From: a virus
Length of the DNA: 57,946 bases
Direction: 5' to 3' (one strand)
IMG/VR virus record: IMGVR_UViG_3300008735_000870
Location: 1-57,946 of that record
Shown: positions 1 through 57,946 of the stretch, piece after piece
Position numbering within the stretch: position 1 is the first letter of the stretch
Layout of the letters: each line of letters opens with the position of its first letter
Translations under genes and position numbers: made by a program
Notes under the pieces: generated by a model
What the model saw: the letters and a program-made list of their open reading frames with translations, nothing else
Databases searched by the model: none
Told to the model about the DNA's origin: nothing

Positions 1-168
1 AAATCAAAAGCAGAACTTTCATACATAGAAGCCAGAGAACAATTTGCACGTAAAGTTTTAGAATCAGATGATTACTATAATGGTCATATTCGTGTAAGAA
101 TACACGGGTCTGGAATACTTCGAGAAAAAACAACCAAAGGTATATTAAAAGAAAAAGCCTCCACTTAA
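1..168 (+). CDS. C-terminal fragment of a small phage protein, possibly GIY-YIG/Seg-like endonuclease
   Basis: An open frame enters from the left edge and ends at TAA 166-168, giving 55 visible residues. The 5' end lies outside the window, so length and start are unknown. The segment contains SYIEAREQFARKVL followed by DDYYNGHIRVRI. I recall a similar tail on small GIY-YIG-type nucleases of T4-like marine phages, but the catalytic GIY-YIG part would lie upstream and cannot be seen. The family call is therefore tentative, while the reading frame is well supported by its codon use and by a hairpin just after the stop. It converges on the minus-strand gene at 206-397. Confidence 0.5.
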   Translation, partial: KSKAELSYIEAREQFARKVLESDDYYNGHIRVRIHGSGILREKTTKGILKEKAST

Positions 169-181
169 AAAGCAGAGGCTT
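152..181 (-). terminator. Rho-independent terminator for the minus-strand histone-like gene
   Basis: A perfect 7-bp stem (AAGCCTC at 155-161, GAGGCTT at 175-181) encloses a 13-nt loop. Read on the minus strand, the stem runs into a short T tract (TTTTT) just past the helix, as in intrinsic terminators. It lies between two convergent genes and overlaps the stop of the + strand gene. On the + strand the following sequence is T-poor, so termination in that direction would be weaker. Confidence 0.65.
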
Positions 182-205
182 CCTTAATTGGATCCAATTA
201 GTAAA

Positions 206-397
206 TTACGCCGCTTTTTTTGCCGCGTTCTTTGCCTCTTGAATTTCTTTTCTTCTAGCTTTGATTAGTTTTGACAAAGCCGCTAATGCTTTACGAGCTC
301 TAGTGGCACTTGCCTTAACACCTTTCTCTGTGAACTTTTGGTTCTCCTCAGAGTAGTTTTGAATCTCCGCCATTATTGATTCGTGTGTTTGTGACAT
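206..397 (-). CDS. Small Lys/Ala-rich histone H1-like protein
   Basis: A 63-residue basic protein. The C-terminal two thirds (about 26-63) is rich in Lys, Ala and Arg, with blocks such as KALAALSKLIKARRKEIQEA and a terminal AKKAA, predicted as one long helix. This composition resembles small histone H1/Hc1-like DNA-binding proteins found in marine T4-like phages, so a role in DNA compaction or nucleoid binding is plausible but inferred. The start at 397 has an AAAGGA ribosome site about 10 nt upstream. It is transcribed alone: a sigma70-type promoter (439-468) lies upstream and a hairpin terminator (152-181) follows. Confidence 0.75.
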   Translation of the reverse strand: MSQTHESIMAEIQNYSEENQKFTEKGVKASATRARKALAALSKLIKARRKEIQEAKNAAKKAA

Positions 398-438
398 AAT
401 TTATTGTCCTTTTGTATAGTTAATTAACATATCTGTAA

Positions 439-468
439 TTAAAGCACGTATGATATGAGTTTGTCAAG
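439..468 (-). promoter_or_regulatory. Sigma70-type promoter for the histone-like gene
   Basis: On the minus strand TTGACA (463-468, full consensus) is followed by an 18-nt spacer and TTTAAT (439-444, five of six matches to TATAAT). It sits in the short gap between the gp46 stop and the start of the 63-residue gene at 397. A host-type early promoter fits a host-takeover or DNA-packaging role, but no transcription data are available here. Confidence 0.65.
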
Positions 469-474
469 TAAAAT

Positions 475-2250
475 CTAAACAATTATTTCAACATCATTAG
501 CATAACTGGTAAAACCATTTTCTTTTACCACTTTTAGTACTGAATCTACCCTAGAAATCAGTTCATCTTTATGAGATATTAAGAAAATATTCTTTTGTTG
601 TGTTCTGCTCATGTCTTTTAATACTGCCATGGCTGATTCAACACCAGATATATCCATACCGGCGTCTACAAGTTCGTCAATAAACAATAAGTTGATCTGT
701 TGATAAAGGCTTTCCCAAACATCTCTAAATGCCCAACTTAAACTTAATATTAATCTGTTTCTTTCGCCTCTACTTAAATTGTCAAAGTCTAATTCTCTAC
801 CTAATTCTTCTATTTGTACAGTTAAGTCACTTTGGAAAGTAACTGTATGTGGTAATCTTACCTGTCCTAAATAATATGCTAATCGTTGGTTCAAATAAGT
901 TAAGTTTTGTTCAATAATTCTTGTTCTTATAAACGAATCTTTTGCAGTTAACAATTTATATAAAAAGTCTTGGTGTTTATATAAGTCTTCCATTTCGTTT
1001 ACTTTTACATAACTAATTTTCTGAATAGCACTTTTGTTTAATTCAATAATTTGTTCTTCGTAAGGATCGTGTTTAGTTTCTGTTTGTTTTAGTTGTCTTT
1101 TTAAATCTGATAAAGAACTTTTATGATTATATGCTTCATCAATGGTGTCGTAATATGTGTCAGGTATAATACCAAGATCTCCTATTGCAGTAACATTTTG
1201 TTGCACATTTACAAGATCACTTTTTAGTTTTTCCGCATATTGTTTTGATTCAGTTAGTGTAGAATTTAGTTCATTTACTAAATGTTTGTGTTTGTCATCA
1301 CGTAGATCTTGTCCACACGTTGGACATTTAGCATCGTTGGCAAATTCAATGTCCTTTTCAGTTTTTTCAACTTGTGTTTGTGCTTTAGTTAAAGAATCTT
1401 CATGATATGCTTTTTCTTTTTCCAAACTTCTTAGTGTTTTTACATCATCAGTATGTTTTGCAAGTTTTTTGTGTGCATTTAGTTCTTTATTAATATCAAC
1501 TTTTTCAAGTTCTGCAATTGCTTTTGAAAAACCTGTTTTATCTTCCTCTTTTTGTGTTTGCCAAGCATTACTTCTTATTTTTAATGATTCAATTGATTCT
1601 TGTATTTTTTCATTAGATGCAATTTGCGAATCAATTTTAATTTTTTCTTCGGATAATTCTGTTTTAGTTGCTTTTTGTTGTTCTTTAAGTAAGTCAGCTT
1701 TTTGACTTAATAAAGTTATACCAAGCAATTGTTCAATAATTTCTCTTTGTTCTGCTTGTTTAGTTGCAAGAAATGGTTGTGTATATGTGTTTAACGCAAT
1801 TATGTTTTTAAACATAGCATGAGTCATACCAAGTAATCTGTTTATTTCTTTTTGTGTTTCTTTATTTTCTCCTTGTGCCTCGTTTGAATCTACATTTTGT
1901 TCAATATTATTTGCATAAAATTTTAATATTTGAGGTTTTCGTCCACGTTCAATTGTATAGGTTACATTATTTTTTACAAAGTTTATAGAAACCATCATAT
2001 CTTTGTTATTGGTTTTATTAACAAGATTGTCTCTTTTAATATGAGTTAGTGCTTCACCAAAAAATACATAAGATAATGCATTAATAATTGTAGTTTTACC
2101 AGTACCGTTTCTTGCACCAGCATCGTCGCCACCCAAATCCATGTTTTCACCAAGTACTAGAATCAAGTGTTTGTTATCAAATTTTATTGCCTGGATAGCA
2201 TTACCCACGCTCATGAAATTTTTTACTGTAAGATCTTTAATTATTAACAT
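475..2250 (-). CDS. 46: Recombination endonuclease subunit gp46 (Rad50/SbcC-like ATPase)
   Basis: 591 residues; T4 gp46 is about 560. It is the SMC-like ATPase of the gp46/gp47 complex, which resects DNA ends for recombination-dependent replication. The N-terminal half-ATPase has a Walker A loop (ARNGTGKT, residues 46-53). A long Glu/Lys/Gln-rich coiled coil occupies about 170-450 and is interrupted by the zinc-hook motif CPTC (Cys309, Cys312), used for dimerisation in Rad50 proteins. The C-terminal half has the ABC signature LSRGERNRL (about 487-495) and Walker B LLFIDEL (about 518-524). Its start overlaps the end of gp47 by 14 nt, indicating an operon and coupled translation. Confidence 0.95.
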   Translation of the reverse strand: MLIIKDLTVKNFMSVGNAIQAIKFDNKHLILVLGENMDLGGDDAGARNGTGKTTIINALSYVFFGEALTHIKRDNLVNKTNNKDMMVSINFVKNNVTYTIERGRKPQILKFYANNIEQNVDSNEAQGENKETQKEINRLLGMTHAMFKNIIALNTYTQPFLATKQAEQREIIEQLLGITLLSQKADLLKEQQKATKTELSEEKIKIDSQIASNEKIQESIESLKIRSNAWQTQKEEDKTGFSKAIAELEKVDINKELNAHKKLAKHTDDVKTLRSLEKEKAYHEDSLTKAQTQVEKTEKDIEFANDAKCPTCGQDLRDDKHKHLVNELNSTLTESKQYAEKLKSDLVNVQQNVTAIGDLGIIPDTYYDTIDEAYNHKSSLSDLKRQLKQTETKHDPYEEQIIELNKSAIQKISYVKVNEMEDLYKHQDFLYKLLTAKDSFIRTRIIEQNLTYLNQRLAYYLGQVRLPHTVTFQSDLTVQIEELGRELDFDNLSRGERNRLILSLSWAFRDVWESLYQQINLLFIDELVDAGMDISGVESAMAVLKDMSRTQQKNIFLISHKDELISRVDSVLKVVKENGFTSYANDVEIIV

Positions 2251-3259
2251 CTAAATTATTATAAATTGCCATTAAAATTGATTTGTCATATGTTTCGGAA
2301 TCAACACCTTCTAATTGTTTTAACACAATTTGATCAACTGAATCAAATTTTTGTACTTGTACCAAAGGTTGTTGTGCCCTGTCGATTTGTTCTGGTATTA
2401 ATTGTAATTCTCTTAATTCATACTTGTCTATAAACGTTTCTCGTATAAAGTTTGCTTCTTCGTAAGATATTTTAATATCTAATGTAACTCTTACATACAT
2501 TTTTGGTTTTAATACAGTGTCAGGATCAGCAAGGAGTTCAGATATTTTAATTGTTCTATATCTTGGCATATCTGGCCAATTAATATATTTTGGTTCTCCA
2601 CCCCATTCTAGTATCATCATACCACGTTCATCATCCCAAGCATCTGCGTAATTGTGTGGAAACGTATTACCAATGTAAGTTACATTTTTGTTGTACTGTC
2701 TTTTATGGAAGTGTCCTGAAAATACTTTTTCACAATTAGCAAAGTGTTCGGTTTTAATTGTGCCAATGTCGGGCATATCTACCATTGCGTTCATTTTAAA
2801 ATATGGAAGTTCAAAGTGTCCAAATATATATTTTTTTTGCATTGTTTGAATTTTTTTCCATTCGTCTTGTACTATCCATGGAATAATTGCAATATCTTCT
2901 TTTACAATCCATTCGTTTACTATATGGACATTAGGAATATTTCTAATATATTCTACTGAATTAATTTCTCTTTTATCTCTATAAAATAAATCATGATTAC
3001 CATTTATAAAATAAAAGTTTTTAAATGCTTTTGCTAATCGTTCAACATTAGATACTGTATAATTCATTGTTGAAACGTTAGTTGCAGATCTATGATGATG
3101 CCAGTCACCTAGAAATATACACGTTTCACAATTGTGTGCTTTAGCTTGTTGAATAAACCAATAAATAAATGCTTCACAATCATCATTGTGTACACGTGAA
3201 TTACCTTTTAATCCAAAGTGTATATCTGTAAAACAAGCCACCTTATTAAAAAATGTCAT
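2237..3259 (-). CDS. 47: Recombination endonuclease subunit gp47 (Mre11/SbcD-like nuclease)
   Basis: 340 residues, about the length of T4 gp47. It is the calcineurin-like metallophosphoesterase partner of gp46. The five metal-binding motifs are in order: D12-I-H14, G51-D52-W-H-H, G87-N-H89-D90, G147-H148-F, and G182-H183-F-H185. All ligand positions are intact, so an active two-metal nuclease is expected. The start codon overlaps the stop of a 31-codon ORF as ATGA, and the 3' end overlaps gp46. A TTGGAGT ribosome site lies about 9 nt upstream of the start. Confidence 0.95.
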   Translation of the reverse strand: MTFFNKVACFTDIHFGLKGNSRVHNDDCEAFIYWFIQQAKAHNCETCIFLGDWHHHRSATNVSTMNYTVSNVERLAKAFKNFYFINGNHDLFYRDKREINSVEYIRNIPNVHIVNEWIVKEDIAIIPWIVQDEWKKIQTMQKKYIFGHFELPYFKMNAMVDMPDIGTIKTEHFANCEKVFSGHFHKRQYNKNVTYIGNTFPHNYADAWDDERGMMILEWGGEPKYINWPDMPRYRTIKISELLADPDTVLKPKMYVRVTLDIKISYEEANFIRETFIDKYELRELQLIPEQIDRAQQPLVQVQKFDSVDQIVLKQLEGVDSETYDKSILMAIYNNLDVNN

Positions 3260-3351
3260 TTAAATTTACTCCAAATTTTTAAATAATACCAATCGATACA
3301 TTTATTGTATATTTTACATAGATATTCTTTTATTTTTTTAAAAAATTTCAT
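3256..3351 (-). CDS. 31-codon basic, aromatic small protein between gp55 and gp47
   Basis: A short open frame fills the gap between gp55 and gp47. Its ATG (3349-3351) shares one base with the gp55 stop (TAATG), and its TGA (3256-3258) overlaps the gp47 start (ATGA). The protein begins MKFFKKIKEYL and is rich in Lys, Ile, Tyr and Trp, so it could form a cationic amphipathic helix. No family is recognised. The double stop-start coupling is the main evidence that it is translated. It could instead be a leader that passes ribosomes from gp55 to gp47. It resembles in style, not clearly in sequence, the 34-residue protein at 48030-48134. Confidence 0.5.
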   Translation of the reverse strand: MKFFKKIKEYLCKIYNKCIDWYYLKIWSKFK

Positions 3352-4331
3352 TAGTATTTTTTCTTTATTGGTGGTTTATGTTTACTCATATCTATTTTTT
3401 TGTATCCTACTGAATCAAAATCTTTAAGTGTTAATTCTCCTTTTTTACGCATTAATTTGTTTAATTTCATTATTCCAGTTTTGTTTACAGTTTTAACCGG
3501 TCCGTGTGCAGTTGTTATATGTTTTTTATAAGCCATTGTATTAGATGTATTAATATTTTGTCGAGTAGACGAAGGCGTCATATGATGTTGCTCAAGAATG
3601 TCGTCACGTATATTTTGGTTTTTCTTTTCAATGTTTAATATTCTTGTAAATGAATTTGTAATTGCCGCTGTATAATATGCAAATGGATTTTCTGATTTGC
3701 TTTCATCAAACTGTAAACCAATTTGTGATAATTGCATCAATGCTTGTGATTGCATTTCATCATTGTAGGTATATCCTCTCCAGTTTGCTCTAGTACCATA
3801 TCTTTCGCAAAGTTTCATAAACATCATTGCTAGACTGTTTGTAATTTTTCCATGATTGCAATCAAAATGTCCGTTTTCTAATCCACCAATCCAATGTGAT
3901 TTACCTACGCATTTTGGTTTACCTTTATTATCAAGACGATAATGAAGGAACGGAGGAAAATTTACTTTTTGATGATGATCAGATTCTTGTTTAGGATTTT
4001 TCTTTCTAGTAGGATCTAAAGGAACATGACCAAATGTCATAACTCTAAATACTAAACTAGTTTTATCAATTTTACGAGTGTTTACAGTGTAGTCACTTAA
4101 TTTAATTTTTTTAAGTCCGCTATCTTTAGCTTGTTGCCATGCTTCTTGTGTTAATCTTTTACTTTTGTTTTTTCTTGCTTTTGCTATTGCGATAGAATTA
4201 ATTTTTTTAAGATCAGGTACAATTATATCGTATTGTGAGTCCTCATCTGTAACATAAGAACAAAATGTATTTTTGCTGGCGTGTATTTGGGCCAACAGAT
4301 CTCGGTTATTTAAATATTTCACTCGTTTCAT
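3351..4331 (-). CDS. 55: Late-transcription sigma factor gp55-like
   Basis: 326 residues. Residues about 165-245 match the conserved core of T4 gp55, the small sigma factor that directs host RNA polymerase to TATAAATA late promoters. The segment GLQFDESKSENPFAYYTAAI followed by NSFTRILNIEKKNQ aligns by eye with the T4 gp55 stretch containing [21 protein letters not shown]. T4 gp55 is only 185 residues; this protein has about 140 extra N-terminal residues, including a His/Cys-containing stretch (about 118-160) of unknown role. It heads the minus-strand operon with the small ORF, gp47 and gp46. A weak sigma70-like promoter is placed at 4429-4457. The matching TATAAATA motif sits in the same divergent gap. 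Confidence 0.85.
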   Translation of the reverse strand: MKRVKYLNNRDLLAQIHASKNTFCSYVTDEDSQYDIIVPDLKKINSIAIAKARKNKSKRLTQEAWQQAKDSGLKKIKLSDYTVNTRKIDKTSLVFRVMTFGHVPLDPTRKKNPKQESDHHQKVNFPPFLHYRLDNKGKPKCVGKSHWIGGLENGHFDCNHGKITNSLAMMFMKLCERYGTRANWRGYTYNDEMQSQALMQLSQIGLQFDESKSENPFAYYTAAITNSFTRILNIEKKNQNIRDDILEQHHMTPSSTRQNINTSNTMAYKKHITTAHGPVKTVNKTGIMKLNKLMRKKGELTLKDFDSVGYKKIDMSKHKPPIKKKY

Positions 4332-4413
4332 AATAATTTATCTTTGCTGATGACCACAAACAGGTCTGTTGAAGTGTGCCGTATGAGTAGTTAAGTGCGC
4401 CTTTAATGATGCC

Positions 4414-4421
4414 TATAAATA
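4414..4421 (+). promoter_or_regulatory. T4-type late promoter (TATAAATA) before gp48/54
   Basis: An exact TATAAATA lies in the divergent gap between gp55 and the baseplate operon. In T4 this octamer spans about -13 to -6, so the transcript would start near 4427, leaving a leader of about 38 nt with an AAGGA ribosome site before the ATG at 4465. The motif is what gp55, encoded just upstream on the other strand, is expected to recognise. Confidence 0.75.
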
Positions 4422-4428
4422 TTGTTTT

Positions 4429-4457
4429 AGTATACGAAATTTAACAAGGAAACACAA
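4429..4457 (-). promoter_or_regulatory. Candidate sigma70-like promoter for the gp55-gp47-gp46 operon
   Basis: On the minus strand TTGTGT (4452-4457), a 17-nt spacer and TATACT (4429-4434) form a promoter-like pair. The -35 is weak (three of six) and the -10 good (five of six). It lies almost back to back with the late promoter at 4414-4421 on the other strand. The initial transcript would have a leader of about 90 nt. Weak evidence. Confidence 0.35.
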
Positions 4458-4464
4458 CGGAAAA

Positions 4465-5316
4465 ATGGCAAAAGTTATAGAAGCATTGGGTAAAGCAGGC
4501 GGAACAGTCTGGAATAGAACATTAGGTAGATTATTTGGTTCTGGGATTGGAAGACATGATCATATCAGACGAGCCACTGCCGCATGGTCAGGTAGACAAG
4601 ATGAAAGAGACTGGAGAGTTCGTCTTACAATACCACAAACAGGTCCACTAAAAGACTTTTTTTTCAATGAACAAAAGTTAGGTAATAATCGACTTGCACC
4701 ATTACATGATTTAGGTGGATTTTTTTGGCCACTTACACCATCAATGATGATACAGCATACTGCAAGTTATAACGCATTAGCACAAACACATAGCAATTAT
4801 CCATTTCAAGCATACCAAAATTCACAAGTAGATCAAATGAACATTATTGGTGAGTTTCCTGTACAGAATCAACAAGATGCTTTATATTGGGTAGCAGTAG
4901 TTAATTTTTTAAGAACCGTGACTAAAATGTTTTTTGGAAAAGAAGATACATCAAGTTTAAAAGGTAATCCACCACCAATATTACATTTAAATGGATATGG
5001 TGATCATATGTTTCAAAATACACCAGTTATTGTGAACACATTTAACGTTGAATTAAGATCAGGTATAGATTATATTTCAACACAACAAGATCAAAAATTT
5101 CAACCACATAGTCCACTATATTCAAAATCAACAAATATACATACTGACGAAAAAGTATTTGATCCTAATAAATTAGATCAAACGTGGGCACCAACAATAT
5201 CTAATATTTCAGTATTAGTAACACCAGTTTACTCTAGAGAAAGTATTAAAAACTTTTCACTTAAAGATTTTGCGGCCGGTAAGTTGAGAGGCAAAAATCA
5301 AATAGGATTTATTTAA
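4465..5316 (+). CDS. Baseplate tail-tube initiation protein, gp48/gp54-like
   Basis: 283 residues. The N-terminus is Gly-rich (about residues 9-27), and the middle contains VRLTIPQTGPLKDFFF followed by a tube-protein-like beta fold (about 50-210). Together with its place directly before gp53 this matches the gp48/gp54 family, tube-like proteins that sit on the central hub and start tail-tube polymerisation. By sequence alone I cannot decide between gp48 and gp54; marine T4-like phages usually annotate this gene as gp48. It is the first gene of the late baseplate operon, behind the TATAAATA at 4414-4421. Its stop overlaps the gp53 start as TAATG. Confidence 0.7.
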   Translation: MAKVIEALGKAGGTVWNRTLGRLFGSGIGRHDHIRRATAAWSGRQDERDWRVRLTIPQTGPLKDFFFNEQKLGNNRLAPLHDLGGFFWPLTPSMMIQHTASYNALAQTHSNYPFQAYQNSQVDQMNIIGEFPVQNQQDALYWVAVVNFLRTVTKMFFGKEDTSSLKGNPPPILHLNGYGDHMFQNTPVIVNTFNVELRSGIDYISTQQDQKFQPHSPLYSKSTNIHTDEKVFDPNKLDQTWAPTISNISVLVTPVYSRESIKNFSLKDFAAGKLRGKNQIGFI

Positions 5317-5615
5317 TGACCAAATATTCATCTACGTCACCATATTTTGCTACAACACAAAGCAATACAGCACTTGATATTTTAGTACCAAGACCAATAA
5401 CAGCAGAATTAGATGATGAATCTTATACAATAGAAAGAACTTATGCATATCGTCCAGATTTGTTAGCATTTGATTTGTATGGATCACCTCGACTATGGTG
5501 GGTATTTGCACAAAGAAATCCTAATGAAATAGAAGATCCTATATATGATTTTAAGCCAGGAGTTACGATACAGTTACCTAAAAAGTCTAATGTACAAACT
5601 GATTTAGGAGTTTAA
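5316..5615 (+). CDS. 53: Baseplate wedge subunit gp53
   Basis: 99 residues, shorter than T4 gp53 (about 196) but typical of marine relatives. The core LYGSPRLWWVFAQRNPNEI (about 50-68), followed by IYDFKPGVTIQLP, is the LysM-like segment characteristic of gp53-type wedge proteins. In the T4 baseplate gp53 joins neighbouring wedges around the hub. The start overlaps the upstream stop, and the next gene begins three nt after this stop, so it is translated as part of the baseplate operon. Confidence 0.85.
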   Translation: MTKYSSTSPYFATTQSNTALDILVPRPITAELDDESYTIERTYAYRPDLLAFDLYGSPRLWWVFAQRNPNEIEDPIYDFKPGVTIQLPKKSNVQTDLGV

Positions 5616-5618
5616 TAC

Positions 5619-7946
5619 ATGGCTATTCAAAAAAAAGCTCATAACATACTTAAAAAGAAATCAAATGCATTAGCATACAAACAAAAAATAGATAGAGCAC
5701 GAAAATGGTGGAAGAATTATAAATTTTCAAATAACGTAAATGGAGCATCGCCATCAAAAGGAAAAACTATAGAAAAACATATTAATCGAAAAACAAATTT
5801 TGATGATATAAATCCTTTACATAAATTTGCTAGTTATAGTACTTTGTTTACACTTTCAGCATTAACAGAACACGAATTAAGAAATCCAATAGAATATCTT
5901 ACTAAACCTGTGCATAATATAATTGCACGTAGTTCAGGTATCGGTCCAGATAATCCTACAGCAGGATTAGACCCGTTTTCTACAAAAGGAAAAAAAGGTA
6001 TTGACATATATGCAACTACTATGGAAAAGGAGAAAAAAGGGTTTGGTGATATCGCCGGATCACAATCTATATTGTATAGAAATCATGATATATTTTTTGA
6101 GAACGTTAACATTACTTCTACAGTTTCTCCCAATGCAGAAAGAAATACAATGAGTTTTACAAAAATGGATCTTGAATTGCATGAACCTTACAGTGTGACA
6201 TTTATAGAAAAAGTTCGGGCGGCCGCATATGAAAGTGGATATATGGATTATCAAGATGCACCTTTTTTATTAACGATAGAATGGAGAGGATTTACTGAGA
6301 ATGGTGAAATAGAAAATAAAGAGGATAGTTTAGTAAGAAAAATTCCAATAGTAATTACACGTGTAGAATTTGAAGTAAACGAAGGCGGAGCAGTATATCA
6401 AGTATTAGCGGCAACTCATGCAGAATTTGCCATGATGGATAGATTTCAATTTGTAAGAACATCATTTACATTACAAAAAGGTACTTTAAAAGAATGGGGA
6501 GACGAGTTTTCAGAAAAAATGGAAAAACAAATGGAAGACGAAGTCAAACAAGGAGCTAGAACAAAAGGATATGAAGACAAATATAAAATAGTATTTGATG
6601 AAAAATTAGCCGCGTTGGCTTTAGATGCAGATGTGGCATCATTATCAACAATGGTTACAAAAAAATCATCACATCCAGTAGGCGTTAATCGAGGTAACAA
6701 GCAAGAAACCGGTTTCCAAAGAATGGTAAGCATAGGAGGAAAAATTCCAAAAACATCAGTAAATGCTAATACATCAATAATGAAAATTATTGAAGATGCA
6801 ATGATGGCAACTCCTTATTTTAAAGATTTAATAAAAGATTTTTGGTTAGAATTTTTAACAGGCTCCCAGATATTAAACGAAAATGATAGAGGTAGATGGA
6901 GTAAATCGGAAGTTCAATCTAATGTACCTTGGAATAAAGAGAATGAAGAAGAGTTAAATGAAATAATTGAACGTAATCATATGATTCCTTGGTTTAAAAT
7001 AATAACCAGTGTACATACAGATTTGGAAAAAGGAAAAGGTGTAGACCCAATAACTAAAATGTATCCTAAAATTATTATATTCAAAGTTATTCCATACAAA
7101 TTTCATATTTTAAAATTATTAGTACCAGGTATGAGTATAGGAAAAGTTGATTGGATAAAGCAAGTTAAAAAACGATACAATTATATCTATACTGGAGAAA
7201 ATATTGATATAATGAATTTACGGCTTAATTACAAAGTTGGATATTATCATAGAAATACAGTAATAGCTGGAAACACCGGGAACAAAGCACAGGAAATAAT
7301 AAAAAAATGGACGAAAATATTTAGAAAAATTATAGGAACAGAACCACAACCAGAAATTGCACAATTAAGATCGTATCCATCAATAATAGGTTCAAAAAGT
7401 CAAGTGGATATAGAAGATCCAGAAAAGATAAAGGTAACTGAATTTTTTGATTATCTTATAAATCCAAATGCAGATATGATGAAAATAGAAATGGAAATTT
7501 TAGGAGATCCTAGTTATATTGCACAAGATATGTATGTTACTATTGACGGAACAGTTGAAACAAGAAAACCAGGCCAGATGGCAGATGGTGCATGGAATCA
7601 CACATTAAATTGTTTTAATTTAGATAATGCAATGCCATTGTTACATCTTAATTATAGAATGCCAGCTGATATAATTGAACAGCAAGGTACTATGTTTGAT
7701 ACAATGGACGGAAAATTATCAGCAGATTCAAATTTATGGTTTTCTGGAGTGTATCAAATTGCTAAAGTAGAAAGTAAAATGGATTCAGGAAAATTTACAC
7801 AAGTATTATATCTTGTAAGGTTGAATAATCAACAAGGAATTGGTTCTCCTCCGAAACAGTTTGATATAGGTAAAGACGGATCTCTTCTTGAGAGAGACGA
7901 TAATAATCAAGGAGGTGTTCATAGTGATGCAATCGCTGTGCCATAG
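5619..7946 (+). CDS. Baseplate hub-like structural protein (gp27 position)
   Basis: 775 residues, no confident family match by eye. Its N-terminus is very basic (residues 1-60 rich in Lys and Arg). The centre (about 150-280) contains alternating beta strands such as MSFTKMDLELHEPYSVTF and FLLTIEWRGFTENGEIE, suggestive of the barrel domains of tail-hub proteins. The C-terminus has a strand-rich stretch ending FTQVLYLVRL near residue 733. Position between gp53 and gp5 matches the large protein that in marine T4-like phages takes the hub role played by gp27 in T4. That role is an inference from order and fold-like features. The next gene starts four nt after the stop. Confidence 0.55.
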   Translation: MAIQKKAHNILKKKSNALAYKQKIDRARKWWKNYKFSNNVNGASPSKGKTIEKHINRKTNFDDINPLHKFASYSTLFTLSALTEHELRNPIEYLTKPVHNIIARSSGIGPDNPTAGLDPFSTKGKKGIDIYATTMEKEKKGFGDIAGSQSILYRNHDIFFENVNITSTVSPNAERNTMSFTKMDLELHEPYSVTFIEKVRAAAYESGYMDYQDAPFLLTIEWRGFTENGEIENKEDSLVRKIPIVITRVEFEVNEGGAVYQVLAATHAEFAMMDRFQFVRTSFTLQKGTLKEWGDEFSEKMEKQMEDEVKQGARTKGYEDKYKIVFDEKLAALALDADVASLSTMVTKKSSHPVGVNRGNKQETGFQRMVSIGGKIPKTSVNANTSIMKIIEDAMMATPYFKDLIKDFWLEFLTGSQILNENDRGRWSKSEVQSNVPWNKENEEELNEIIERNHMIPWFKIITSVHTDLEKGKGVDPITKMYPKIIIFKVIPYKFHILKLLVPGMSIGKVDWIKQVKKRYNYIYTGENIDIMNLRLNYKVGYYHRNTVIAGNTGNKAQEIIKKWTKIFRKIIGTEPQPEIAQLRSYPSIIGSKSQVDIEDPEKIKVTEFFDYLINPNADMMKIEMEILGDPSYIAQDMYVTIDGTVETRKPGQMADGAWNHTLNCFNLDNAMPLLHLNYRMPADIIEQQGTMFDTMDGKLSADSNLWFSGVYQIAKVESKMDSGKFTQVLYLVRLNNQQGIGSPPKQFDIGKDGSLLERDDNNQGGVHSDAIAVP

Positions 7947-7949
7947 AAA

Positions 7950-10598
7950 ATGACAGATCATAGAGGTGACGTATCTAGTATAAATCAAAAAACTGACTTA
8001 AAGTCATATGTCGAACGAAGTCCTGGACCGTATATAGGGATAGTAAAAAGCAACGACGATCCATTAAAAATGGGTAGATTAGGTGTGAATATTCCTGCAA
8101 GAACTGGTACAGACGATCCAATTTTTAGTCAGTTAATGTGGTGTAGCTATCTTTCACCTTTTTATGGTTCTAAAAGTCCACAGGCAGTTAGTTCAACAAA
8201 TGCATATGATTATAAAACAAATTCTCACTCTTATGGTATGTGGGCAGTACCACCTGATATTGATACAGCAGTAATGGTGATATTTGCACAAGGAATCCAA
8301 ACAGAAGAAAATGCATATTGGATAGGGTGTGTACAACAACCACAAACAAACCATCAAGTTCCGGGTTTAGCGGCATCAGAACAATCAGGAGCAGAAGAAA
8401 CAGGGAGTGGTCTTATATTGAATCCTGAAACAGGAGTACAAGAAAAAACTGCAGGACGAAATATAATAACAAAAAAAGAAGCCAAACAAGATTATGGTAC
8501 AAATTATGTACCAGCCGGAGAAGTTAATAGAGTAATGTATACAAATGCAAAAATTGGAACTTATAGCACTTATACATTACCAGTCAATGATAGAAGTGCA
8601 GAACTATTAAAGAAACAAGGTTTAGTACAAGATAGTATTAGAGGTACAACATCATCATCAGCACAAAGAGAGGCTCCTAGTGCAGTATTTGGAATAAACA
8701 CACCAGGTAGAATTAGAGCAGACAGTAGGAAATTACCAATATTAGTTACTGAAGAAAGTCGGTCTGCATATATTCCAACAGATAGAGATCCCGGTCATGT
8801 TTTTACAATGGATGACGGAGATGCCGCCGGAGATAATCAATTAGTAAGATTAAGAACAGCATCAGGACATCAACTTTTAATGCACGACACCGATGGTGTT
8901 GTTTATATTGCTAATGGTTCAGGTAATGCTTGGATTGAAATGAACAAAGAAGGTAGAATTGACGTTTATTCTGGTGTTGGAGGAATTAATTTAAGAACAG
9001 AAGGTGATTTTAATTTACATAGTGATGCAAATATTAATATGAGTGCTGGAAATGAAATTAGAATGGCGGCCACAGGAACGGATGAAGTACTTTATAAAGA
9101 TACCGATATTGCAGTTACAAAAGGACATAAAGCCAAAGGTGATGTAAAAATTCCAGCATCTCCTGGACAAATTATTACATCTGCAGATTATCAGATGCAT
9201 ATGGGAGATAAAGGAGTTTTTACATCTTCACAACAAGGTCCTGTTATGACATATGGTAAGTCAGGAATTCTATCATATTCAGACAATCAGCAATTACATG
9301 GCGCAGGCGGCCCAGTTCATTTAGCAGGATCACAAGTACACCTTAATTCAATAGGTGCAAGTTCATCTTGGGGACCAACTTGGTTGAGTAAAGAACAAAC
9401 AGGAATGTTGCCAAGAGAAGAAGGTGATGTTGAATTGTCTAAGAAAGGTTTAGAACCTTTACAATCTTTTACAAGAAAAACAAAAACTACTGTACATAGA
9501 CTTGTTACACATGAACCAATGCCAAGATTTTCTGGATTTTCAAGTCAAGGAGTAGTACCGTCTCAAATAGATGATGACAAAATGGATACAAAAATGTGGT
9601 CTAGATTAAGTTCAACACCAGGAACAGTAGAATTTGTAGAACAAAGAAATAGAACTTCAAGTATAGAATCTATTAGATTAGGACAATGGCAGGCAGACGC
9701 AGAAAGATATTTAAAAAAAGAAATGGGAAATTCAACTAGTGTTAAAAAAGCTAAACAATTATTAGAAACTTACGGAACAAAATATGACAAAACTTTTAAT
9801 GTTGTAAGTCAAACTGGAGATCGTTGGGACACGGCAAAAAGTATATCTAATAAAATTCAAAATTTCTCATTAAGTGATACTAAAAATACTATTAAAAATA
9901 ATTTTACAAATACTTTAACAAATCAAGTTATTGAATCAGTATCTGGTAAAGCAACAAATTTATTTAAAGATAATATATTTGTTAATCAAACTGGACAATT
10001 GTTTTCAATAGGACAATCAGTACACGGCAAAATAAACGAGCTACAATACGTAAAAGATAATGCAAAATCTTTAGCTACATCATACGTGACTAATATAGTT
10101 AATGACAAAATAACAGGAGTAATTTCAGCGTCATCAGTTGGTTCAATTTTCAAAGATGCTGGTGCTGTGACAAACGTTTATAAAAATGTTATGGCAGGAA
10201 ATATTACAGGAGTAACACAAATAACTTCGTTAGCTCAAAAATTTGGAATAGGAAGATCAGGTTATATAGGAAAATCGTTACATGGTACCGGAACTCCTGT
10301 ACAAGGAGCTTTTATGGCTAAGATAGCGACTAATTTTGCTAAAGTAGGAAATTGGGCATCAGCAGGTATAGGTCATATAACGAAATTTTTTAGTGATGTA
10401 CGGTTAAAAGAAGATATACAATTAATTGGTAAGTCACAGTTAGGTACCAACATTTATTCATTTAAATATAAACACTTAGATGGAATGTATCAAGGTGTAA
10501 TAGCACAAGAAGTTCCATGGGCAAAAGAAATGACAGATACAGGTTTTTATATAGTAGATTATAGTAAAGTAGACGTAGAATTTAGGAGATTACATTAA
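7950..10598 (+). CDS. 5: Baseplate hub spike gp5 with a C-terminal S74 chaperone domain
   Basis: 882 residues. Residues about 20-140 form the gp5 OB-fold (PYIGIVKSNDDPLKMGRLGV, later MVIFAQG and YWIGCV). No lysozyme domain follows, unlike T4 gp5, in line with other marine relatives. Residues about 290-480 are a VgrG/gp5-type beta-helix with repeats such as GDFNLHSDANINMSAGNEI, the membrane-piercing spike. A helical, Asn/Thr-rich region (about 570-780) follows. The last 68 residues match the Peptidase_S74 intramolecular chaperone: S815-DVRL-K820 has the Ser/Lys spacing of the self-cleaving dyad, followed by GVIAQEVP. The stop overlaps gp25 as TAATG. Confidence 0.85.
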   Translation: MTDHRGDVSSINQKTDLKSYVERSPGPYIGIVKSNDDPLKMGRLGVNIPARTGTDDPIFSQLMWCSYLSPFYGSKSPQAVSSTNAYDYKTNSHSYGMWAVPPDIDTAVMVIFAQGIQTEENAYWIGCVQQPQTNHQVPGLAASEQSGAEETGSGLILNPETGVQEKTAGRNIITKKEAKQDYGTNYVPAGEVNRVMYTNAKIGTYSTYTLPVNDRSAELLKKQGLVQDSIRGTTSSSAQREAPSAVFGINTPGRIRADSRKLPILVTEESRSAYIPTDRDPGHVFTMDDGDAAGDNQLVRLRTASGHQLLMHDTDGVVYIANGSGNAWIEMNKEGRIDVYSGVGGINLRTEGDFNLHSDANINMSAGNEIRMAATGTDEVLYKDTDIAVTKGHKAKGDVKIPASPGQIITSADYQMHMGDKGVFTSSQQGPVMTYGKSGILSYSDNQQLHGAGGPVHLAGSQVHLNSIGASSSWGPTWLSKEQTGMLPREEGDVELSKKGLEPLQSFTRKTKTTVHRLVTHEPMPRFSGFSSQGVVPSQIDDDKMDTKMWSRLSSTPGTVEFVEQRNRTSSIESIRLGQWQADAERYLKKEMGNSTSVKKAKQLLETYGTKYDKTFNVVSQTGDRWDTAKSISNKIQNFSLSDTKNTIKNNFTNTLTNQVIESVSGKATNLFKDNIFVNQTGQLFSIGQSVHGKINELQYVKDNAKSLATSYVTNIVNDKITGVISASSVGSIFKDAGAVTNVYKNVMAGNITGVTQITSLAQKFGIGRSGYIGKSLHGTGTPVQGAFMAKIATNFAKVGNWASAGIGHITKFFSDVRLKEDIQLIGKSQLGTNIYSFKYKHLDGMYQGVIAQEVPWAKEMTDTGFYIVDYSKVDVEFRRLH

Positions 10599-10987
10599 TG
10601 GCATATGGAGATAAAAGTATAACATTTAAAGGTTTTAGTTCTCGTGCAGATAAAAAGAACTTTAAACTTTATGATTTTGAATGTGCAAAACAAGATTTAA
10701 TTAATCGTTTATCTGTAAGAAAAGGTGAAAGAGTAGAAAATCCAGAATTTGGTACAATAATCTATGATTGTATATTTGAACCGTTAACAGAACCGCTTAA
10801 AAAAGCAATAGTAGATGATGTAACAGCAAATTTAAATGCTGATCCACGTATAAGCACTGAAGAAATATTGTTAGCTGAAGCAGAACATGGTATTGCTATA
10901 CAGGCTACAATTACATACGTACCATTAAACATTACTGAAAAATTAAGATTCGAATTCGATGAAAATTCATTATTACGCTTATCTTAA
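10598..10987 (+). CDS. 25: Baseplate wedge subunit gp25
   Basis: 129 residues, the normal size for the GPW/gp25 family, whose lysozyme-like fold clamps sheath and wedge at the baseplate. The hallmark stretch is RKGERVENPEFGTIIYD (about 41-57), with the Glu and PEFG typical of the family, followed by amphipathic helix EPLTEPLKKAIVDDV and a C-terminal strand pair. Order gp5-gp25-gp6 is conserved in T4-like phages. The start overlaps the gp5 stop by one base. Confidence 0.92.
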   Translation: MAYGDKSITFKGFSSRADKKNFKLYDFECAKQDLINRLSVRKGERVENPEFGTIIYDCIFEPLTEPLKKAIVDDVTANLNADPRISTEEILLAEAEHGIAIQATITYVPLNITEKLRFEFDENSLLRLS

Positions 10988-11007
10988 TATATGCATATAA
11001 TTAATGC

Positions 11008-11015
11008 TATAAATA
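11008..11015 (+). promoter_or_regulatory. T4-type late promoter (TATAAATA) before gp6
   Basis: An exact TATAAATA lies in the 44-nt gap between gp25 and gp6. Using the T4 spacing, the transcript would start near 11021, leaving only about 11 nt before the ATG at 11032, with no clear ribosome site. It would give an extra late start for gp6 and the giant protein behind it. Confidence 0.7.
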
Positions 11016-11031
11016 TTGAAGTAAACGCATT

Positions 11032-14000
11032 ATGGCCACAACAGAACGACAAAATAGATTATTAGTTGCAGAAGATTGGAGAAAGATCTATCAATCTTTC
11101 CAACAAGCAGACTTTAAATCATATGATTTCGAAACACTTCGTAGAACAATGGTGGCATATCTACGAGAAAATTATCCAGATGACTTTAATGACTTTGTAG
11201 AAAGTTCAGAGTATGTAGCACTTATTGATTTAATTGCCTATATTGCTCAGGCTTTATCTTTTAGAGTTGATTTAAATGCCAGAGAAAATTTTTTAGAAAC
11301 AGCAGAAAGACGAAATTCGGTATTAACACTAGCAAGATTAATTAATTATAATGCTAAAAGAAATAAACCAGCTACAGGATTACTTAAAGTTGATTCAATA
11401 TCAACAACGCAAGATGTTATTGATTCAACAGGATCAAATCTTGCAAATGCAACTGTAATATGGAATGATAGTGCCAATTCAAATTATAGAGAACAATTTA
11501 CTTCTATACTTAATGCGGCCAATACAGCAGGACAACGTATTGGAAAACCAAGAGAGTCCGGAACAGTTGGCGGAATTAAAACAGAAGTTTACACTTTAAG
11601 TACAAATCAATTAGACTTACCAATTTTTACTTTTAGAAAAAGTATAGGAGGAGTAAGTCGAGGGTTTGAGATAGTACCATCAACAATAGAAAATTCAGAA
11701 TCAATATACGAACAAGATCCTCTTCCAGGATCAGGTCTTACTTTTACATACAGAACAGATGGATCAGGTGACACATCTAATAATACAGGATTTTTTCTTT
11801 TATTTAAACAAGGATTAATGCACCAAACTGAATTTACAGTAAGTCAAAGTACTACAAATTATGTGCAATCAATTAACACTGCTAACATTAATAATAGTGA
11901 TGTTTGGTTGTATAAATTAGATCAGTTCGGTCAAATTTTTGAAGAATGGAAAAAAGTTCCGTCATTAACAGGAAATAATGCAATATATAATTCGTTATCA
12001 AAAGCAGAAAGAAATATTTACAATGTAGTAACAAAAAATAATGACGCAATAGATCTTGTATTTGGCGATGGAAATTTTTCTAACTTACCAATAGGAGCAT
12101 TTAGAACATATTTTAGAGTTAGTGATAATGCTACCTTTTCTATTCAACCAACCGAAATGCAAAATATTCAAGTAGGAATTCCTTATGTAGATGCCAACGG
12201 AGCACAGCAAACTCTTACATTAACAATGAGTTTAAAAGCAAGTGTGTATAATGCATCAGCAACTGAATCAAATGCATCAATTAGAGAAAAAGCACCACAG
12301 GTTTATTATGCACAAAATAGAATGATAACAGCAGAAGATTATCAAGTTATGCCTTTGTCAGCATCACAAGAAATTATAAAAGTAAGATCAGTAAATAGAG
12401 CGGCATCAGGAATATCCAGAGCAAAAGAAATTTTAGATCCTACCGGAGCGTATTCAAATGTATCTGTATTTGCAGATGACGGAATACTTTATAGAGAAGA
12501 AAAAATAAACACTTTTACTTTTACTTTTACAAATCGTCAAACAATTTTAAGTACAATAAATTCATTTGTAGAAGCAAAATTAAAAAATGCATATGCAAGA
12601 CATTTTTATTATTTGAAATATGGAACAAAAGATTTAAGTTCTTTAACAGCAACATGGGTTTCAACTACAACTGGAACTAATACTAATACAGGATATTTTA
12701 ACGGTGTAGGACCTTTAGTTACTGGAACATATGCAACGTCTAATTTAAAATATGCAACAGTTGGGTCAATAATAAAATTTACATCCCCAGATACAAGAGA
12801 ATTTTTAAACAATTCTTTAGTAACAGCAGGAACCGATAATGCCGAAGATAGAAGTTGGGTAAAACTTGGTGCAGTTGAAGGTGATGGTGCTAATGGAGGA
12901 TTAGGTAATTTAGAAACAGGAGTAGGACCAATCACACTTAATGATATTATTCCTAATGGTTCTGTATTAAATGCTATAATTCCTGCATTTACTACAACAT
13001 TTAGTAACACATTAAAAACTGATATAATTGATCGAACTGAAGCATATGAAGAATTTGGATTGAGATATGATGTTGATAATGAGGTATGGAAAGTAATAAC
13101 GTCAACAAATATATCTGCAAGTTCAGTATTCAGTTTATCTAATACAGGATCAACTACAGGTACAAATTTAGATGCAAGTTGGTGGTTTAAATTTACAAAC
13201 GATGGTAACACTTATACAGTAACGTACAGAAGTTTAGATTATATTTTTGAATCAGAAGGACAAAACAAATTTCACTATGATGTACAAGAAAAAATTTATG
13301 ATTATAAAACAGGAAAATCTGTAAAAGATACAATTAAAATTTTAAAAACAAATTCAATTGTTTCAACAGGAAATTCAATTGGATATCCGATTAATTGGCA
13401 AGTGGTTGATACAGTAACTGAAGCAGATGGATTTCAAGATAATCGAAAAGTAAAAGTTGGTTTTTATGACGACGATGATGATGGTATTGTAGATAATCCA
13501 GATATATTTGATATAGTAGTAGAACCAGATACAAATCCAACAGCTAAATTTATATTTTATCAAAAATACATTTCATATGATAATATTTCAAGATATAAAC
13601 CTTATGCCGCAACAAATTTTGTTGTGTCAAAAAATGAAACAGATATAACATTATCAAGTACAACATATGCTGATGAACAATTATTTTATTTTTATGATGA
13701 TGCAGAAAACGTAGTTAAAAAATATAGTTCTTCAACAAATACATTAACAACAACAACAGATTATTATGGAAGACGTGGAAGATCGTCTTTAACCTTTCAA
13801 TATAAGCATAATGCAGGACAAGAAACTAGAATAGATCCTTCAGTATCAAATATTGTTGATGTGTATATGTTAGAAAGATCGTATGATAACTTGTATAGAA
13901 TATGGTTACAAGATGGCGGAGCTAGACCAGTGGCAAGTACTTCAGATCAATTAAGAATAAATTATTCAGGTATACTTAACCCATTAAAATCAATGTCCGA

Positions 14001-14514
14001 TCAAATAATATATCATCCTGTAAAATATAAAATATTATTTGGTACAAGTGCAGATGAAGAATTACAAGCAACATTTAAAGTTGTAAAAAATCAAAATACC
14101 AATGTTACAAATGCAGTTATCCAAACGAGAGTAATATTAGCAATAAATGAATTTTTTGCATTAGACAATTGGGATTTTGGAGACACATTTTATTTTACAG
14201 AATTAGCCGCTTATATACATAATGAACTAGCACCAGACTTATTAACAGTAGTCATTGTGCCAAATCAATCAGGACAAGTTTTTGGATCGTTGTTCCAGGT
14301 TGCTTGTGCGGCAGACGAAATTTTTATCAGTGGGGCCACCGTTGATGATGTTACAATTATAAGTGCATTAGGTGCCAATCAGTTATTAGCATCGGGTACA
14401 GTAGTAACGTCAACTTCCACAACAACTACAACATCAACATCTTCAGCAGTATCAGGCACCACTACAACAGCAGGATCGGGAGCATCCACCGGCAGTAGTG
14501 GAGCAGGATACTAA
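11032..14514 (+). CDS. 6: Baseplate wedge subunit gp6 (BaseplateJ-like), enlarged
   Basis: 1160 residues; T4 gp6 is 660. The N-terminal region (about 25-125) is the well-conserved gp6 start: DFKSYDFETLRRTMVAYLRE, then YVALIDLIAYIAQALSFRVD, NFLETAERR and LARLINY. gp6 forms the ring holding the wedges together. The usual C-terminal part is seen near 1000-1110 (RVILAINEFFALDNWDFGD and FTELAAYIHNELAPDLL). Extra beta-rich material in the middle (about 530-950) accounts for the size. Residues 1123-1160 are a low-complexity Ser/Thr/Gly tail ending in GY, echoed in the protein at 28138-28863. The stop overlaps the next gene as TAATG. Confidence 0.88.
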   Translation: MATTERQNRLLVAEDWRKIYQSFQQADFKSYDFETLRRTMVAYLRENYPDDFNDFVESSEYVALIDLIAYIAQALSFRVDLNARENFLETAERRNSVLTLARLINYNAKRNKPATGLLKVDSISTTQDVIDSTGSNLANATVIWNDSANSNYREQFTSILNAANTAGQRIGKPRESGTVGGIKTEVYTLSTNQLDLPIFTFRKSIGGVSRGFEIVPSTIENSESIYEQDPLPGSGLTFTYRTDGSGDTSNNTGFFLLFKQGLMHQTEFTVSQSTTNYVQSINTANINNSDVWLYKLDQFGQIFEEWKKVPSLTGNNAIYNSLSKAERNIYNVVTKNNDAIDLVFGDGNFSNLPIGAFRTYFRVSDNATFSIQPTEMQNIQVGIPYVDANGAQQTLTLTMSLKASVYNASATESNASIREKAPQVYYAQNRMITAEDYQVMPLSASQEIIKVRSVNRAASGISRAKEILDPTGAYSNVSVFADDGILYREEKINTFTFTFTNRQTILSTINSFVEAKLKNAYARHFYYLKYGTKDLSSLTATWVSTTTGTNTNTGYFNGVGPLVTGTYATSNLKYATVGSIIKFTSPDTREFLNNSLVTAGTDNAEDRSWVKLGAVEGDGANGGLGNLETGVGPITLNDIIPNGSVLNAIIPAFTTTFSNTLKTDIIDRTEAYEEFGLRYDVDNEVWKVITSTNISASSVFSLSNTGSTTGTNLDASWWFKFTNDGNTYTVTYRSLDYIFESEGQNKFHYDVQEKIYDYKTGKSVKDTIKILKTNSIVSTGNSIGYPINWQVVDTVTEADGFQDNRKVKVGFYDDDDDGIVDNPDIFDIVVEPDTNPTAKFIFYQKYISYDNISRYKPYAATNFVVSKNETDITLSSTTYADEQLFYFYDDAENVVKKYSSSTNTLTTTTDYYGRRGRSSLTFQYKHNAGQETRIDPSVSNIVDVYMLERSYDNLYRIWLQDGGARPVASTSDQLRINYSGILNPLKSMSDQIIYHPVKYKILFGTSADEELQATFKVVKNQNTNVTNAVIQTRVILAINEFFALDNWDFGDTFYFTELAAYIHNELAPDLLTVVIVPNQSGQVFGSLFQVACAADEIFISGATVDDVTIISALGANQLLASGTVVTSTSTTTTTSTSSAVSGTTTTAGSGASTGSSGAGY

Positions 14515-17500
14515 TGGTAGATAAAGCAACCAATTCACAATCAGTTCAAGAAGTTGTAACTCAAGATGGAATTGAGTTACGCAGATCAATCGCACACTTA
14601 CCTGTATTCTATAGAACAGATAGCAACACAAGATTTTTATCAAGTACTATTGATCCATTAATTCAAAAAGGTGCATTACAAAGATTAGATGGATATATTG
14701 GTAGACAAGATGCTTATACAAGACAAATAACTGACACATATCTGTCTGCAACTAATAGAGATAGAATGGCATATCAATTAGAGCCTGCAGTAACTTACAC
14801 AGATAAAGACACAACATCAGTTAATCCAGAAGACCAAGTAAAATTTTCAGGTACCTATGATGATTATATTAATCAAATAAAATATTTTGGAGGTAATGTA
14901 GATAATCATGATAGACTAAACAAAGAAGTTATATACTCTTGGAACCCGGCCATTGATTTAGATAAGTTAATCAATTATAGAGAATATTATTGGTTGCCCG
15001 AAGGTCCAAATTCTATAACATTAGATTCAGTAGGACCAACGGCGTTAGTTGAAATTGATGTAACAGCATGGCCAGATGATGGAAGTACGACAAGAGCATG
15101 GAAGTTTGGAACAAAAGAAAGTGAAAGAAATCCTCAAATAAAATTATATAGAGGTAATACTTATAAATTTAAAGTAGACGCAAAAGGCCATCCATTCCAT
15201 ATAATGACAGAACCATATCGTCAAGGTGTTGCAGAAGATGGATCAACTTCTACTTTATATACAACAGGTGTAATAAACCCAGCAACAGATTCGGGTATAG
15301 TTACTTTTACAGTACCAACTACGGCACCAGATGTACTTTATTATCAATGTGGCAATCATGATAGTATGTATGGAATTTTTACTGTTGGAACGATAAGTTC
15401 AACAACAAAAATTGACGTTGCTAATGATATTTTAGGTACAAAAAATTATGCGTTAAGAACATTAAATTTATCAAATGGAATGAAAATTAAATTTGAATCT
15501 AATGTTACTGATAGCACATATGCAGGTAAAGAATATTATGTTGAAGGAGTTGGAGATTCAATTACATTTACAAATATAGAAGATTTAATAACTCCCGAAT
15601 CATATGCTACAGAAACAACTATTTTATTTGATAGTATTGCGTATGATTCTAGACCTTATGCAAAAGCATTTTATCGTCCGGAAACAAAAGATTATATTAC
15701 AATTAAAAGAGATTCAAGAGACCAAAATGCTTGGTCAAGATATAATAGATGGTTTCATAAATCTGTAATTGACGAAACAGCAGATGCTAATGGTTATACA
15801 CCTAATTTATTAGAAACTGATAGAGCTAAAAGGCCAATTATAGAATTTGATTCGGGACTTGCTTTATATAATCATGGTACTGTGGCAAAAACATCTGTAA
15901 CATTATTTGACACAGTTACAACTGATGCATTTTCTAATGTAGTTGCACAAACAGGTTATATTATAGATGGATTAGCAGTAGCAGATGGAATGAGAGTAGT
16001 ATTTTCTGCAGACACCGATACACTTGTAAAAAATAAAATTTACGTAATTAATTTTGTACAAGCCGGAGACTCAACGTCAGTAATTAATCTTACCGAAGCT
16101 ACAGATGCCGTACCTGCAGATAACGAATCAATTTTTATTGAATTTGGAACAGCAAACCAAGGTAAAACTTATTATTATGATAAGTCAACAACTACTTGGA
16201 AAACAGGGCAGACAAAAATTAAAGTAAATCAAGCACCGCTGTTTGGTATGTGGGATAATGATCATATATCATTTGATGATACAACAACGTATCCAAATTC
16301 GACTTTTAGTGGAGCAAATGTTTTTGCTTATAAAACGTCAACAACAGCAACTACAGATACAGTATTAGGTATAAAAGTAAAATATAATACAATTAATAAT
16401 ATTGGTGATATAGTTTTTGAATCAGATCATACAGCAGGAACATTTACATATAGAACGGATAATAATATTATAACTAAAAATCTTTCTGAAGGTCATTTGC
16501 ATTATACTACTAGTCTAACAACACATAATTCAAAAAGTGCTTGGGTAAAAAGAACCAACGAAAGTAAACAACGAGTAGTTAGAACATTTATAGTAGACAA
16601 AACAGAAAAACAATTGTTTCAAATTGATTTTTATAAAAATTCTATTTCTCTTACTGATTTAGAAATTTCAGTAACTGTAAATGGTATAAGAAAAAATTTA
16701 ACAACAGATTATACAATAGTTAATGGAACAGTAAACAAATATATTCAATTTGTAAAAGAATTAAAAGTAGATGATCAAATTAAATTAGTAGGATATTCAG
16801 CAACTAAAAAAGTTTCAAATAAAGGTATATACCAAATACCAGAAAATTTATCTGTTAATCCATTGAATATACAAAAAGGTACATTTACATATGGACAGAT
16901 ACTTGGACACGTAAAAGATATTTTTGATAAGAATACAGATATAACAGGAAGTATACCAGGTTCTTCATCGCTCAGAGATAATCCTGATGCAACGTTGAAT
17001 GGAGGATTAATAGTTCAGCACGAAGGAACATTATTACCTGCTGTATTTGGATTAATAGACCAAGAAGCAAATGTATTAATTGCAATAGATTATTGTAATC
17101 AAGAGTATGAAAAATTTTATAATTCATTTTTAACATATGGACTTGGTACAGCATATGAAGGGATTGCCGCGGATAGAGTTGATGAAATCATTATAGCAAT
17201 AAATCAAGGACGTGGGTCAACATTTCCTTTCTTTTATGAAGATATGATTGGAGTAGGAGAAAATTATTCATTAAGAACTTATACTGTACAAGATGCATCT
17301 GAAACTGAATATGCAATTGATTCAGTGCATACAATGACTGAAACAAATAATAGAGCGGTATATGTTTATAAAAATGATGTACAGTTGATTTTAGGTACAG
17401 AATATACTGTTAGTACAACCGATGATAGTATTAATATCATATCTACACTTGTTGCAGGAGATATTATTAAAATTAGAGATTACAGTGATACAACTGGAAG

Positions 17501-20500
17501 TTTTATTCCTCCAACACCAACTAAATTAGGATTGTATCCAAAATTTAAACCCGAATTATTTACAGACGACACTTATCTTATAAGTCAAACTATGATTAGA
17601 AAACACGACGGTTCATTTATTAAAGCATACGGAGACGAAAGAGACAATTTAATATTAGAACTTGAAAAAAGAATTTATAATAATATTAAAACACAATATG
17701 ATTCTACATTATTAGATATAGGTGATGTTGTTCCGTCAGCATTTAAGTCAACAGAATATACATTAACAGAAATAAATGATGTAATGGGTTCGGATTTTTA
17801 TATATGGGCAGGCAGAAATGGTGTGCAATATATTAATAATACAACGTTTGTTGAAGGATCACCGTTTACATATAATTATTCAGCATCAACAGATAGAATA
17901 AACGATGCTAAATTGCCAGGCCACTGGAGAGGCATATACAAATATTTTTATGATACAGATAGTCCACATATAAGACCGTGGGAGATATTAGGATATTCAG
18001 AAAAACCTAGTACTTGGGAAAGTACATATGGTTTGGCACCATATACATCAGGTAACACAATACTATGGGACGCAGTTGCAGGGCATTTAGGTAGATATGG
18101 TAAATCAAGTATTGCATCATATATTCCAGTAGATACGTCAGGAAATTTATTAGATCCGATCGCCGCAAAATTAATTAATACATTTGATGTGCCAAACAGA
18201 AACCAAGCATGGAAGTTTGGAGACCAAGGTCCAGCAGAAACTAGTTGGAGAAGATCAAGTGCATATCCTTTTTCTGTAATAAAAACATTGGCTCTTACTA
18301 AACCAGCGAAATTTTTTAATTTATTTTTTGATAATAGTAGATTAACTAAAAATATTTCAAATAATTTAATTAGTAAAGATACAAATATTATACAACAATT
18401 AAGTACAGCAAACTATCATTTAGAAACTTCTACAAATATTCAAACAGGAGTTGTAACAAGATATACAACAGCGGGATATCAACCATTTGTAGTAAATTAT
18501 TTAATATTTAAAAATCTAGATCCATTAACTTTCTTTTATAATAAATTAAAACAATTAGATATTCAATTAGCTTATAAGTTAGGTGGCTTTACTGATAAAG
18601 AAAATATAAAAGTTTTAACTGATTCAGTTTCACCAGGATCAACATCAGGTTCTAAATTTATACCAGATGAAAACTATAAAATATTATTTAGAACGTCAAA
18701 TCCTGTAAACAGTTTTAATTATTCAGGAGTGTTAATTGAAAAGAATACAGACACATCAATTGATGGATCAACATTATTAGGTGGGTGGAAAGTATTAGGA
18801 TATTCTACTACAAAACCATATTTTAATTTTTATTATCCTATAAAAAGCATAACAGGTCAAAAAGTTATTGTATCAGATGCAGAAGCAATAATTTATCAGA
18901 ATTATCAAACAACAACACAAGTTATTCCATATGGTCATGTATTTGATACAATTCAACAAGTTGTAGATTTTTTAATGGGATATGGAAAATGGTTAGAATC
19001 TAAAGGTTTTGTTTATGATAAATTTTCAAATGAAATAAAAGAAGTATTAAATTGGAGATTGTCAGTTAAAGAATTTTTATTTTGGACAACGCAACCTTGG
19101 GCACCGGGTTCAGCAATTACAATATCTCCAGGAGCAAACGGATTTCAGCTTAACACAGAGAATTCAATTGTTGGAAAATTAAAAAACCTAGCAGGAGATT
19201 ATTCTTTGTTAGATGCAGGTGGAAGAAAAATTGATATTGTAAATGTTAGTACTAAAAGGTTAGGGAAGAATTTTGAAATTTCGATTAAAGATCCTGATAT
19301 TGGACTTTATAATATAGCATTAAACACAGTTCAAAAAGAACATATATTATTGTTTGATAATACAACAGTGTTCTCTGATATTATATATGAACCATATACT
19401 GGATATCGTCAAGCAAGATTAAAATTAGTAGGATGGAAAACAAGCAACTGGACTGGTGATTATCATGCTCCAGGGTTTATGTTTGATGCGGCACAGGTAA
19501 CATATTGGTTAAAAAATACAGATTATAAAATTGGTGACACAGTAGAGTATCAAGGAAAATTTTATGTTGCAAAAATAAATCATAATTCAAGCACGACTTT
19601 TGTTAATGAAAGTTGGATACAAAAATCGGAAAAGCCTAAATTACAATTAATTCCAAATTTTGATTATAAAATTTCACGGTTTAATGATTTTTATAGTTTA
19701 GAATCAAATAATTTTGATGAATCACAGCAAGGATTGGCACAACATTTAATTGGATACCAATCAAGAGATTACTTAGAAAATCTTTTTGTTAATGATATTT
19801 CACAATATAAATTTTATCAAGGATATATTCAAGAAAAAGGTACGCAAAATGCTATTGATAAGTTATTAAAAGCAAAATACGAAGGACAAAATATATCTTT
19901 AGATTTATATCCAGAATGGATGATTCGTACAGGTAAAATTGGAAACACAGATTTAAAAGAAAGTATTCAAATTGTGTTAGATGATGACGAGTTTACAGCG
20001 AATTCACAAAGTATTGAATTATTTGATACGTCAAATGAGACACAACAGTATGCTAGATCTGTTTATGTTGATAAAAATAATTTATATAGTAAGCCAGTTG
20101 AATATATAGCCAGTACAACGTTTTCAAGATATAGTTATGCTACAGAAGGGGTAGATAGAGATACAGTACAAGTTCTTCCAAATGCAGGTTATCCACAATT
20201 AAATCAAGTACAACGTACAGCATATAACATAGAAGATCTTTTAGAGTTGGATCTTACCTTAACTAGCTCAAATGATTTAATTTGGGTAGCAAATAAAACT
20301 AATAACGATTGGGACGTATTTCGTTTAACGTTGTCAGGATATAAAATTGCACAATTAAAACCAATTAATGGTAATACACAATTAGAAATTACATTTACCA
20401 GTTCACATGATCTAGTAGCAGGCAGTTCAACAACAATGGCAGATTATTTTGCAATAACAAATTCTAAAACTGTAGAATTAAATGGAGTTTATACTGTTCA

Positions 20501-23500
20501 GTCGGCACCAACTCATAAAACTGTGATTGTAGATTATACAGACACTATTTCTGAAATTTCAACCTTCACACCATTAGAAGATGGGTCAACAGCAGATTCA
20601 TATGGTAATATTTACAAATTTATATCTGTAAGATTAGCATCAATGGACAATGTTAATGATGTGTTATCTTATAATGTTTATAATGATTTAAATGATAGTA
20701 TATCAAAAGAAGGTGATAAAGTTTTTGCAGATGCAGATGCATCTGGATTGTGGCGTGTTTATGAAAAGCAAGATCCATACACGCAAATTAGAATGCTTTC
20801 ACCAGACACAACAGCAGAACAAGATTTTGGATATCAAATAGTAGCAAGGAATGATGGTCGATCAGTTATTATATCATCGCCAACAAAAGGCCAAGGTACA
20901 GTACACTTTTTATTTAGAAGAGAAAGTACAGCAGGAACAACATTTTTAACACAATCAGCTGTAACAACAACTTCTGGTAGTGATAATACAAGTAGATTAG
21001 GTAGTTCATTATCAATGAGTACCGACGAAAACTTTGTTGTAGCAGGTGGACCTTATGCCAATTCTCTTGGTTCAGACGGAAGTACAAGATTTTCAGATGC
21101 AGGTTTAATTAAAATATTTTTATGGAATACATCAACCTTCAAATATGATCCATTAGTTACAAAATTACCACCAACTGATGCGGCATCGCAAAACTTTGGC
21201 TGGGCACATAAAATTTGTGAACCAGGAGCAAGTTCAGTAAGAAGCACACCAGTAAAATATCTATTTGTTTCAGCACCAGGAGTAGGTACAAATGCAGGTG
21301 CAGTTTATATGTATGAATGGGGTATAGGAGAAGATTTATCAACATATGATACATGGACACAAAATTTAACAATAACATCTTCTGACCCAGGTGAGAATAA
21401 AAGATTTGGTCATCGACTACAAGCAAATGATAATGGTGATATACTTGCTGTTAGTTCTAAAGCACCAGGGCAGGCAGGAAAAGTAGAAATTTATACAAGA
21501 ATATCACAATCAAGTGATGATAGTACAAGTCATTCATTTGCTCTTGCACAAACATTGACAGGTACAACAGCAGACGGTTCTTCGTTGAATACTCAATTTG
21601 GAGAGTCATTAACAATGACTAAAGATGGCACAGTTTTAGTAGTTGGTGCTCCAGGATTTGATGATAGTAGCCAAGCAGATGTAGGTGCTATCTATTATTA
21701 TAAATGGAATGCAGACGGATCTACAAACACATATACTTTGCAACAAACTATAAAAGCACCAGACGAACAAACTAATTCAAAATTTGGTAGTACAGTAGAT
21801 ATAAACGATACAGGAACAAGATTAGTAATTGGTGCAGAAAAAATGTCAAATCATAGAGAACAAAAATTTGATTTGGGAGAAACAACATTTGATTTACAAG
21901 ATACAAGATTTATTGATGAAAATTTAGGATCAGGTGCGGCATATACCGCTACTATGTATAATACAAAATTTGTAATAGATGATATATTAGTTACAACAAG
22001 TGTATCAGCAAATGATGATTTTGGTAGAGGTGTTTGTGTTATTGATCAAACAGTTTTTGTTGGTGCACCAGAAGATGAAGGTAACACATCTGCAGACGGA
22101 AGTTCAATGGTTAGTAATGACGGAACAGTTACTTGTTTTGACTTAACAACTAATGACACATACGCTTGGAAAGAAATTTCATCAGAAACTGCATTAATAG
22201 ACATTAATAAATTAGGACAGGTTTTTCATTTTAATAAAAATAGTAAACAAATTTTAAATTATTTTGATTTATATGATCCAGTTAAAGGAAGAATTTTAGG
22301 AATAGCAGATAGAGAAATTAATATTAAAACTACTTGGGATCCAGCGTCATATAATGCTGGTACAAATCCTAAAGAAAAAGTTGCATGGGCCGAAGACCAT
22401 ATTGGAGAAATATGGTGGGATTTATCTAAAGTTAAATGGTTATGGTATGAACAAGGAGATCAAGAATTTAAAATTAATAACTGGGGTAAAGTATTTCCGG
22501 GATCTTCGATTGACATTTATGAATGGACCGAATCAACAATGTTGCCACATGAGTGGAATGATTTAGCAGGAACAACACCAGGATCCTCACAAGGTATATC
22601 AGGAATACCGTTACATCCAGACAATTCACATTACACCGTTAAACAAATATATAATTCAGCACTCGATGGTTTTGTAAATTATTATTATTATTGGGTAAGA
22701 AATAAACAATCAATGCCAACAAATTCAGTAGTTGTAAGAAAAAATACTGCTTCTTATATAAGCAATATAATTTTGAATCCTTTAAATTCAGATATTAGAC
22801 ATTATTCAATTACTGATGTAAACAAAATGTTAGTATTTGGTGCAAAACAAGATCTTTCAAATGATGAAGTTATTTTAAATGTTGACACAAGAACAAATAC
22901 ATTTGAAGGAGGAGCACATTCAATATGGAAATTAGTACGTGAAGGAGATAAATTTTATCGTCCAGGAACACAAATAGAAACACGTTGGTGGGATTCATTA
23001 ATAGGTTCAAATTTAATAGGAGATATTGTACCGGATATAAATTTACCTGTAAATGAAAAATATGGAAATAATATAAGACCACGACAATCTTGGTATGTTA
23101 ATAGATTTAATGCATTAAAAGAAATAATAGATTATGCTAATTCAATTTTAAAAGTTAATGAACTTTCGGGAACAATAAATTTAGATAATTTAAATTCAGA
23201 AGATCCAGAACCAACAGCTGAAAGTTTAGAATGGGACGCTAAAGTTGCCACATATGCTGAACTAACATATATTGATACAAGAGATTTAAGTGGTACTTTA
23301 AATTATCTTGTTGAAGCAGACGAAACAGTAAATGGCTATTGGTCAATATATAAATGGGATGGATCAACATGGTCACGAACCAAAGTACAAACATTTAATA
23401 CAAAAAATTATTGGTCTTACATTGATTGGTATAAAACGACAGGCACTATGGTTCATGATGAAAATACATCAATAGATAAGCAAGTAACGTATCAATATGA

Positions 23501-26500
23501 ATTAGACGCATTAACTTTAGCAACAGGTAAACACGTAAAAGTTACATCCGCAGATACCGGTGGTTGGAAAATATTCATGAAAACCAGTACTGGGTGGGAA
23601 AATGTTGCAACAGAAAATGGTACACTTAGATTATCAACAAAACTTTATGATTATACGCAAGATGCAACAGGATTTGCAGATGCAGATAATTTTGATGATA
23701 ACTTCTTTGATCAAGAACCTGCAATAGAAACTAGAAAAATATTAACAGCATTAAGAGATGATTTGTTTATAAATGAATTAGCAGTAGAATACAATACATT
23801 ATTTTTTATTGGATTAAAACGAGTATTGTCAGAACAAACTTATGTAGATTGGATGTTTAAAACATCTTTTATTAATGCAAGAAATTCTGTAAGAACTTTA
23901 GATCAACGAAAAACTTATACAACAGGAACAGATGCTTGGATTGAATCTTATATAAATGAAGTTAAACCTTTCCATACAAAATTGAGAGAATACAAATTAG
24001 GTTATACAGGTACAGATACTGAAGATGGAATTAATACTGATTTTGATAATCCTCCTTTTTATGATGCAACAACCGGAACAATAAGAAATTTAAATGTACT
24101 AGGTGATGCTACTAAACAAACTGAATATCCTCATAAATTTTGGAGTGAATATTATAAAAAACACGTTGCTTCAATTACTGTAACTAACGGAGGTTCAGGA
24201 TATACAGCAGTTCCAACAGTAACAATATTAGGTGGAACCACAGGCAGTACAGGACCGTTCCAAATTTATGATACAGCGGCATCAGGTGCAAGTGCAGGAT
24301 CATTGGGATATTATTATCCACTTTATACAACAGAATTACAATCTAATATTGCTGATACACAAAATGGTGGAACAGGAACGTCAAGACAATTTACATTTGA
24401 CAGTTATTCGGGCACGTTTTATCAACCAACTTCGTATGTAACATATGCACAATTAATAAAATCAGCAACGTATAAAATGTATACAACACCCGACACAACT
24501 GCGGCAACTGCCACGGCAATTGTTAAGAATGGGTCGGTGTCAGCAATTACAGTAACCGGAATTGGAGCAAATTATACATCAACACCAACAGTAATAATTT
24601 CAGGTGGTTTAGTGGATGGTACAAATCCTACAGATCAAGCTAAAGCATATGCAAATTTAGGAAATGATCTTGTAAGAGATTTTAGTACAACAGTTAAATT
24701 TGATAGAATATCATCTACATCACGAGTACAAGATTGGACAGCATTATCCAGTTATGCATATGGAGATTTAATTAGATATAAAAATCAATTGTATAAAGCA
24801 ACATCGGCTTTTACTGCAACAACAGATTTTGATGACAACGATGGAAATGTATACAAAGTATATGGAGACGAAACAGGATTAAGTGCGGCGGATAGAACAA
24901 AAGGGTTTTATACACCAGCGTCAGGAATGCCAGGAAATGAATTATCACAATTAATGACTGGAGTAGATTATGGTGGCACAATGGTTACAGGCTTATTGTT
25001 TACACAAGGTCAAGGATGGGATAAATCGGGTTGGTATGATTATGCGTGGGATCATTATGGTACATCAAAAATTAAAACATTTTATGGAGATGGTAGTACA
25101 GTTGCATTTACATTTACAACAGCACCAGCAACAACTGAAGTTTATCAAATATATGTTGCAGGAACATTAACAACAGATGTTTTCAGAGGGGATGGGTCAA
25201 CAACAACATTTACATTAAGTTCTGCTCCAGCCGACGGAGCTGTGATTAAATTTATACTATTTGATGACGATGGTGTATTAACACCAACTGATGATAGAAC
25301 ATTAGATTCAATTGTTAAAGGTGGATTGTTTAATTCAGCATTAGGTACATCACCATCAGATATTTTATTAGAAGGAGATGAATTTGTTTCACCAGATACA
25401 AGTTATGCTCCAGAAGAAGCAGTACCTGGACAAATGTTTGATACAGTAGATATAAAAGTTTATACATCACCAGAATCAGGTGCGCCATTTATTACAACAA
25501 AAAATTATACAGGTAACGGATCAACAACAGCGTTTTCAACAGGAGAGTATCCAGGAACATTAGCATCAGTTATTGTATCAGTTGATGGAGTAACTAAAAA
25601 AATTACAACAGATTATACAATTAATGTAGCAAATAAAACAGTTACATTTGGTTCAGCACCAGCAAATAATTCTATTATTTCAATTAGGACGTTTGCAATA
25701 TCAGGAGAAAATTATAGAGTATTAGATACGTACACAGGAGATGGTAGTACAGTTGCATACACAACATCAACAAGAGAAAACTTTAATTTAGATTCTAGTA
25801 ATTCACAAATTTATATTACAATTAATGGTGTACCAACAACAGCATACACAACAACATCATTAGCAAAATCAATTATTGTTACATTTGATTCTGCTCCGGC
25901 GGCAAATGCTTATGTTCAAGTTGCAGGATTTAATCAAACATCAGCAACAAGAGCGTATGCTCAAATTATGTCAGGTACAATTACATATGATGGATCAACA
26001 ACTAGGCATACTTTAACATATCCACCAGGAGCAATTGGTCCATATTCAGGATTAACACTAGTTGAAGTTAATGGAAAAATGTTAAGAGGTCCCGACAATA
26101 CATATTATTTAGGTGACGGTAGTACATACAACTACGGTGTAGTAACAGGTTTAGAAGATGATTCAACAGTTGATCCGTCAAAAACAATTTCAGCTGAATC
26201 AGATGTACAAGTATTTGTAAATGGAGTACAAAAATTATTAAACACTGATTACACAGTTAACATTGGTGCACAAACAATTTCAATGGTAACAGCACCAACA
26301 GTAACAGATGTAATTGCAATATCAACATTAGTTGATAATCATTATTACAATGAAGGAAATGATATAATTTTAATTCCAAGTAGAATAACAAGTCCTTACA
26401 GTTTGTCATCAAGTGATGTTATAACAGTTACAACATTTAATAATGCACTTGGTACAAAACTAAGAAGAGAAGTTTTAGAAGGAAGATCAACTGGAATATT

Positions 26501-28127
26501 TGCATTAAGATTTGATCCATTAAATGCTGGATATACAACTGTTTGGTTAAATGGAACACAATTAATAAAAGATCATGATTATACATTAACAGGAAATATA
26601 GTTACAGTAGTAGGCAAAACAATAACAGCATCTGATAGATTAGATGTATTATATTTTGCATTAGGATCGGCTGTTGGAGCAACAGGATTTAGAATATTTA
26701 AAGATATGTTGAATAGAATATTCTATAAACGTATTTCAAAAACAAACACAACCGAAATAGCAAATGATATCGTACCAGAATCATCAACTATTCAAGTTAA
26801 AGACGGAACAAAATTACCTGAAGTAACTGGAACAACACCAGGAGTTATCTTTGTTGACAAAGAAAGAATAGAATACTTTGTTAAGAATGGTGATACATTA
26901 TCTCAATTAAGAAGAGGTACTTTAGGAACAGGAATTAAGGAGCATAGTTCAGGAGTGGAAGTCGTAGACGCCTCTGGAACTCAAACTATCCCTTATGCTG
27001 ACACAGTGTATACTGACACCGCAACAGGTGATGGTAGTACAGTCGGTTTTACGACAACACAAGCCTTAACCTCAGCTAGTCAATTAGACATATTCATTGG
27101 TGGCCAACGATTGTTGTTGACTAGCGAGGACGGCTCAACTATTAACTATTCAATAGGTGGATTTACAAATATTTCATCAGCAACTTTTGTTAGAGCCTCA
27201 ACTTCTTTAAATTCTACTGATAACGATGTAAGAGATGTTAAGTGGAACAATGACGGAACTAAAATGTTTATGTTAGGTAGAGCAAACGATAGTGTTTATG
27301 AATATTCAGCATCAACGGCCTTTGACGTTTCAACAATAACTTATGTTCGTCTTTTAGATATTGGTGTTGTATCTGCTACGCAAGGAGATGATGCGGCCAA
27401 TAGTATAGAATTTAATACAGACGGAACAAAACTGTTTGTGTTAGGTCAAGGACAAGATAAAGTTGATGAATATGCATTAAGTACAAGCTTCAATCTTTCA
27501 ACGGCTTCCTTTACACATAGTTTTAGTGTAGCGTCTCAAGAACTTCTACCGTATGGTCTAGCATTTAATAATGACGGAACTAAGATGTTTGTTACTGGTT
27601 GGGCAGGTGATGATATAAATGAATATACATTAAGTACAGGTTTTGATGTTTCGACAGCAACATATTCTCAAAATTTCAGTGTCAGTGCTCAAGCCGGAAA
27701 ACCATCAGCAGTACAATTTAATAATACTGGAACTAAAATGTATGTTTTAAATGGAACTGGTGCTCCAACAATATTTCAATATACATTAATAACAGCATTT
27801 GATATTTCAACAGCATCTTACGAAAATACGTCTTTTAGTACACTTACTGAAGAAGCAAACCCAAGAGGCTTCTGTTTTAACAATGACGGTAGCCAACTGT
27901 TTGTTTGCGGGTTTACCGGAGATGACATTAATGAATATACTTGTAATGCTGGAATAATATTAAGTTCTCCACCAGCAGATGGAACGCAAGTTAAAATATT
28001 ACATAAGAAAGGACAGGTTTGGTATACAGGAGCAGACGGTAACCCTGCAAACGGTAAAGGATTACAAGCTTCTACTACATCACAAGCAAAATTCATAGGA
28101 GTAGAACCAACAAATGCACCTGAATAA
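14514..28127 (+). CDS. Giant (4537-residue) baseplate/virion structural protein with cupredoxin and beta-propeller regions, gp7 position
   Basis: It follows gp6, where T4 has gp7 (about 1030 residues), but only position supports that name. The N-terminus (LPVFYRTDSNTRFLSSTIDP; later YFGGNVDNHDRL and YYWLPEGPNSI) matches my memory of large marine T4-like virion proteins. Residues about 190-295 form a cupredoxin-like domain with ligands HPFH (226-229), C279, H282 and M285. Residues about 2100-2530 are an FG-GAP-type propeller (FG...VVGAPG repeats). YxxGDxVxYxGxxYxA modules occur near 1670 and 3420. GGSGYTxxPTV repeats lie at about 3220-3370, and (T/G)GDGST beta modules at 3525-3880 and near 4172. 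A second propeller-like region (NNDGTKMFVTG...DDINEYTLST repeats, about 50 residues each) spans about 4230-4480. Confidence 0.8.
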   Translation: MVDKATNSQSVQEVVTQDGIELRRSIAHLPVFYRTDSNTRFLSSTIDPLIQKGALQRLDGYIGRQDAYTRQITDTYLSATNRDRMAYQLEPAVTYTDKDTTSVNPEDQVKFSGTYDDYINQIKYFGGNVDNHDRLNKEVIYSWNPAIDLDKLINYREYYWLPEGPNSITLDSVGPTALVEIDVTAWPDDGSTTRAWKFGTKESERNPQIKLYRGNTYKFKVDAKGHPFHIMTEPYRQGVAEDGSTSTLYTTGVINPATDSGIVTFTVPTTAPDVLYYQCGNHDSMYGIFTVGTISSTTKIDVANDILGTKNYALRTLNLSNGMKIKFESNVTDSTYAGKEYYVEGVGDSITFTNIEDLITPESYATETTILFDSIAYDSRPYAKAFYRPETKDYITIKRDSRDQNAWSRYNRWFHKSVIDETADANGYTPNLLETDRAKRPIIEFDSGLALYNHGTVAKTSVTLFDTVTTDAFSNVVAQTGYIIDGLAVADGMRVVFSADTDTLVKNKIYVINFVQAGDSTSVINLTEATDAVPADNESIFIEFGTANQGKTYYYDKSTTTWKTGQTKIKVNQAPLFGMWDNDHISFDDTTTYPNSTFSGANVFAYKTSTTATTDTVLGIKVKYNTINNIGDIVFESDHTAGTFTYRTDNNIITKNLSEGHLHYTTSLTTHNSKSAWVKRTNESKQRVVRTFIVDKTEKQLFQIDFYKNSISLTDLEISVTVNGIRKNLTTDYTIVNGTVNKYIQFVKELKVDDQIKLVGYSATKKVSNKGIYQIPENLSVNPLNIQKGTFTYGQILGHVKDIFDKNTDITGSIPGSSSLRDNPDATLNGGLIVQHEGTLLPAVFGLIDQEANVLIAIDYCNQEYEKFYNSFLTYGLGTAYEGIAADRVDEIIIAINQGRGSTFPFFYEDMIGVGENYSLRTYTVQDASETEYAIDSVHTMTETNNRAVYVYKNDVQLILGTEYTVSTTDDSINIISTLVAGDIIKIRDYSDTTGSFIPPTPTKLGLYPKFKPELFTDDTYLISQTMIRKHDGSFIKAYGDERDNLILELEKRIYNNIKTQYDSTLLDIGDVVPSAFKSTEYTLTEINDVMGSDFYIWAGRNGVQYINNTTFVEGSPFTYNYSASTDRINDAKLPGHWRGIYKYFYDTDSPHIRPWEILGYSEKPSTWESTYGLAPYTSGNTILWDAVAGHLGRYGKSSIASYIPVDTSGNLLDPIAAKLINTFDVPNRNQAWKFGDQGPAETSWRRSSAYPFSVIKTLALTKPAKFFNLFFDNSRLTKNISNNLISKDTNIIQQLSTANYHLETSTNIQTGVVTRYTTAGYQPFVVNYLIFKNLDPLTFFYNKLKQLDIQLAYKLGGFTDKENIKVLTDSVSPGSTSGSKFIPDENYKILFRTSNPVNSFNYSGVLIEKNTDTSIDGSTLLGGWKVLGYSTTKPYFNFYYPIKSITGQKVIVSDAEAIIYQNYQTTTQVIPYGHVFDTIQQVVDFLMGYGKWLESKGFVYDKFSNEIKEVLNWRLSVKEFLFWTTQPWAPGSAITISPGANGFQLNTENSIVGKLKNLAGDYSLLDAGGRKIDIVNVSTKRLGKNFEISIKDPDIGLYNIALNTVQKEHILLFDNTTVFSDIIYEPYTGYRQARLKLVGWKTSNWTGDYHAPGFMFDAAQVTYWLKNTDYKIGDTVEYQGKFYVAKINHNSSTTFVNESWIQKSEKPKLQLIPNFDYKISRFNDFYSLESNNFDESQQGLAQHLIGYQSRDYLENLFVNDISQYKFYQGYIQEKGTQNAIDKLLKAKYEGQNISLDLYPEWMIRTGKIGNTDLKESIQIVLDDDEFTANSQSIELFDTSNETQQYARSVYVDKNNLYSKPVEYIASTTFSRYSYATEGVDRDTVQVLPNAGYPQLNQVQRTAYNIEDLLELDLTLTSSNDLIWVANKTNNDWDVFRLTLSGYKIAQLKPINGNTQLEITFTSSHDLVAGSSTTMADYFAITNSKTVELNGVYTVQSAPTHKTVIVDYTDTISEISTFTPLEDGSTADSYGNIYKFISVRLASMDNVNDVLSYNVYNDLNDSISKEGDKVFADADASGLWRVYEKQDPYTQIRMLSPDTTAEQDFGYQIVARNDGRSVIISSPTKGQGTVHFLFRRESTAGTTFLTQSAVTTTSGSDNTSRLGSSLSMSTDENFVVAGGPYANSLGSDGSTRFSDAGLIKIFLWNTSTFKYDPLVTKLPPTDAASQNFGWAHKICEPGASSVRSTPVKYLFVSAPGVGTNAGAVYMYEWGIGEDLSTYDTWTQNLTITSSDPGENKRFGHRLQANDNGDILAVSSKAPGQAGKVEIYTRISQSSDDSTSHSFALAQTLTGTTADGSSLNTQFGESLTMTKDGTVLVVGAPGFDDSSQADVGAIYYYKWNADGSTNTYTLQQTIKAPDEQTNSKFGSTVDINDTGTRLVIGAEKMSNHREQKFDLGETTFDLQDTRFIDENLGSGAAYTATMYNTKFVIDDILVTTSVSANDDFGRGVCVIDQTVFVGAPEDEGNTSADGSSMVSNDGTVTCFDLTTNDTYAWKEISSETALIDINKLGQVFHFNKNSKQILNYFDLYDPVKGRILGIADREINIKTTWDPASYNAGTNPKEKVAWAEDHIGEIWWDLSKVKWLWYEQGDQEFKINNWGKVFPGSSIDIYEWTESTMLPHEWNDLAGTTPGSSQGISGIPLHPDNSHYTVKQIYNSALDGFVNYYYYWVRNKQSMPTNSVVVRKNTASYISNIILNPLNSDIRHYSITDVNKMLVFGAKQDLSNDEVILNVDTRTNTFEGGAHSIWKLVREGDKFYRPGTQIETRWWDSLIGSNLIGDIVPDINLPVNEKYGNNIRPRQSWYVNRFNALKEIIDYANSILKVNELSGTINLDNLNSEDPEPTAESLEWDAKVATYAELTYIDTRDLSGTLNYLVEADETVNGYWSIYKWDGSTWSRTKVQTFNTKNYWSYIDWYKTTGTMVHDENTSIDKQVTYQYELDALTLATGKHVKVTSADTGGWKIFMKTSTGWENVATENGTLRLSTKLYDYTQDATGFADADNFDDNFFDQEPAIETRKILTALRDDLFINELAVEYNTLFFIGLKRVLSEQTYVDWMFKTSFINARNSVRTLDQRKTYTTGTDAWIESYINEVKPFHTKLREYKLGYTGTDTEDGINTDFDNPPFYDATTGTIRNLNVLGDATKQTEYPHKFWSEYYKKHVASITVTNGGSGYTAVPTVTILGGTTGSTGPFQIYDTAASGASAGSLGYYYPLYTTELQSNIADTQNGGTGTSRQFTFDSYSGTFYQPTSYVTYAQLIKSATYKMYTTPDTTAATATAIVKNGSVSAITVTGIGANYTSTPTVIISGGLVDGTNPTDQAKAYANLGNDLVRDFSTTVKFDRISSTSRVQDWTALSSYAYGDLIRYKNQLYKATSAFTATTDFDDNDGNVYKVYGDETGLSAADRTKGFYTPASGMPGNELSQLMTGVDYGGTMVTGLLFTQGQGWDKSGWYDYAWDHYGTSKIKTFYGDGSTVAFTFTTAPATTEVYQIYVAGTLTTDVFRGDGSTTTFTLSSAPADGAVIKFILFDDDGVLTPTDDRTLDSIVKGGLFNSALGTSPSDILLEGDEFVSPDTSYAPEEAVPGQMFDTVDIKVYTSPESGAPFITTKNYTGNGSTTAFSTGEYPGTLASVIVSVDGVTKKITTDYTINVANKTVTFGSAPANNSIISIRTFAISGENYRVLDTYTGDGSTVAYTTSTRENFNLDSSNSQIYITINGVPTTAYTTTSLAKSIIVTFDSAPAANAYVQVAGFNQTSATRAYAQIMSGTITYDGSTTRHTLTYPPGAIGPYSGLTLVEVNGKMLRGPDNTYYLGDGSTYNYGVVTGLEDDSTVDPSKTISAESDVQVFVNGVQKLLNTDYTVNIGAQTISMVTAPTVTDVIAISTLVDNHYYNEGNDIILIPSRITSPYSLSSSDVITVTTFNNALGTKLRREVLEGRSTGIFALRFDPLNAGYTTVWLNGTQLIKDHDYTLTGNIVTVVGKTITASDRLDVLYFALGSAVGATGFRIFKDMLNRIFYKRISKTNTTEIANDIVPESSTIQVKDGTKLPEVTGTTPGVIFVDKERIEYFVKNGDTLSQLRRGTLGTGIKEHSSGVEVVDASGTQTIPYADTVYTDTATGDGSTVGFTTTQALTSASQLDIFIGGQRLLLTSEDGSTINYSIGGFTNISSATFVRASTSLNSTDNDVRDVKWNNDGTKMFMLGRANDSVYEYSASTAFDVSTITYVRLLDIGVVSATQGDDAANSIEFNTDGTKLFVLGQGQDKVDEYALSTSFNLSTASFTHSFSVASQELLPYGLAFNNDGTKMFVTGWAGDDINEYTLSTGFDVSTATYSQNFSVSAQAGKPSAVQFNNTGTKMYVLNGTGAPTIFQYTLITAFDISTASYENTSFSTLTEEANPRGFCFNNDGSQLFVCGFTGDDINEYTCNAGIILSSPPADGTQVKILHKKGQVWYTGADGNPANGKGLQASTTSQAKFIGVEPTNAPE

Positions 28128-28130
28128 ATA
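28123..28130 (+). promoter_or_regulatory. Late-promoter-like AATAAATA overlapping the giant gene's stop
   Basis: The octamer differs from TATAAATA only at its first base and contains the TAA stop (28125-28127). T4 spacing would put the transcript start near 28136, two nt before the ATG at 28138, so the message would be almost leaderless. The same arrangement recurs at 30349 and 33859. Motif only, no direct proof. Confidence 0.45.
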
Positions 28131-28137
28131 CAATAAG

Positions 28138-28863
28138 ATGACTGAAGAATCTAAACAAAACGAGCATAAAGAAGAAGTACAAAAACCACAAGATCAAACC
28201 GGAGTTTGTATGACTGGACATATTAAAATATGGGATCCAGAAACAGGTGAAGTAATTGTGGATAAAAGAAACGCAATTCATTATGAAAATATGTCACAGG
28301 CGTTAGCAAATTCATTAGCAAATAAAACAACTGGATTTGTACACGAAATGGCTTTTGGTAACGGAGGTACGTCAGTAGATCCAACAGGAATTATAACTTA
28401 CTTAACGCCAAATAGCACAGGTACAAGTGCAACATTATATAATCAAACATATTATAAAGTAGTAGATGATAATTCATCTACTAATAAAGATACAACAAGA
28501 AATAAAATGGAAGTACGACACACAGCAGGAAACAAATATACTGATATAGTTTGTACTTGCACGTTAGATTATGGAGAGCCAACAGGGCAATCAGCATTTG
28601 ACAATACAACAAATTTTAATGGCGATTATGTGTTTGATGAATTAGGATTAAAAAGTTGGGAAGGAACAGAAAATGGTTCAACAAATAAATTATTAACACA
28701 CGTTATATTTCACCCAGTACAAAAATCATTAAACAGATTAATTCAAATTGATTATACTTTAAGAATACAATCATTAACAACATTTACTGAAACGAGTTCA
28801 ACTGCAATAAGCACATCAAATACTGTAAGTGGAACAACGGCAGGTAGCAACACAGGATATTAA
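28138..28863 (+). CDS. Conserved marine-phage virion protein, unknown role (gp8 position)
   Basis: 241 residues from ATG 28138. An upstream in-frame ATG at 28114 would add eight residues but lies inside the previous gene and before the promoter-like motif, so 28138 is preferred. After an acidic Lys/Glu/Gln start, the protein has TGHIKIWDPETGEVIVDKRN and AIHYENMSQALANSLANKT, then a loop-rich middle and a beta C-terminus. I recall the VDKRNAIH..NM pattern from structural proteins of marine T4-like phages, but its role is not known to me. By order it could correspond to gp8 of T4. The last about 25 residues are Ser/Thr-rich and end SGTTAGSNTGY, like the end of gp6. Confidence 0.7.
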   Translation: MTEESKQNEHKEEVQKPQDQTGVCMTGHIKIWDPETGEVIVDKRNAIHYENMSQALANSLANKTTGFVHEMAFGNGGTSVDPTGIITYLTPNSTGTSATLYNQTYYKVVDDNSSTNKDTTRNKMEVRHTAGNKYTDIVCTCTLDYGEPTGQSAFDNTTNFNGDYVFDELGLKSWEGTENGSTNKLLTHVIFHPVQKSLNRLIQIDYTLRIQSLTTFTETSSTAISTSNTVSGTTAGSNTGY

Positions 28864-28865
28864 GG

Positions 28866-30353
28866 ATGCCTTATACTGTAAACAAAACTAATAGTTCAGC
28901 ATCACCAAATGCTTACACAGTTCAGGATGGTGTAGTTAATACACAAACTGATTTAAGTTTAATTGGAAAAGGATATGCAGGATATGGAGAAAATATTGCT
29001 GAAAACTTTTTACATTTATTAGAAAATTTTTCAAATACAAGTGCACCAACAAAACCAATTATAGGACAACTTTGGTATGATTCAACAAATTCAAGATTAA
29101 AAGTTTATAACGGAACTAGTTGGGGACCATTAGGTGGAGCATCGTATCAATCAACAGCACCGTCGGCACAAGTGTCAGGAGATATTTGGATAGATTCAGA
29201 TACTGGCCAAATGTATTTTTATAACGGAACAACAAATATATTAGTAGGCCCACCTGCAGGTACGGGTACTACAAATGGATTTACATATGATACAATTTTA
29301 GATTCAACAGATGCTAATCAAAATATTACTAAATGGTATAATGACGGAAATTTAATTGCAATTATTTCAGAAGATAGTTTTACACCAAAAGCGGCCATAT
29401 CAGGATTTGCAACAGTTACAAAAGGTATAACACTTTCAACAGCAATTACAGATATCAAATTTGCAGGTACATCAACTGACTCAGATAAATTAGGCGGAGT
29501 TACGGCGGTAAATTATTTGAGATCAAATGCAAACGATACAACAACTGGTACATTAGGAATTGTAACAGATTCAGGAATGACAGTAGGAATAGATAGTGAT
29601 TTATCTCTTACAGTTGATAGTAGTGGAGCAATTATTTCAAATACAATACAAGATACAGATATCACATTTAAAGTTAATGATGGCGGAGTAACAACTCCTG
29701 TAATGACTATTGATGGTTCTGAATCAAGAGTAGGAATTGGTACATTAACACCATCAACAAAATTAGAAGTTTCGGGTACAGTTACAGCCACAGAATTTGT
29801 AGGAGCAATTACAGGAAACATAACAGGTACAGCAAGTTTAGATATGCCATTAGCAGGTGGTACTATGACAGGTACATTAATATCTCAAGCAATAACACCA
29901 TCAGCTGATGCTACATATGATATTGGAACATCATTATTAGGATATAATACAGTTTACGCCAAAGCAACATCGGCTCAATACGCTGACTTGGCAGAAAAAT
30001 ATACATCAGATTCTGAGTATGACATAGGTACAGTTGTTATATTTGGAGGAGATAAAGAAATTACACAATCAACAATAGCAGAAGATACAAGAGTAGCAGG
30101 AGTAATAAGTGAAAATCCTGCTTACTTAATGAATGACGAGTCAGAAGGACAGGCAGTTGCACTTGTAGGAAAAGTTAAATGTAAAGTACATGGCACTATT
30201 AATAAAGGTGATCTTTTAACAACGTGTGGACAACATCCAGGATGTGCCAAAAAAGCATTCTCTCCAAAAATTGGATCTATTATAGGAAAAGCAATGGAAG
30301 ACTATGTTGGAGCAGAAGAAAGCGTCATTTTAATAAGTGTAGGGAGACAATAA
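28866..30353 (+). CDS. Tail-fibre-like structural protein, paralogue 1 of 3
   Basis: 495 residues. Residues about 28-130 form a conserved head: LSLIGKGYAGYGENIAENF, LLENFSNTSAPTKPIIGQLW, then a repeated LYxYNGTxW-type unit (KVYNGTSWGPLGG, MYFYNGT). Two other genes (30369 and 34307) share this head. The middle (about 200-330) is a repetitive beta-rich shaft. The C-terminus (about 375-495) starts YADLAEKYTSDSEYDIGTVV and ends in small beta strands; it is shared with paralogue 3 but not 2. A resemblance to autoproteolytic C-terminal domains of phage appendages is possible but unproven. Likely role: virion fibre or its adaptor, contacting the host surface. Confidence 0.72.
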   Translation: MPYTVNKTNSSASPNAYTVQDGVVNTQTDLSLIGKGYAGYGENIAENFLHLLENFSNTSAPTKPIIGQLWYDSTNSRLKVYNGTSWGPLGGASYQSTAPSAQVSGDIWIDSDTGQMYFYNGTTNILVGPPAGTGTTNGFTYDTILDSTDANQNITKWYNDGNLIAIISEDSFTPKAAISGFATVTKGITLSTAITDIKFAGTSTDSDKLGGVTAVNYLRSNANDTTTGTLGIVTDSGMTVGIDSDLSLTVDSSGAIISNTIQDTDITFKVNDGGVTTPVMTIDGSESRVGIGTLTPSTKLEVSGTVTATEFVGAITGNITGTASLDMPLAGGTMTGTLISQAITPSADATYDIGTSLLGYNTVYAKATSAQYADLAEKYTSDSEYDIGTVVIFGGDKEITQSTIAEDTRVAGVISENPAYLMNDESEGQAVALVGKVKCKVHGTINKGDLLTTCGQHPGCAKKAFSPKIGSIIGKAMEDYVGAEESVILISVGRQ

Positions 30354-30356
30354 ATA
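30349..30356 (+). promoter_or_regulatory. Late-promoter-like AATAAATA overlapping a stop codon
   Basis: AATAAATA contains the TAA stop of the upstream fibre gene. T4 spacing predicts a transcript start near 30362, seven nt before the ATG at 30369. A second TATAAATT directly abuts that ATG (30361-30368). The leader would be too short for a ribosome site. Confidence 0.45.
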
Positions 30357-30368
30357 CGGGTATAAATT

Positions 30369-31772
30369 ATGGCTTATACAATAAACAAAACAGACGGCTC
30401 AGTAGTAGCTACAATAACAGATGGTACAATTGATAATTCAACATCATTAACGCTTTTTGGAAAAAGTTATTCAGGATTTGGTGAATTATTAAATGAAAAT
30501 CTTTTAAAATTATTAGAGAATTCAGCCTCAACGGCACAACCAACAGCACCGATAACAGGTGAATTATTTTTTGATACTACAACAGCACAATTAAAAGTTT
30601 ATGATGGTACATCATTTAAACCAACAGGTGGTGCAAAATCACAAGCTACCGCACCAGTTACTGCATCAGCAGGAGATTTTTATCATGATACTGACGATGA
30701 TCAAATATATTTTTATACTGGTAGTGCTTGGACATTATTAGGACCAGTTTACACGTCAGGACAAACATTATCAGGATGGTATATTGAAACACTTGGAAGT
30801 TCAGGCGGAAACAAAGTTGTTTCTTCTATGTACGTAGGAAATACTAGAGTTGCAATTTTATCTAAAGAAACATTTACACCAACAATAACTCAAACTGGAT
30901 TTGCTGTAATATATGTAGGAATTACATTAAATTCTACATTAGGTGCTGTATTTTCAGGAACAACTACGTCGGCAACGGCACTTGATTCAACTGACACTAC
31001 CAATTCTGGTGATCCAAGTGCGGCTGTACAAGGAGGTGCTCACTTTTTAAGATCAAATGCGGCAGATACAACAACTGGCGCAATAACAATTGATGCAGAT
31101 ACAGGATTAATTGTTGGTGATGCACAAGAATTATCAATAACAGTTGCAAGTAATAACGTTACAATTGCTCAAACATCAAATAATAAAGATTTGTCATTTA
31201 CAATTAATGATGGAGGAGTAACAAAAACTCCTTTAGTATTTACAGGTTCAAGTGGTGATATTACTTTAACAGGTAATACAACAATTACAGGAAATTTAAC
31301 AATTACTGGATCTTACGATAAAGCATCAGTTGATGTATCTACATATGTAGATGCATTTATCGGATTAAATGAAGGAAATGCAACAAACGTTGATGGTGGA
31401 TTAATTGTTGAAAGAGGATCAGGCTCTGAAGCAAGAATGTTTTGGGATACATCAGAAACATTTTGGAGTGCTGGAGTAACAGGATCATATTCACAAGTAA
31501 TTAGATTAGCAGATGCCACAGCTGATGGTAATGCGGCAAAAGAAAAAGTTTTAAAAACTACTGCGGCAGGTAACGTTAAAGTTACAACAGCAACATTGGC
31601 GGCAGTAGGAACAATTGCTGAGGGTGATACATCTAATTTAAACGTACCAACCATTGGTGCCGTGGTTACATTTGGTGACTTATGGGGCGGTTCAGCAAAA
31701 ACTGTTTCAACCTCTAATCCAACATCAGGTGATGGTAACGACGGAGACTTTTGGTTTGTAAGGGAGACTTAA
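30369..31772 (+). CDS. Tail-fibre-like structural protein, paralogue 2 of 3
   Basis: 467 residues. The head (about 1-130) matches the neighbours: LTLFGKSYSGFGELLNENLL, ENSASTAQPTAPITGELFFD, KVYDGTSFKPTGG and IYFYTGSAWTLLGP. A beta-rich shaft follows with a NTTITGNLTITGSYD stretch near residue 305. From about 320 on the sequence resembles paralogue 3 (DAFIGLNEGNATNVDGGLIV versus the NTSTLRVEDNIIELNRN region there). It lacks the YADLAE C-terminal domain of paralogues 1 and 3; the end (GDGNDGDFWFVRET) is unique. No obvious ribosome site precedes the start, but a late-promoter-like motif lies 13-20 nt upstream. Confidence 0.7.
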   Translation: MAYTINKTDGSVVATITDGTIDNSTSLTLFGKSYSGFGELLNENLLKLLENSASTAQPTAPITGELFFDTTTAQLKVYDGTSFKPTGGAKSQATAPVTASAGDFYHDTDDDQIYFYTGSAWTLLGPVYTSGQTLSGWYIETLGSSGGNKVVSSMYVGNTRVAILSKETFTPTITQTGFAVIYVGITLNSTLGAVFSGTTTSATALDSTDTTNSGDPSAAVQGGAHFLRSNAADTTTGAITIDADTGLIVGDAQELSITVASNNVTIAQTSNNKDLSFTINDGGVTKTPLVFTGSSGDITLTGNTTITGNLTITGSYDKASVDVSTYVDAFIGLNEGNATNVDGGLIVERGSGSEARMFWDTSETFWSAGVTGSYSQVIRLADATADGNAAKEKVLKTTAAGNVKVTTATLAAVGTIAEGDTSNLNVPTIGAVVTFGDLWGGSAKTVSTSNPTSGDGNDGDFWFVRET

Positions 31773-31781
31773 TAATCCTTT

Positions 31782-33863
31782 ATGAGCACTATAATCAAAG
31801 AATTCATATACACAGGTGGAGTTCATATAGCCGAAGTCCCGCATGGAACGACAACACTTACATTACATTTATGGGGTGGTGCCGGAGGTGGCGGAGGTGA
31901 TGATGTTGGAGATGGTGGACCGGGATCATCTGGCCAATATGTTACAGTAACAAATTTAGATATATCTTCATATGCAGGCGTCAAAAATATTAGCGTTACA
32001 GTAGGTGGAGGTGGTGCTGGTGGATCAAGTGGTGCTGGAGCTGAAGGTGGAGAAAATGGAAAAAGTTTATCAGCCTATTCAGGTGGTGTAGGTGGTGCGG
32101 CAGGGCCAAACAATCCCTCAGGATCAGGAGGTGGCGGTGGCGGAGCCACAGTTGTAACAGTATTCACAAATGGACAAGCAATTGACAATACAATAGTAGC
32201 CATAGCTGGGGGTGGTGCTGGCGGTGGCGGTGGCGGTGCCAAGTCAGGTGGAGCCGCTGGATCTAATACAAATAGTGCCACAGCAAACGCAACAGGAACA
32301 TTAGGAGAAAATGGTGCCCATCATAGTGCAGAAGGTGGTGGTGCAGGTGCTGGAGGCGGTGGAGCCGATGGCGGAAAAGGCGGATCAGCTGATACAGGAG
32401 ATATAGGAGCATTTGGTGGAAGAGCAGGATCAAATACTGTACCAGCAGGTGGATCTCAAGCTAATGGTTCAGGTGTAACACCAGGCGGAACCGCAGTAAG
32501 TTATTATGCATCAGGTATAGCAGAAGGTGGAGCTCATGCCCAAACAGGTGGAAACGGAAAAGCAGTTTTAATTTTTACAATACCAGCAGAAGCACATTAT
32601 AAAGTTGGTGGTGTATGGAAAAAAATTACAGGAATACATAAAAAAGTTTCAGGAACATGGAAATCACTTGTTGCAGGATACACAAAAGTTTCAGGAGTAT
32701 GGAAAGCCTTATTTGCTAACGATGTAAATTTTTCTATAAACTATGCAGGATTTGGTGACGACACTGGCTCAACAACGTCAGGTACGGTAGGAGTTAGAGG
32801 TTCTATACCAGCCACTCCAGCAGAAGTGGCTAATCCACCCGGAGGCGGTGGAGAATCAAGACCAGTTCCACCCCATAAATGTCAAACTGGTAGTTGGCCA
32901 GCTGATTACAATCTTAACGATCCAAATGGGCAAGTAGTAAAAGGTTATTGCAAGGAAACAAAATCTGACTCTTGTTTCATTGCAGGTACCATGGTTCGTA
33001 TGGCAGATGGCACAGATATAAAAATTGAAGATGTAATAGTTGGTGATATGCTAAAAGGAAAAACTAGTGATAATGAAGTTATCGCTTTAAAACCTAGTAC
33101 TTTAGGTAATCAACGATTATATGCTTTTAATGGAAGTAATAATTTCTTTGTTACTGATGAACACCCATTTTGGACAAAAGAAGGATGGAAATCAATTAAT
33201 CCAAAAGCAACAAAATTATATAATGAATTGGAAAGTGGTGCATTAAGCATTGGAGATTATATACAAACATTAGATGGAATGATAAGAATAAAATCAATAG
33301 AATCAAAAGAGACTGAAAATAAAGATTTATCATTGTATAATTTTGAAGTGTCAGGAGATCATTCTTACTTTGCAGATAGATATTGTGTTCACAATAAACC
33401 AAAAATTATTTGTACAAAATTATTCGAGCTAGGTTATCTACCACAAGAAGTATACACAGCAGATCAAAAATTTGGAGAGTGGTTACGTGAGAACGATCCT
33501 TATGCATATTTTGGTTATGTCAAATGGGCAAGTGTTGTAGTTGAATGGATGGATAAAGAAGGTCCACAATGTATGTTTTGGATTAGAGACAAAAAAGCAC
33601 GAGGTGAGAAGCAAAAAGCTCTTGCTATAAGTTGGGCAAAGAGAATTGCTACTCCATGGGCACAACATATGGCTTATAGAATGGGAACATTACCAGAAGA
33701 TAGCAAAGCAGGTAGAATGATAATGAAATTTGGACTATGGTTAAGCCGTTTAATTGGTAAAACTACAAATACTACAACAGATACAAAATCGGTAACACTT
33801 GGATATAGTATGTGGACAGTATTTGGAATATTGTACATTCTAGCAGGAATAAAAGGAAAATAA
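31782..33863 (+). CDS. Glycine-rich tail protein with an embedded Hint (intein-like) domain
   Basis: 693 residues in four parts. Residues about 25-255 are a Gly-rich domain with GGGGG and GGAGG runs, as in phage adhesin tips. Residues about 270-310 contain repeats of the form KVxGxWK. Residues 398-538 are a Hint domain: CFIAGTMVRMADGTDIKIED (Cys398 start, block A), VTDEHPFW (Thr458, His461, block B) and YCVHN (His537-Asn538, block G), with no homing endonuclease. The next residue is Lys539, not Cys/Ser/Thr, so ordinary splicing is unlikely and self-cleavage more likely. Residues 539-693 (KLFELGYLPQEVY; WASVVVEWM) are a separate domain of unknown role, ending in a hydrophobic stretch (MWTVFGILYILAGI) that could cross a membrane. 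Confidence 0.78.
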   Translation: MSTIIKEFIYTGGVHIAEVPHGTTTLTLHLWGGAGGGGGDDVGDGGPGSSGQYVTVTNLDISSYAGVKNISVTVGGGGAGGSSGAGAEGGENGKSLSAYSGGVGGAAGPNNPSGSGGGGGGATVVTVFTNGQAIDNTIVAIAGGGAGGGGGGAKSGGAAGSNTNSATANATGTLGENGAHHSAEGGGAGAGGGGADGGKGGSADTGDIGAFGGRAGSNTVPAGGSQANGSGVTPGGTAVSYYASGIAEGGAHAQTGGNGKAVLIFTIPAEAHYKVGGVWKKITGIHKKVSGTWKSLVAGYTKVSGVWKALFANDVNFSINYAGFGDDTGSTTSGTVGVRGSIPATPAEVANPPGGGGESRPVPPHKCQTGSWPADYNLNDPNGQVVKGYCKETKSDSCFIAGTMVRMADGTDIKIEDVIVGDMLKGKTSDNEVIALKPSTLGNQRLYAFNGSNNFFVTDEHPFWTKEGWKSINPKATKLYNELESGALSIGDYIQTLDGMIRIKSIESKETENKDLSLYNFEVSGDHSYFADRYCVHNKPKIICTKLFELGYLPQEVYTADQKFGEWLRENDPYAYFGYVKWASVVVEWMDKEGPQCMFWIRDKKARGEKQKALAISWAKRIATPWAQHMAYRMGTLPEDSKAGRMIMKFGLWLSRLIGKTTNTTTDTKSVTLGYSMWTVFGILYILAGIKGK

Positions 33864-33866
33864 ATA
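33859..33866 (+). promoter_or_regulatory. Late-promoter-like AATAAATA overlapping a stop codon
   Basis: The motif overlaps the TAA of the Hint-domain gene. T4 spacing predicts a transcript start near 33872, exactly at the AAGGAG ribosome site (33872-33877) that serves the ATG at 33886. It would give separate late expression of the two small genes and fibre paralogue 3. Confidence 0.45.
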
Positions 33867-33885
33867 TGCATAAGGAGACATCTAA

Positions 33886-34125
33886 ATGGTAACAAAAGCA
33901 GAAGTTACAGAATATATTGATGCACAATTTGTTGGTGAAGAAGGTGACGCAAATCACATTTTTTGGCGGGAACAACAGCATTTTGTTGAAAAATTTTATG
34001 TAGGTAATAGACTTTCTGTAATTCAGGAATGGATGTCACCAGAAGTTGCAACAATATTACAGAAATTAATTGGTGAAGCTTCAATGGTGAAAAAAATTGC
34101 AAAGAATAGGAGTAATAGTTCATGA
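33886..34125 (+). CDS. Small conserved-looking protein of unknown function
   Basis: 79 residues, with a strong AAGGAG ribosome site eight nt upstream of the start. The N-terminus MVTKAEVTEYIDAQF resembles the start of the next protein (MITKQECADYINANM), so the two small genes may be diverged duplicates. The remainder is helical and mixed-charge, with a basic end. It overlaps the next gene by four nt (ATGA). Position between the Hint-domain protein and a fibre protein suggests a tail-fibre chaperone or attachment role, but nothing in the sequence proves this. Confidence 0.6.
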   Translation: MVTKAEVTEYIDAQFVGEEGDANHIFWREQQHFVEKFYVGNRLSVIQEWMSPEVATILQKLIGEASMVKKIAKNRSNSS

Positions 34126-34307
34126 TAACTAAACAAGAATGTGCAGATTATATTAATGCAAATATGTCAGTAGCATTAACTCCTGAAGAAAGAGATACGC
34201 TTAGAAATTCAATAGTCAATAGTAAAGTTCCAATATTTTTATCTGAAATATTAATTGAAGTATTCGGTGATGTTACAATGTTAGTTGACATAAGGGACGC
34301 AGAATAA
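34122..34307 (+). CDS. Small protein of unknown function, possible duplicate of its neighbour
   Basis: 61 residues. The start (MITKQECADYINANMSVAL) parallels the preceding 79-residue protein, and the rest is a short helical segment with an acidic end. Start overlaps the upstream stop (ATGA) and the stop overlaps the start of the fibre gene (TAATG), so the three are translationally coupled. No family recognised. A role as a small fibre chaperone is only a guess from position. Confidence 0.58.
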   Translation: MITKQECADYINANMSVALTPEERDTLRNSIVNSKVPIFLSEILIEVFGDVTMLVDIRDAE

Positions 34308-35956
34308 TGGCTTACGAAATAAACAACACATTTGGAACTAAAATAGTTTCATTAGCAGACGGTACGTTAGATACCACTACTACGGATCTTGCACTCTTTG
34401 GAAAAGGTTATGCAGGATTTGGTGAGAAATTAAATGAAAATTTCGTAAAACTTCTTGAAAATTTTAATAATACATCGGCACCGTCAAATAAAATAACAGG
34501 TCAGCTGTGGTACGATCAAACAAATAAACAAATTAATATCTATACTGGTACAAAATGGAAACCAGTAGGATCAACAACTAACTCAACGTCATCACCTACT
34601 AATGCATCACAAGGTGATTTATGGTTTGATACAGGTAACACACAATTATATGTTTATACAGGTACAGGATGGTCATTAATTGGACCAACAACAATTGCAG
34701 GATCAGGCGTAACAGCAATGATTGGTGAAACCATACAAGATAATGCAGGAGTAAACAAATCAATATTAAAAGGTGTACAGGAAGATACAGTAGTGTTTGT
34801 AGTATCAGGAGAAGCATTTACTCCACACGCAACTGAAACAAATTCTGCGGCTTTAATTACAGCAGGATTTTCTACAATATCACAAGGTATTCAATTATCA
34901 TCGTCAGTTGCAAATGTAAAATTTAGAGGACTTGCAACAGATTCAGATAAATTAGGCGGAGTTGCGGCGGCAAATTATTTGAGATCAGATCAAAATGATA
35001 GTACTACTGGTTCATTTACTATTGCAAATGATACAGGAATAATTTTAGGTGCAGGTTCAGATATTACAATGTCTATGAGCAGTGATAACTTTACAATCGC
35101 ACAAACTACTATTAATAAAGATATTATTTTTACAGTTAATCAAGGTGGTGACACAACTACTATAATGACAATGGATGGGTCAACAGGAAGATTAGAACTC
35201 CCTACTGTTGGAGATATAAGAATTAAAGGGAATTTAACAGTTGATGGTGTAACAACTACGGTGAATACATCAACATTAAGAGTTGAAGACAATATTATAG
35301 AATTAAACAGAAATATTTCTTCAAATGCAGGAATGCCAAACTACACAGGTTTGAAAGTAAACAGAGGTGAAACGTCAGTTGCAACTGAGCAAGATTTATT
35401 TTGGGTTTGGGATGAAACATTTGCAGATGATGGCACAACACTATACGGAAATGCAGGAGGAGCCTGGACAGCATTTAAATCAGGTGGTGGAGATGGAGCT
35501 GAATTATCAGCGGCAACATTGGTTGATATACGAGCAAATGTAGTACACGCACAAACAACAAGTGCCATGTATGCGGATTTGGCAGAAAGATATGAGTCAG
35601 ATATGCAATTGGAAGTTGGAGATGTTGTTATGTTAGGTGGAGAAGCAGAAGTTACTAAATGTAACAAAGAATTATGTGACAAAGTTTTTGGAGTTGTAAG
35701 TAATTCTCCGGCATTTTTAATGAATTCTCAAGCAGGAAATAATGATTCTCATCCAATGATAGCACTTAAAGGAAGAGTACTTGTTAAAATTAAAGGAAAA
35801 GGAAATGCTGGAGATCGTATCGTTTCAGCAGGAAATGGTATAGGAAAAGTAGCATCAATTGATGAATGTACGGCTTTTAATGTGCTAGGAAGACTAATAA
35901 AGGATAAATATTCAGTAGATACAATATTAACGGAATGTGTAATAGGAGTTAAATAG
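34307..35956 (+). CDS. Tail-fibre-like structural protein, paralogue 3 of 3
   Basis: 549 residues. The head (about 1-130) has LALFGKGYAGFGEKLNENFV, LLENFNNTSAPSNKITGQLW and two xYTGTxWxxxG units, matching the genes at 28866 and 30369. A beta-rich shaft (about 190-330) includes KLGGVAAANYLRSDQNDSTT, nearly identical in pattern to paralogue 1 (KLGGVTAVNYLRSNANDTTT). Residues about 330-400 resemble paralogue 2. The C-terminal domain (YADLAERYESDMQLEVGDVV, about 422-549) matches paralogue 1. It thus shares pieces with both neighbours, suggesting recombination among the three. Likely a virion fibre or fibre adaptor. Confidence 0.72.
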   Translation: MAYEINNTFGTKIVSLADGTLDTTTTDLALFGKGYAGFGEKLNENFVKLLENFNNTSAPSNKITGQLWYDQTNKQINIYTGTKWKPVGSTTNSTSSPTNASQGDLWFDTGNTQLYVYTGTGWSLIGPTTIAGSGVTAMIGETIQDNAGVNKSILKGVQEDTVVFVVSGEAFTPHATETNSAALITAGFSTISQGIQLSSSVANVKFRGLATDSDKLGGVAAANYLRSDQNDSTTGSFTIANDTGIILGAGSDITMSMSSDNFTIAQTTINKDIIFTVNQGGDTTTIMTMDGSTGRLELPTVGDIRIKGNLTVDGVTTTVNTSTLRVEDNIIELNRNISSNAGMPNYTGLKVNRGETSVATEQDLFWVWDETFADDGTTLYGNAGGAWTAFKSGGGDGAELSAATLVDIRANVVHAQTTSAMYADLAERYESDMQLEVGDVVMLGGEAEVTKCNKELCDKVFGVVSNSPAFLMNSQAGNNDSHPMIALKGRVLVKIKGKGNAGDRIVSAGNGIGKVASIDECTAFNVLGRLIKDKYSVDTILTECVIGVK

Positions 35957-35960
35957 CAAT

Positions 35961-36941
35961 ATGGCATACGCAACAGGGGATTCAATTTTAGACGATCACT
36001 ATGAAAGTTTTTTAAACGGTAGTTCAGCAGGAGCATACGGAATTAACCACATAGGTGGAACAGGAGCAGGTGAGTACGGCACAGGGCAAACTCATTTAGT
36101 ATCAGTAGCCGCAGGTCAAACAATTACAGCGGCACAATGGAATTCATTATTTACACAGATGGATAATATTGCAAATCACACAAATGATTCAATAACATCA
36201 ACAACACAAAGATCAGCTGGTAATACAATTGCGGCAGTGGCGGCAATACAAACAGATTTAAATACACTAGCGGCATCAGTTGCGGCAGGATGTCCAAATG
36301 CAACAGCCGTATCGGAATCAGCAGAATTACAAAGTTCAGTTTCAAGTACAAGATGGAATGGTACACACGTAGTAGAACATTCAATTACATTTTCAAATAA
36401 CACAGATTTAAGACACTTTTTTAATTCAGGCGGAAAAATGAGAATGAAATTTACTAGAAATAGTGGTGGAACAGCAGGTGGTTCAACTGCAACATCAAAA
36501 GATAGTTCAGTCGATGAATTAATTACAGCAATTGGTAACTTTGATTTAAAACAAACAACATCAAGTAGATCAGGATCTGGAGAAACGTTAACAACAGACG
36601 GTTCTACAACTGGTGTTAGAGATTTAAGTACGAGTTATGCAACATTAATAAAACTTACACAAAGTTCAGGTACGTATACTACAATGTTTGTTCAAGTAGA
36701 AGCAAAATTAGATGCGGCAATTGGTACAGCAGTTACAGTAACAATGAAATACACATTAAATGATGTAGATACCACAGATGCGGCTTACACTTCTGGTAAT
36801 TTAAGTTCAGTTGATGTAAATGCAGAATTTATTGGTATAACAGATTTTGCTACTCATACAATGAATCCAACGACAGCACAAGGGTTGGCGTCAGTAGCGT
36901 CGATTGCCTCAAGTGCAGTTGTAAGTAATACCACAACGTAA
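35961..36941 (+). CDS. Virion structural protein, Ser/Thr-rich, unknown role
   Basis: 326 residues. It begins MAYATGDSILDDHYESFLNG and continues with Gly/Ala-rich and then Ser/Thr-rich beta sequence. I recall similar proteins from marine T4-like phages annotated only as structural. The middle (VVEHSITFSNNTDLRHFFNS, about 138-157) and MRMKFTRNSGGT look like a beta-sandwich. It is the last gene of the structural block; a 61-nt gap with a sigma70 promoter separates it from the glycan cluster. Function is inferred from position only. Confidence 0.62.
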   Translation: MAYATGDSILDDHYESFLNGSSAGAYGINHIGGTGAGEYGTGQTHLVSVAAGQTITAAQWNSLFTQMDNIANHTNDSITSTTQRSAGNTIAAVAAIQTDLNTLAASVAAGCPNATAVSESAELQSSVSSTRWNGTHVVEHSITFSNNTDLRHFFNSGGKMRMKFTRNSGGTAGGSTATSKDSSVDELITAIGNFDLKQTTSSRSGSGETLTTDGSTTGVRDLSTSYATLIKLTQSSGTYTTMFVQVEAKLDAAIGTAVTVTMKYTLNDVDTTDAAYTSGNLSSVDVNAEFIGITDFATHTMNPTTAQGLASVASIASSAVVSNTTT

Positions 36942-36967
36942 TAATTAATCAAAAACATTTTACCATA

Positions 36968-36996
36968 TTGACTATGTTAATAATTAACTGTATAAT
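36968..36996 (+). promoter_or_regulatory. Near-consensus sigma70 promoter producing a likely leaderless mRNA
   Basis: TTGACT (36968-36973, five of six), a 17-nt spacer and TATAAT (36991-36996, full consensus) precede the gene at 37003. With usual spacing, transcription starts about seven nt after the -10, which is the A of the ATG at 37003. The message would therefore have no leader and no ribosome site. It stands at the head of the overlapping 37-54 kb operon, after the late structural genes, so it marks a switch to host-type transcription. Confidence 0.75.
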
Positions 36997-37002
36997 ACAG
37001 TT

Positions 37003-37323
37003 ATGGATATTGGCACCCTTAAAGACTATTCTGATCTAGCACATGATCTAGCACAAATTAAAAAGAATGCTCTGGAAAAAATGCGGAGCAGGCAGATTGT
37101 GGCATATAATGGCAGGCTTTTTCAAGCCAATGCTGAAACCATAAATGTAGTTCAAACATTTAAAGCACATTCTAAAGATTTTTATATGTTGGACACTAAC
37201 GATAATCCTTGTCACATAACAGATCCAGATGAATTTTTGAGAATATTAATTGAAAGAAATCAAGAAACACTTAATACCTATCATCAATTACACGAGGATC
37301 TGAAAAACAAAAGGCTCAAATGA
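37003..37323 (+). CDS. Small helical protein, unknown function, first gene of the glycan/radical SAM operon
   Basis: 106 residues. It is mostly helical: a Lys/Arg-rich start (LAHDLAQIKKNALEKMRSRQ), a central QIVAYNGRLFQANAETINVV segment and a C-terminal helix ending LKNKRLK. The centre recalls phage proteins of the DUF4376 type with a YNGxxFxA motif, often placed near tail-fibre genes, but this is not a firm assignment. The start coincides with the predicted transcription start of the promoter at 36968-36996. It overlaps the next gene by four nt (ATGA). Confidence 0.6.
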   Translation: MDIGTLKDYSDLAHDLAQIKKNALEKMRSRQIVAYNGRLFQANAETINVVQTFKAHSKDFYMLDTNDNPCHITDPDEFLRILIERNQETLNTYHQLHEDLKNKRLK

Positions 37324-38084
37324 CTACAGGTGTATTAATGTACTGTTTCAATACACCGGAAGTTAACTATCATTTGTTAGCAGAACGATGTGTAGCACAA
37401 ATACAAAAACATTTAAAATTAGAAATAACAGTAGTCACTAATATTGAAACTTATAAACAATTCAAACCGTTAGGGTTTATAAATTATAAACTAGTAGACA
37501 ATGCAGTCGGTAATAGACGAAGTTATCGTGGAAAAAATATTGCTTGGCATAATTTAGAAAGAAGTTTAGCATACGAACATTCACCTTATGATACTACTAT
37601 TCTTATGGATTGTGATTATTTTGTGTTTACAGATAATCTTTTAACATACACAAACACAGATTATGATTTTTTACTTCATAATAAAGTACACGATTTAACT
37701 GGTGAAGATATGATTGAAGGAAAAAATGAATCAACTGTACCAATAGTTTGGGCAACAGTAACAATATTTCGTAAATCAACTTTTGCAAAGCAGATGTTTG
37801 ATTTAATTCAGTTAATACAAAAACGTTATGAGCATTATAGAAATTTATATCGGATCAAATATAGAAATTATAGAAATGATTTTGCATTTGCAATTGCACT
37901 ACATCAACTTAATGGAATGATTTCTCATAAAAACTTTATTCCTACTCCAATGGCAATGTTAGCACACGAAGTTGATGTGTTAGATATGTCAGATACAGGA
38001 GTCACATTTAAATATGGCAAAAAAGTTGGTATAACAGAATTACAAGATGTTCATGTAATGGATAAGGAGTTTGTAAATGTCTGA
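37320..38084 (+). CDS. Glycosyltransferase-like protein (GT-A type, DxD)
   Basis: 254 residues. The N-terminus (VLMYCFNTPEVNYHLLAERC) and the following beta-alpha pattern fit a GT-A nucleotide-sugar fold. TILMDCDYFVF places a DxD-type metal motif at Asp97-Cys-Asp99. Residues around 135-200 (VPIVWATVTIFRKSTFAKQM) would form the acceptor side. The donor and acceptor sugars are unknown. It resembles its neighbour at 38077 in length and layout, so the two are probably paralogues. It overlaps both flanking genes, four and eight nt, within one operon. Confidence 0.6.
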   Translation: MTTGVLMYCFNTPEVNYHLLAERCVAQIQKHLKLEITVVTNIETYKQFKPLGFINYKLVDNAVGNRRSYRGKNIAWHNLERSLAYEHSPYDTTILMDCDYFVFTDNLLTYTNTDYDFLLHNKVHDLTGEDMIEGKNESTVPIVWATVTIFRKSTFAKQMFDLIQLIQKRYEHYRNLYRIKYRNYRNDFAFAIALHQLNGMISHKNFIPTPMAMLAHEVDVLDMSDTGVTFKYGKKVGITELQDVHVMDKEFVNV

Positions 38085-38889
38085 TAGAGGATATGTTTGG
38101 TTTGCATTGAACAATTCTACAACTGACTATGTAGAATTAAGCAAAAAACTTGCAAGTTCTATTAAAAAACATAACAAGCATAATCAAGTATGTGTTATTA
38201 CTGATAAACCTGTAGAACATAAAGAAGAAATTGATAAAGTTATTGTATTAAAAAATGATTATAGTAAAGATCAAGAATGGAAGATGAATAATGAGTGGCA
38301 AATTTTTAATTTAACACCTTTTAAACATACAATTAAATTAGAAGCAGATATGTTGTTCACATCAAATACAGACTGGTGGTGGAATTATTTGCATCAGCAT
38401 AATATGGTGTTTTCGTATCATGTTAGATGTTATAGAGATACAATTATTACTAATACACCTTATAGAAAACTTTTTAAAACAAATAATTTGCCAGATGTAT
38501 ACAATGGATTAACTTATTTTAGAAAAAGTAAACAAGCACAATCATTTTATAATATTTGTAAAGATATTATGTTAAATTGGAATACAGTTAGAGATACATT
38601 TTTAATAAATTGTCATGATAAACACTCAACAACAGATGTTGTTTATGCTCTTGCACTAAAAATTCAAGATCCATTGTGTGAAAAACAAATCAAATTTGAA
38701 TGGTTTAATTTTATGCATAATAAAAGTGGAGTAAATGGATTAAGTCGTGCATATATTAATGATCAATATCTATATACAATGATGGTAGGTCATCCTTTAG
38801 TTGGAGAATACATATATTCAGGTGGTTATAAACAATCAAGAATATTTCATTATCATAATAAAAAATTAATAAAGGAATTTTATGACTAA
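38077..38889 (+). CDS. Glycosyltransferase-like protein, possible paralogue of the preceding gene
   Basis: 270 residues. The order of elements repeats the preceding gene: GYVWFALNNSTTDYVELSKK at the N-terminus, VCVITDKP strand, then HTIKLEADMLFTSN with an acidic Glu89-Ala-Asp91 in place of the classical DxD, and a later NGLTYFRKSKQAQSF segment. This suggests a GT-A fold with a modified metal site, so activity is less certain. The substrate cannot be predicted. An AAGGAG site lies upstream inside the previous gene, and the start overlaps that gene by eight nt. Confidence 0.5.
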   Translation: MSDRGYVWFALNNSTTDYVELSKKLASSIKKHNKHNQVCVITDKPVEHKEEIDKVIVLKNDYSKDQEWKMNNEWQIFNLTPFKHTIKLEADMLFTSNTDWWWNYLHQHNMVFSYHVRCYRDTIITNTPYRKLFKTNNLPDVYNGLTYFRKSKQAQSFYNICKDIMLNWNTVRDTFLINCHDKHSTTDVVYALALKIQDPLCEKQIKFEWFNFMHNKSGVNGLSRAYINDQYLYTMMVGHPLVGEYIYSGGYKQSRIFHYHNKKLIKEFYD

Positions 38890-39178
38890 TTTTTGGAAAG
38901 CATTAGAAGAGTTTAAGCCTACTCCACCTAAAAAACATTATCTTACTTTTAATAAAGAAAAAATAGAAGTGACTTTAGAACAATATTTACAAGTTATTAA
39001 TGCAGGAATAGAAAACTTTGAATATAAAGACAAAAAAATTACAAGAAAAAAGCGTATTCCTGCAGAACAATTACAACCAACACTACATTTAGCAGAGGTA
39101 GGTTATCATTTTTATAATGGGGATCCATATTGGGTAATAGGACATAATAGAGAAGGATTTGAATGGCGGATAGAATAA
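38882..39178 (+). CDS. Small protein of unknown function
   Basis: 98 residues. It contains HYLTFNKEKIEVTLEQYLQV, a basic patch (KKITRKKRIP) and a Tyr/Trp-rich end (YHFYNGDPYWVIGHN). No family recognised. It starts eight nt before the end of the upstream glycosyltransferase-like gene, behind an AAGGAA ribosome site, and ends 16 nt into the next gene. It is probably an accessory subunit of the adjacent enzymes, judged only by tight coupling. Confidence 0.55.
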   Translation: MTNFWKALEEFKPTPPKKHYLTFNKEKIEVTLEQYLQVINAGIENFEYKDKKITRKKRIPAEQLQPTLHLAEVGYHFYNGDPYWVIGHNREGFEWRIE

Positions 39179-40056
39179 GAATATCAGATTTAGACTTTGT
39201 TTATATCAGCTATAAGGAACCCAATAAGGAAGAAAATTGGGCAGACTTATTAAGCAAAGTACCTTGGGCAAAAAGAATAGATGGTGTTGTAGGATTTGAC
39301 AATGCACACAAAGCCGCGGCAGAAAAAGCAGAAACAGATTTTTTCATATCAGTTGATGGTGATAATATTATAGATGAAGCATTTTTATTAGAATCATTAG
39401 ATTGGACAAAAACAAATCCAAAAGCTGTACATCGTTGGAGAGCAAAAAATAATGTAAATGGTTTAGTATATGGCAATGGTGGGTTAGTAGGTTGGGATAA
39501 AGAAACGTGTTTACAAATGAAAACTCATGAAAATGCAGATAGTGAAAAAGCACAAATTGATTTTTGTTGGACAGTACCTCATGAAAATTTGCATAATTGT
39601 TATTCAACAACAATTATAAATGTAGATCCACAACAGGCTTTTATTGCAGGATATCGAGAAGGTACTAAAATGAGTTTAGAACAAGGATTACCTGTTGCAC
39701 CAATGCATTTTAAAAAATTAATTCAGCCTTCGAACTTGCGGGTGTTAATAACATGGATGAGTGTAGGTGCTGATATGGAATATGGTCGATTTGCTATGTT
39801 AGGTGCAAGAATGGGTTGTTATGCAACAACTGTTAGAGGAGCAAATATTCTTGAAGTAAGAGATATGGAACAAATGGCCAGTGTATTTACTAAAACTGTT
39901 GAAGATATTGGAACGGATTTACAAGCATATGGAGAATCAGTAAGACGAAGATTGGATTTGCCAGTAGCAGACTATGATGCCGACGAAAGTAAATTGTTTA
40001 AATTCTGTATGCCACAACATATTAATAAAGGAGTACAAGATCGTGAAACAAAGTGA
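39163..40056 (+). CDS. Glycosyltransferase-like protein (DxD motif)
   Basis: 297 residues. The N-terminal half follows a GT-A pattern: DLDFVYISYKEPNKEENWAD, AKRIDGVVGFDNAHKAAAEK, then FFISVDGDNIID with the metal motif Asp65-Gly-Asp67. Proteins with this layout occur in several marine T4-like phages beside fibre genes, annotated as glycosyltransferase. The C-terminal half (AGYREGTKMSLEQ, about 165-178; GARMGCYATTVRGA, about 217-230) is conserved-looking but unassigned. The last 14 nt overlap the GTG start of the first radical SAM gene. The substrate is unknown. Confidence 0.65.
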   Translation: MADRIRISDLDFVYISYKEPNKEENWADLLSKVPWAKRIDGVVGFDNAHKAAAEKAETDFFISVDGDNIIDEAFLLESLDWTKTNPKAVHRWRAKNNVNGLVYGNGGLVGWDKETCLQMKTHENADSEKAQIDFCWTVPHENLHNCYSTTIINVDPQQAFIAGYREGTKMSLEQGLPVAPMHFKKLIQPSNLRVLITWMSVGADMEYGRFAMLGARMGCYATTVRGANILEVRDMEQMASVFTKTVEDIGTDLQAYGESVRRRLDLPVADYDADESKLFKFCMPQHINKGVQDRETK

Positions 40057-41413
40057 TTATAAATCAGATGCTCTAGTTGCCGCAAAGAAATTAGAAACAA
40101 TTTCTCCTACTATGTGTTTGGCTAAATGGAATCAAGTTTCATTACATCTGCCTACAGGATTAACAAATAGCTGTTATCATCCACCTTTGCACCAAATAGA
40201 TTCTACAAATTTAGATAGTAACCCTGCTGAATTACATAATACACCGGAGAAATTAAAACAAAGACAACAAATGCTCAATGGTGAACGTCCTGAAGGATGT
40301 TCTTATTGCTGGAATATAGAAGATACTGGACAAATGTCAGATAGACAGTATCGTTCAGGTGAACCATGGGCTATACAAGATTTTGAGTCGATTAAAAATA
40401 AACCAATTGACTCAGGATGGACGCCGAGATACGTAGAAGTTAATTTTAATAATGCTTGTAACCTCAAGTGTTCTTATTGTTCACCTCAATTCTCGACCAC
40501 GTGGGGACAGGAGATTGCTGTATATGGCCAATATCCAACGTCTCCTCCCCACAACGCTCCAGAACATTTTACTGGCAGACGTAGACCTATTCCTCATAGA
40601 GAACATAATCCATATGTTGATGCATTTTGGAGATGGTGGCCTACGTTATATAAAAATTTAAAACATTTCAGAATGACAGGGGGTGAACCTTTAATGGATA
40701 AAAATACATATGAAGTACTTGAATACATTACATATCACCCTAAACCCGATTTACATTTAAACGTAACGTCAAATTTCTGTCCACCAGATGAAAAATTAAA
40801 AAACAAGTATTTTGATATGGTTAAAAGAATATGTTTAAATGAAGCAGTAGAACATATGATGCAATTCGTATCAGTAGATGCATATGGCAAAAAAGCAGAA
40901 TACATACGTTATGGATTAGATTTTAATCGTATGTTGGATAATGTGGATGAATTTTTGGAACGTATACCAGTGCGTAATTCTATAACGTTTATTATTACCT
41001 ATAATAATTTAAGTGTTACTAGTTTAAATGATTTATTAAGAGATATACGTTTGTTAAGAGAAAAGCATTCAAAAACGTATCAAAGAGTATGGTTTGACAT
41101 ACCATTATTAAGACAACCAGCATGGCAACAGATAACTTTATTGCCAGAATCGTATCAAGAGATACACAAAGCGAATATAGAATATATGAGAGAATTTTCT
41201 GGCGAAGATGAAGGGTTTGGAGGATTCAAAGATTTTGAAATTCAAAAAATGTTACGCAATTTAGCTTATTGGCGCAATAATAAAAACGATAATACGCAAA
41301 ATAAAAAGAACTTTTACGCATTTTTTAACGAACATGATCGCAGACGTGGAACGCATTTTGAAAATACGTTTCCAGAAATGGCGGAATTTTGGACGGAGTG
41401 TAAAAACTTATGA
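40043..41413 (+). CDS. Radical SAM protein with N-terminal twitch/SPASM-like Cys region, copy 1 of 5
   Basis: 456 residues from a GTG start at 40043, chosen because AAAGGAG lies nine nt upstream; the ATG at 39974 would overlap the previous gene by 83 nt without a ribosome site. N-terminal Cys residues (MCLAKW, SCYHPP, GCSYCW) form a twitch/SPASM-like region, normally C-terminal to the radical SAM core. The core has Cys139-x3-Cys143-x2-Cys146 for the [4Fe-4S] cluster that cleaves S-adenosylmethionine, then TGGEPLM (about 211-217). The end is HDRRRGTHFENTFPEM, shared in form with copy 2. Substrate unknown; peptide, sugar or nucleotide are all possible. Confidence 0.85.
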   Translation: MKQSDYKSDALVAAKKLETISPTMCLAKWNQVSLHLPTGLTNSCYHPPLHQIDSTNLDSNPAELHNTPEKLKQRQQMLNGERPEGCSYCWNIEDTGQMSDRQYRSGEPWAIQDFESIKNKPIDSGWTPRYVEVNFNNACNLKCSYCSPQFSTTWGQEIAVYGQYPTSPPHNAPEHFTGRRRPIPHREHNPYVDAFWRWWPTLYKNLKHFRMTGGEPLMDKNTYEVLEYITYHPKPDLHLNVTSNFCPPDEKLKNKYFDMVKRICLNEAVEHMMQFVSVDAYGKKAEYIRYGLDFNRMLDNVDEFLERIPVRNSITFIITYNNLSVTSLNDLLRDIRLLREKHSKTYQRVWFDIPLLRQPAWQQITLLPESYQEIHKANIEYMREFSGEDEGFGGFKDFEIQKMLRNLAYWRNNKNDNTQNKKNFYAFFNEHDRRRGTHFENTFPEMAEFWTECKNL

Positions 41414-42165
41414 AAAAAATAATAACAACAGGTTGTAGTTATACAAAATATAAATGGCCATGTTGGCCAAACTTTTTATCATGGTTTGAAAATGGGTATG
41501 ATTTAAAAAATTTAGGAGCGGCAGGTAACTCTAACGAAATTATAATGAGATCAGTTTATAATGCTATTAATAAATGGAAGAGTAGTACAGAGAAAGTTTA
41601 TATTATGTGGTCAGGAACAAATAGATATGAAATTGTACACGATAAGATTGACCAAGATTTGAAAAAAGATGAAACTGTTACATATTCTCGTTGGGATCCA
41701 GACTTTAATTGGAATGTTTTTTATGGTGGTCATTATTTTAAAGACAAACATGAATATTATGTACGTTGGTTTCAAAACGAAAGGCAAAATGATGTACGTA
41801 TGCTTGAAAGGATTTTGTTTACACAAATGTATTTAGAAAAGCATAATATTGAATATAAAATGATGTGTTATCGAGGACATATTATTATGCACGACAAAGA
41901 TAAAATGTCAAATGGACAAAGGGCATTATACAATAAAATTGATTGGAGTAAGTTTATATTTTATAAAGACTTTGGTGGATTAGATGACTTTGCTTATGAA
42001 TTATATCCTGAACAATTTGCAGAAAAAAGTGATCTACATCCGTTACCATTTACACATTATAAATGGGTTAAAGATATTATTTTTAAAAGTGACATAGAAC
42101 CACCAGAAGAGGAATATAGGAAATTAAAAGAATGGAAGACCTTAAATTTAAAAAAGAAAAACTAG
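41410..42165 (+). CDS. SGNH/GDSL-hydrolase-like protein, copy 1 of 2
   Basis: 251 residues. The blocks of the SGNH fold can be traced: GCSYT at the N-terminus (Ser10 as likely nucleophile), LGAAGNSNEIIMRSV (block II Gly and Asn), WSGTNR (block III Asn) and SDLHPLPFTHY (Asp208, His210). SGNH enzymes remove or transfer acyl groups from sugars, lipids or peptides. Identity across the full family is low and there are large inserts, so the call is by motif. The start overlaps copy 1 of the radical SAM genes by four nt and the end overlaps copy 2 by 34 nt. A related protein is at 47213. Confidence 0.6.
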   Translation: MKKIITTGCSYTKYKWPCWPNFLSWFENGYDLKNLGAAGNSNEIIMRSVYNAINKWKSSTEKVYIMWSGTNRYEIVHDKIDQDLKKDETVTYSRWDPDFNWNVFYGGHYFKDKHEYYVRWFQNERQNDVRMLERILFTQMYLEKHNIEYKMMCYRGHIIMHDKDKMSNGQRALYNKIDWSKFIFYKDFGGLDDFAYELYPEQFAEKSDLHPLPFTHYKWVKDIIFKSDIEPPEEEYRKLKEWKTLNLKKKN

Positions 42166-43478
42166 ATACAAAGTCAGCATCATTTTGTGCGGCTAAATGG
42201 TACAATGCGACTATATGGTTAGGATCAGGACAAACAACATCTTGTCACCATCCATTGCCACACGCAATTAATCTGGAAGAAATAAAAACAAATCCTTCTG
42301 CAATACACAATACAAAACAGAAAAAAGAACAACGAAGACAAATGCAAGTTGGAGAACGACCTGCAGGATGTGAATATTGTTGGAAAATTGAAGACATAGG
42401 ACGAGATGCAATATCAGATAGAGTATATAAATCAAAAATTTATTCTGATATGGCATTAGATGATGCATTTAGAACAGATTATAAAACAGATTATAATTTA
42501 AAAACTTTAGAAATTGCATTTGATAGAACTTGCAACTTTGCTTGTTCATATTGTAATCCTGCATTTAGTACAACGTGGGCAAATGACATCAAATATAAAG
42601 GTCCATATAAAAATTTAACAACAGATGGGCGTAATCACTTTACTCATGCACACGATTCTGCAGAACCATATAAAAAAGATGAAGCAAATCCATATGTAGA
42701 AGCATTTTACAAATGGTGGGAGACAGATTTGCATAAAAGTTTAGATGAATTAAGAATTACAGGTGGAGAACCAATGATGTCACCAAATTTATGGCGATTA
42801 TTAGATTGGTTTGAGACACAAAAGGATAAAATTAACCCAAATATGCGTTTGGCTATAAACTCCAATTTAGGGGCAAAAAGTGAAATGATAGAAAAGTTCA
42901 AAGCCAAACTTAAACACTTTGACAACTTTCATTTATATACATCAATGGAGGCAACAAACGAACAAGCAGAATATATTAGAGATGGTTTAAATTATTCACA
43001 ATGGTTTGTTGAAGTTGTTAACATGATGCAAGATCGTGTGCCATCACAAATTCATAATATGTGTACCATTAATGCTTTATGTTTAGAATCGTTGCCACAG
43101 TTTTTAGAAACAATTGTTAAACAAAAAGAAAGTGCTTGTAAGCATTATGGAATACCTTTTAATTTTACTTTAAATATTTTAAGATTTCCTAGCTTTCAAA
43201 GTGCTTTAGTTCTACCCGACGACTTGCGTAATATGTTTAAACAGAATTTAGAAAAATTTTTACGGCAATTTGGCTCGCTATTAGAGGAAATGGAAATTAA
43301 TCAGGTCCAAAGATTAGTGGATTATTTGGATGTTGTGAAGACTCCACATAAGGATTCTGCATCAGTTGATAAGTTAAGAAAAGATTTTAAAACATTTTAT
43401 ACACAATATGATAAAAGAAGAGGAAAGAATTTTGAAAAAACTTTCCCAATTATAGGAGAATGGTACCGTGGCATATGA
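42132..43478 (+). CDS. Radical SAM protein with N-terminal twitch/SPASM-like Cys region, copy 2 of 5
   Basis: 448 residues, the closest relative of copy 1. N-terminal Cys set: FCAAKW, SCHHPLPHAI, GCEYCWKIED. Radical SAM cluster motif Cys134-NFA-Cys138-SY-Cys141 is intact, followed by RITGGEPMMSPN (about 211-222) and NSNLGAKSE. The C-terminus YDKRRGKNFEKTFPIIGEW mirrors copy 1. Copies 1 and 2 share the spacing CWxIED between the N-terminal Cys pair and the core, so they look like an internal duplication separated by the SGNH gene. The start lies inside the SGNH gene behind an AGGAAA site. Substrate unknown. Confidence 0.85.
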   Translation: MEDLKFKKEKLDTKSASFCAAKWYNATIWLGSGQTTSCHHPLPHAINLEEIKTNPSAIHNTKQKKEQRRQMQVGERPAGCEYCWKIEDIGRDAISDRVYKSKIYSDMALDDAFRTDYKTDYNLKTLEIAFDRTCNFACSYCNPAFSTTWANDIKYKGPYKNLTTDGRNHFTHAHDSAEPYKKDEANPYVEAFYKWWETDLHKSLDELRITGGEPMMSPNLWRLLDWFETQKDKINPNMRLAINSNLGAKSEMIEKFKAKLKHFDNFHLYTSMEATNEQAEYIRDGLNYSQWFVEVVNMMQDRVPSQIHNMCTINALCLESLPQFLETIVKQKESACKHYGIPFNFTLNILRFPSFQSALVLPDDLRNMFKQNLEKFLRQFGSLLEEMEINQVQRLVDYLDVVKTPHKDSASVDKLRKDFKTFYTQYDKRRGKNFEKTFPIIGEWYRGI

Positions 43479-44760
43479 GTACGGGGCAAAAGAGCCTGAG
43501 AAATTAAAAATAAAAAATATGACTCCTAAACAAAAGGAGTTGTTAATAGAAAGTGAATCATTTTGTATGTTACCGTGGATGCATCTTCACGCATATCCAG
43601 ATGGTAGAGCATATCCTTGTTGTTTTGCTTTTGATCCTTATCCAGTAGGTGATTTAAACAAGCAAAGTTTAAAAGAAGTTTTTAATAATGATAAAATGAA
43701 AGAAATGCGTTTGAAAATGTTGAATAATAAAAAATCACGTGAATGTATAAAGTGTTATGACCAAGAAAAATCAGGATTTTTTAGTTTACGTTTAAGTTCT
43801 AATAAGCACTTTGGACATAATATTGGACTAGTTGATTCAACACAACCTGACGGTACTGCTGACTTTGTAATGAAATATTGGGATATACGTTTTTCCAACT
43901 TATGCAATATGGCTTGTAGAAGTTGTGGTACATGGTTTAGTTCTAACTGGTATGAAGACCATAAAAAATTAACAGGTAGTCCTCCTCCCCATGCAAAAAT
44001 AATGAGAGTTGGTAGATATACAAACGATTTGTGGGAACAGATGTTAGAATCATTTGAGCACACAGAACAATTTTATTTTGCTGGAGGTGAACCAATTATT
44101 ATGGAAGAACATTATAGAATATTAAAAGAATTAGATAAACGTAAAATGTATCACGTAAGATTAATTTATAATACTAATTTTAGTAGAACTAAATTTAAAG
44201 ACATAGATGTTTTTGAGCTATGGAACAAATTTGATTCAGTTTCAATTGGTGCAAGTTTAGATGCAGAAGGCCCACGTGGAGAATTAATGCGTAAAGGTAC
44301 TGTATGGAAAGATATTGTTGCTAATAGAAAAAGAATGATGGAAGTTTGTCCTAAAGTAGATTTTTATATAAGTTCTACTGTTGGTTTAGTTAATTCTTTA
44401 CACGTTTGTGATTTTCATAAAAGTTGGGTAGAACAAGGATTAATTAAATCACAAGATTTCAATTATAATTTATTACAACATCCTACTTGGCAAAGAATAG
44501 ATTTACTTCCACCTGAGTTTAAACAGCAAGTAAAAGAAAAGTATGATGCACATATGAAATGGTTAAAAGATAAAGACCCATTAACAAGGGCAACTAAAGG
44601 GTTTGAATCAGCATTAAATTGGATGTTTAAAACAGATAATCAAAAACATTTGGATTTACATTTTGCACAAACACGAAAATATGATGAAATTAGGAACGAA
44701 AAAACACTAGATGTATTTCCAGAATGGAAGGAGTTATTTAACAAGTATGAAAAGAAATAA
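43468..44760 (+). CDS. Radical SAM protein with N-terminal SPASM-like region, copy 3 of 5
   Basis: 430 residues. The N-terminal Cys region is the clearest SPASM-like form of the five: SFCMLPWMHLHAYPDGRAYP, then CC and a CIKCYDQEKSG pair (about 93-103). In most SPASM proteins this block follows the core, whereas here it precedes it. The radical SAM motif is Cys146-NMA-Cys150-RS-Cys153, then YFAGGEPIIMEEH (about 203-215), and NTNFSRTKF. The C-terminal region (DLHFAQTRKYDEIRNEKTLD) has no assigned role. It overlaps copy 2 by 11 nt and copy 4 by 14 nt. Confidence 0.85.
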   Translation: MAYEYGAKEPEKLKIKNMTPKQKELLIESESFCMLPWMHLHAYPDGRAYPCCFAFDPYPVGDLNKQSLKEVFNNDKMKEMRLKMLNNKKSRECIKCYDQEKSGFFSLRLSSNKHFGHNIGLVDSTQPDGTADFVMKYWDIRFSNLCNMACRSCGTWFSSNWYEDHKKLTGSPPPHAKIMRVGRYTNDLWEQMLESFEHTEQFYFAGGEPIIMEEHYRILKELDKRKMYHVRLIYNTNFSRTKFKDIDVFELWNKFDSVSIGASLDAEGPRGELMRKGTVWKDIVANRKRMMEVCPKVDFYISSTVGLVNSLHVCDFHKSWVEQGLIKSQDFNYNLLQHPTWQRIDLLPPEFKQQVKEKYDAHMKWLKDKDPLTRATKGFESALNWMFKTDNQKHLDLHFAQTRKYDEIRNEKTLDVFPEWKELFNKYEKK

Positions 44761-46072
44761 ACCTTCTGAAGGAAATAAAACATTTTGTATGGCACCATGG
44801 GTGCATACGTATTTGTCACCACAAATGGAAAGAAGGTTGTGTTGTGCTAGTTTGGAAGGATTTACAAACTTTAAGCAGTATATTGATAAGCAAGAATCCG
44901 ACGGTAGTGTTAAATTAAATTTGCCTACTCTTGAAGAACATTGGAATTCTAATTATATGAAGGGTGTTAGAAAAGATTTAATGGCAGGAAAAGAAATACC
45001 ACAGTGTGAAACTTGTAATTATAAACTTTTAAATGCAAACGTATATAGACAGCATTTTAATCGAATGTATTCCAATCAAATAAATGAAGCATTTGAGAAA
45101 ACCGATGAAACAGGGCATACACAAATGAAAGTTACTAGTTTCGATTATAGATTTTCAAATTTATGTAATTTTAGTTGTAGAATGTGTGGTGATATGTTAT
45201 CAAGCACGTGGGAGGCAGAAAATAAAAAGCACGGAACAGTAGATTATGAAAACAAAAGAATTTGGGGAAGGAAAGATATTAAAGAAAGATTACAAAAATT
45301 TCATGATCAACAAGTAGTTAAAGAATTTACAGAAGCAATAGAAGAAAAAAGAATTAAAGAATTTTATTGGTGTGGTGGTGAACCTTTAATGTGGAAGATA
45401 CATTGGACAGCTATGCAGAGGGTTGTAGAGTTAGGTTATGCAAATAGTGTATTTGCACGATATAATTCTAATATGAGTAGAATAGACTTTTATGGAAAAA
45501 ATTTATTTGATGATTGTTTAATACATTTTCAAGATTGGCAAATTAATGCATCAATAGACGGTACAGGAGAAATTGGAGAATATATTAGAACAGGATTAGA
45601 TTATAAACAATGGTTTAAAAATATGCAGTATGCCAGAAAATTTGTTAAGCATCCACGGCAATTACAATTAGATTTAACTGTTACATTGCCGGGTTTATTT
45701 GATTTAGAAAATATGTATAAATTAAGTAAGGAATTAAAAGTACCATTATTGTGTAAAAAAGTTTTTAGTTTCACTAATGATCTTTTGTTAAGTCCTTTGT
45801 GTTTGCCAAGAGATATTTTAGAAGAAATAGTGTCAGAAGTGCAAAATAAAATTACAGATAAGCCTAATGTTTTTAATATGGCTTTTTTTGCAGGATTAAA
45901 AGATTTAAAATCGCACCCAACCAATCAAGAAAAATATTCAACAAAATTGTATTGGGAAGGTCTTAGAGAAGGAAAAAAACATCTAGAATATTTAGATAGA
46001 ATTAGAGGAACAGATATTAAAAAAATATTAGGTAAAAATAAAAAGGTATTAGAATGGTGGACAAGTATATAA
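44747..46072 (+). CDS. Radical SAM protein with N-terminal SPASM-like region, copy 4 of 5
   Basis: 441 residues from ATG 44747. This start has a GGAAGGAG stretch about 13 nt upstream and overlaps copy 3 by 14 nt; an in-frame ATG at 44711 lacks a ribosome site and overlaps more. N-terminal motifs: TFCMAPWVHTYL, LCCASLEGF, QCETCNYKLL. Radical SAM motif Cys140-NFS-Cys144-RM-Cys147; WCGGEPLMW follows near residue 207. ASIDGTGEIGEYIRTGLDY (about 267-285) is typical of the twitch radical SAM family. The C-terminus (RIRGTDIKKILG) is a short helix. Overlaps copy 5 by 19 nt. Confidence 0.85.
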   Translation: MKRNKPSEGNKTFCMAPWVHTYLSPQMERRLCCASLEGFTNFKQYIDKQESDGSVKLNLPTLEEHWNSNYMKGVRKDLMAGKEIPQCETCNYKLLNANVYRQHFNRMYSNQINEAFEKTDETGHTQMKVTSFDYRFSNLCNFSCRMCGDMLSSTWEAENKKHGTVDYENKRIWGRKDIKERLQKFHDQQVVKEFTEAIEEKRIKEFYWCGGEPLMWKIHWTAMQRVVELGYANSVFARYNSNMSRIDFYGKNLFDDCLIHFQDWQINASIDGTGEIGEYIRTGLDYKQWFKNMQYARKFVKHPRQLQLDLTVTLPGLFDLENMYKLSKELKVPLLCKKVFSFTNDLLLSPLCLPRDILEEIVSEVQNKITDKPNVFNMAFFAGLKDLKSHPTNQEKYSTKLYWEGLREGKKHLEYLDRIRGTDIKKILGKNKKVLEWWTSI

Positions 46073-47220
46073 AATCAAACATTTGCCCGTTGCCGTGGAC
46101 TAGTTTAGAAATTGACGTAAATGGCTCAGCATCGCCTTGTTGTTTGTATAAAGGTACTATTCCAAATTATAAGGTATATGAAACAAATCTTAAAACAATA
46201 CAGAATTCAGAGTATATGGAAAAATTAAGACAACAATTTAAAGACGGTAAAAAACCGATAGGATGTCAAAGTTGTTGGCAAGAAGAAAGTGCTGGAAAGA
46301 TTAGTAAACGTATGAATTCACTTTACAAAATGAAACATAGTTTAAAAGACTGGACACCAGACAGTGAAACAAATTTAAAATTTATAGATTTTAAGTTAGG
46401 AAATGTATGTAATTTAAAATGTAGAATATGTGGTAGTTGGAGTTCTAGTAAATGGGCACAGGAAGAATTAGACTATGGAGAAAATCCAGTTGCAAGAAAG
46501 CACTTAACAGAAGGTGGATGGCCTAAAAAGAATCCACAATTTTTTGATGATATAAAAGAAGTATTAGAAGATGTAGAATATTTTGAATTCACAGGCGGAG
46601 AACCTTTTATGATACATAATCATTTTAAAATATTAGAACATTGTGTTGAAAAAGGGTATGCTAAAAATCAAGATATACATTATAATACAAATGGAACACA
46701 TTACCCGGGTAGAGAAATTTTTGATTTGTGGAAACATTTTAAAAGAGTTGAAATTGCGTTTAGTATTGATGATGTAGGAGAACAATTTCAATACCAAAGA
46801 CATCCTGCAAATTGGAAAGAAGTAAATTATAATCTAAATCAATTTAAAGTATATCAATTAGCAAATATGGAATTTCAAATTTGTACAACAATTAGTATTT
46901 TTAACATTTTTAGTTTGGCAAAAATTGCATTATGGGTAAGACAATTTGAACCAACATTTTTTTATGTTAATACTTGTTTTGATCCGGATTATTTTAATAT
47001 TCAAACATTACCAAAACAAATAAAAAATATTGTAAATTCACGTTATTCAGATTTAAACGATTTTAAACCTACATTAAGATTTATGAATTCAGCACATAGA
47101 GATTCTAGAGAAATACAAAAACAAAGAAAAGAACGTATTTTACAAACAGACAAGTATAGAGAAGAAAATTTTGGAGATGTTTTTCCACTTTTAAATAAAG
47201 TATTAAAAATTTATGAATAA
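46054..47220 (+). CDS. Radical SAM protein with N-terminal SPASM-like region, copy 5 of 5
   Basis: 388 residues, the shortest copy. N-terminal Cys region: NICPLPWTSLEIDVNGSASP, CCLYKG and GCQSCWQEESAGK. Core motif Cys119-NLK-Cys123-RI-Cys126, then EFTGGEPFMIHNH (about 177-189), YNTNGTHYPG and FSIDDVGEQFQYQR, all intact. Like copies 3 and 4 it begins with the CxxPW pattern, so 3, 4 and 5 form one subgroup and 1 and 2 another. The start lies 19 nt inside copy 4, the end overlaps the second SGNH gene by eight nt. The start ATG is the first in frame; no strong ribosome site is seen. Confidence 0.85.
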   Translation: MVDKYIKSNICPLPWTSLEIDVNGSASPCCLYKGTIPNYKVYETNLKTIQNSEYMEKLRQQFKDGKKPIGCQSCWQEESAGKISKRMNSLYKMKHSLKDWTPDSETNLKFIDFKLGNVCNLKCRICGSWSSSKWAQEELDYGENPVARKHLTEGGWPKKNPQFFDDIKEVLEDVEYFEFTGGEPFMIHNHFKILEHCVEKGYAKNQDIHYNTNGTHYPGREIFDLWKHFKRVEIAFSIDDVGEQFQYQRHPANWKEVNYNLNQFKVYQLANMEFQICTTISIFNIFSLAKIALWVRQFEPTFFYVNTCFDPDYFNIQTLPKQIKNIVNSRYSDLNDFKPTLRFMNSAHRDSREIQKQRKERILQTDKYREENFGDVFPLLNKVLKIYE

Positions 47221-48037
47221 AAAAGTTGTAAAAAAATTTATAGCAGGCGGTTGTAGTTTTACATTTGGACATGAATTGTCAGATGATAACGAAGGTAAAA
47301 CACCATCTAAACAAAGTTGGGCATACATTTTAAGTCAAGAATTAAATCTTTGTCAGCCTGACGATTATGTTTGTACAGCAAGGCCAGGTTCTGGTAATAC
47401 AGGAATTGCTCGTAGAGTTTTTAACGCCGTAGGAAATTTAAAAGATATTACTGGAGTTGCTGTAATGTGGTCATTTTTATCACGGTATGATTGGGCAATG
47501 CCAAGGCATAAAAATTTAGAAAATACTCGTTGGGCAACAATAACACCATGGGATACAGTACAAGGTGAAGCCGAAGCATTTAGAGAGTTATCAGGATCGG
47601 AACCACAACAAGAAGTATGGAAACATAGAAGAGATTTATTAAAAAATACTGGTGTAAGTGATTTTGCAAATTCGTTATATAAAAATGCGGCTAACGAATA
47701 TCATGAATTATATTTGAGTTGGAAATCAATTATTTGGTTGCAAAATTTATTGGAAAAGAAAAAAATTCCATTTATGTTTACACTTGCAGATAATACTTTG
47801 TTTTATGATGAAATGACTTTACATAGTGAGAAGGATTCGTTTATGAAAGCATTATATAATGAAATAGATTTTACCAAATGGTTTAGTTTTGGTGAAAGAA
47901 TGATGGGATTTAACCAGTGGGCAACGTTAAATGAATATGAAAAAGGGGTAACACATCCGCTAGACAAAGCACACCTAGATGCTGTAAAATTAATGTTACC
48001 TAAGTTTAAAGAAATAATAGGAGGAAAAAATGTTTAG
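47213..48037 (+). CDS. SGNH/GDSL-hydrolase-like protein, copy 2 of 2
   Basis: 274 residues. The N-terminus KFIAGGCSFTFGHEL carries the probable nucleophile (Ser15), ARPGSGNTGIARRVFNAVGN the block II residues, VAVMWSFLSRYDW a block III-like strand, and THPLDKAH the closing His (His248). The same Cys-Ser-aromatic-Thr start as in the copy at 41410 suggests a common origin, with divergence in the middle. The two SGNH proteins bracket radical SAM copies 2-5. Likely role is hydrolysis or transfer of an acyl group; the target is unknown. It overlaps the neighbours by eight nt each. Confidence 0.6.
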   Translation: MNKKVVKKFIAGGCSFTFGHELSDDNEGKTPSKQSWAYILSQELNLCQPDDYVCTARPGSGNTGIARRVFNAVGNLKDITGVAVMWSFLSRYDWAMPRHKNLENTRWATITPWDTVQGEAEAFRELSGSEPQQEVWKHRRDLLKNTGVSDFANSLYKNAANEYHELYLSWKSIIWLQNLLEKKKIPFMFTLADNTLFYDEMTLHSEKDSFMKALYNEIDFTKWFSFGERMMGFNQWATLNEYEKGVTHPLDKAHLDAVKLMLPKFKEIIGGKNV

Positions 48038-48134
48038 TTGGTTAAAAAATTTAATCAAAAAGATTAAGCAAGAATTTGCTTATCGTAAAAGATTAAAAGA
48101 ACTAAAGAAAAAAGACCCTTTTATATACAAATAA
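48030..48134 (+). CDS. 34-residue basic amphipathic small protein
   Basis: The ORF starts at ATG 48030 directly after a strong GGAGG ribosome site and ends at TAA 48132-48134, with the kinase ATG at the very next base. The protein begins MFSWLKNLIKKIKQEFAYRK and is rich in Lys and Arg, likely a single amphipathic helix. It overlaps the SGNH gene stop by eight nt. Ribosome site, packing and codon use argue for translation; function is unknown. A membrane-associated helix or a coupling leader for the kinase are both possible. Confidence 0.65.
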   Translation: MFSWLKNLIKKIKQEFAYRKRLKELKKKDPFIYK

Positions 48135-48572
48135 ATGAAAATATTAATAATGGGATTACCGGGATCAGGAAAAACCACATTAGCAAAAAAGTTAGCACCA
48201 ATGCTAATGGCAGTTCATTTAAATGCCGATGAGGTAAGAAAAGAAGCAAACGATTTTGATTTTTCTGCAGAAGGTAGAGTAAGACAAGCAAACAGAATGA
48301 AACAATTAGCACAAGAAGCCGCAAATGATAATAGAATTGTTGTAGCAGATTTTATTTGCCCAACAGAACGTACTAGAAACGATTTTAATGCCAGTTATAC
48401 AATTTGGATGGATACGATTAAAAAAGGAAGATTTGAAGACACAAATCAAATGTTTGAAGAACCAAAAAATCCAGATTTTATAGTAACGCACTATGATGCA
48501 GATATGTGGGCATTTATGATTAAGAATGATATAACAGAAAAATTTCAATTAATAGGACGTCATAGCATATGA
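48135..48572 (+). CDS. P-loop kinase, APS-kinase-like
   Basis: 145 residues. The Walker A loop GLPGSGKTT occupies residues 7-15, followed by AKKLAPMLMAVHLNADEVRK, the pattern of small nucleotide or adenylylsulfate (CysC-like) kinases. A second strand VVADFICPTERTRNDF (about 73-88) corresponds to the CysC lid region, where the phosphoryl acceptor binds. The protein is shorter than bacterial CysC (about 200), so the acceptor is uncertain; a sugar, peptide or sulfate donor could be meant. It overlaps the carbamoyltransferase by four nt (ATGA). Confidence 0.75.
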   Translation: MKILIMGLPGSGKTTLAKKLAPMLMAVHLNADEVRKEANDFDFSAEGRVRQANRMKQLAQEAANDNRIVVADFICPTERTRNDFNASYTIWMDTIKKGRFEDTNQMFEEPKNPDFIVTHYDADMWAFMIKNDITEKFQLIGRHSI

Positions 48573-50023
48573 GGATATTAGGAATAAATTGCATGAACCA
48601 TGACGCCGCAATGGCAGTAGTAGACGACAGAGAAATTCTGTGGGCCGCACATTCAGAACGTTATTCAAGAATTAAAAATGATCATTTCTTAAATCAAGCA
48701 ATTGTTGACGAAGCAAAAACATATGGACCGTTTGATAAAGTTGTTTATTATGAAAAACCTTTGTTAAAGAAAACTAGACAACTATATGCAGGACAATATA
48801 GTGATGCTTTAAGTTATACAGAAATGCCACAATGGAATTTGGATAGGTTTGGAATTAAAATTGATGAATATGTAAATCATCATAATTCACACGCCGCGGC
48901 AGGATATTTTACATCACCATTTAAAGAAGCAGTAATTCTTACAGTTGATGCAATTGGAGAATGGGATACAGTGTCTATATCAGTTGCAAAAGGAAATAAA
49001 ATTGAACGGAAAGAAACTATAAGGTATCCGCATTCATTAGGAATATTGTATTCTGCATTTACACAACGTTGTGGATTAAAACCTGCAGAAGAAGAATATA
49101 TTTTAATGGGAATGGCGGCATATGGAAAACCAGATTATAAAGATGATATATATGAAGATTTTGTTCAGCAAGGTCCTTTTAAATTAAAACAAAACTTACA
49201 TCAAGGTATAGGTAATTGGCACGCCGGCGCAGATCCAGTTGATCTTGCCGCATCAGTACAAGCTGTTCTTGTAGAATGTCTTGCAAATTTATGGCAAAGA
49301 GCATCTGAGTATGGTAGTAAAAATTTAGTTTATGTAGGAGGTGTTGCATTAAATTGTGTAGCTAATTCAGGACTTGCTAATATGGGATTGTTTGATAATA
49401 TTTGGATTATTCCTAATCCGGGTGATGCAGGATCTTCAATAGGATGTATTGCGGCTTCAGAACAAAAACATTTAAATTGGAAAAATCCATTTTTAGGTTA
49501 TAACATTAAAAGTGAATATCCAGTTGATGCAATTATAAAAGAATTAACAGAAAGTAAAATTTGTGGAGTTGCAAATGGTAAAGCAGAGTTCGGACCACGA
49601 GCACTTGGTAATAGATCGCTTTTGGCTGATCCGAGAGGTCCAGGGATTAAGGATATGGTAAATCGAATTAAGAGAAGACAGAAATTTAGACCATTCGCTC
49701 CGGCTATTTTAGAAGAGGATGTAAATGACTATTTTGCTCTCCCAACCCCCGTAAAAAATACCCCTTATATGCAGTTTACAGCGGCGTACACGCATGGTAA
49801 AGACTGTCCTGCCATTATACACTATGATAACTCAAGCCGTGTGCAAACCGTGTCTAAAAGCGATAACGAAGGGTTTTATGAGCTGTTAAAAGCATGGAAA
49901 AAAAAGACAGGGTGCCCAATGCTTCTAAATACTAGTTTGAATATTAAGGGGCAACCGATGGTAAATGACATCGAAGATGCCAATGCATTTACCTACAAAT
50001 ATGGAGTAAAGGTATGTCAGTAA
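48569..50023 (+). CDS. Carbamoyltransferase (NodU/CmcH/TobZ family)
   Basis: 484 residues. The family transfers a carbamoyl group from carbamoyl phosphate, through a carbamoyl-adenylate, to a hydroxyl, often on a sugar. Motifs: GINCMNHDAAMAVVDD (residues 5-20), the metal-binding HHNSHAAAGYF near 107-117, ILTVDAIGEWDT, then GGVALNCVANS (about 257-267) and the C-terminal domain GPRALGNRSLLADPR (about 345-359), all conserved. Marine T4-like phages often carry such genes. From about residue 345 to the end the DNA looks more GC-rich with different codon use than before, which suggests a recombined 3' end. It overlaps the next gene by ten nt. Confidence 0.9.
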   Translation: MRILGINCMNHDAAMAVVDDREILWAAHSERYSRIKNDHFLNQAIVDEAKTYGPFDKVVYYEKPLLKKTRQLYAGQYSDALSYTEMPQWNLDRFGIKIDEYVNHHNSHAAAGYFTSPFKEAVILTVDAIGEWDTVSISVAKGNKIERKETIRYPHSLGILYSAFTQRCGLKPAEEEYILMGMAAYGKPDYKDDIYEDFVQQGPFKLKQNLHQGIGNWHAGADPVDLAASVQAVLVECLANLWQRASEYGSKNLVYVGGVALNCVANSGLANMGLFDNIWIIPNPGDAGSSIGCIAASEQKHLNWKNPFLGYNIKSEYPVDAIIKELTESKICGVANGKAEFGPRALGNRSLLADPRGPGIKDMVNRIKRRQKFRPFAPAILEEDVNDYFALPTPVKNTPYMQFTAAYTHGKDCPAIIHYDNSSRVQTVSKSDNEGFYELLKAWKKKTGCPMLLNTSLNIKGQPMVNDIEDANAFTYKYGVKVCQ

Positions 50024-50508
50024 ATTTTGAATTTAAGTTTAAAAATATTAATCCTGTTAATAACAAGTATCCAATTTGCAGAATAGAACTTAATAGTAAT
50101 GATATTTGTGTTGGTAAAGTAGAGCGAAGAATAGTTTTAGATGCAGACACGCAGGAGAACAATGTCTTAAGAATATTTTTTGAAAACAAAGGGAACAAGG
50201 ACACTATTTTAGATGATAACAATAAAATTAAACAAGATCTAAATTTTGAATTAGAAAAATTAACTATAGACGGGATCGATTTGCAACATTTGATATGGGA
50301 GAGCAGATATGTTACTAAAGACTCTGTGATTGATTCTTGTTTGTTTTTTGGGCCAAAAGGATATTGGGAATTAAAATTTGATACACCTGTATTGAAATGG
50401 TTTCTAAAGACCAATCATAATAAGAACAACAACGATCCTACCTGGGAGGAAGATTACAAATATTACGAAGAATCATGTCAGATATTAAACAAAATACAGA
50501 TAAAATAA
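50014..50508 (+). CDS. Unknown protein, beta-rich N-terminus
   Basis: 164 residues, no family recognised. Residues about 1-50 are alternating beta strands (FEFKFKNINPVNNKYPICRI, CVGKVERRIV), and the rest contains LFFGPKGYWELKFDTPVL and a charged C-terminal helix. The fold could be a small beta sandwich such as a carbohydrate-binding module, but this is speculative. It overlaps the carbamoyltransferase by ten nt and the next gene by 34 nt. Codon choice is less TTA-biased than in most of the window, like the adjoining aminotransferase-like gene. Confidence 0.55.
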   Translation: MSVNFEFKFKNINPVNNKYPICRIELNSNDICVGKVERRIVLDADTQENNVLRIFFENKGNKDTILDDNNKIKQDLNFELEKLTIDGIDLQHLIWESRYVTKDSVIDSCLFFGPKGYWELKFDTPVLKWFLKTNHNKNNNDPTWEEDYKYYEESCQILNKIQIK

Positions 50509-51545
50509 CAAAGATTGCTTGGGCACTAATGACAGCCTCAGCAAAAAAGAAGTTGGATGTTCCGGGTGAATACCTATGGAATATTCCAGTAAGTGATGAA
50601 TTCCACGAGATAAGGTCCAAATCTTGGAGTGTGTATTCTAGTGGTAACTGCATAAAGGATCAACACTTGAGAGATTTTATTCAAGGTATCAATTTGAACA
50701 AATCCTTACGAGACCCTTACGTAGTGAAAAAATTTGAGGAGTATTTTCCGGTGTGGTTGAAACAATGTCCAAGGTATCAATTAAAAGGCATTAATGATTT
50801 CAAATACAGTTGTTTCTCACAAGGTTCACAAGAATACTTTGTAAATTTTTATTTGAAATACCGGGATAAAAGATTTCGAGTATTCAAAGGAGAGTACTGG
50901 TGGCACATGGAGGTTTGGAAACATTTAGAACTTAAATGGGCGTACATAGAAGATGACGATTTGGGTGCCGATGACGTTGTAATATTAAGTTTTCCTTTTG
51001 CACGGTTAGGTGACGAACATCCACAGCAAAAAGATTTGTTGGAACAGTGTGAAAGAATTGGCATACCAGTAATGTTAGATTTCATATACATACCCAACGC
51101 GACGTATGATACTCTACAAATTGATTTGACACCAACTTGCATTAAGTCTTTAAGTTTTAGTTTCAGTAAAGCGTTTCCAGTAGGAAATGCCAGAATAGCA
51201 TTACGAATGACAAGGGAAAAAATAAAAGATCCAATGCAGATAAGCAATGATGAAAACGTTGCTAACAGGCTTGCCTCGGGTCTTGGTTTACAGTTAATGA
51301 AAAATTATAATGTAGATTACATGGTTGAAAAATACTTCGACGAACAAAAACATTGGTGTAGGTCTCTTGGATTGAAACCAACAAAGGTGGTGCATTTCGC
51401 TTTAGGTGAACCATTCACTGAGCATGGTAGAAAGAATAATAAAAGATTTTTTAGTGAATTTAATGATCAACAAAATAGATATAATCTTGGACCTCTTTTT
51501 GAAAATAAAAAATTATTACAAACTTTAGGATTTTATGAATATTAA
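50475..51545 (+). CDS. PLP-dependent aminotransferase-like protein (fold type I)
   Basis: 356 residues. Typical fold type I elements are present: VVILSFPFARLGDEHPQQKD (the strand preceding the cofactor Asp), IPVMLDFIYIPN with Asp202 that would bind the pyridine nitrogen, and SLSFSFSKAFPVGNARIAL with Lys232 as the Schiff-base lysine. The usual Gly-rich N-terminal motif is altered (SCFSQGSQEYFVNF), so substrate and even activity are uncertain. A class I aminotransferase acting on a sugar or amino acid intermediate fits the neighbourhood. Codon use differs from flanking genes. Overlaps the next gene by 11 nt. Confidence 0.65.
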   Translation: MSDIKQNTDKITKIAWALMTASAKKKLDVPGEYLWNIPVSDEFHEIRSKSWSVYSSGNCIKDQHLRDFIQGINLNKSLRDPYVVKKFEEYFPVWLKQCPRYQLKGINDFKYSCFSQGSQEYFVNFYLKYRDKRFRVFKGEYWWHMEVWKHLELKWAYIEDDDLGADDVVILSFPFARLGDEHPQQKDLLEQCERIGIPVMLDFIYIPNATYDTLQIDLTPTCIKSLSFSFSKAFPVGNARIALRMTREKIKDPMQISNDENVANRLASGLGLQLMKNYNVDYMVEKYFDEQKHWCRSLGLKPTKVVHFALGEPFTEHGRKNNKRFFSEFNDQQNRYNLGPLFENKKLLQTLGFYEY

Positions 51546-52629
51546 ATTTACTGGATTAGACAGATTGTATGATAGTTTTAGTTGGCGTATAACAAGACGT
51601 GCCAAAGCAGTATGGAAGAGTGGTAATATGATAATTGGTCGTCATGTTTTAACTAGTGAAGTTGCACAACTTGAAACTAGTATTGCAAAATATACAAAAA
51701 GAGAATATGCAGTTGCAGTTGGTAGTGGAACTGATGCGTTATATTTTGCTCTTAAGACGAAAGGAATAGGTCCTGGTAAAAATGTTTTATGTCCAGCAGT
51801 ATCTTTTATGGCAACTGCAGAAGCAATTAAAAGAACCGGAGCAAGTATTGAATTTATTGATATTGATGAAAATGGTCAAATTGGTCAACTTACACCAATT
51901 AATAAAGTTGATGCAGTAGTATATGTAAATCTTTTTGGTAATTTAGCAAATTATGATCGGCTTAAAACGTTTTGTGAAGAAAGAAAAATTCCATTAATAG
52001 AAGATGCCGCACAATCGTTAGGATCATTTTATAAAAAAATTCCATCAGGAAAATTAGGTGATATTAGTGTATTAAGTTTTGCACCATCAAAACCTTTACC
52101 AGCATTTGGAAATGGTGGAATGGTAGTATGTGATACTTTAGAAGAAGCTCAGGCTATTAGAGCATATCGTTATCATGGAGCAGGACCAATACGTATTAGT
52201 CATGGATACAATTCTGTATTATCTGAAGATCATGCCGCTATATTAAATTTTCTATTTTCAAAATATAAAGGGTTACTTAAAAAGAGAGCAAAGATTAGAC
52301 GATGGTATGAAGAAGAGTTTGACAAAATGCATATTAATAGTGTTAAAACACCAGAAAAAACAGTAAGCAATAATCACAAACTAGTACTTAAATTGCAAAA
52401 TAGAGATGAATTACAAATATTTTTAGCTAATAAAGGTATTGAAACGCAAGTACATTATAAAAAACCTATGCCAGAGTTATATTTTTTTAAAAAAGATCCA
52501 TTAGTTAATGGGTATTGGAAAGCAGAAGCATTTTGTAAAGAAGTTATTTCGTTGCCAATTTATCCTTATCTTAAAGAAGAAGAAGTAAAATACATTTGTA
52601 AATGTATTCAGGAATTTTATGGCGTTTGA
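51535..52629 (+). CDS. DegT/DnrJ/EryC1/StrS family sugar aminotransferase
   Basis: 364 residues, standard size. The family makes aminosugars from keto nucleotide-sugars using PLP. Motifs: YAVAVGSGTDALYFALKTKG (phosphate binding, about 56-75), CPAVSFMATAEAIKRTGA, IEDAAQSLGSFYKK (Asp in the cofactor strand) and ISVLSFAPSKPLPAFGNGGM with Lys186 as the Schiff-base lysine. All catalytic features are intact. It sits in the operon with glycosyltransferase-like genes, close to the epimerase and deacetylase at 53913-55555, so it probably supplies an amino sugar. Start overlaps the previous gene by 11 nt. Confidence 0.9.
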   Translation: MNIKFTGLDRLYDSFSWRITRRAKAVWKSGNMIIGRHVLTSEVAQLETSIAKYTKREYAVAVGSGTDALYFALKTKGIGPGKNVLCPAVSFMATAEAIKRTGASIEFIDIDENGQIGQLTPINKVDAVVYVNLFGNLANYDRLKTFCEERKIPLIEDAAQSLGSFYKKIPSGKLGDISVLSFAPSKPLPAFGNGGMVVCDTLEEAQAIRAYRYHGAGPIRISHGYNSVLSEDHAAILNFLFSKYKGLLKKRAKIRRWYEEEFDKMHINSVKTPEKTVSNNHKLVLKLQNRDELQIFLANKGIETQVHYKKPMPELYFFKKDPLVNGYWKAEAFCKEVISLPIYPYLKEEEVKYICKCIQEFYGV

Positions 52630-53947
52630 TTGTTATTGTATTAATTTTCAAAATAAAAAAAGTAAAGAAAATATAAACAAAATTAAACAAGTTTTTCCAT
52701 ATGTTAAAGTAATGCCTTTTATAAAAAGTTATTATGATTTAAGTAAAGTTATAATAGAATCAGCTAATACTGAATATGTGTGGATGTTAAGTAGCAAAAT
52801 AGATTACACAAAATTTGATTTTAATTATATACCAGAACAATTTGAAGCAAAACAATTGCACACATGGAGTTGTCCAACACAAAAAGAAGGCGATACGTTT
52901 TTATTTCATAAATCTTTTACAACACAAAATATAAAATTTTTAAGAGATTTTGAACACGTAAATTATCATACAGAAAATTTAAAATATGATAATGATGTAG
53001 AAGCAGTTGAATTTAATTTAAGTAATGTTATTGAATCATTACCAAAAAATAAAATTCCAAATTCACAATATATTAGATATTATGAAACTGGAGAAGAAGA
53101 AGAAATGTTTTATCCATCGTATTGGGAAGATTTAAAAATATATCTAGCAGGAAAAACGTTTTATATTCCTCGTAAAGCTCTACAAGATATTAGAACACAG
53201 TTATATGATTATAATTTACTGTACACAATAAAAGATAATAACAAAAAAGATTGCTTTGATGTTATTTTTATTTCAAATGGAGAGCCTTTTGAACAAGAAA
53301 ATTTTGATATTTTACAAGCTCATATTAAAAAATATAGTTTAAAAAATAAATTACATTGGGTAAAAAATGTTAAAGGTAGAAGTCAAGCATACAAAGAAGC
53401 CGCTAAACAGTCTAATACAGAATATTTTTATGCCGTATTTGCTAAAAGTATTGTAGCAGATACATTTATGTTTGATTATACAATAGATAGATGCTTAACA
53501 AAAAGACATTATATTTTTCATTCTCGTTTAGAAGAATTAGATCTAGATTATGGTACATTTAACATTAATATCTATAATAAAAGTTTATGTTTAGCTACTG
53601 CTAATGATAATATTTTAGATTTTACATTATCACAACCACATGAAGTAATATCAATTATTGCTAGTACATCATTATTAACACCCGACAATTATACTGCATG
53701 GAAAAATGCATTTAGAGAAGTTTCAAAATTAATATTATGGAATGAACGTAAACCTACTGTAGAAACATCTTATAGATTAAAAAAATGGATGGCAACGGAA
53801 CATAAATGGTTAGCACGTGGTTCAAAAGATGCAAAAGATTTTGTTAAAGAATGTGCGTATGATGAAGATAAAATTTTACAAACTTATACTTGGGATTTTT
53901 GTAGAAGTAAATTTAAATCTTTGTACCCAACGGAAACTTTTTATTAA
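52619..53947 (+). CDS. Large glycosyltransferase-like protein, unassigned
   Basis: 442 residues. Two half-similar segments appear: residues 1-200 (FDCYCINFQNKKSKENINKI; YVWMLSSKIDYTKFDF; WSCPTQKEGDTFLFHKSFTT) and 210-400 (FDVIFISNGEPFEQENFDIL; YFYAVFAKSIVADTFMFDY; FHSRLEELDLDYGTFNINIY). Each recalls a Rossmann-like sugar-transferase half with an acidic loop; I recall similar proteins in marine phages with no function assigned. Classical DxD is not obvious. It is the last + strand gene; its 3' end runs 35 nt into the epimerase gene on the other strand with no terminator hairpin seen. Confidence 0.5.
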   Translation: MAFDCYCINFQNKKSKENINKIKQVFPYVKVMPFIKSYYDLSKVIIESANTEYVWMLSSKIDYTKFDFNYIPEQFEAKQLHTWSCPTQKEGDTFLFHKSFTTQNIKFLRDFEHVNYHTENLKYDNDVEAVEFNLSNVIESLPKNKIPNSQYIRYYETGEEEEMFYPSYWEDLKIYLAGKTFYIPRKALQDIRTQLYDYNLLYTIKDNNKKDCFDVIFISNGEPFEQENFDILQAHIKKYSLKNKLHWVKNVKGRSQAYKEAAKQSNTEYFYAVFAKSIVADTFMFDYTIDRCLTKRHYIFHSRLEELDLDYGTFNINIYNKSLCLATANDNILDFTLSQPHEVISIIASTSLLTPDNYTAWKNAFREVSKLILWNERKPTVETSYRLKKWMATEHKWLARGSKDAKDFVKECAYDEDKILQTYTWDFCRSKFKSLYPTETFY

Positions 53948-54914
53948 TATCTAAATTTTCAAAATAAAATGGTTGTCCTAAAAACCAATTCATATATTTT
54001 GGGATACCTTCTTCAATATCTATTGTAGGATTAAAATTTAGCATAGTCTTTGCTTTGTCACTATTAAGTGTATCTCTGTTTGGATAAAAATCGTCATGTG
54101 GTTTAGTAATAATTGTTCCTGTACCTAGTTTTTGTTTTATTATTTCAGCCGCTTCAATAATTTTTCTACCATATCCTCTTGTACAATTAAATGTTTCATT
54201 TATAATTTCGTTTGTACAAACTAAAGAAAAATATTCTGCTACGTCAAGCACATTAGAAAAATCTAATTTATTATCAGGTCCTTGCACAGTCATTGTTCCG
54301 GTAGTTAATACATTTTTTAATAAATGACTAATCACCCTTGTTACTGTATCTCGAGTACCATAAACTGCCGAAGGTCTCATTATTACATAGTTTAATCCGT
54401 GTTGTCGATGCCAAATTTTGCATAAAATTTCTCCTTGTCTTTTATACGAACCATAGACTGTATTTGGTTTAGGTATTACATTTTCGTCAGGTATTTGTTT
54501 ATTAAATTCTCCATATACCATACTGCTAGATGCATATACAATTTTTTCAACTTTATGTTTTACACATAAGTCTAAAATATATGAAGTAGCAGTAATCATA
54601 TTGTTCGTAGCATCAGCTACATTTCTTTTGACCATTTTTGCATTTGGATAGGTTGCAACGTGAATAACTCTGTCGGGTTTAAAATCTTCAAACGCTTGTT
54701 CCATGAATTGTAAATTTTCAATTTGTCCAATATATTCTTTATCGGTTTGTGTAATTTCTTTTCTTTGTGATAATATAGGTTGGTATTCCCAATTAGGAAA
54801 TGTATAATATTGATGATAACAATCAACTACACCAATAATATGATTGTCTTTTTTTAATTGTTGACAAATATGACTACCAATAAATCCATATCCACCTAAT
54901 ACTAATATTCTCAT
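53913..54914 (-). CDS. NAD-dependent sugar epimerase/dehydratase (extended SDR)
   Basis: 333 residues. The Rossmann motif GGYGFIGSH (residues 7-15) and the catalytic Y154-GSY-K158 (YxxxK) are present, with YASSSMVYGEFN (about 127-138) supplying the Ser. VIMRPSAVYGTR and YNCTRG-like NCTRGYGRKI follow as substrate-binding elements. These enzymes convert nucleotide-linked sugars, for example by epimerisation or dehydration. It starts four nt after overlapping the PIG-L gene (ATGA), so the pair is coupled. Its 3' end overlaps the convergent + strand gene by 35 nt. Confidence 0.88.
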   Translation of the reverse strand: MRILVLGGYGFIGSHICQQLKKDNHIIGVVDCYHQYYTFPNWEYQPILSQRKEITQTDKEYIGQIENLQFMEQAFEDFKPDRVIHVATYPNAKMVKRNVADATNNMITATSYILDLCVKHKVEKIVYASSSMVYGEFNKQIPDENVIPKPNTVYGSYKRQGEILCKIWHRQHGLNYVIMRPSAVYGTRDTVTRVISHLLKNVLTTGTMTVQGPDNKLDFSNVLDVAEYFSLVCTNEIINETFNCTRGYGRKIIEAAEIIKQKLGTGTIITKPHDDFYPNRDTLNSDKAKTMLNFNPTIDIEEGIPKYMNWFLGQPFYFENLDINKKFPLGTKI

Positions 54915-55555
54915 ACGTCTTTTTTAAACATTATTTGAAATGTTTCTGCAATTTTGTTTGATCCTAAAAACTCGCCTCGATATTTGTTGTAATTAATTAT
55001 TTGATTTATAGCACTATCAGAAAAATATGAGTTATATGCTTCAATACTTTTACGTTTTGTATTAATGTAATCACTAATATCAATATACAAATTGCATTTA
55101 AAATTTTTATAATGTAAATTGTAAGGTGTTTCGTCCATACACCAAAATTGTTCAAAGTTTTTTCTTGCTATACTTCTTGCAATTTTGTGACAAGTTTGAT
55201 GGTCTTGATGGTGATCTTCCTGCCAATGACTAATTAAAATGTCATGTCTTTTTGCAATTTTTTCAACGTCAGTAATTACATTATTAGTAAGAGTTAAATT
55301 TGGTCTATGGTTGTTGTGTAGTGGAGTATCATATATTATAGTTTTATGTTTTAAAATTGCATTACTATTTGTTAATTCTTTTTTAACAACTTCTTGATTT
55401 CTTTTTGGATGCTCTTCTGCCGCCGGTTGTACCATTATTAAGTTTGTTACTGATCCGCCATGGGCGAGAATTTTTGCTACTAATCCTCCACAACCTACTT
55501 CCATATCTTCAGGATGAGCAGTTAATATAAAAAACTTTTTAGAAAATGCTTTCAT
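54911..55555 (-). CDS. PIG-L/LmbE family deacetylase
   Basis: 214 residues. The family removes acetyl groups from N-acetyl amino sugars with a zinc ion. Motifs: AHPEDMEVGCGG (His14, Glu16, Asp17; the usual AHPDDxE has Asp in place of Glu16), LISHWQEDHHQDHQ (His110 and Asp114 region, His119) and MVQPAAEEHPKRNQE with the conserved Arg. The D-to-E change at position 16 is conservative. It pairs with the epimerase downstream and would act with the DegT aminotransferase in an amino-sugar route. The start has no strong ribosome site. Confidence 0.85.
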   Translation of the reverse strand: MKAFSKKFFILTAHPEDMEVGCGGLVAKILAHGGSVTNLIMVQPAAEEHPKRNQEVVKKELTNSNAILKHKTIIYDTPLHNNHRPNLTLTNNVITDVEKIAKRHDILISHWQEDHHQDHQTCHKIARSIARKNFEQFWCMDETPYNLHYKNFKCNLYIDISDYINTKRKSIEAYNSYFSDSAINQIINYNKYRGEFLGSNKIAETFQIMFKKDV

Positions 55556-55560
55556 TCAAA

Positions 55561-55896
55561 TTATTTAAATGTTTTACCAAGTACAGAAGAAGTTTTTGAT
55601 TCTATATCTTGTTTTAACAGTGGAATATTAAATTTTAAATCAACTGTTTTTATTTTAAAATAATTTTTTTCTATAGTATCTTTTAAAAAACTAGCGATAC
55701 GATCTTGTTTTTTAGTTTTTAGTTCTTTTTCAACATCGTAATGTATTGTAAGATTGTTTTTAAGAAGTATATTAACGTATATTAGATACTTTACAGGCAT
55801 ATTTGTAAAAGAGAGACCTTCTAATACTTCAGGCCACCCTTTTACAAAACCTTTAGTTAACGATATCCAGGATTTATTTTTTGGTTTTTTTGGCAT
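55561..55896 (-). CDS. Conserved-looking phage protein, unknown function
   Basis: 111 residues. The N-terminus is basic (MPKKPKNKSWISLTKGFVKG), followed by a short hydrophobic patch (MPVKYLIYVNILLKN) and a Lys-rich C-terminal helix. No family recognised. The start overlaps the upstream gene (55874-56410) by 23 nt, and its stop is five nt before the PIG-L gene start, so it is part of the minus-strand operon. Possible role: small structural or regulatory protein; no more can be said from sequence. Confidence 0.55.
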   Translation of the reverse strand: MPKKPKNKSWISLTKGFVKGWPEVLEGLSFTNMPVKYLIYVNILLKNNLTIHYDVEKELKTKKQDRIASFLKDTIEKNYFKIKTVDLKFNIPLLKQDIESKTSSVLGKTFK

Positions 55897-56410
55897 CAGA
55901 CGTTTTGGTTATTGTCTCTGCCATCGGTGTATCATCAGCTACTGCCAATTCAGACACTTTTACACCCAGATCTTTTGCAATTTGGGTGTTTAGTTTATCA
56001 AGTGCTATTCTTCCATCTGCAGTTGCACCAAAAGTTACAATAATATCTTTAGTTGCAAACTTTTTGATATAGTTGTCGTTGTGTAATAGTTGCAACATAT
56101 TAGTTCCATCTGGAAATGTTTGTCTAGACAGAAAAACACCAAATTCTTTTTCTGCTTGTCCACCATCGGATTCTACTGCTTTCATTAGTGAATCATGATA
56201 TACATTAGGTAAAAACTTTGTACCTACTACTAAACAGTTATTTGGTTCATTTGGTACAGTTCTATAAACAATTACTACTTTTGCTCCACCATCTTTAAGT
56301 TCTCCAATATGTTTAAAATGTCTTCGTGGTCCATCGGCTTGACCTCCTGTTGCTCCTGTACCAGGACCCAATGGCATCACTGTTTCGTTTATGTTCATTA
56401 ATTTTGCCAT
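55874..56410 (-). CDS. Conserved phage protein of unknown function
   Basis: 178 residues. After a Gly-rich start (MAKLMNINETVMPLGPGTGA) the core is beta-rich: VVIVYRTVPNEPNNCLVVGT, DSLMKAVESDGGQAEKEFGV, FGVFLSRQTFPDGTN, ending in a Lys-rich tail. I recall proteins with the VYRTVPNEPNNCLVVGT pattern from marine T4-like phages, without function. An AAGGAGA ribosome site precedes it. It is probably cotranscribed with the 112-residue protein upstream. Confidence 0.7.
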   Translation of the reverse strand: MAKLMNINETVMPLGPGTGATGGQADGPRRHFKHIGELKDGGAKVVIVYRTVPNEPNNCLVVGTKFLPNVYHDSLMKAVESDGGQAEKEFGVFLSRQTFPDGTNMLQLLHNDNYIKKFATKDIIVTFGATADGRIALDKLNTQIAKDLGVKVSELAVADDTPMAETITKTSDAKKTKK

Positions 56411-56419
56411 ATTTTCTCC

Positions 56420-56758
56420 TTATATCTCCCCTATACCTTTTGATACTGGTGCTTGTGTTTGTGTTGGTGTTTGTGTTGGTGCCGTTCCGGTTGTAGGTGT
56501 TCCTTCTTTTTTAGGTTCAGGTGGTGCTACCTTAGCCAAAAATGCTTGAAGTTTATTATACATTAATCCTACACCTGCCATTTCACTGGCTCTAAATGCA
56601 CCTCTGCTTGAAGCTACATCTAATATAGCTGTCAAGTTTTTTAAGTCACCAATTGATAAAGCACTAGGATCAGGCTGAGGTAAAGCACCAGCCGCCACAG
56701 TTGGTTGTGCCGTAGTAGTCTTGGATGCTTTTTTTAGTTTACTTTTCTTTGTTGCCAT
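56420..56758 (-). CDS. Conserved phage protein, Lys-rich start and Pro/Thr-rich tail
   Basis: 112 residues. The N-terminus is very basic (MATKKSKLKKASKTT). A central helical segment follows (LSIGDLKNLTAILDVASSRG, then FRASEMAGVGLMYNKLQAFL, about 35-75), and the C-terminus is a Pro/Thr/Gln low-complexity tail (TPTTGTAPTQTPTQTQAPVS). A similar short protein occurs beside the 178-residue gene in marine T4-like phages, from memory. It starts behind an AGGAG ribosome site and the sigma70-like promoter at 56804-56832. Function unknown. Confidence 0.68.
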   Translation of the reverse strand: MATKKSKLKKASKTTTAQPTVAAGALPQPDPSALSIGDLKNLTAILDVASSRGAFRASEMAGVGLMYNKLQAFLAKVAPPEPKKEGTPTTGTAPTQTPTQTQAPVSKGIGEI

Positions 56759-56803
56759 TTATTTTTTTCTCCTAATTGCAATTAGTATTTAATATATACG
56801 CAT

Positions 56804-56832
56804 ATTATACTAATATTAATTATATAAAGCAA
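56804..56832 (-). promoter_or_regulatory. Sigma70-like promoter for the minus-strand operon 56758-53913
   Basis: On the minus strand TTGCTT (56827-56832), a 17-nt spacer and a full TATAAT (56804-56809) lie in the 77-nt gap between the genes at 56420-56758 and 56836-57102. The -35 is only partly matched (three of six), but the -10 and spacing are ideal. Initiation near 56797 would leave a leader of about 39 nt carrying the AGGAG site. Confidence 0.5.
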
Positions 56833-56835
56833 CAG

Positions 56836-57102
56836 TTAATTTTGGGGTATTTGAGTCATTCCACTCAAAGAGAATAGAATAAGGTCTCCTGGATCTTCAA
56901 AACCAAGTACTGTAACAGATTTAGATTTGTCTTTGTCAAATATTACGTCTTTGGTAATTGAATACCGACCTGAACAATGTTCATATATCCAAGTTCTCAT
57001 TTTGTGAATGTCATTATCTGAAGCTCTTACCACAGTATTAACAAAATGTGGTGGTAATATATCTAGTTCTCTTTGGTAAAAGTTTTTTGGATTAATCTTC
57101 AT
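56836..57102 (-). CDS. Small protein of unknown function
   Basis: 88 residues. MKINPKNFYQRELDILPPHF at the N-terminus, a central helix (NDIHKMRTWIYEHCSGRYSI) and VTVLGFEDPGDLILFSL at the C-terminus. No family recognised; the pattern suggests a small alpha/beta domain. It overlaps the VWA-like gene by 11 nt, so the two are translated together. The stop at 56836 is followed by the promoter at 56804-56832. Confidence 0.6.
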   Translation of the reverse strand: MKINPKNFYQRELDILPPHFVNTVVRASDNDIHKMRTWIYEHCSGRYSITKDVIFDKDKSKSVTVLGFEDPGDLILFSLSGMTQIPQN

Positions 57103-57946
57103 ATTGCACCGTCATTCCAAATGGTGCTTCTATGTTTCGGTCGTATTCGTTATTAATTAGAAATATGGTATCGCAATAGTCAGCATCACCCCAACTATCA
57201 AATGGCCATCCATCTGTAAACATTATAAATTTTTTAGGTTGAATACCTTCTTTTTTCATATAGTCCCAATTACATTCAAACTCTGTACCACCACCTGAAC
57301 CTAATTCGTATTCTAATAATTCGTCTGCATTATCAGGTGTAAACACTTTTGGATTGAATACTTTGGTATCAAATGTCCAAAGATGTATTCTAAAGTCTTT
57401 ATATTGATCCATTATGTTTTTAACTTCTGTTAAAAATTCTTTACATTGTTGGTCTGATATTGATCCAGAAGCATCAAGAGCCAAACATATATCAATCATT
57501 TGATCATTATTTTGTCCTGGTAGTATAGCAGATGTATGCCATGCTTTTCTACTAGGTCTCATCCAAGTATAATCCGATTTCATTGTACTTAAAATTTGTT
57601 GTTGGATTATTTCTCTCCAATCCATTTTTGGTTCGGTTAACTCTTTAACCATTCTTTGTATTGCACCTGGTAAACTACCAGCACCTGTTGATTGTGCGGC
57701 ACTTATCATTGCTTCTTTTACTTCATCTCTTATTTTCTTTAATTCTTCTTTTGTATAAACTGGCTTACCTTTACCTTTTTCTTTTTTGTTATTATCTTTG
57801 CCTTTTCCTGCACCGTCTCCATCTCCCCAATCTATATGCTCGTCCATTAATTGACCTAATTTTTCTATTGCTTTCTTACCATTCTTTTTTGCAGTTTTAT
57901 ATAAGTCGTCATAAATTTTTTCTGCAGGCCAATCTTTATATTTGTC
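57092..57946 (-). CDS. VWA-like domain protein, 5' end outside the window
   Basis: The frame is open to the right edge, so the first visible codon is at 57944-57946 and the true start lies outside; the ATG at 57847 is internal. About 284 residues are visible. Residues about 30-70 of the visible part are Asp/Gly/Lys-rich. A metal-binding MIDAS-like motif D-A-S-G-S (ICLALDASGSISDQQCKEFL) is followed by FIMFTDGWPFDSWGDAD, typical of von Willebrand factor A domains. The overall layout recalls DUF2201-type VWA proteins, in which a metallopeptidase-like part comes first; that part would be missing here. Function is unknown; a partner of an AAA ATPase is possible. Confidence 0.75.
   Translation of the reverse strand, partial: DKYKDWPAEKIYDDLYKTAKKNGKKAIEKLGQLMDEHIDWGDGDGAGKGKDNNKKEKGKGKPVYTKEELKKIRDEVKEAMISAAQSTGAGSLPGAIQRMVKELTEPKMDWREIIQQQILSTMKSDYTWMRPSRKAWHTSAILPGQNNDQMIDICLALDASGSISDQQCKEFLTEVKNIMDQYKDFRIHLWTFDTKVFNPKVFTPDNADELLEYELGSGGGTEFECNWDYMKKEGIQPKKFIMFTDGWPFDSWGDADYCDTIFLINNEYDRNIEAPFGMTVQYED

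Follow-up and report, generated by a model that had tools for sequence, protein, structure and literature searches.

The window, a 57,946-nucleotide contig of a T4-like phage considered here at its full length, encodes five radical SAM enzymes (R1-R5) that are not redundant copies and that belong to a fixed, ordered module shared by a group of uncultured viruses of bacteria. The region had been described in the first-pass annotation as an 18-kb gene cluster. It is not one unit but consists of a conserved core, extending from position 37003 to about 50023, and a variable cassette (50014-55555). From position 28750 onward, 29187 of 29197 positions are the same in another contig, G001, showing that the cluster is not an assembly accident. 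Conservation was followed in 33 phage loci and, with gene E as an independent bait, in the best 80 of 209 relatives, a set in which many contigs overlap or are near-duplicates.

36968..36996, + strand: conserved sigma-70-like promoter (TTGACT-17-TATAAT) of leaderless type, with 6 nt separating the -10 hexamer from the gene A start codon (ATG)
37003..37323, + strand: A, 106 aa, opens the unit; present in 30 of 33 phage loci; window protein without Pfam match
37320..38084, + strand: B, 254 aa, judged by eye to be glycosyltransferase-like (DCD stretch); no Pfam match; present in 30 of 33 phage loci
38077..38889, + strand: C, 270 aa, glycosyltransferase-like by eye and resembling B; phrog_1903 (unknown function), in 31 of 33 phage loci
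38882..39178, + strand: D, 98 aa, small fast-evolving protein; in 77 of 80 E-bait loci it sits between C and E
39163..40056, + strand: E, 297 aa, putative GT-A/nucleotidyltransferase-like fold with an invariant DGDN stretch
39974..41413, + strand: R1, N-terminal-twitch radical SAM enzyme, NF033640 337 bits
41410..42165, + strand: S1, DUF6071/SGNH-like protein (Pfam DUF6071), in some relatives only
42132..43478, + strand: R2, N-terminal-twitch radical SAM enzyme, NF033640 304 bits; R1 nearest (33% identity)
43468..44760, + strand: R3, N-terminal-twitch radical SAM enzyme, NF033640 397 bits; nearest bacterial relative in Ca. Jettenia
44711..46072, + strand: R4, N-terminal-twitch radical SAM enzyme, NF033640 307 bits; own long branch
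46054..47220, + strand: R5, N-terminal-twitch radical SAM enzyme, NF033640 366 bits
47213..48037, + strand: S2, SGNH-pattern hydrolase/transferase (G-G-C-S, G-N, D-x-x-H; alignment of 14)
48135..48572, + strand: K, P-loop kinase (APS-kinase/AAA_33 like), variable gene, in 6 of 33 phage loci
48569..50023, + strand: CT, O-carbamoyltransferase of the NodU type, closing the core; found in 29 of 33 phage loci and missing only from four short ones
50014..50508, + strand: F, 164 aa, in 1 of 33 loci, this phage's own second contig only
50475..51545, + strand: P1, 356 aa, PLP-enzyme-like by eye only; no Pfam match; in 1 of 33 loci
51535..52629, + strand: P2, DegT/DnrJ/EryC1 sugar aminotransferase (Pfam E 1.5e-72)
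52619..53947, + strand: G, 442 aa, variable cassette, with a domain similar to E (25% identity, E 7e-11)
53913..54914, - strand: NAD-dependent sugar epimerase/dehydratase (Pfam E 3.7e-39)
54911..55555, - strand: PIG-L type deacetylase (Pfam E 5.8e-13), in 9 of 33 phage loci

All five enzymes exceed the curated whole-protein cut-off of 170 bits of the NCBIfam model NF033640 (N_Twi_rSAM, twitch domain-containing radical SAM protein), scoring 304-397 bits over nearly the whole model. The CxxxCxxC and GGEP motifs are intact in five out of five, as had been noted earlier, and the seven cluster-binding cysteines are invariant in a 33-sequence alignment. The four auxiliary-cluster cysteines sit ahead of the radical SAM domain, an arrangement common to the NF033640 family, and R1-R5 are predicted to bind two Fe-S clusters and to cleave SAM. 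The R1 reading frame overlaps E by 83 nt; its true start may be further downstream. Median dN/dS values of 0.033-0.088 show that the five genes are under purifying selection, in agreement with the first-pass view that the copies are not decaying. They all lie on the + strand, but S1 is situated between R1 and R2, so that only R2-R5 are strictly tandem.

In a phylogenetic tree, the Ca. Jettenia copy joins R3 (SH-aLRT 98), copies from Bdellovibrionota and one from locus L111 join R5 (SH-aLRT 95), and two Bdellovibrionales copies join R1/R2 (SH-aLRT 100), while R4 occupies a branch of its own. R3, R5 and R1/R2 thus each cluster with bacterial relatives and not with one another. Both successive and alternative radical steps had been suggested. 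Because all five enzymes are kept in a fixed order and fall in different branches, successive steps fit better.

R3 was modelled with a pLDDT of 93.3. In the comparison with known structures, the highest row was BlsE (Z 14.0, rmsd 3.4, 218 aligned residues), with which the radical SAM fold is shared, about tied with anSME (13.5), CteB (13.5), DesII (13.0) and viperin (13.0). BlsE, DesII and BtrN are radical SAM enzymes of sugars and aminocyclitols, whereas many characterised SPASM/twitch enzymes have peptide substrates. Since the rows are about tied, the structure cannot separate sugar enzymes from peptide enzymes. The N-terminal domain of the phage enzymes corresponds to BtrN residues 164-238; however, the auxiliary domain of BlsE, DesII and BtrN is at the opposite end, and the BlsE and DesII rows have only 10-15% identity. 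By analogy with BlsE and DesII, R1-R5 would act on a sugar.

The order of the core is well preserved. Among the best 80 of 209 E relatives, an NF033640-type enzyme lies directly 3' of E in all 71 viral loci with room for it, and exactly R1-R5, in the same order, are found in 50 of the 53 longer loci; A precedes B in 77 of the 80, two of the remaining three being cut off. With S2 as bait, a radical SAM gene lies just upstream in 54 of 55 loci. More distant modules differ in size: no radical enzyme was seen in L221, a single R1-type enzyme is present in L211, L213 and L214 (three distant loci of two kinds), and L216 has more than the five found here. The enzyme adjoining E in L216 is of R3 type, which counts against E-R1 as a strict minimal pair. 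In L211 and L216, UDP-glucose/GDP-mannose dehydrogenase and DUF6071 genes adjoin the module. Longer contigs of relatives contain 8-10 family matches, and one distant phage-like contig has 17 radical SAM reading frames within about 27 kb. Neither E of the window nor the R1-type enzyme of L213 had a match in 50,697 GenBank phage records. As to Fe-S supply for the pathway proposed below, an A-type carrier gene in G001 and G010 (2 of 11 records) speaks for it, whereas the absence of IscU from all 11 speaks against it.

Glycan enzymes are frequent partners of these radical SAM proteins, in the window as well as in other phages and some bacteria. Of those listed by the first-pass annotation, the kinase, carbamoyltransferase, epimerase and PIG-L deacetylase all have Pfam support, CT matching both Carbam_trans_N (E 1.3e-46) and Carbam_trans_C (E 2.6e-53). 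Its three to four glycosyltransferase-like proteins are less firmly placed, as B, C, E and G have no Pfam family match. The model of E, of medium confidence (pLDDT 72.5), suggests a GT-A-like fold, with Z of 7-9 to nucleotidyltransferases and glycosyltransferases; the best Foldseek E-value was 4.5e-3, with none at 0.001. GT-A glycosyltransferases combine a Rossmann-like fold with an acidic motif that binds metal, for which the DGDN stretch of E would be a candidate. In SGNH hydrolases the nucleophilic serine lies in G-x-S and is accompanied by a block II glycine, a block III asparagine and a block V D-x-x-H. Of the two proteins named SGNH-like, S2, which has no Pfam match, retains this pattern, S15, G59/G61, N62, D251 and H254 being unchanged in all 14 aligned sequences. 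S1 is assigned to DUF6071, resembles S2 (E 5e-6) and occurs at its own place in 13 of 33 phage loci, two further matches hitting S2. One of the two supposed PLP aminotransferases, P2, is confirmed by Pfam, but P1 is not. The predicted co-occurrence in related phages is borne out for the core genes; the 3' sugar cassette varies between phages, P1 and F being found outside the window only in the second contig of this phage.

Near bacterial relatives of these enzymes, carbamoyltransferase genes occur in 8 of 72 loci versus 0.47 expected, representing about 5 independent groups. The R3 relative in Ca. Jettenia has a GT2 gene on either side and, ahead of it, also genes for ABC2_membrane and for an ABC ATPase bearing Wzt_C. 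However, 115 bacterial neighbours include GT2 in only 2, DegT in 2 and carbamoyltransferase in 2, versus other radical SAM proteins in 14, which counts against a glycan pathway. No glycan context was seen by eye at L055, L082 (Reichenbachiella) or L086 (Paenibacillus), in a survey covering a minority of the Saprospiraceae loci.

Phages of this kind have already been described with radical SAM cassettes, as the available portions of two papers show (PMC5332604; PMC7029224). T4-like pelagimyophages have a host recognition cluster, a large island between VrlC and gp14 by the tail fibres that carries radical SAM cassettes as well as GT8-type genes; in the part of that study available, the cassettes differ between two genomes (PMC7029224), whereas here the five enzymes are fixed. 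Pelagimyophage HTVC008M also has a carbamoyltransferase, as does the cluster here. VrlC and gp14 were not identified in the window when the module was placed relative to this island, and the baseplate wedge protein gp6 of the window has its best matches in PA5oct/Atu_ph07-type jumbo phages. In the comparison with pelagimyophages, which infect SAR11, GC content was 0.28-0.37. The T4-like ocean phage genome TARA_ERS488813_N000010 is described, in the portion available, as having an A-type Fe-S carrier gene besides 12 radical SAM genes, with no statement of their order, family, partners or function, and is likened to the window by this description only, not by sequence (PMC5332604). Vibrio phage K566 has six NF033640 matches, some among two GT8 genes, and K567 has a related region; however, identity is about 25%, and no homologue of A-E, S or CT was found in the stretch searched. 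Enzymes of the NF033640 type are found repeatedly in both phages and bacteria, but the name of the model states no reaction, and no substrate of any member was found in the literature. With a curated NCBI model and published cassettes, the earlier designation as an undescribed system was too strong. What differs here is the presence of five distinct members in a fixed set; the A-B-C-D-E-R1..R5-S2-CT module was not found described in the literature.

The TATAAT hexamer lies 4-7 nt ahead of gene A in 48 of 59 distinct loci. Among ten other cluster genes, with 581 starts in total, it never occurs at that spacing. Both TATAAATA sites in the window precede virion genes. In G001 the same promoter layout is found before a QueE-like gene and a few others (genes named by eye). 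The unit, having its own sigma-70-like promoter unlike the virion genes, is probably turned on early, which would place the glycan most likely on the host envelope. No terminator was found upstream of the unit, so late read-through is possible.

The cluster may thus encode a pathway, soluble and located in the cytosol, for the assembly and attachment of an unusual glycan. B, C and E (and G) would act as GT-A-type glycosyltransferases, and R1-R5 would perform five different, successive radical steps on a sugar or sugar-conjugate, candidates being dehydration, epimerisation, decarboxylation or deamination; BlsE and DesII carry out such steps on nucleotide sugars. S2/S1 would edit acyl groups, CT would add an O-carbamoyl group, and the variable cassette (epimerase, DegT, PIG-L, G) would supply different sugars in different phages. 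The resulting carbamoylated, radical-tailored glycan would be placed on the host envelope, altering the receptor and excluding competing phages. This reading as a whole has a little less than an even chance of being correct. No lipid carrier, flippase or exporter was recognised within the cluster.

The same pathway might instead act in the cytosol, ahead of assembly, to decorate a tail fibre or another protein of the virion, the radical steps diversifying a virion sugar. In the window, L213 and L216, the module directly follows genes of tail-fibre or virion type; those ahead of gene A in the window include one for a virion protein of 4537 aa (phrog_10938) as well as tail-fibre-type genes. The cluster's 20 proteins have no clear membrane segment, the fold neighbours of E include a PBCV-1 capsid-glycosylation enzyme and collagen galactosyltransferase (Z 7-8), and A or D, both fixed in position in 77 of 80 E-bait loci, could be the acceptor. 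However, the promoter of the unit is sigma-70-like and not of the TATAAATA type, and such enzymes adjoin polysaccharide genes in some bacterial relatives. Virion decoration is rather doubtful, and the host envelope is the more likely target.

The five enzymes could also act like RiPP maturases, which work with a precursor peptide and a recognition element, and mark D, A or a fibre with cross-links, epimers or other changes. D is small, evolves fast and keeps its place next to E and R1, and several of its best-conserved residues lie close to the C-terminus; anSME, CteB, SuiB and SkfB rank alongside the sugar enzymes by fold, and many SPASM/twitch enzymes act on peptides, according to the available part of PMC11002830. 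This is nevertheless unlikely, as only about 30 residues precede the twitch domain of R3, leaving no fused recognition domain in that enzyme, D is not detectably conserved in distant modules, no precursor-like core was seen in it, and several partners are sugar enzymes. A P-loop kinase, PLP enzymes and a radical SAM isomerase take part in thymidine hypermodification pathways, and the window brings together a P-loop kinase, a PLP enzyme, glycosyltransferase-like and radical SAM genes. Hypermodification of the phage DNA is nonetheless highly improbable: the kinase and P1 are restricted to 6 and 1 of 33 phage loci, respectively, and no thymidylate-synthase-family gene was found in six records, all fragments or of uncertain completeness.

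Because the set is non-redundant, fixed in its order and next to glycosyltransferase-like genes, the NF033640 question narrows to one pathway, for which E with one radical SAM enzyme is a small candidate unit and a named Vibrio phage with related enzymes is available for genetics. It is conceivable, as a tentative proposal, that the cluster is a virus-borne, multi-step radical-enzyme assembly line for an unseen class of radical-tailored carbamoylated glycoconjugate, in which a tail-fibre-linked glycosyltransferase-like module was ancestral and radical enzymes were added in stages. As a host-surface sugar, the product would represent a viral means of repainting cells by radical chemistry; as a virion sugar, it would add a new layer of phage host-range control.

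The cluster (37003-55555) opens with genes A to E, of which B, C and E are glycosyltransferase-like, and continues with five radical SAM genes (R1 to R5), two SGNH-like genes (S1, encoding a DUF6071 protein, and S2) and a NodU-type O-carbamoyltransferase gene, CT, which ends the conserved core. A variable 3' cassette (50014-55555) includes epimerase, DegT and PIG-L genes and gene G, whose product has an E-like domain. With R5 as the query, 33 viral loci were found; all of them have R2-R5 and 32 have R1. Some of the underlying tallies had included paralogue matches (S2 matched by S1, E matched by G, R1 in locus L034 and all R matches in Vibrio phage K566). For correction K566 was dropped and the S1 and R1 paralogue cases were removed by hand; no count is given for G. 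The sole locus lacking R1 begins inside R2. The gene order in the 11 maps listed is A-B-C-(D)-E-R1-(S1, another gene or nothing)-R2-R3-R4-R5-S2-(variable)-CT; two of these maps show an additional open reading frame between R3 and R4. Both carbamoyltransferase domains are present in CT, which occurs in 29 of the 33 phage loci; the four that lack it are short.

Because R5 itself was the query, the co-occurrence analysis was repeated with E as bait, using the best 80 of 209 relatives, many of which overlap the R5 set or are near-duplicates. Among these 80, a gene of the NF033640 type (the NCBIfam family of twitch domain-containing radical SAM proteins) starts no more than 400 nt after E in all 71 loci that extend 1.2 kb or more beyond it, and exactly five such genes, in the same order, are found in 50 of the 53 loci that extend 7.5 kb or more. 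The remaining three (L211, L213 and L214) have one enzyme each, of the R1 type; E is identical in L213 and L214, so that the three count as two kinds. With S2 as bait, a radical SAM gene was found just upstream in 54 of 55 loci. The first-pass annotation had expected the whole cluster to co-occur in related phages. This is borne out for the core in the R5, E and S2 searches, but not for the 3' cassette, which differs between phages in content, order and strand.

In the 21 kb read of a 376-kb contig, locus L221 shows B, C, E and G and no gene of the NF033640 type; a different radical SAM gene was recognised by eye in the same 21 kb. The loci with fewer enzymes suggest that the radical enzymes were added in stages to an older glycosyltransferase-like module, a direction that we infer. 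L216, in which the enzyme adjoining E is of the R3 type, does not fit a simple stepwise series. The phage-like contig that contains it (G066:C6, binned in a Rickettsiales MAG) has 17 open reading frames with radical SAM motifs in about 27 kb (6906-34077, that is, L216 6906 to L217 14077), after the same A-B-C-E genes; nine of the 17 exceed the NF033640 cut-off. Tripartite tricarboxylate transporter-like genes were noted by eye at 40346-43455 of the same contig (L218, about 346-3455).

R1-R5 score far above the NF033640 cut-off of 170 bits, with matches that span nearly the full length of the model. A 33-row alignment of R1-R5, their orthologues and five K566 proteins shows seven cysteines without any variation, the complement expected of a radical SAM cluster plus an auxiliary cluster, in agreement with the initial observation that the radical SAM cysteines are intact in all five copies. 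The auxiliary half is situated N-terminal of the radical SAM domain, and the NF033640 profile also matches residues 164-238 of BtrN, aligned to the N-terminal part of R1-R5. The best structural matches of the confident R3 model (pLDDT 93.3) are BlsE, anSME, CteB, SuiB, DesII and viperin, with Z scores of 13-14, which is a tie. As sugar and peptide enzymes tie, the fold alone is silent on whether the substrate is a sugar or a peptide. Uncultured phages are represented in the BFVD structure library by related radical SAM proteins.

An origin of the five copies by recent tandem duplication was rejected, since the paralogues are only 22-33% identical, while each type is about 49-88% identical across the 33 phage loci. 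The tree of the five copies, a check that had been asked for, also counters it by placing R3, R5 and R1/R2 with different bacterial copies. In this quick IQ-TREE analysis, which has SH-aLRT support only and some long branches, R3 groups with a protein of Candidatus Jettenia (98), R5 with proteins of Bdellovibrionota plus one of locus L111 (95), and R1/R2 with two proteins of one Bdellovibrionales MAG (100); R4 forms its own branch, and neither R4 nor the R1/R2 split is placed. The median dN/dS for unsaturated pairs is 0.088, 0.050, 0.046, 0.033 and 0.039 for R1 to R5, respectively, with single pairs up to 0.30. Longer relatives have more family members: at E <= 0.001 there are 9 NF033640 matches in G001 (a second contig of the same phage), 10 in G003, 9 in G010 and 10 in G023, and a stricter purpose-built profile gives 8 in G001 and 9 in G003.

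The SGNH pattern of S2 is kept in 14 of 14 aligned sequences, and sequence comparison suggests an SGNH-type nature for the Pfam family DUF6071. S1 (41410-42165) and S2 (47213-48037) are similar to each other (E 5e-6). The E model is of medium confidence (pLDDT 72.5); its N-terminal half resembles nucleotidyltransferases and GT-A enzymes (best Foldseek E value 4.5e-3, none at 0.001; Z scores 7-9). The idea that gene A encodes a DUF4376-like fibre chaperone was unsupported, its product in the window having no Pfam family even at E <= 1. By hydropathy, 19 of the 20 cluster proteins have no membrane segment, and R5 has one borderline window. No flippase, polymerase or exporter was recognised in the cluster.

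A TTGACT-17-TATAAT sequence ends 6 nt upstream of the ATG of gene A, the first gene of the unit. TATAAT was found 4-7 nt before the start of A in 48 of 59 distinct loci versus 0 of 581 cases for B, C, E, R1-R5, S2 and CT together, and six listed of the 11 misses differ by one or two bases or have a shifted start. Promoter-like matches over the whole stretch show no excess over chance (121 found, 112 expected), so that the case for a promoter rests on this conservation. The same layout was seen by eye in L216 and is absent from L213, L211 and L221; in G001 it lies ahead of a QueE-like gene and a small number of other genes, named by eye. Several genes in L120, L121, L132 and other loci (G001, G003) combine a TTGAC-like hexamer with a TATAAT that lies 5-7 nt upstream of the start. 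These signals suggest leaderless transcripts in this phage lineage, possibly including that of the unit.

The T4 late octamer TATAAATA is much rarer than chance, with 2 copies in the window versus about 14 expected, 2 versus about 28 in G001 and 9 versus about 29 in G003. Both window copies (4414 and 11008) precede virion genes, and a late promoter for the unit was rejected. No terminator was found before the unit, and thus late read-through is also possible. Judged from these signals, the unit is probably transcribed separately and early.

The left half of the window encodes SbcC/SbcD-type nucleases, a T4-type late sigma factor, baseplate proteins, a 4537-residue virion protein and tail-fibre-type proteins. 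In the top rows, the baseplate wedge protein (34-38% identity) and the sigma factor (41-46%) are closest to PA5oct, Atu_ph07 and other jumbo phages related to them; the ten organism names listed, of 15, for the wedge protein include neither a cyanophage nor a pelagiphage. The 117.8-kb contig G001 is identical to the window at 29187 of 29197 positions from 28750 to the window end; the cluster is therefore not an assembly accident. Two genes of G001 (111690-114440; L124, about 11690-14440) resemble curli csgF/csgG by eye, genes that have reportedly been seen in pelagimyophages. Assignment of a host by binning was rejected, because contigs of the lineage (L041-L045) sit in Verrucomicrobia, Flavobacterium, Betaproteobacteria, Pelagibacter and Rickettsiales MAGs, probably as contamination of these public genomes. 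The whole cluster has no near match at the DNA level among GenBank phages. At the protein level, relatives of R5 were found in three GenBank phage records and of R2 in two, all below 27% identity, and neither E nor the R1-type enzyme of L213 had a match across 50,697 records. IscU was not matched in any of the 11 records searched.

Related genes are found in glycan contexts elsewhere. L211 combines A-B-C-E-R1 with a UDP-glucose/GDP-mannose dehydrogenase, a DUF6071 protein, a carbamoyltransferase and G, and L216 combines B-C-E with a radical SAM gene, a DUF6071 protein and a sugar dehydrogenase. In K566, a possible laboratory model, four NF033640-type genes (one annotated as hypothetical) lie among two GT8 genes (L006 21543-29288), with a fifth further on (37861-38916). 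Upstream of the Jettenia gene are an ABC2 membrane gene, a gene for an ABC ATPase bearing a Wzt C-terminal domain and a GT2 gene; a further GT2 gene comes after it. In L048 and L080 (Bacteroidetes MAGs) the gene immediately after an R3 relative is carbamoyltransferase-like, and further along are genes of the GDSL type (scanned in L080) and for a group-1 glycosyltransferase (scanned in L048).

Of 72 bacterial loci, 8 contain a carbamoyltransferase gene, versus 0.47 expected from the density in 30 genomes, a figure based on 55 over-cut-off rows, some partial. Several of the eight loci are close relatives; counted as five groups, P is about 1e-4. The test uses all 72 loci, as a 31-locus subset had been chosen after the per-locus matches were known. 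Against a glycan link, the broad neighbour tally gives mixed families among those listed (25 of 113); it covers 115 of 228 selected neighbours, mostly from closer loci, with most of the Saprospiraceae and other distant loci and some long proteins left out. L055, L082 and L086 likewise do not resemble glycan loci by eye. Two members of the scanned set matched the WelO5 halogenase family. One uncultured Elusimicrobia bin accounts for 13 of 78 loci with NF033640-type genes (L050, L051, L053, L054, L057-L059, L061, L063, L064, L066, L068 and L077), with as many as eight genes at one locus; by eye, some of these are fused to TPR-like repeats. Three such genes stand in a row in L072, L075 and L078 (Bacteroidota).

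The cluster had been put forward as an undescribed system. Phage radical SAM cassettes are in print: the available portions of the respective papers describe them in a pelagimyophage island (PMC7029224), report 12 radical SAM genes in the T4-like ocean genome TARA_ERS488813_N000010 (PMC5332604) and find such genes prevalent in Tasman Sea viromes (PMC7150976). What stands is the fixed five-enzyme module; no report of it, of its pairing with E, of the promoter or of the NF033640 link was found in the literature searched, which excluded most subscription journals.

In the most likely reading, soluble glycosyltransferases together with several different radical steps in succession would produce a tailored sugar or short glycan, with the variable cassette supplying sugars, CT carbamoylating the glycan and S2 and S1 editing acyl groups. 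Decoration of the virion is close behind as the destination of this glycan, as the cluster adjoins the fibre genes, directly downstream of them on the same strand. The host envelope is favoured as the target by the early-type promoter and by the surface-polysaccharide contexts of some bacterial relatives. For the glycosyltransferases of the pelagimyophage island, a change of the host O-chain against competitors has been proposed in the available text (PMC7029224); without proving this idea, the present cluster extends it.
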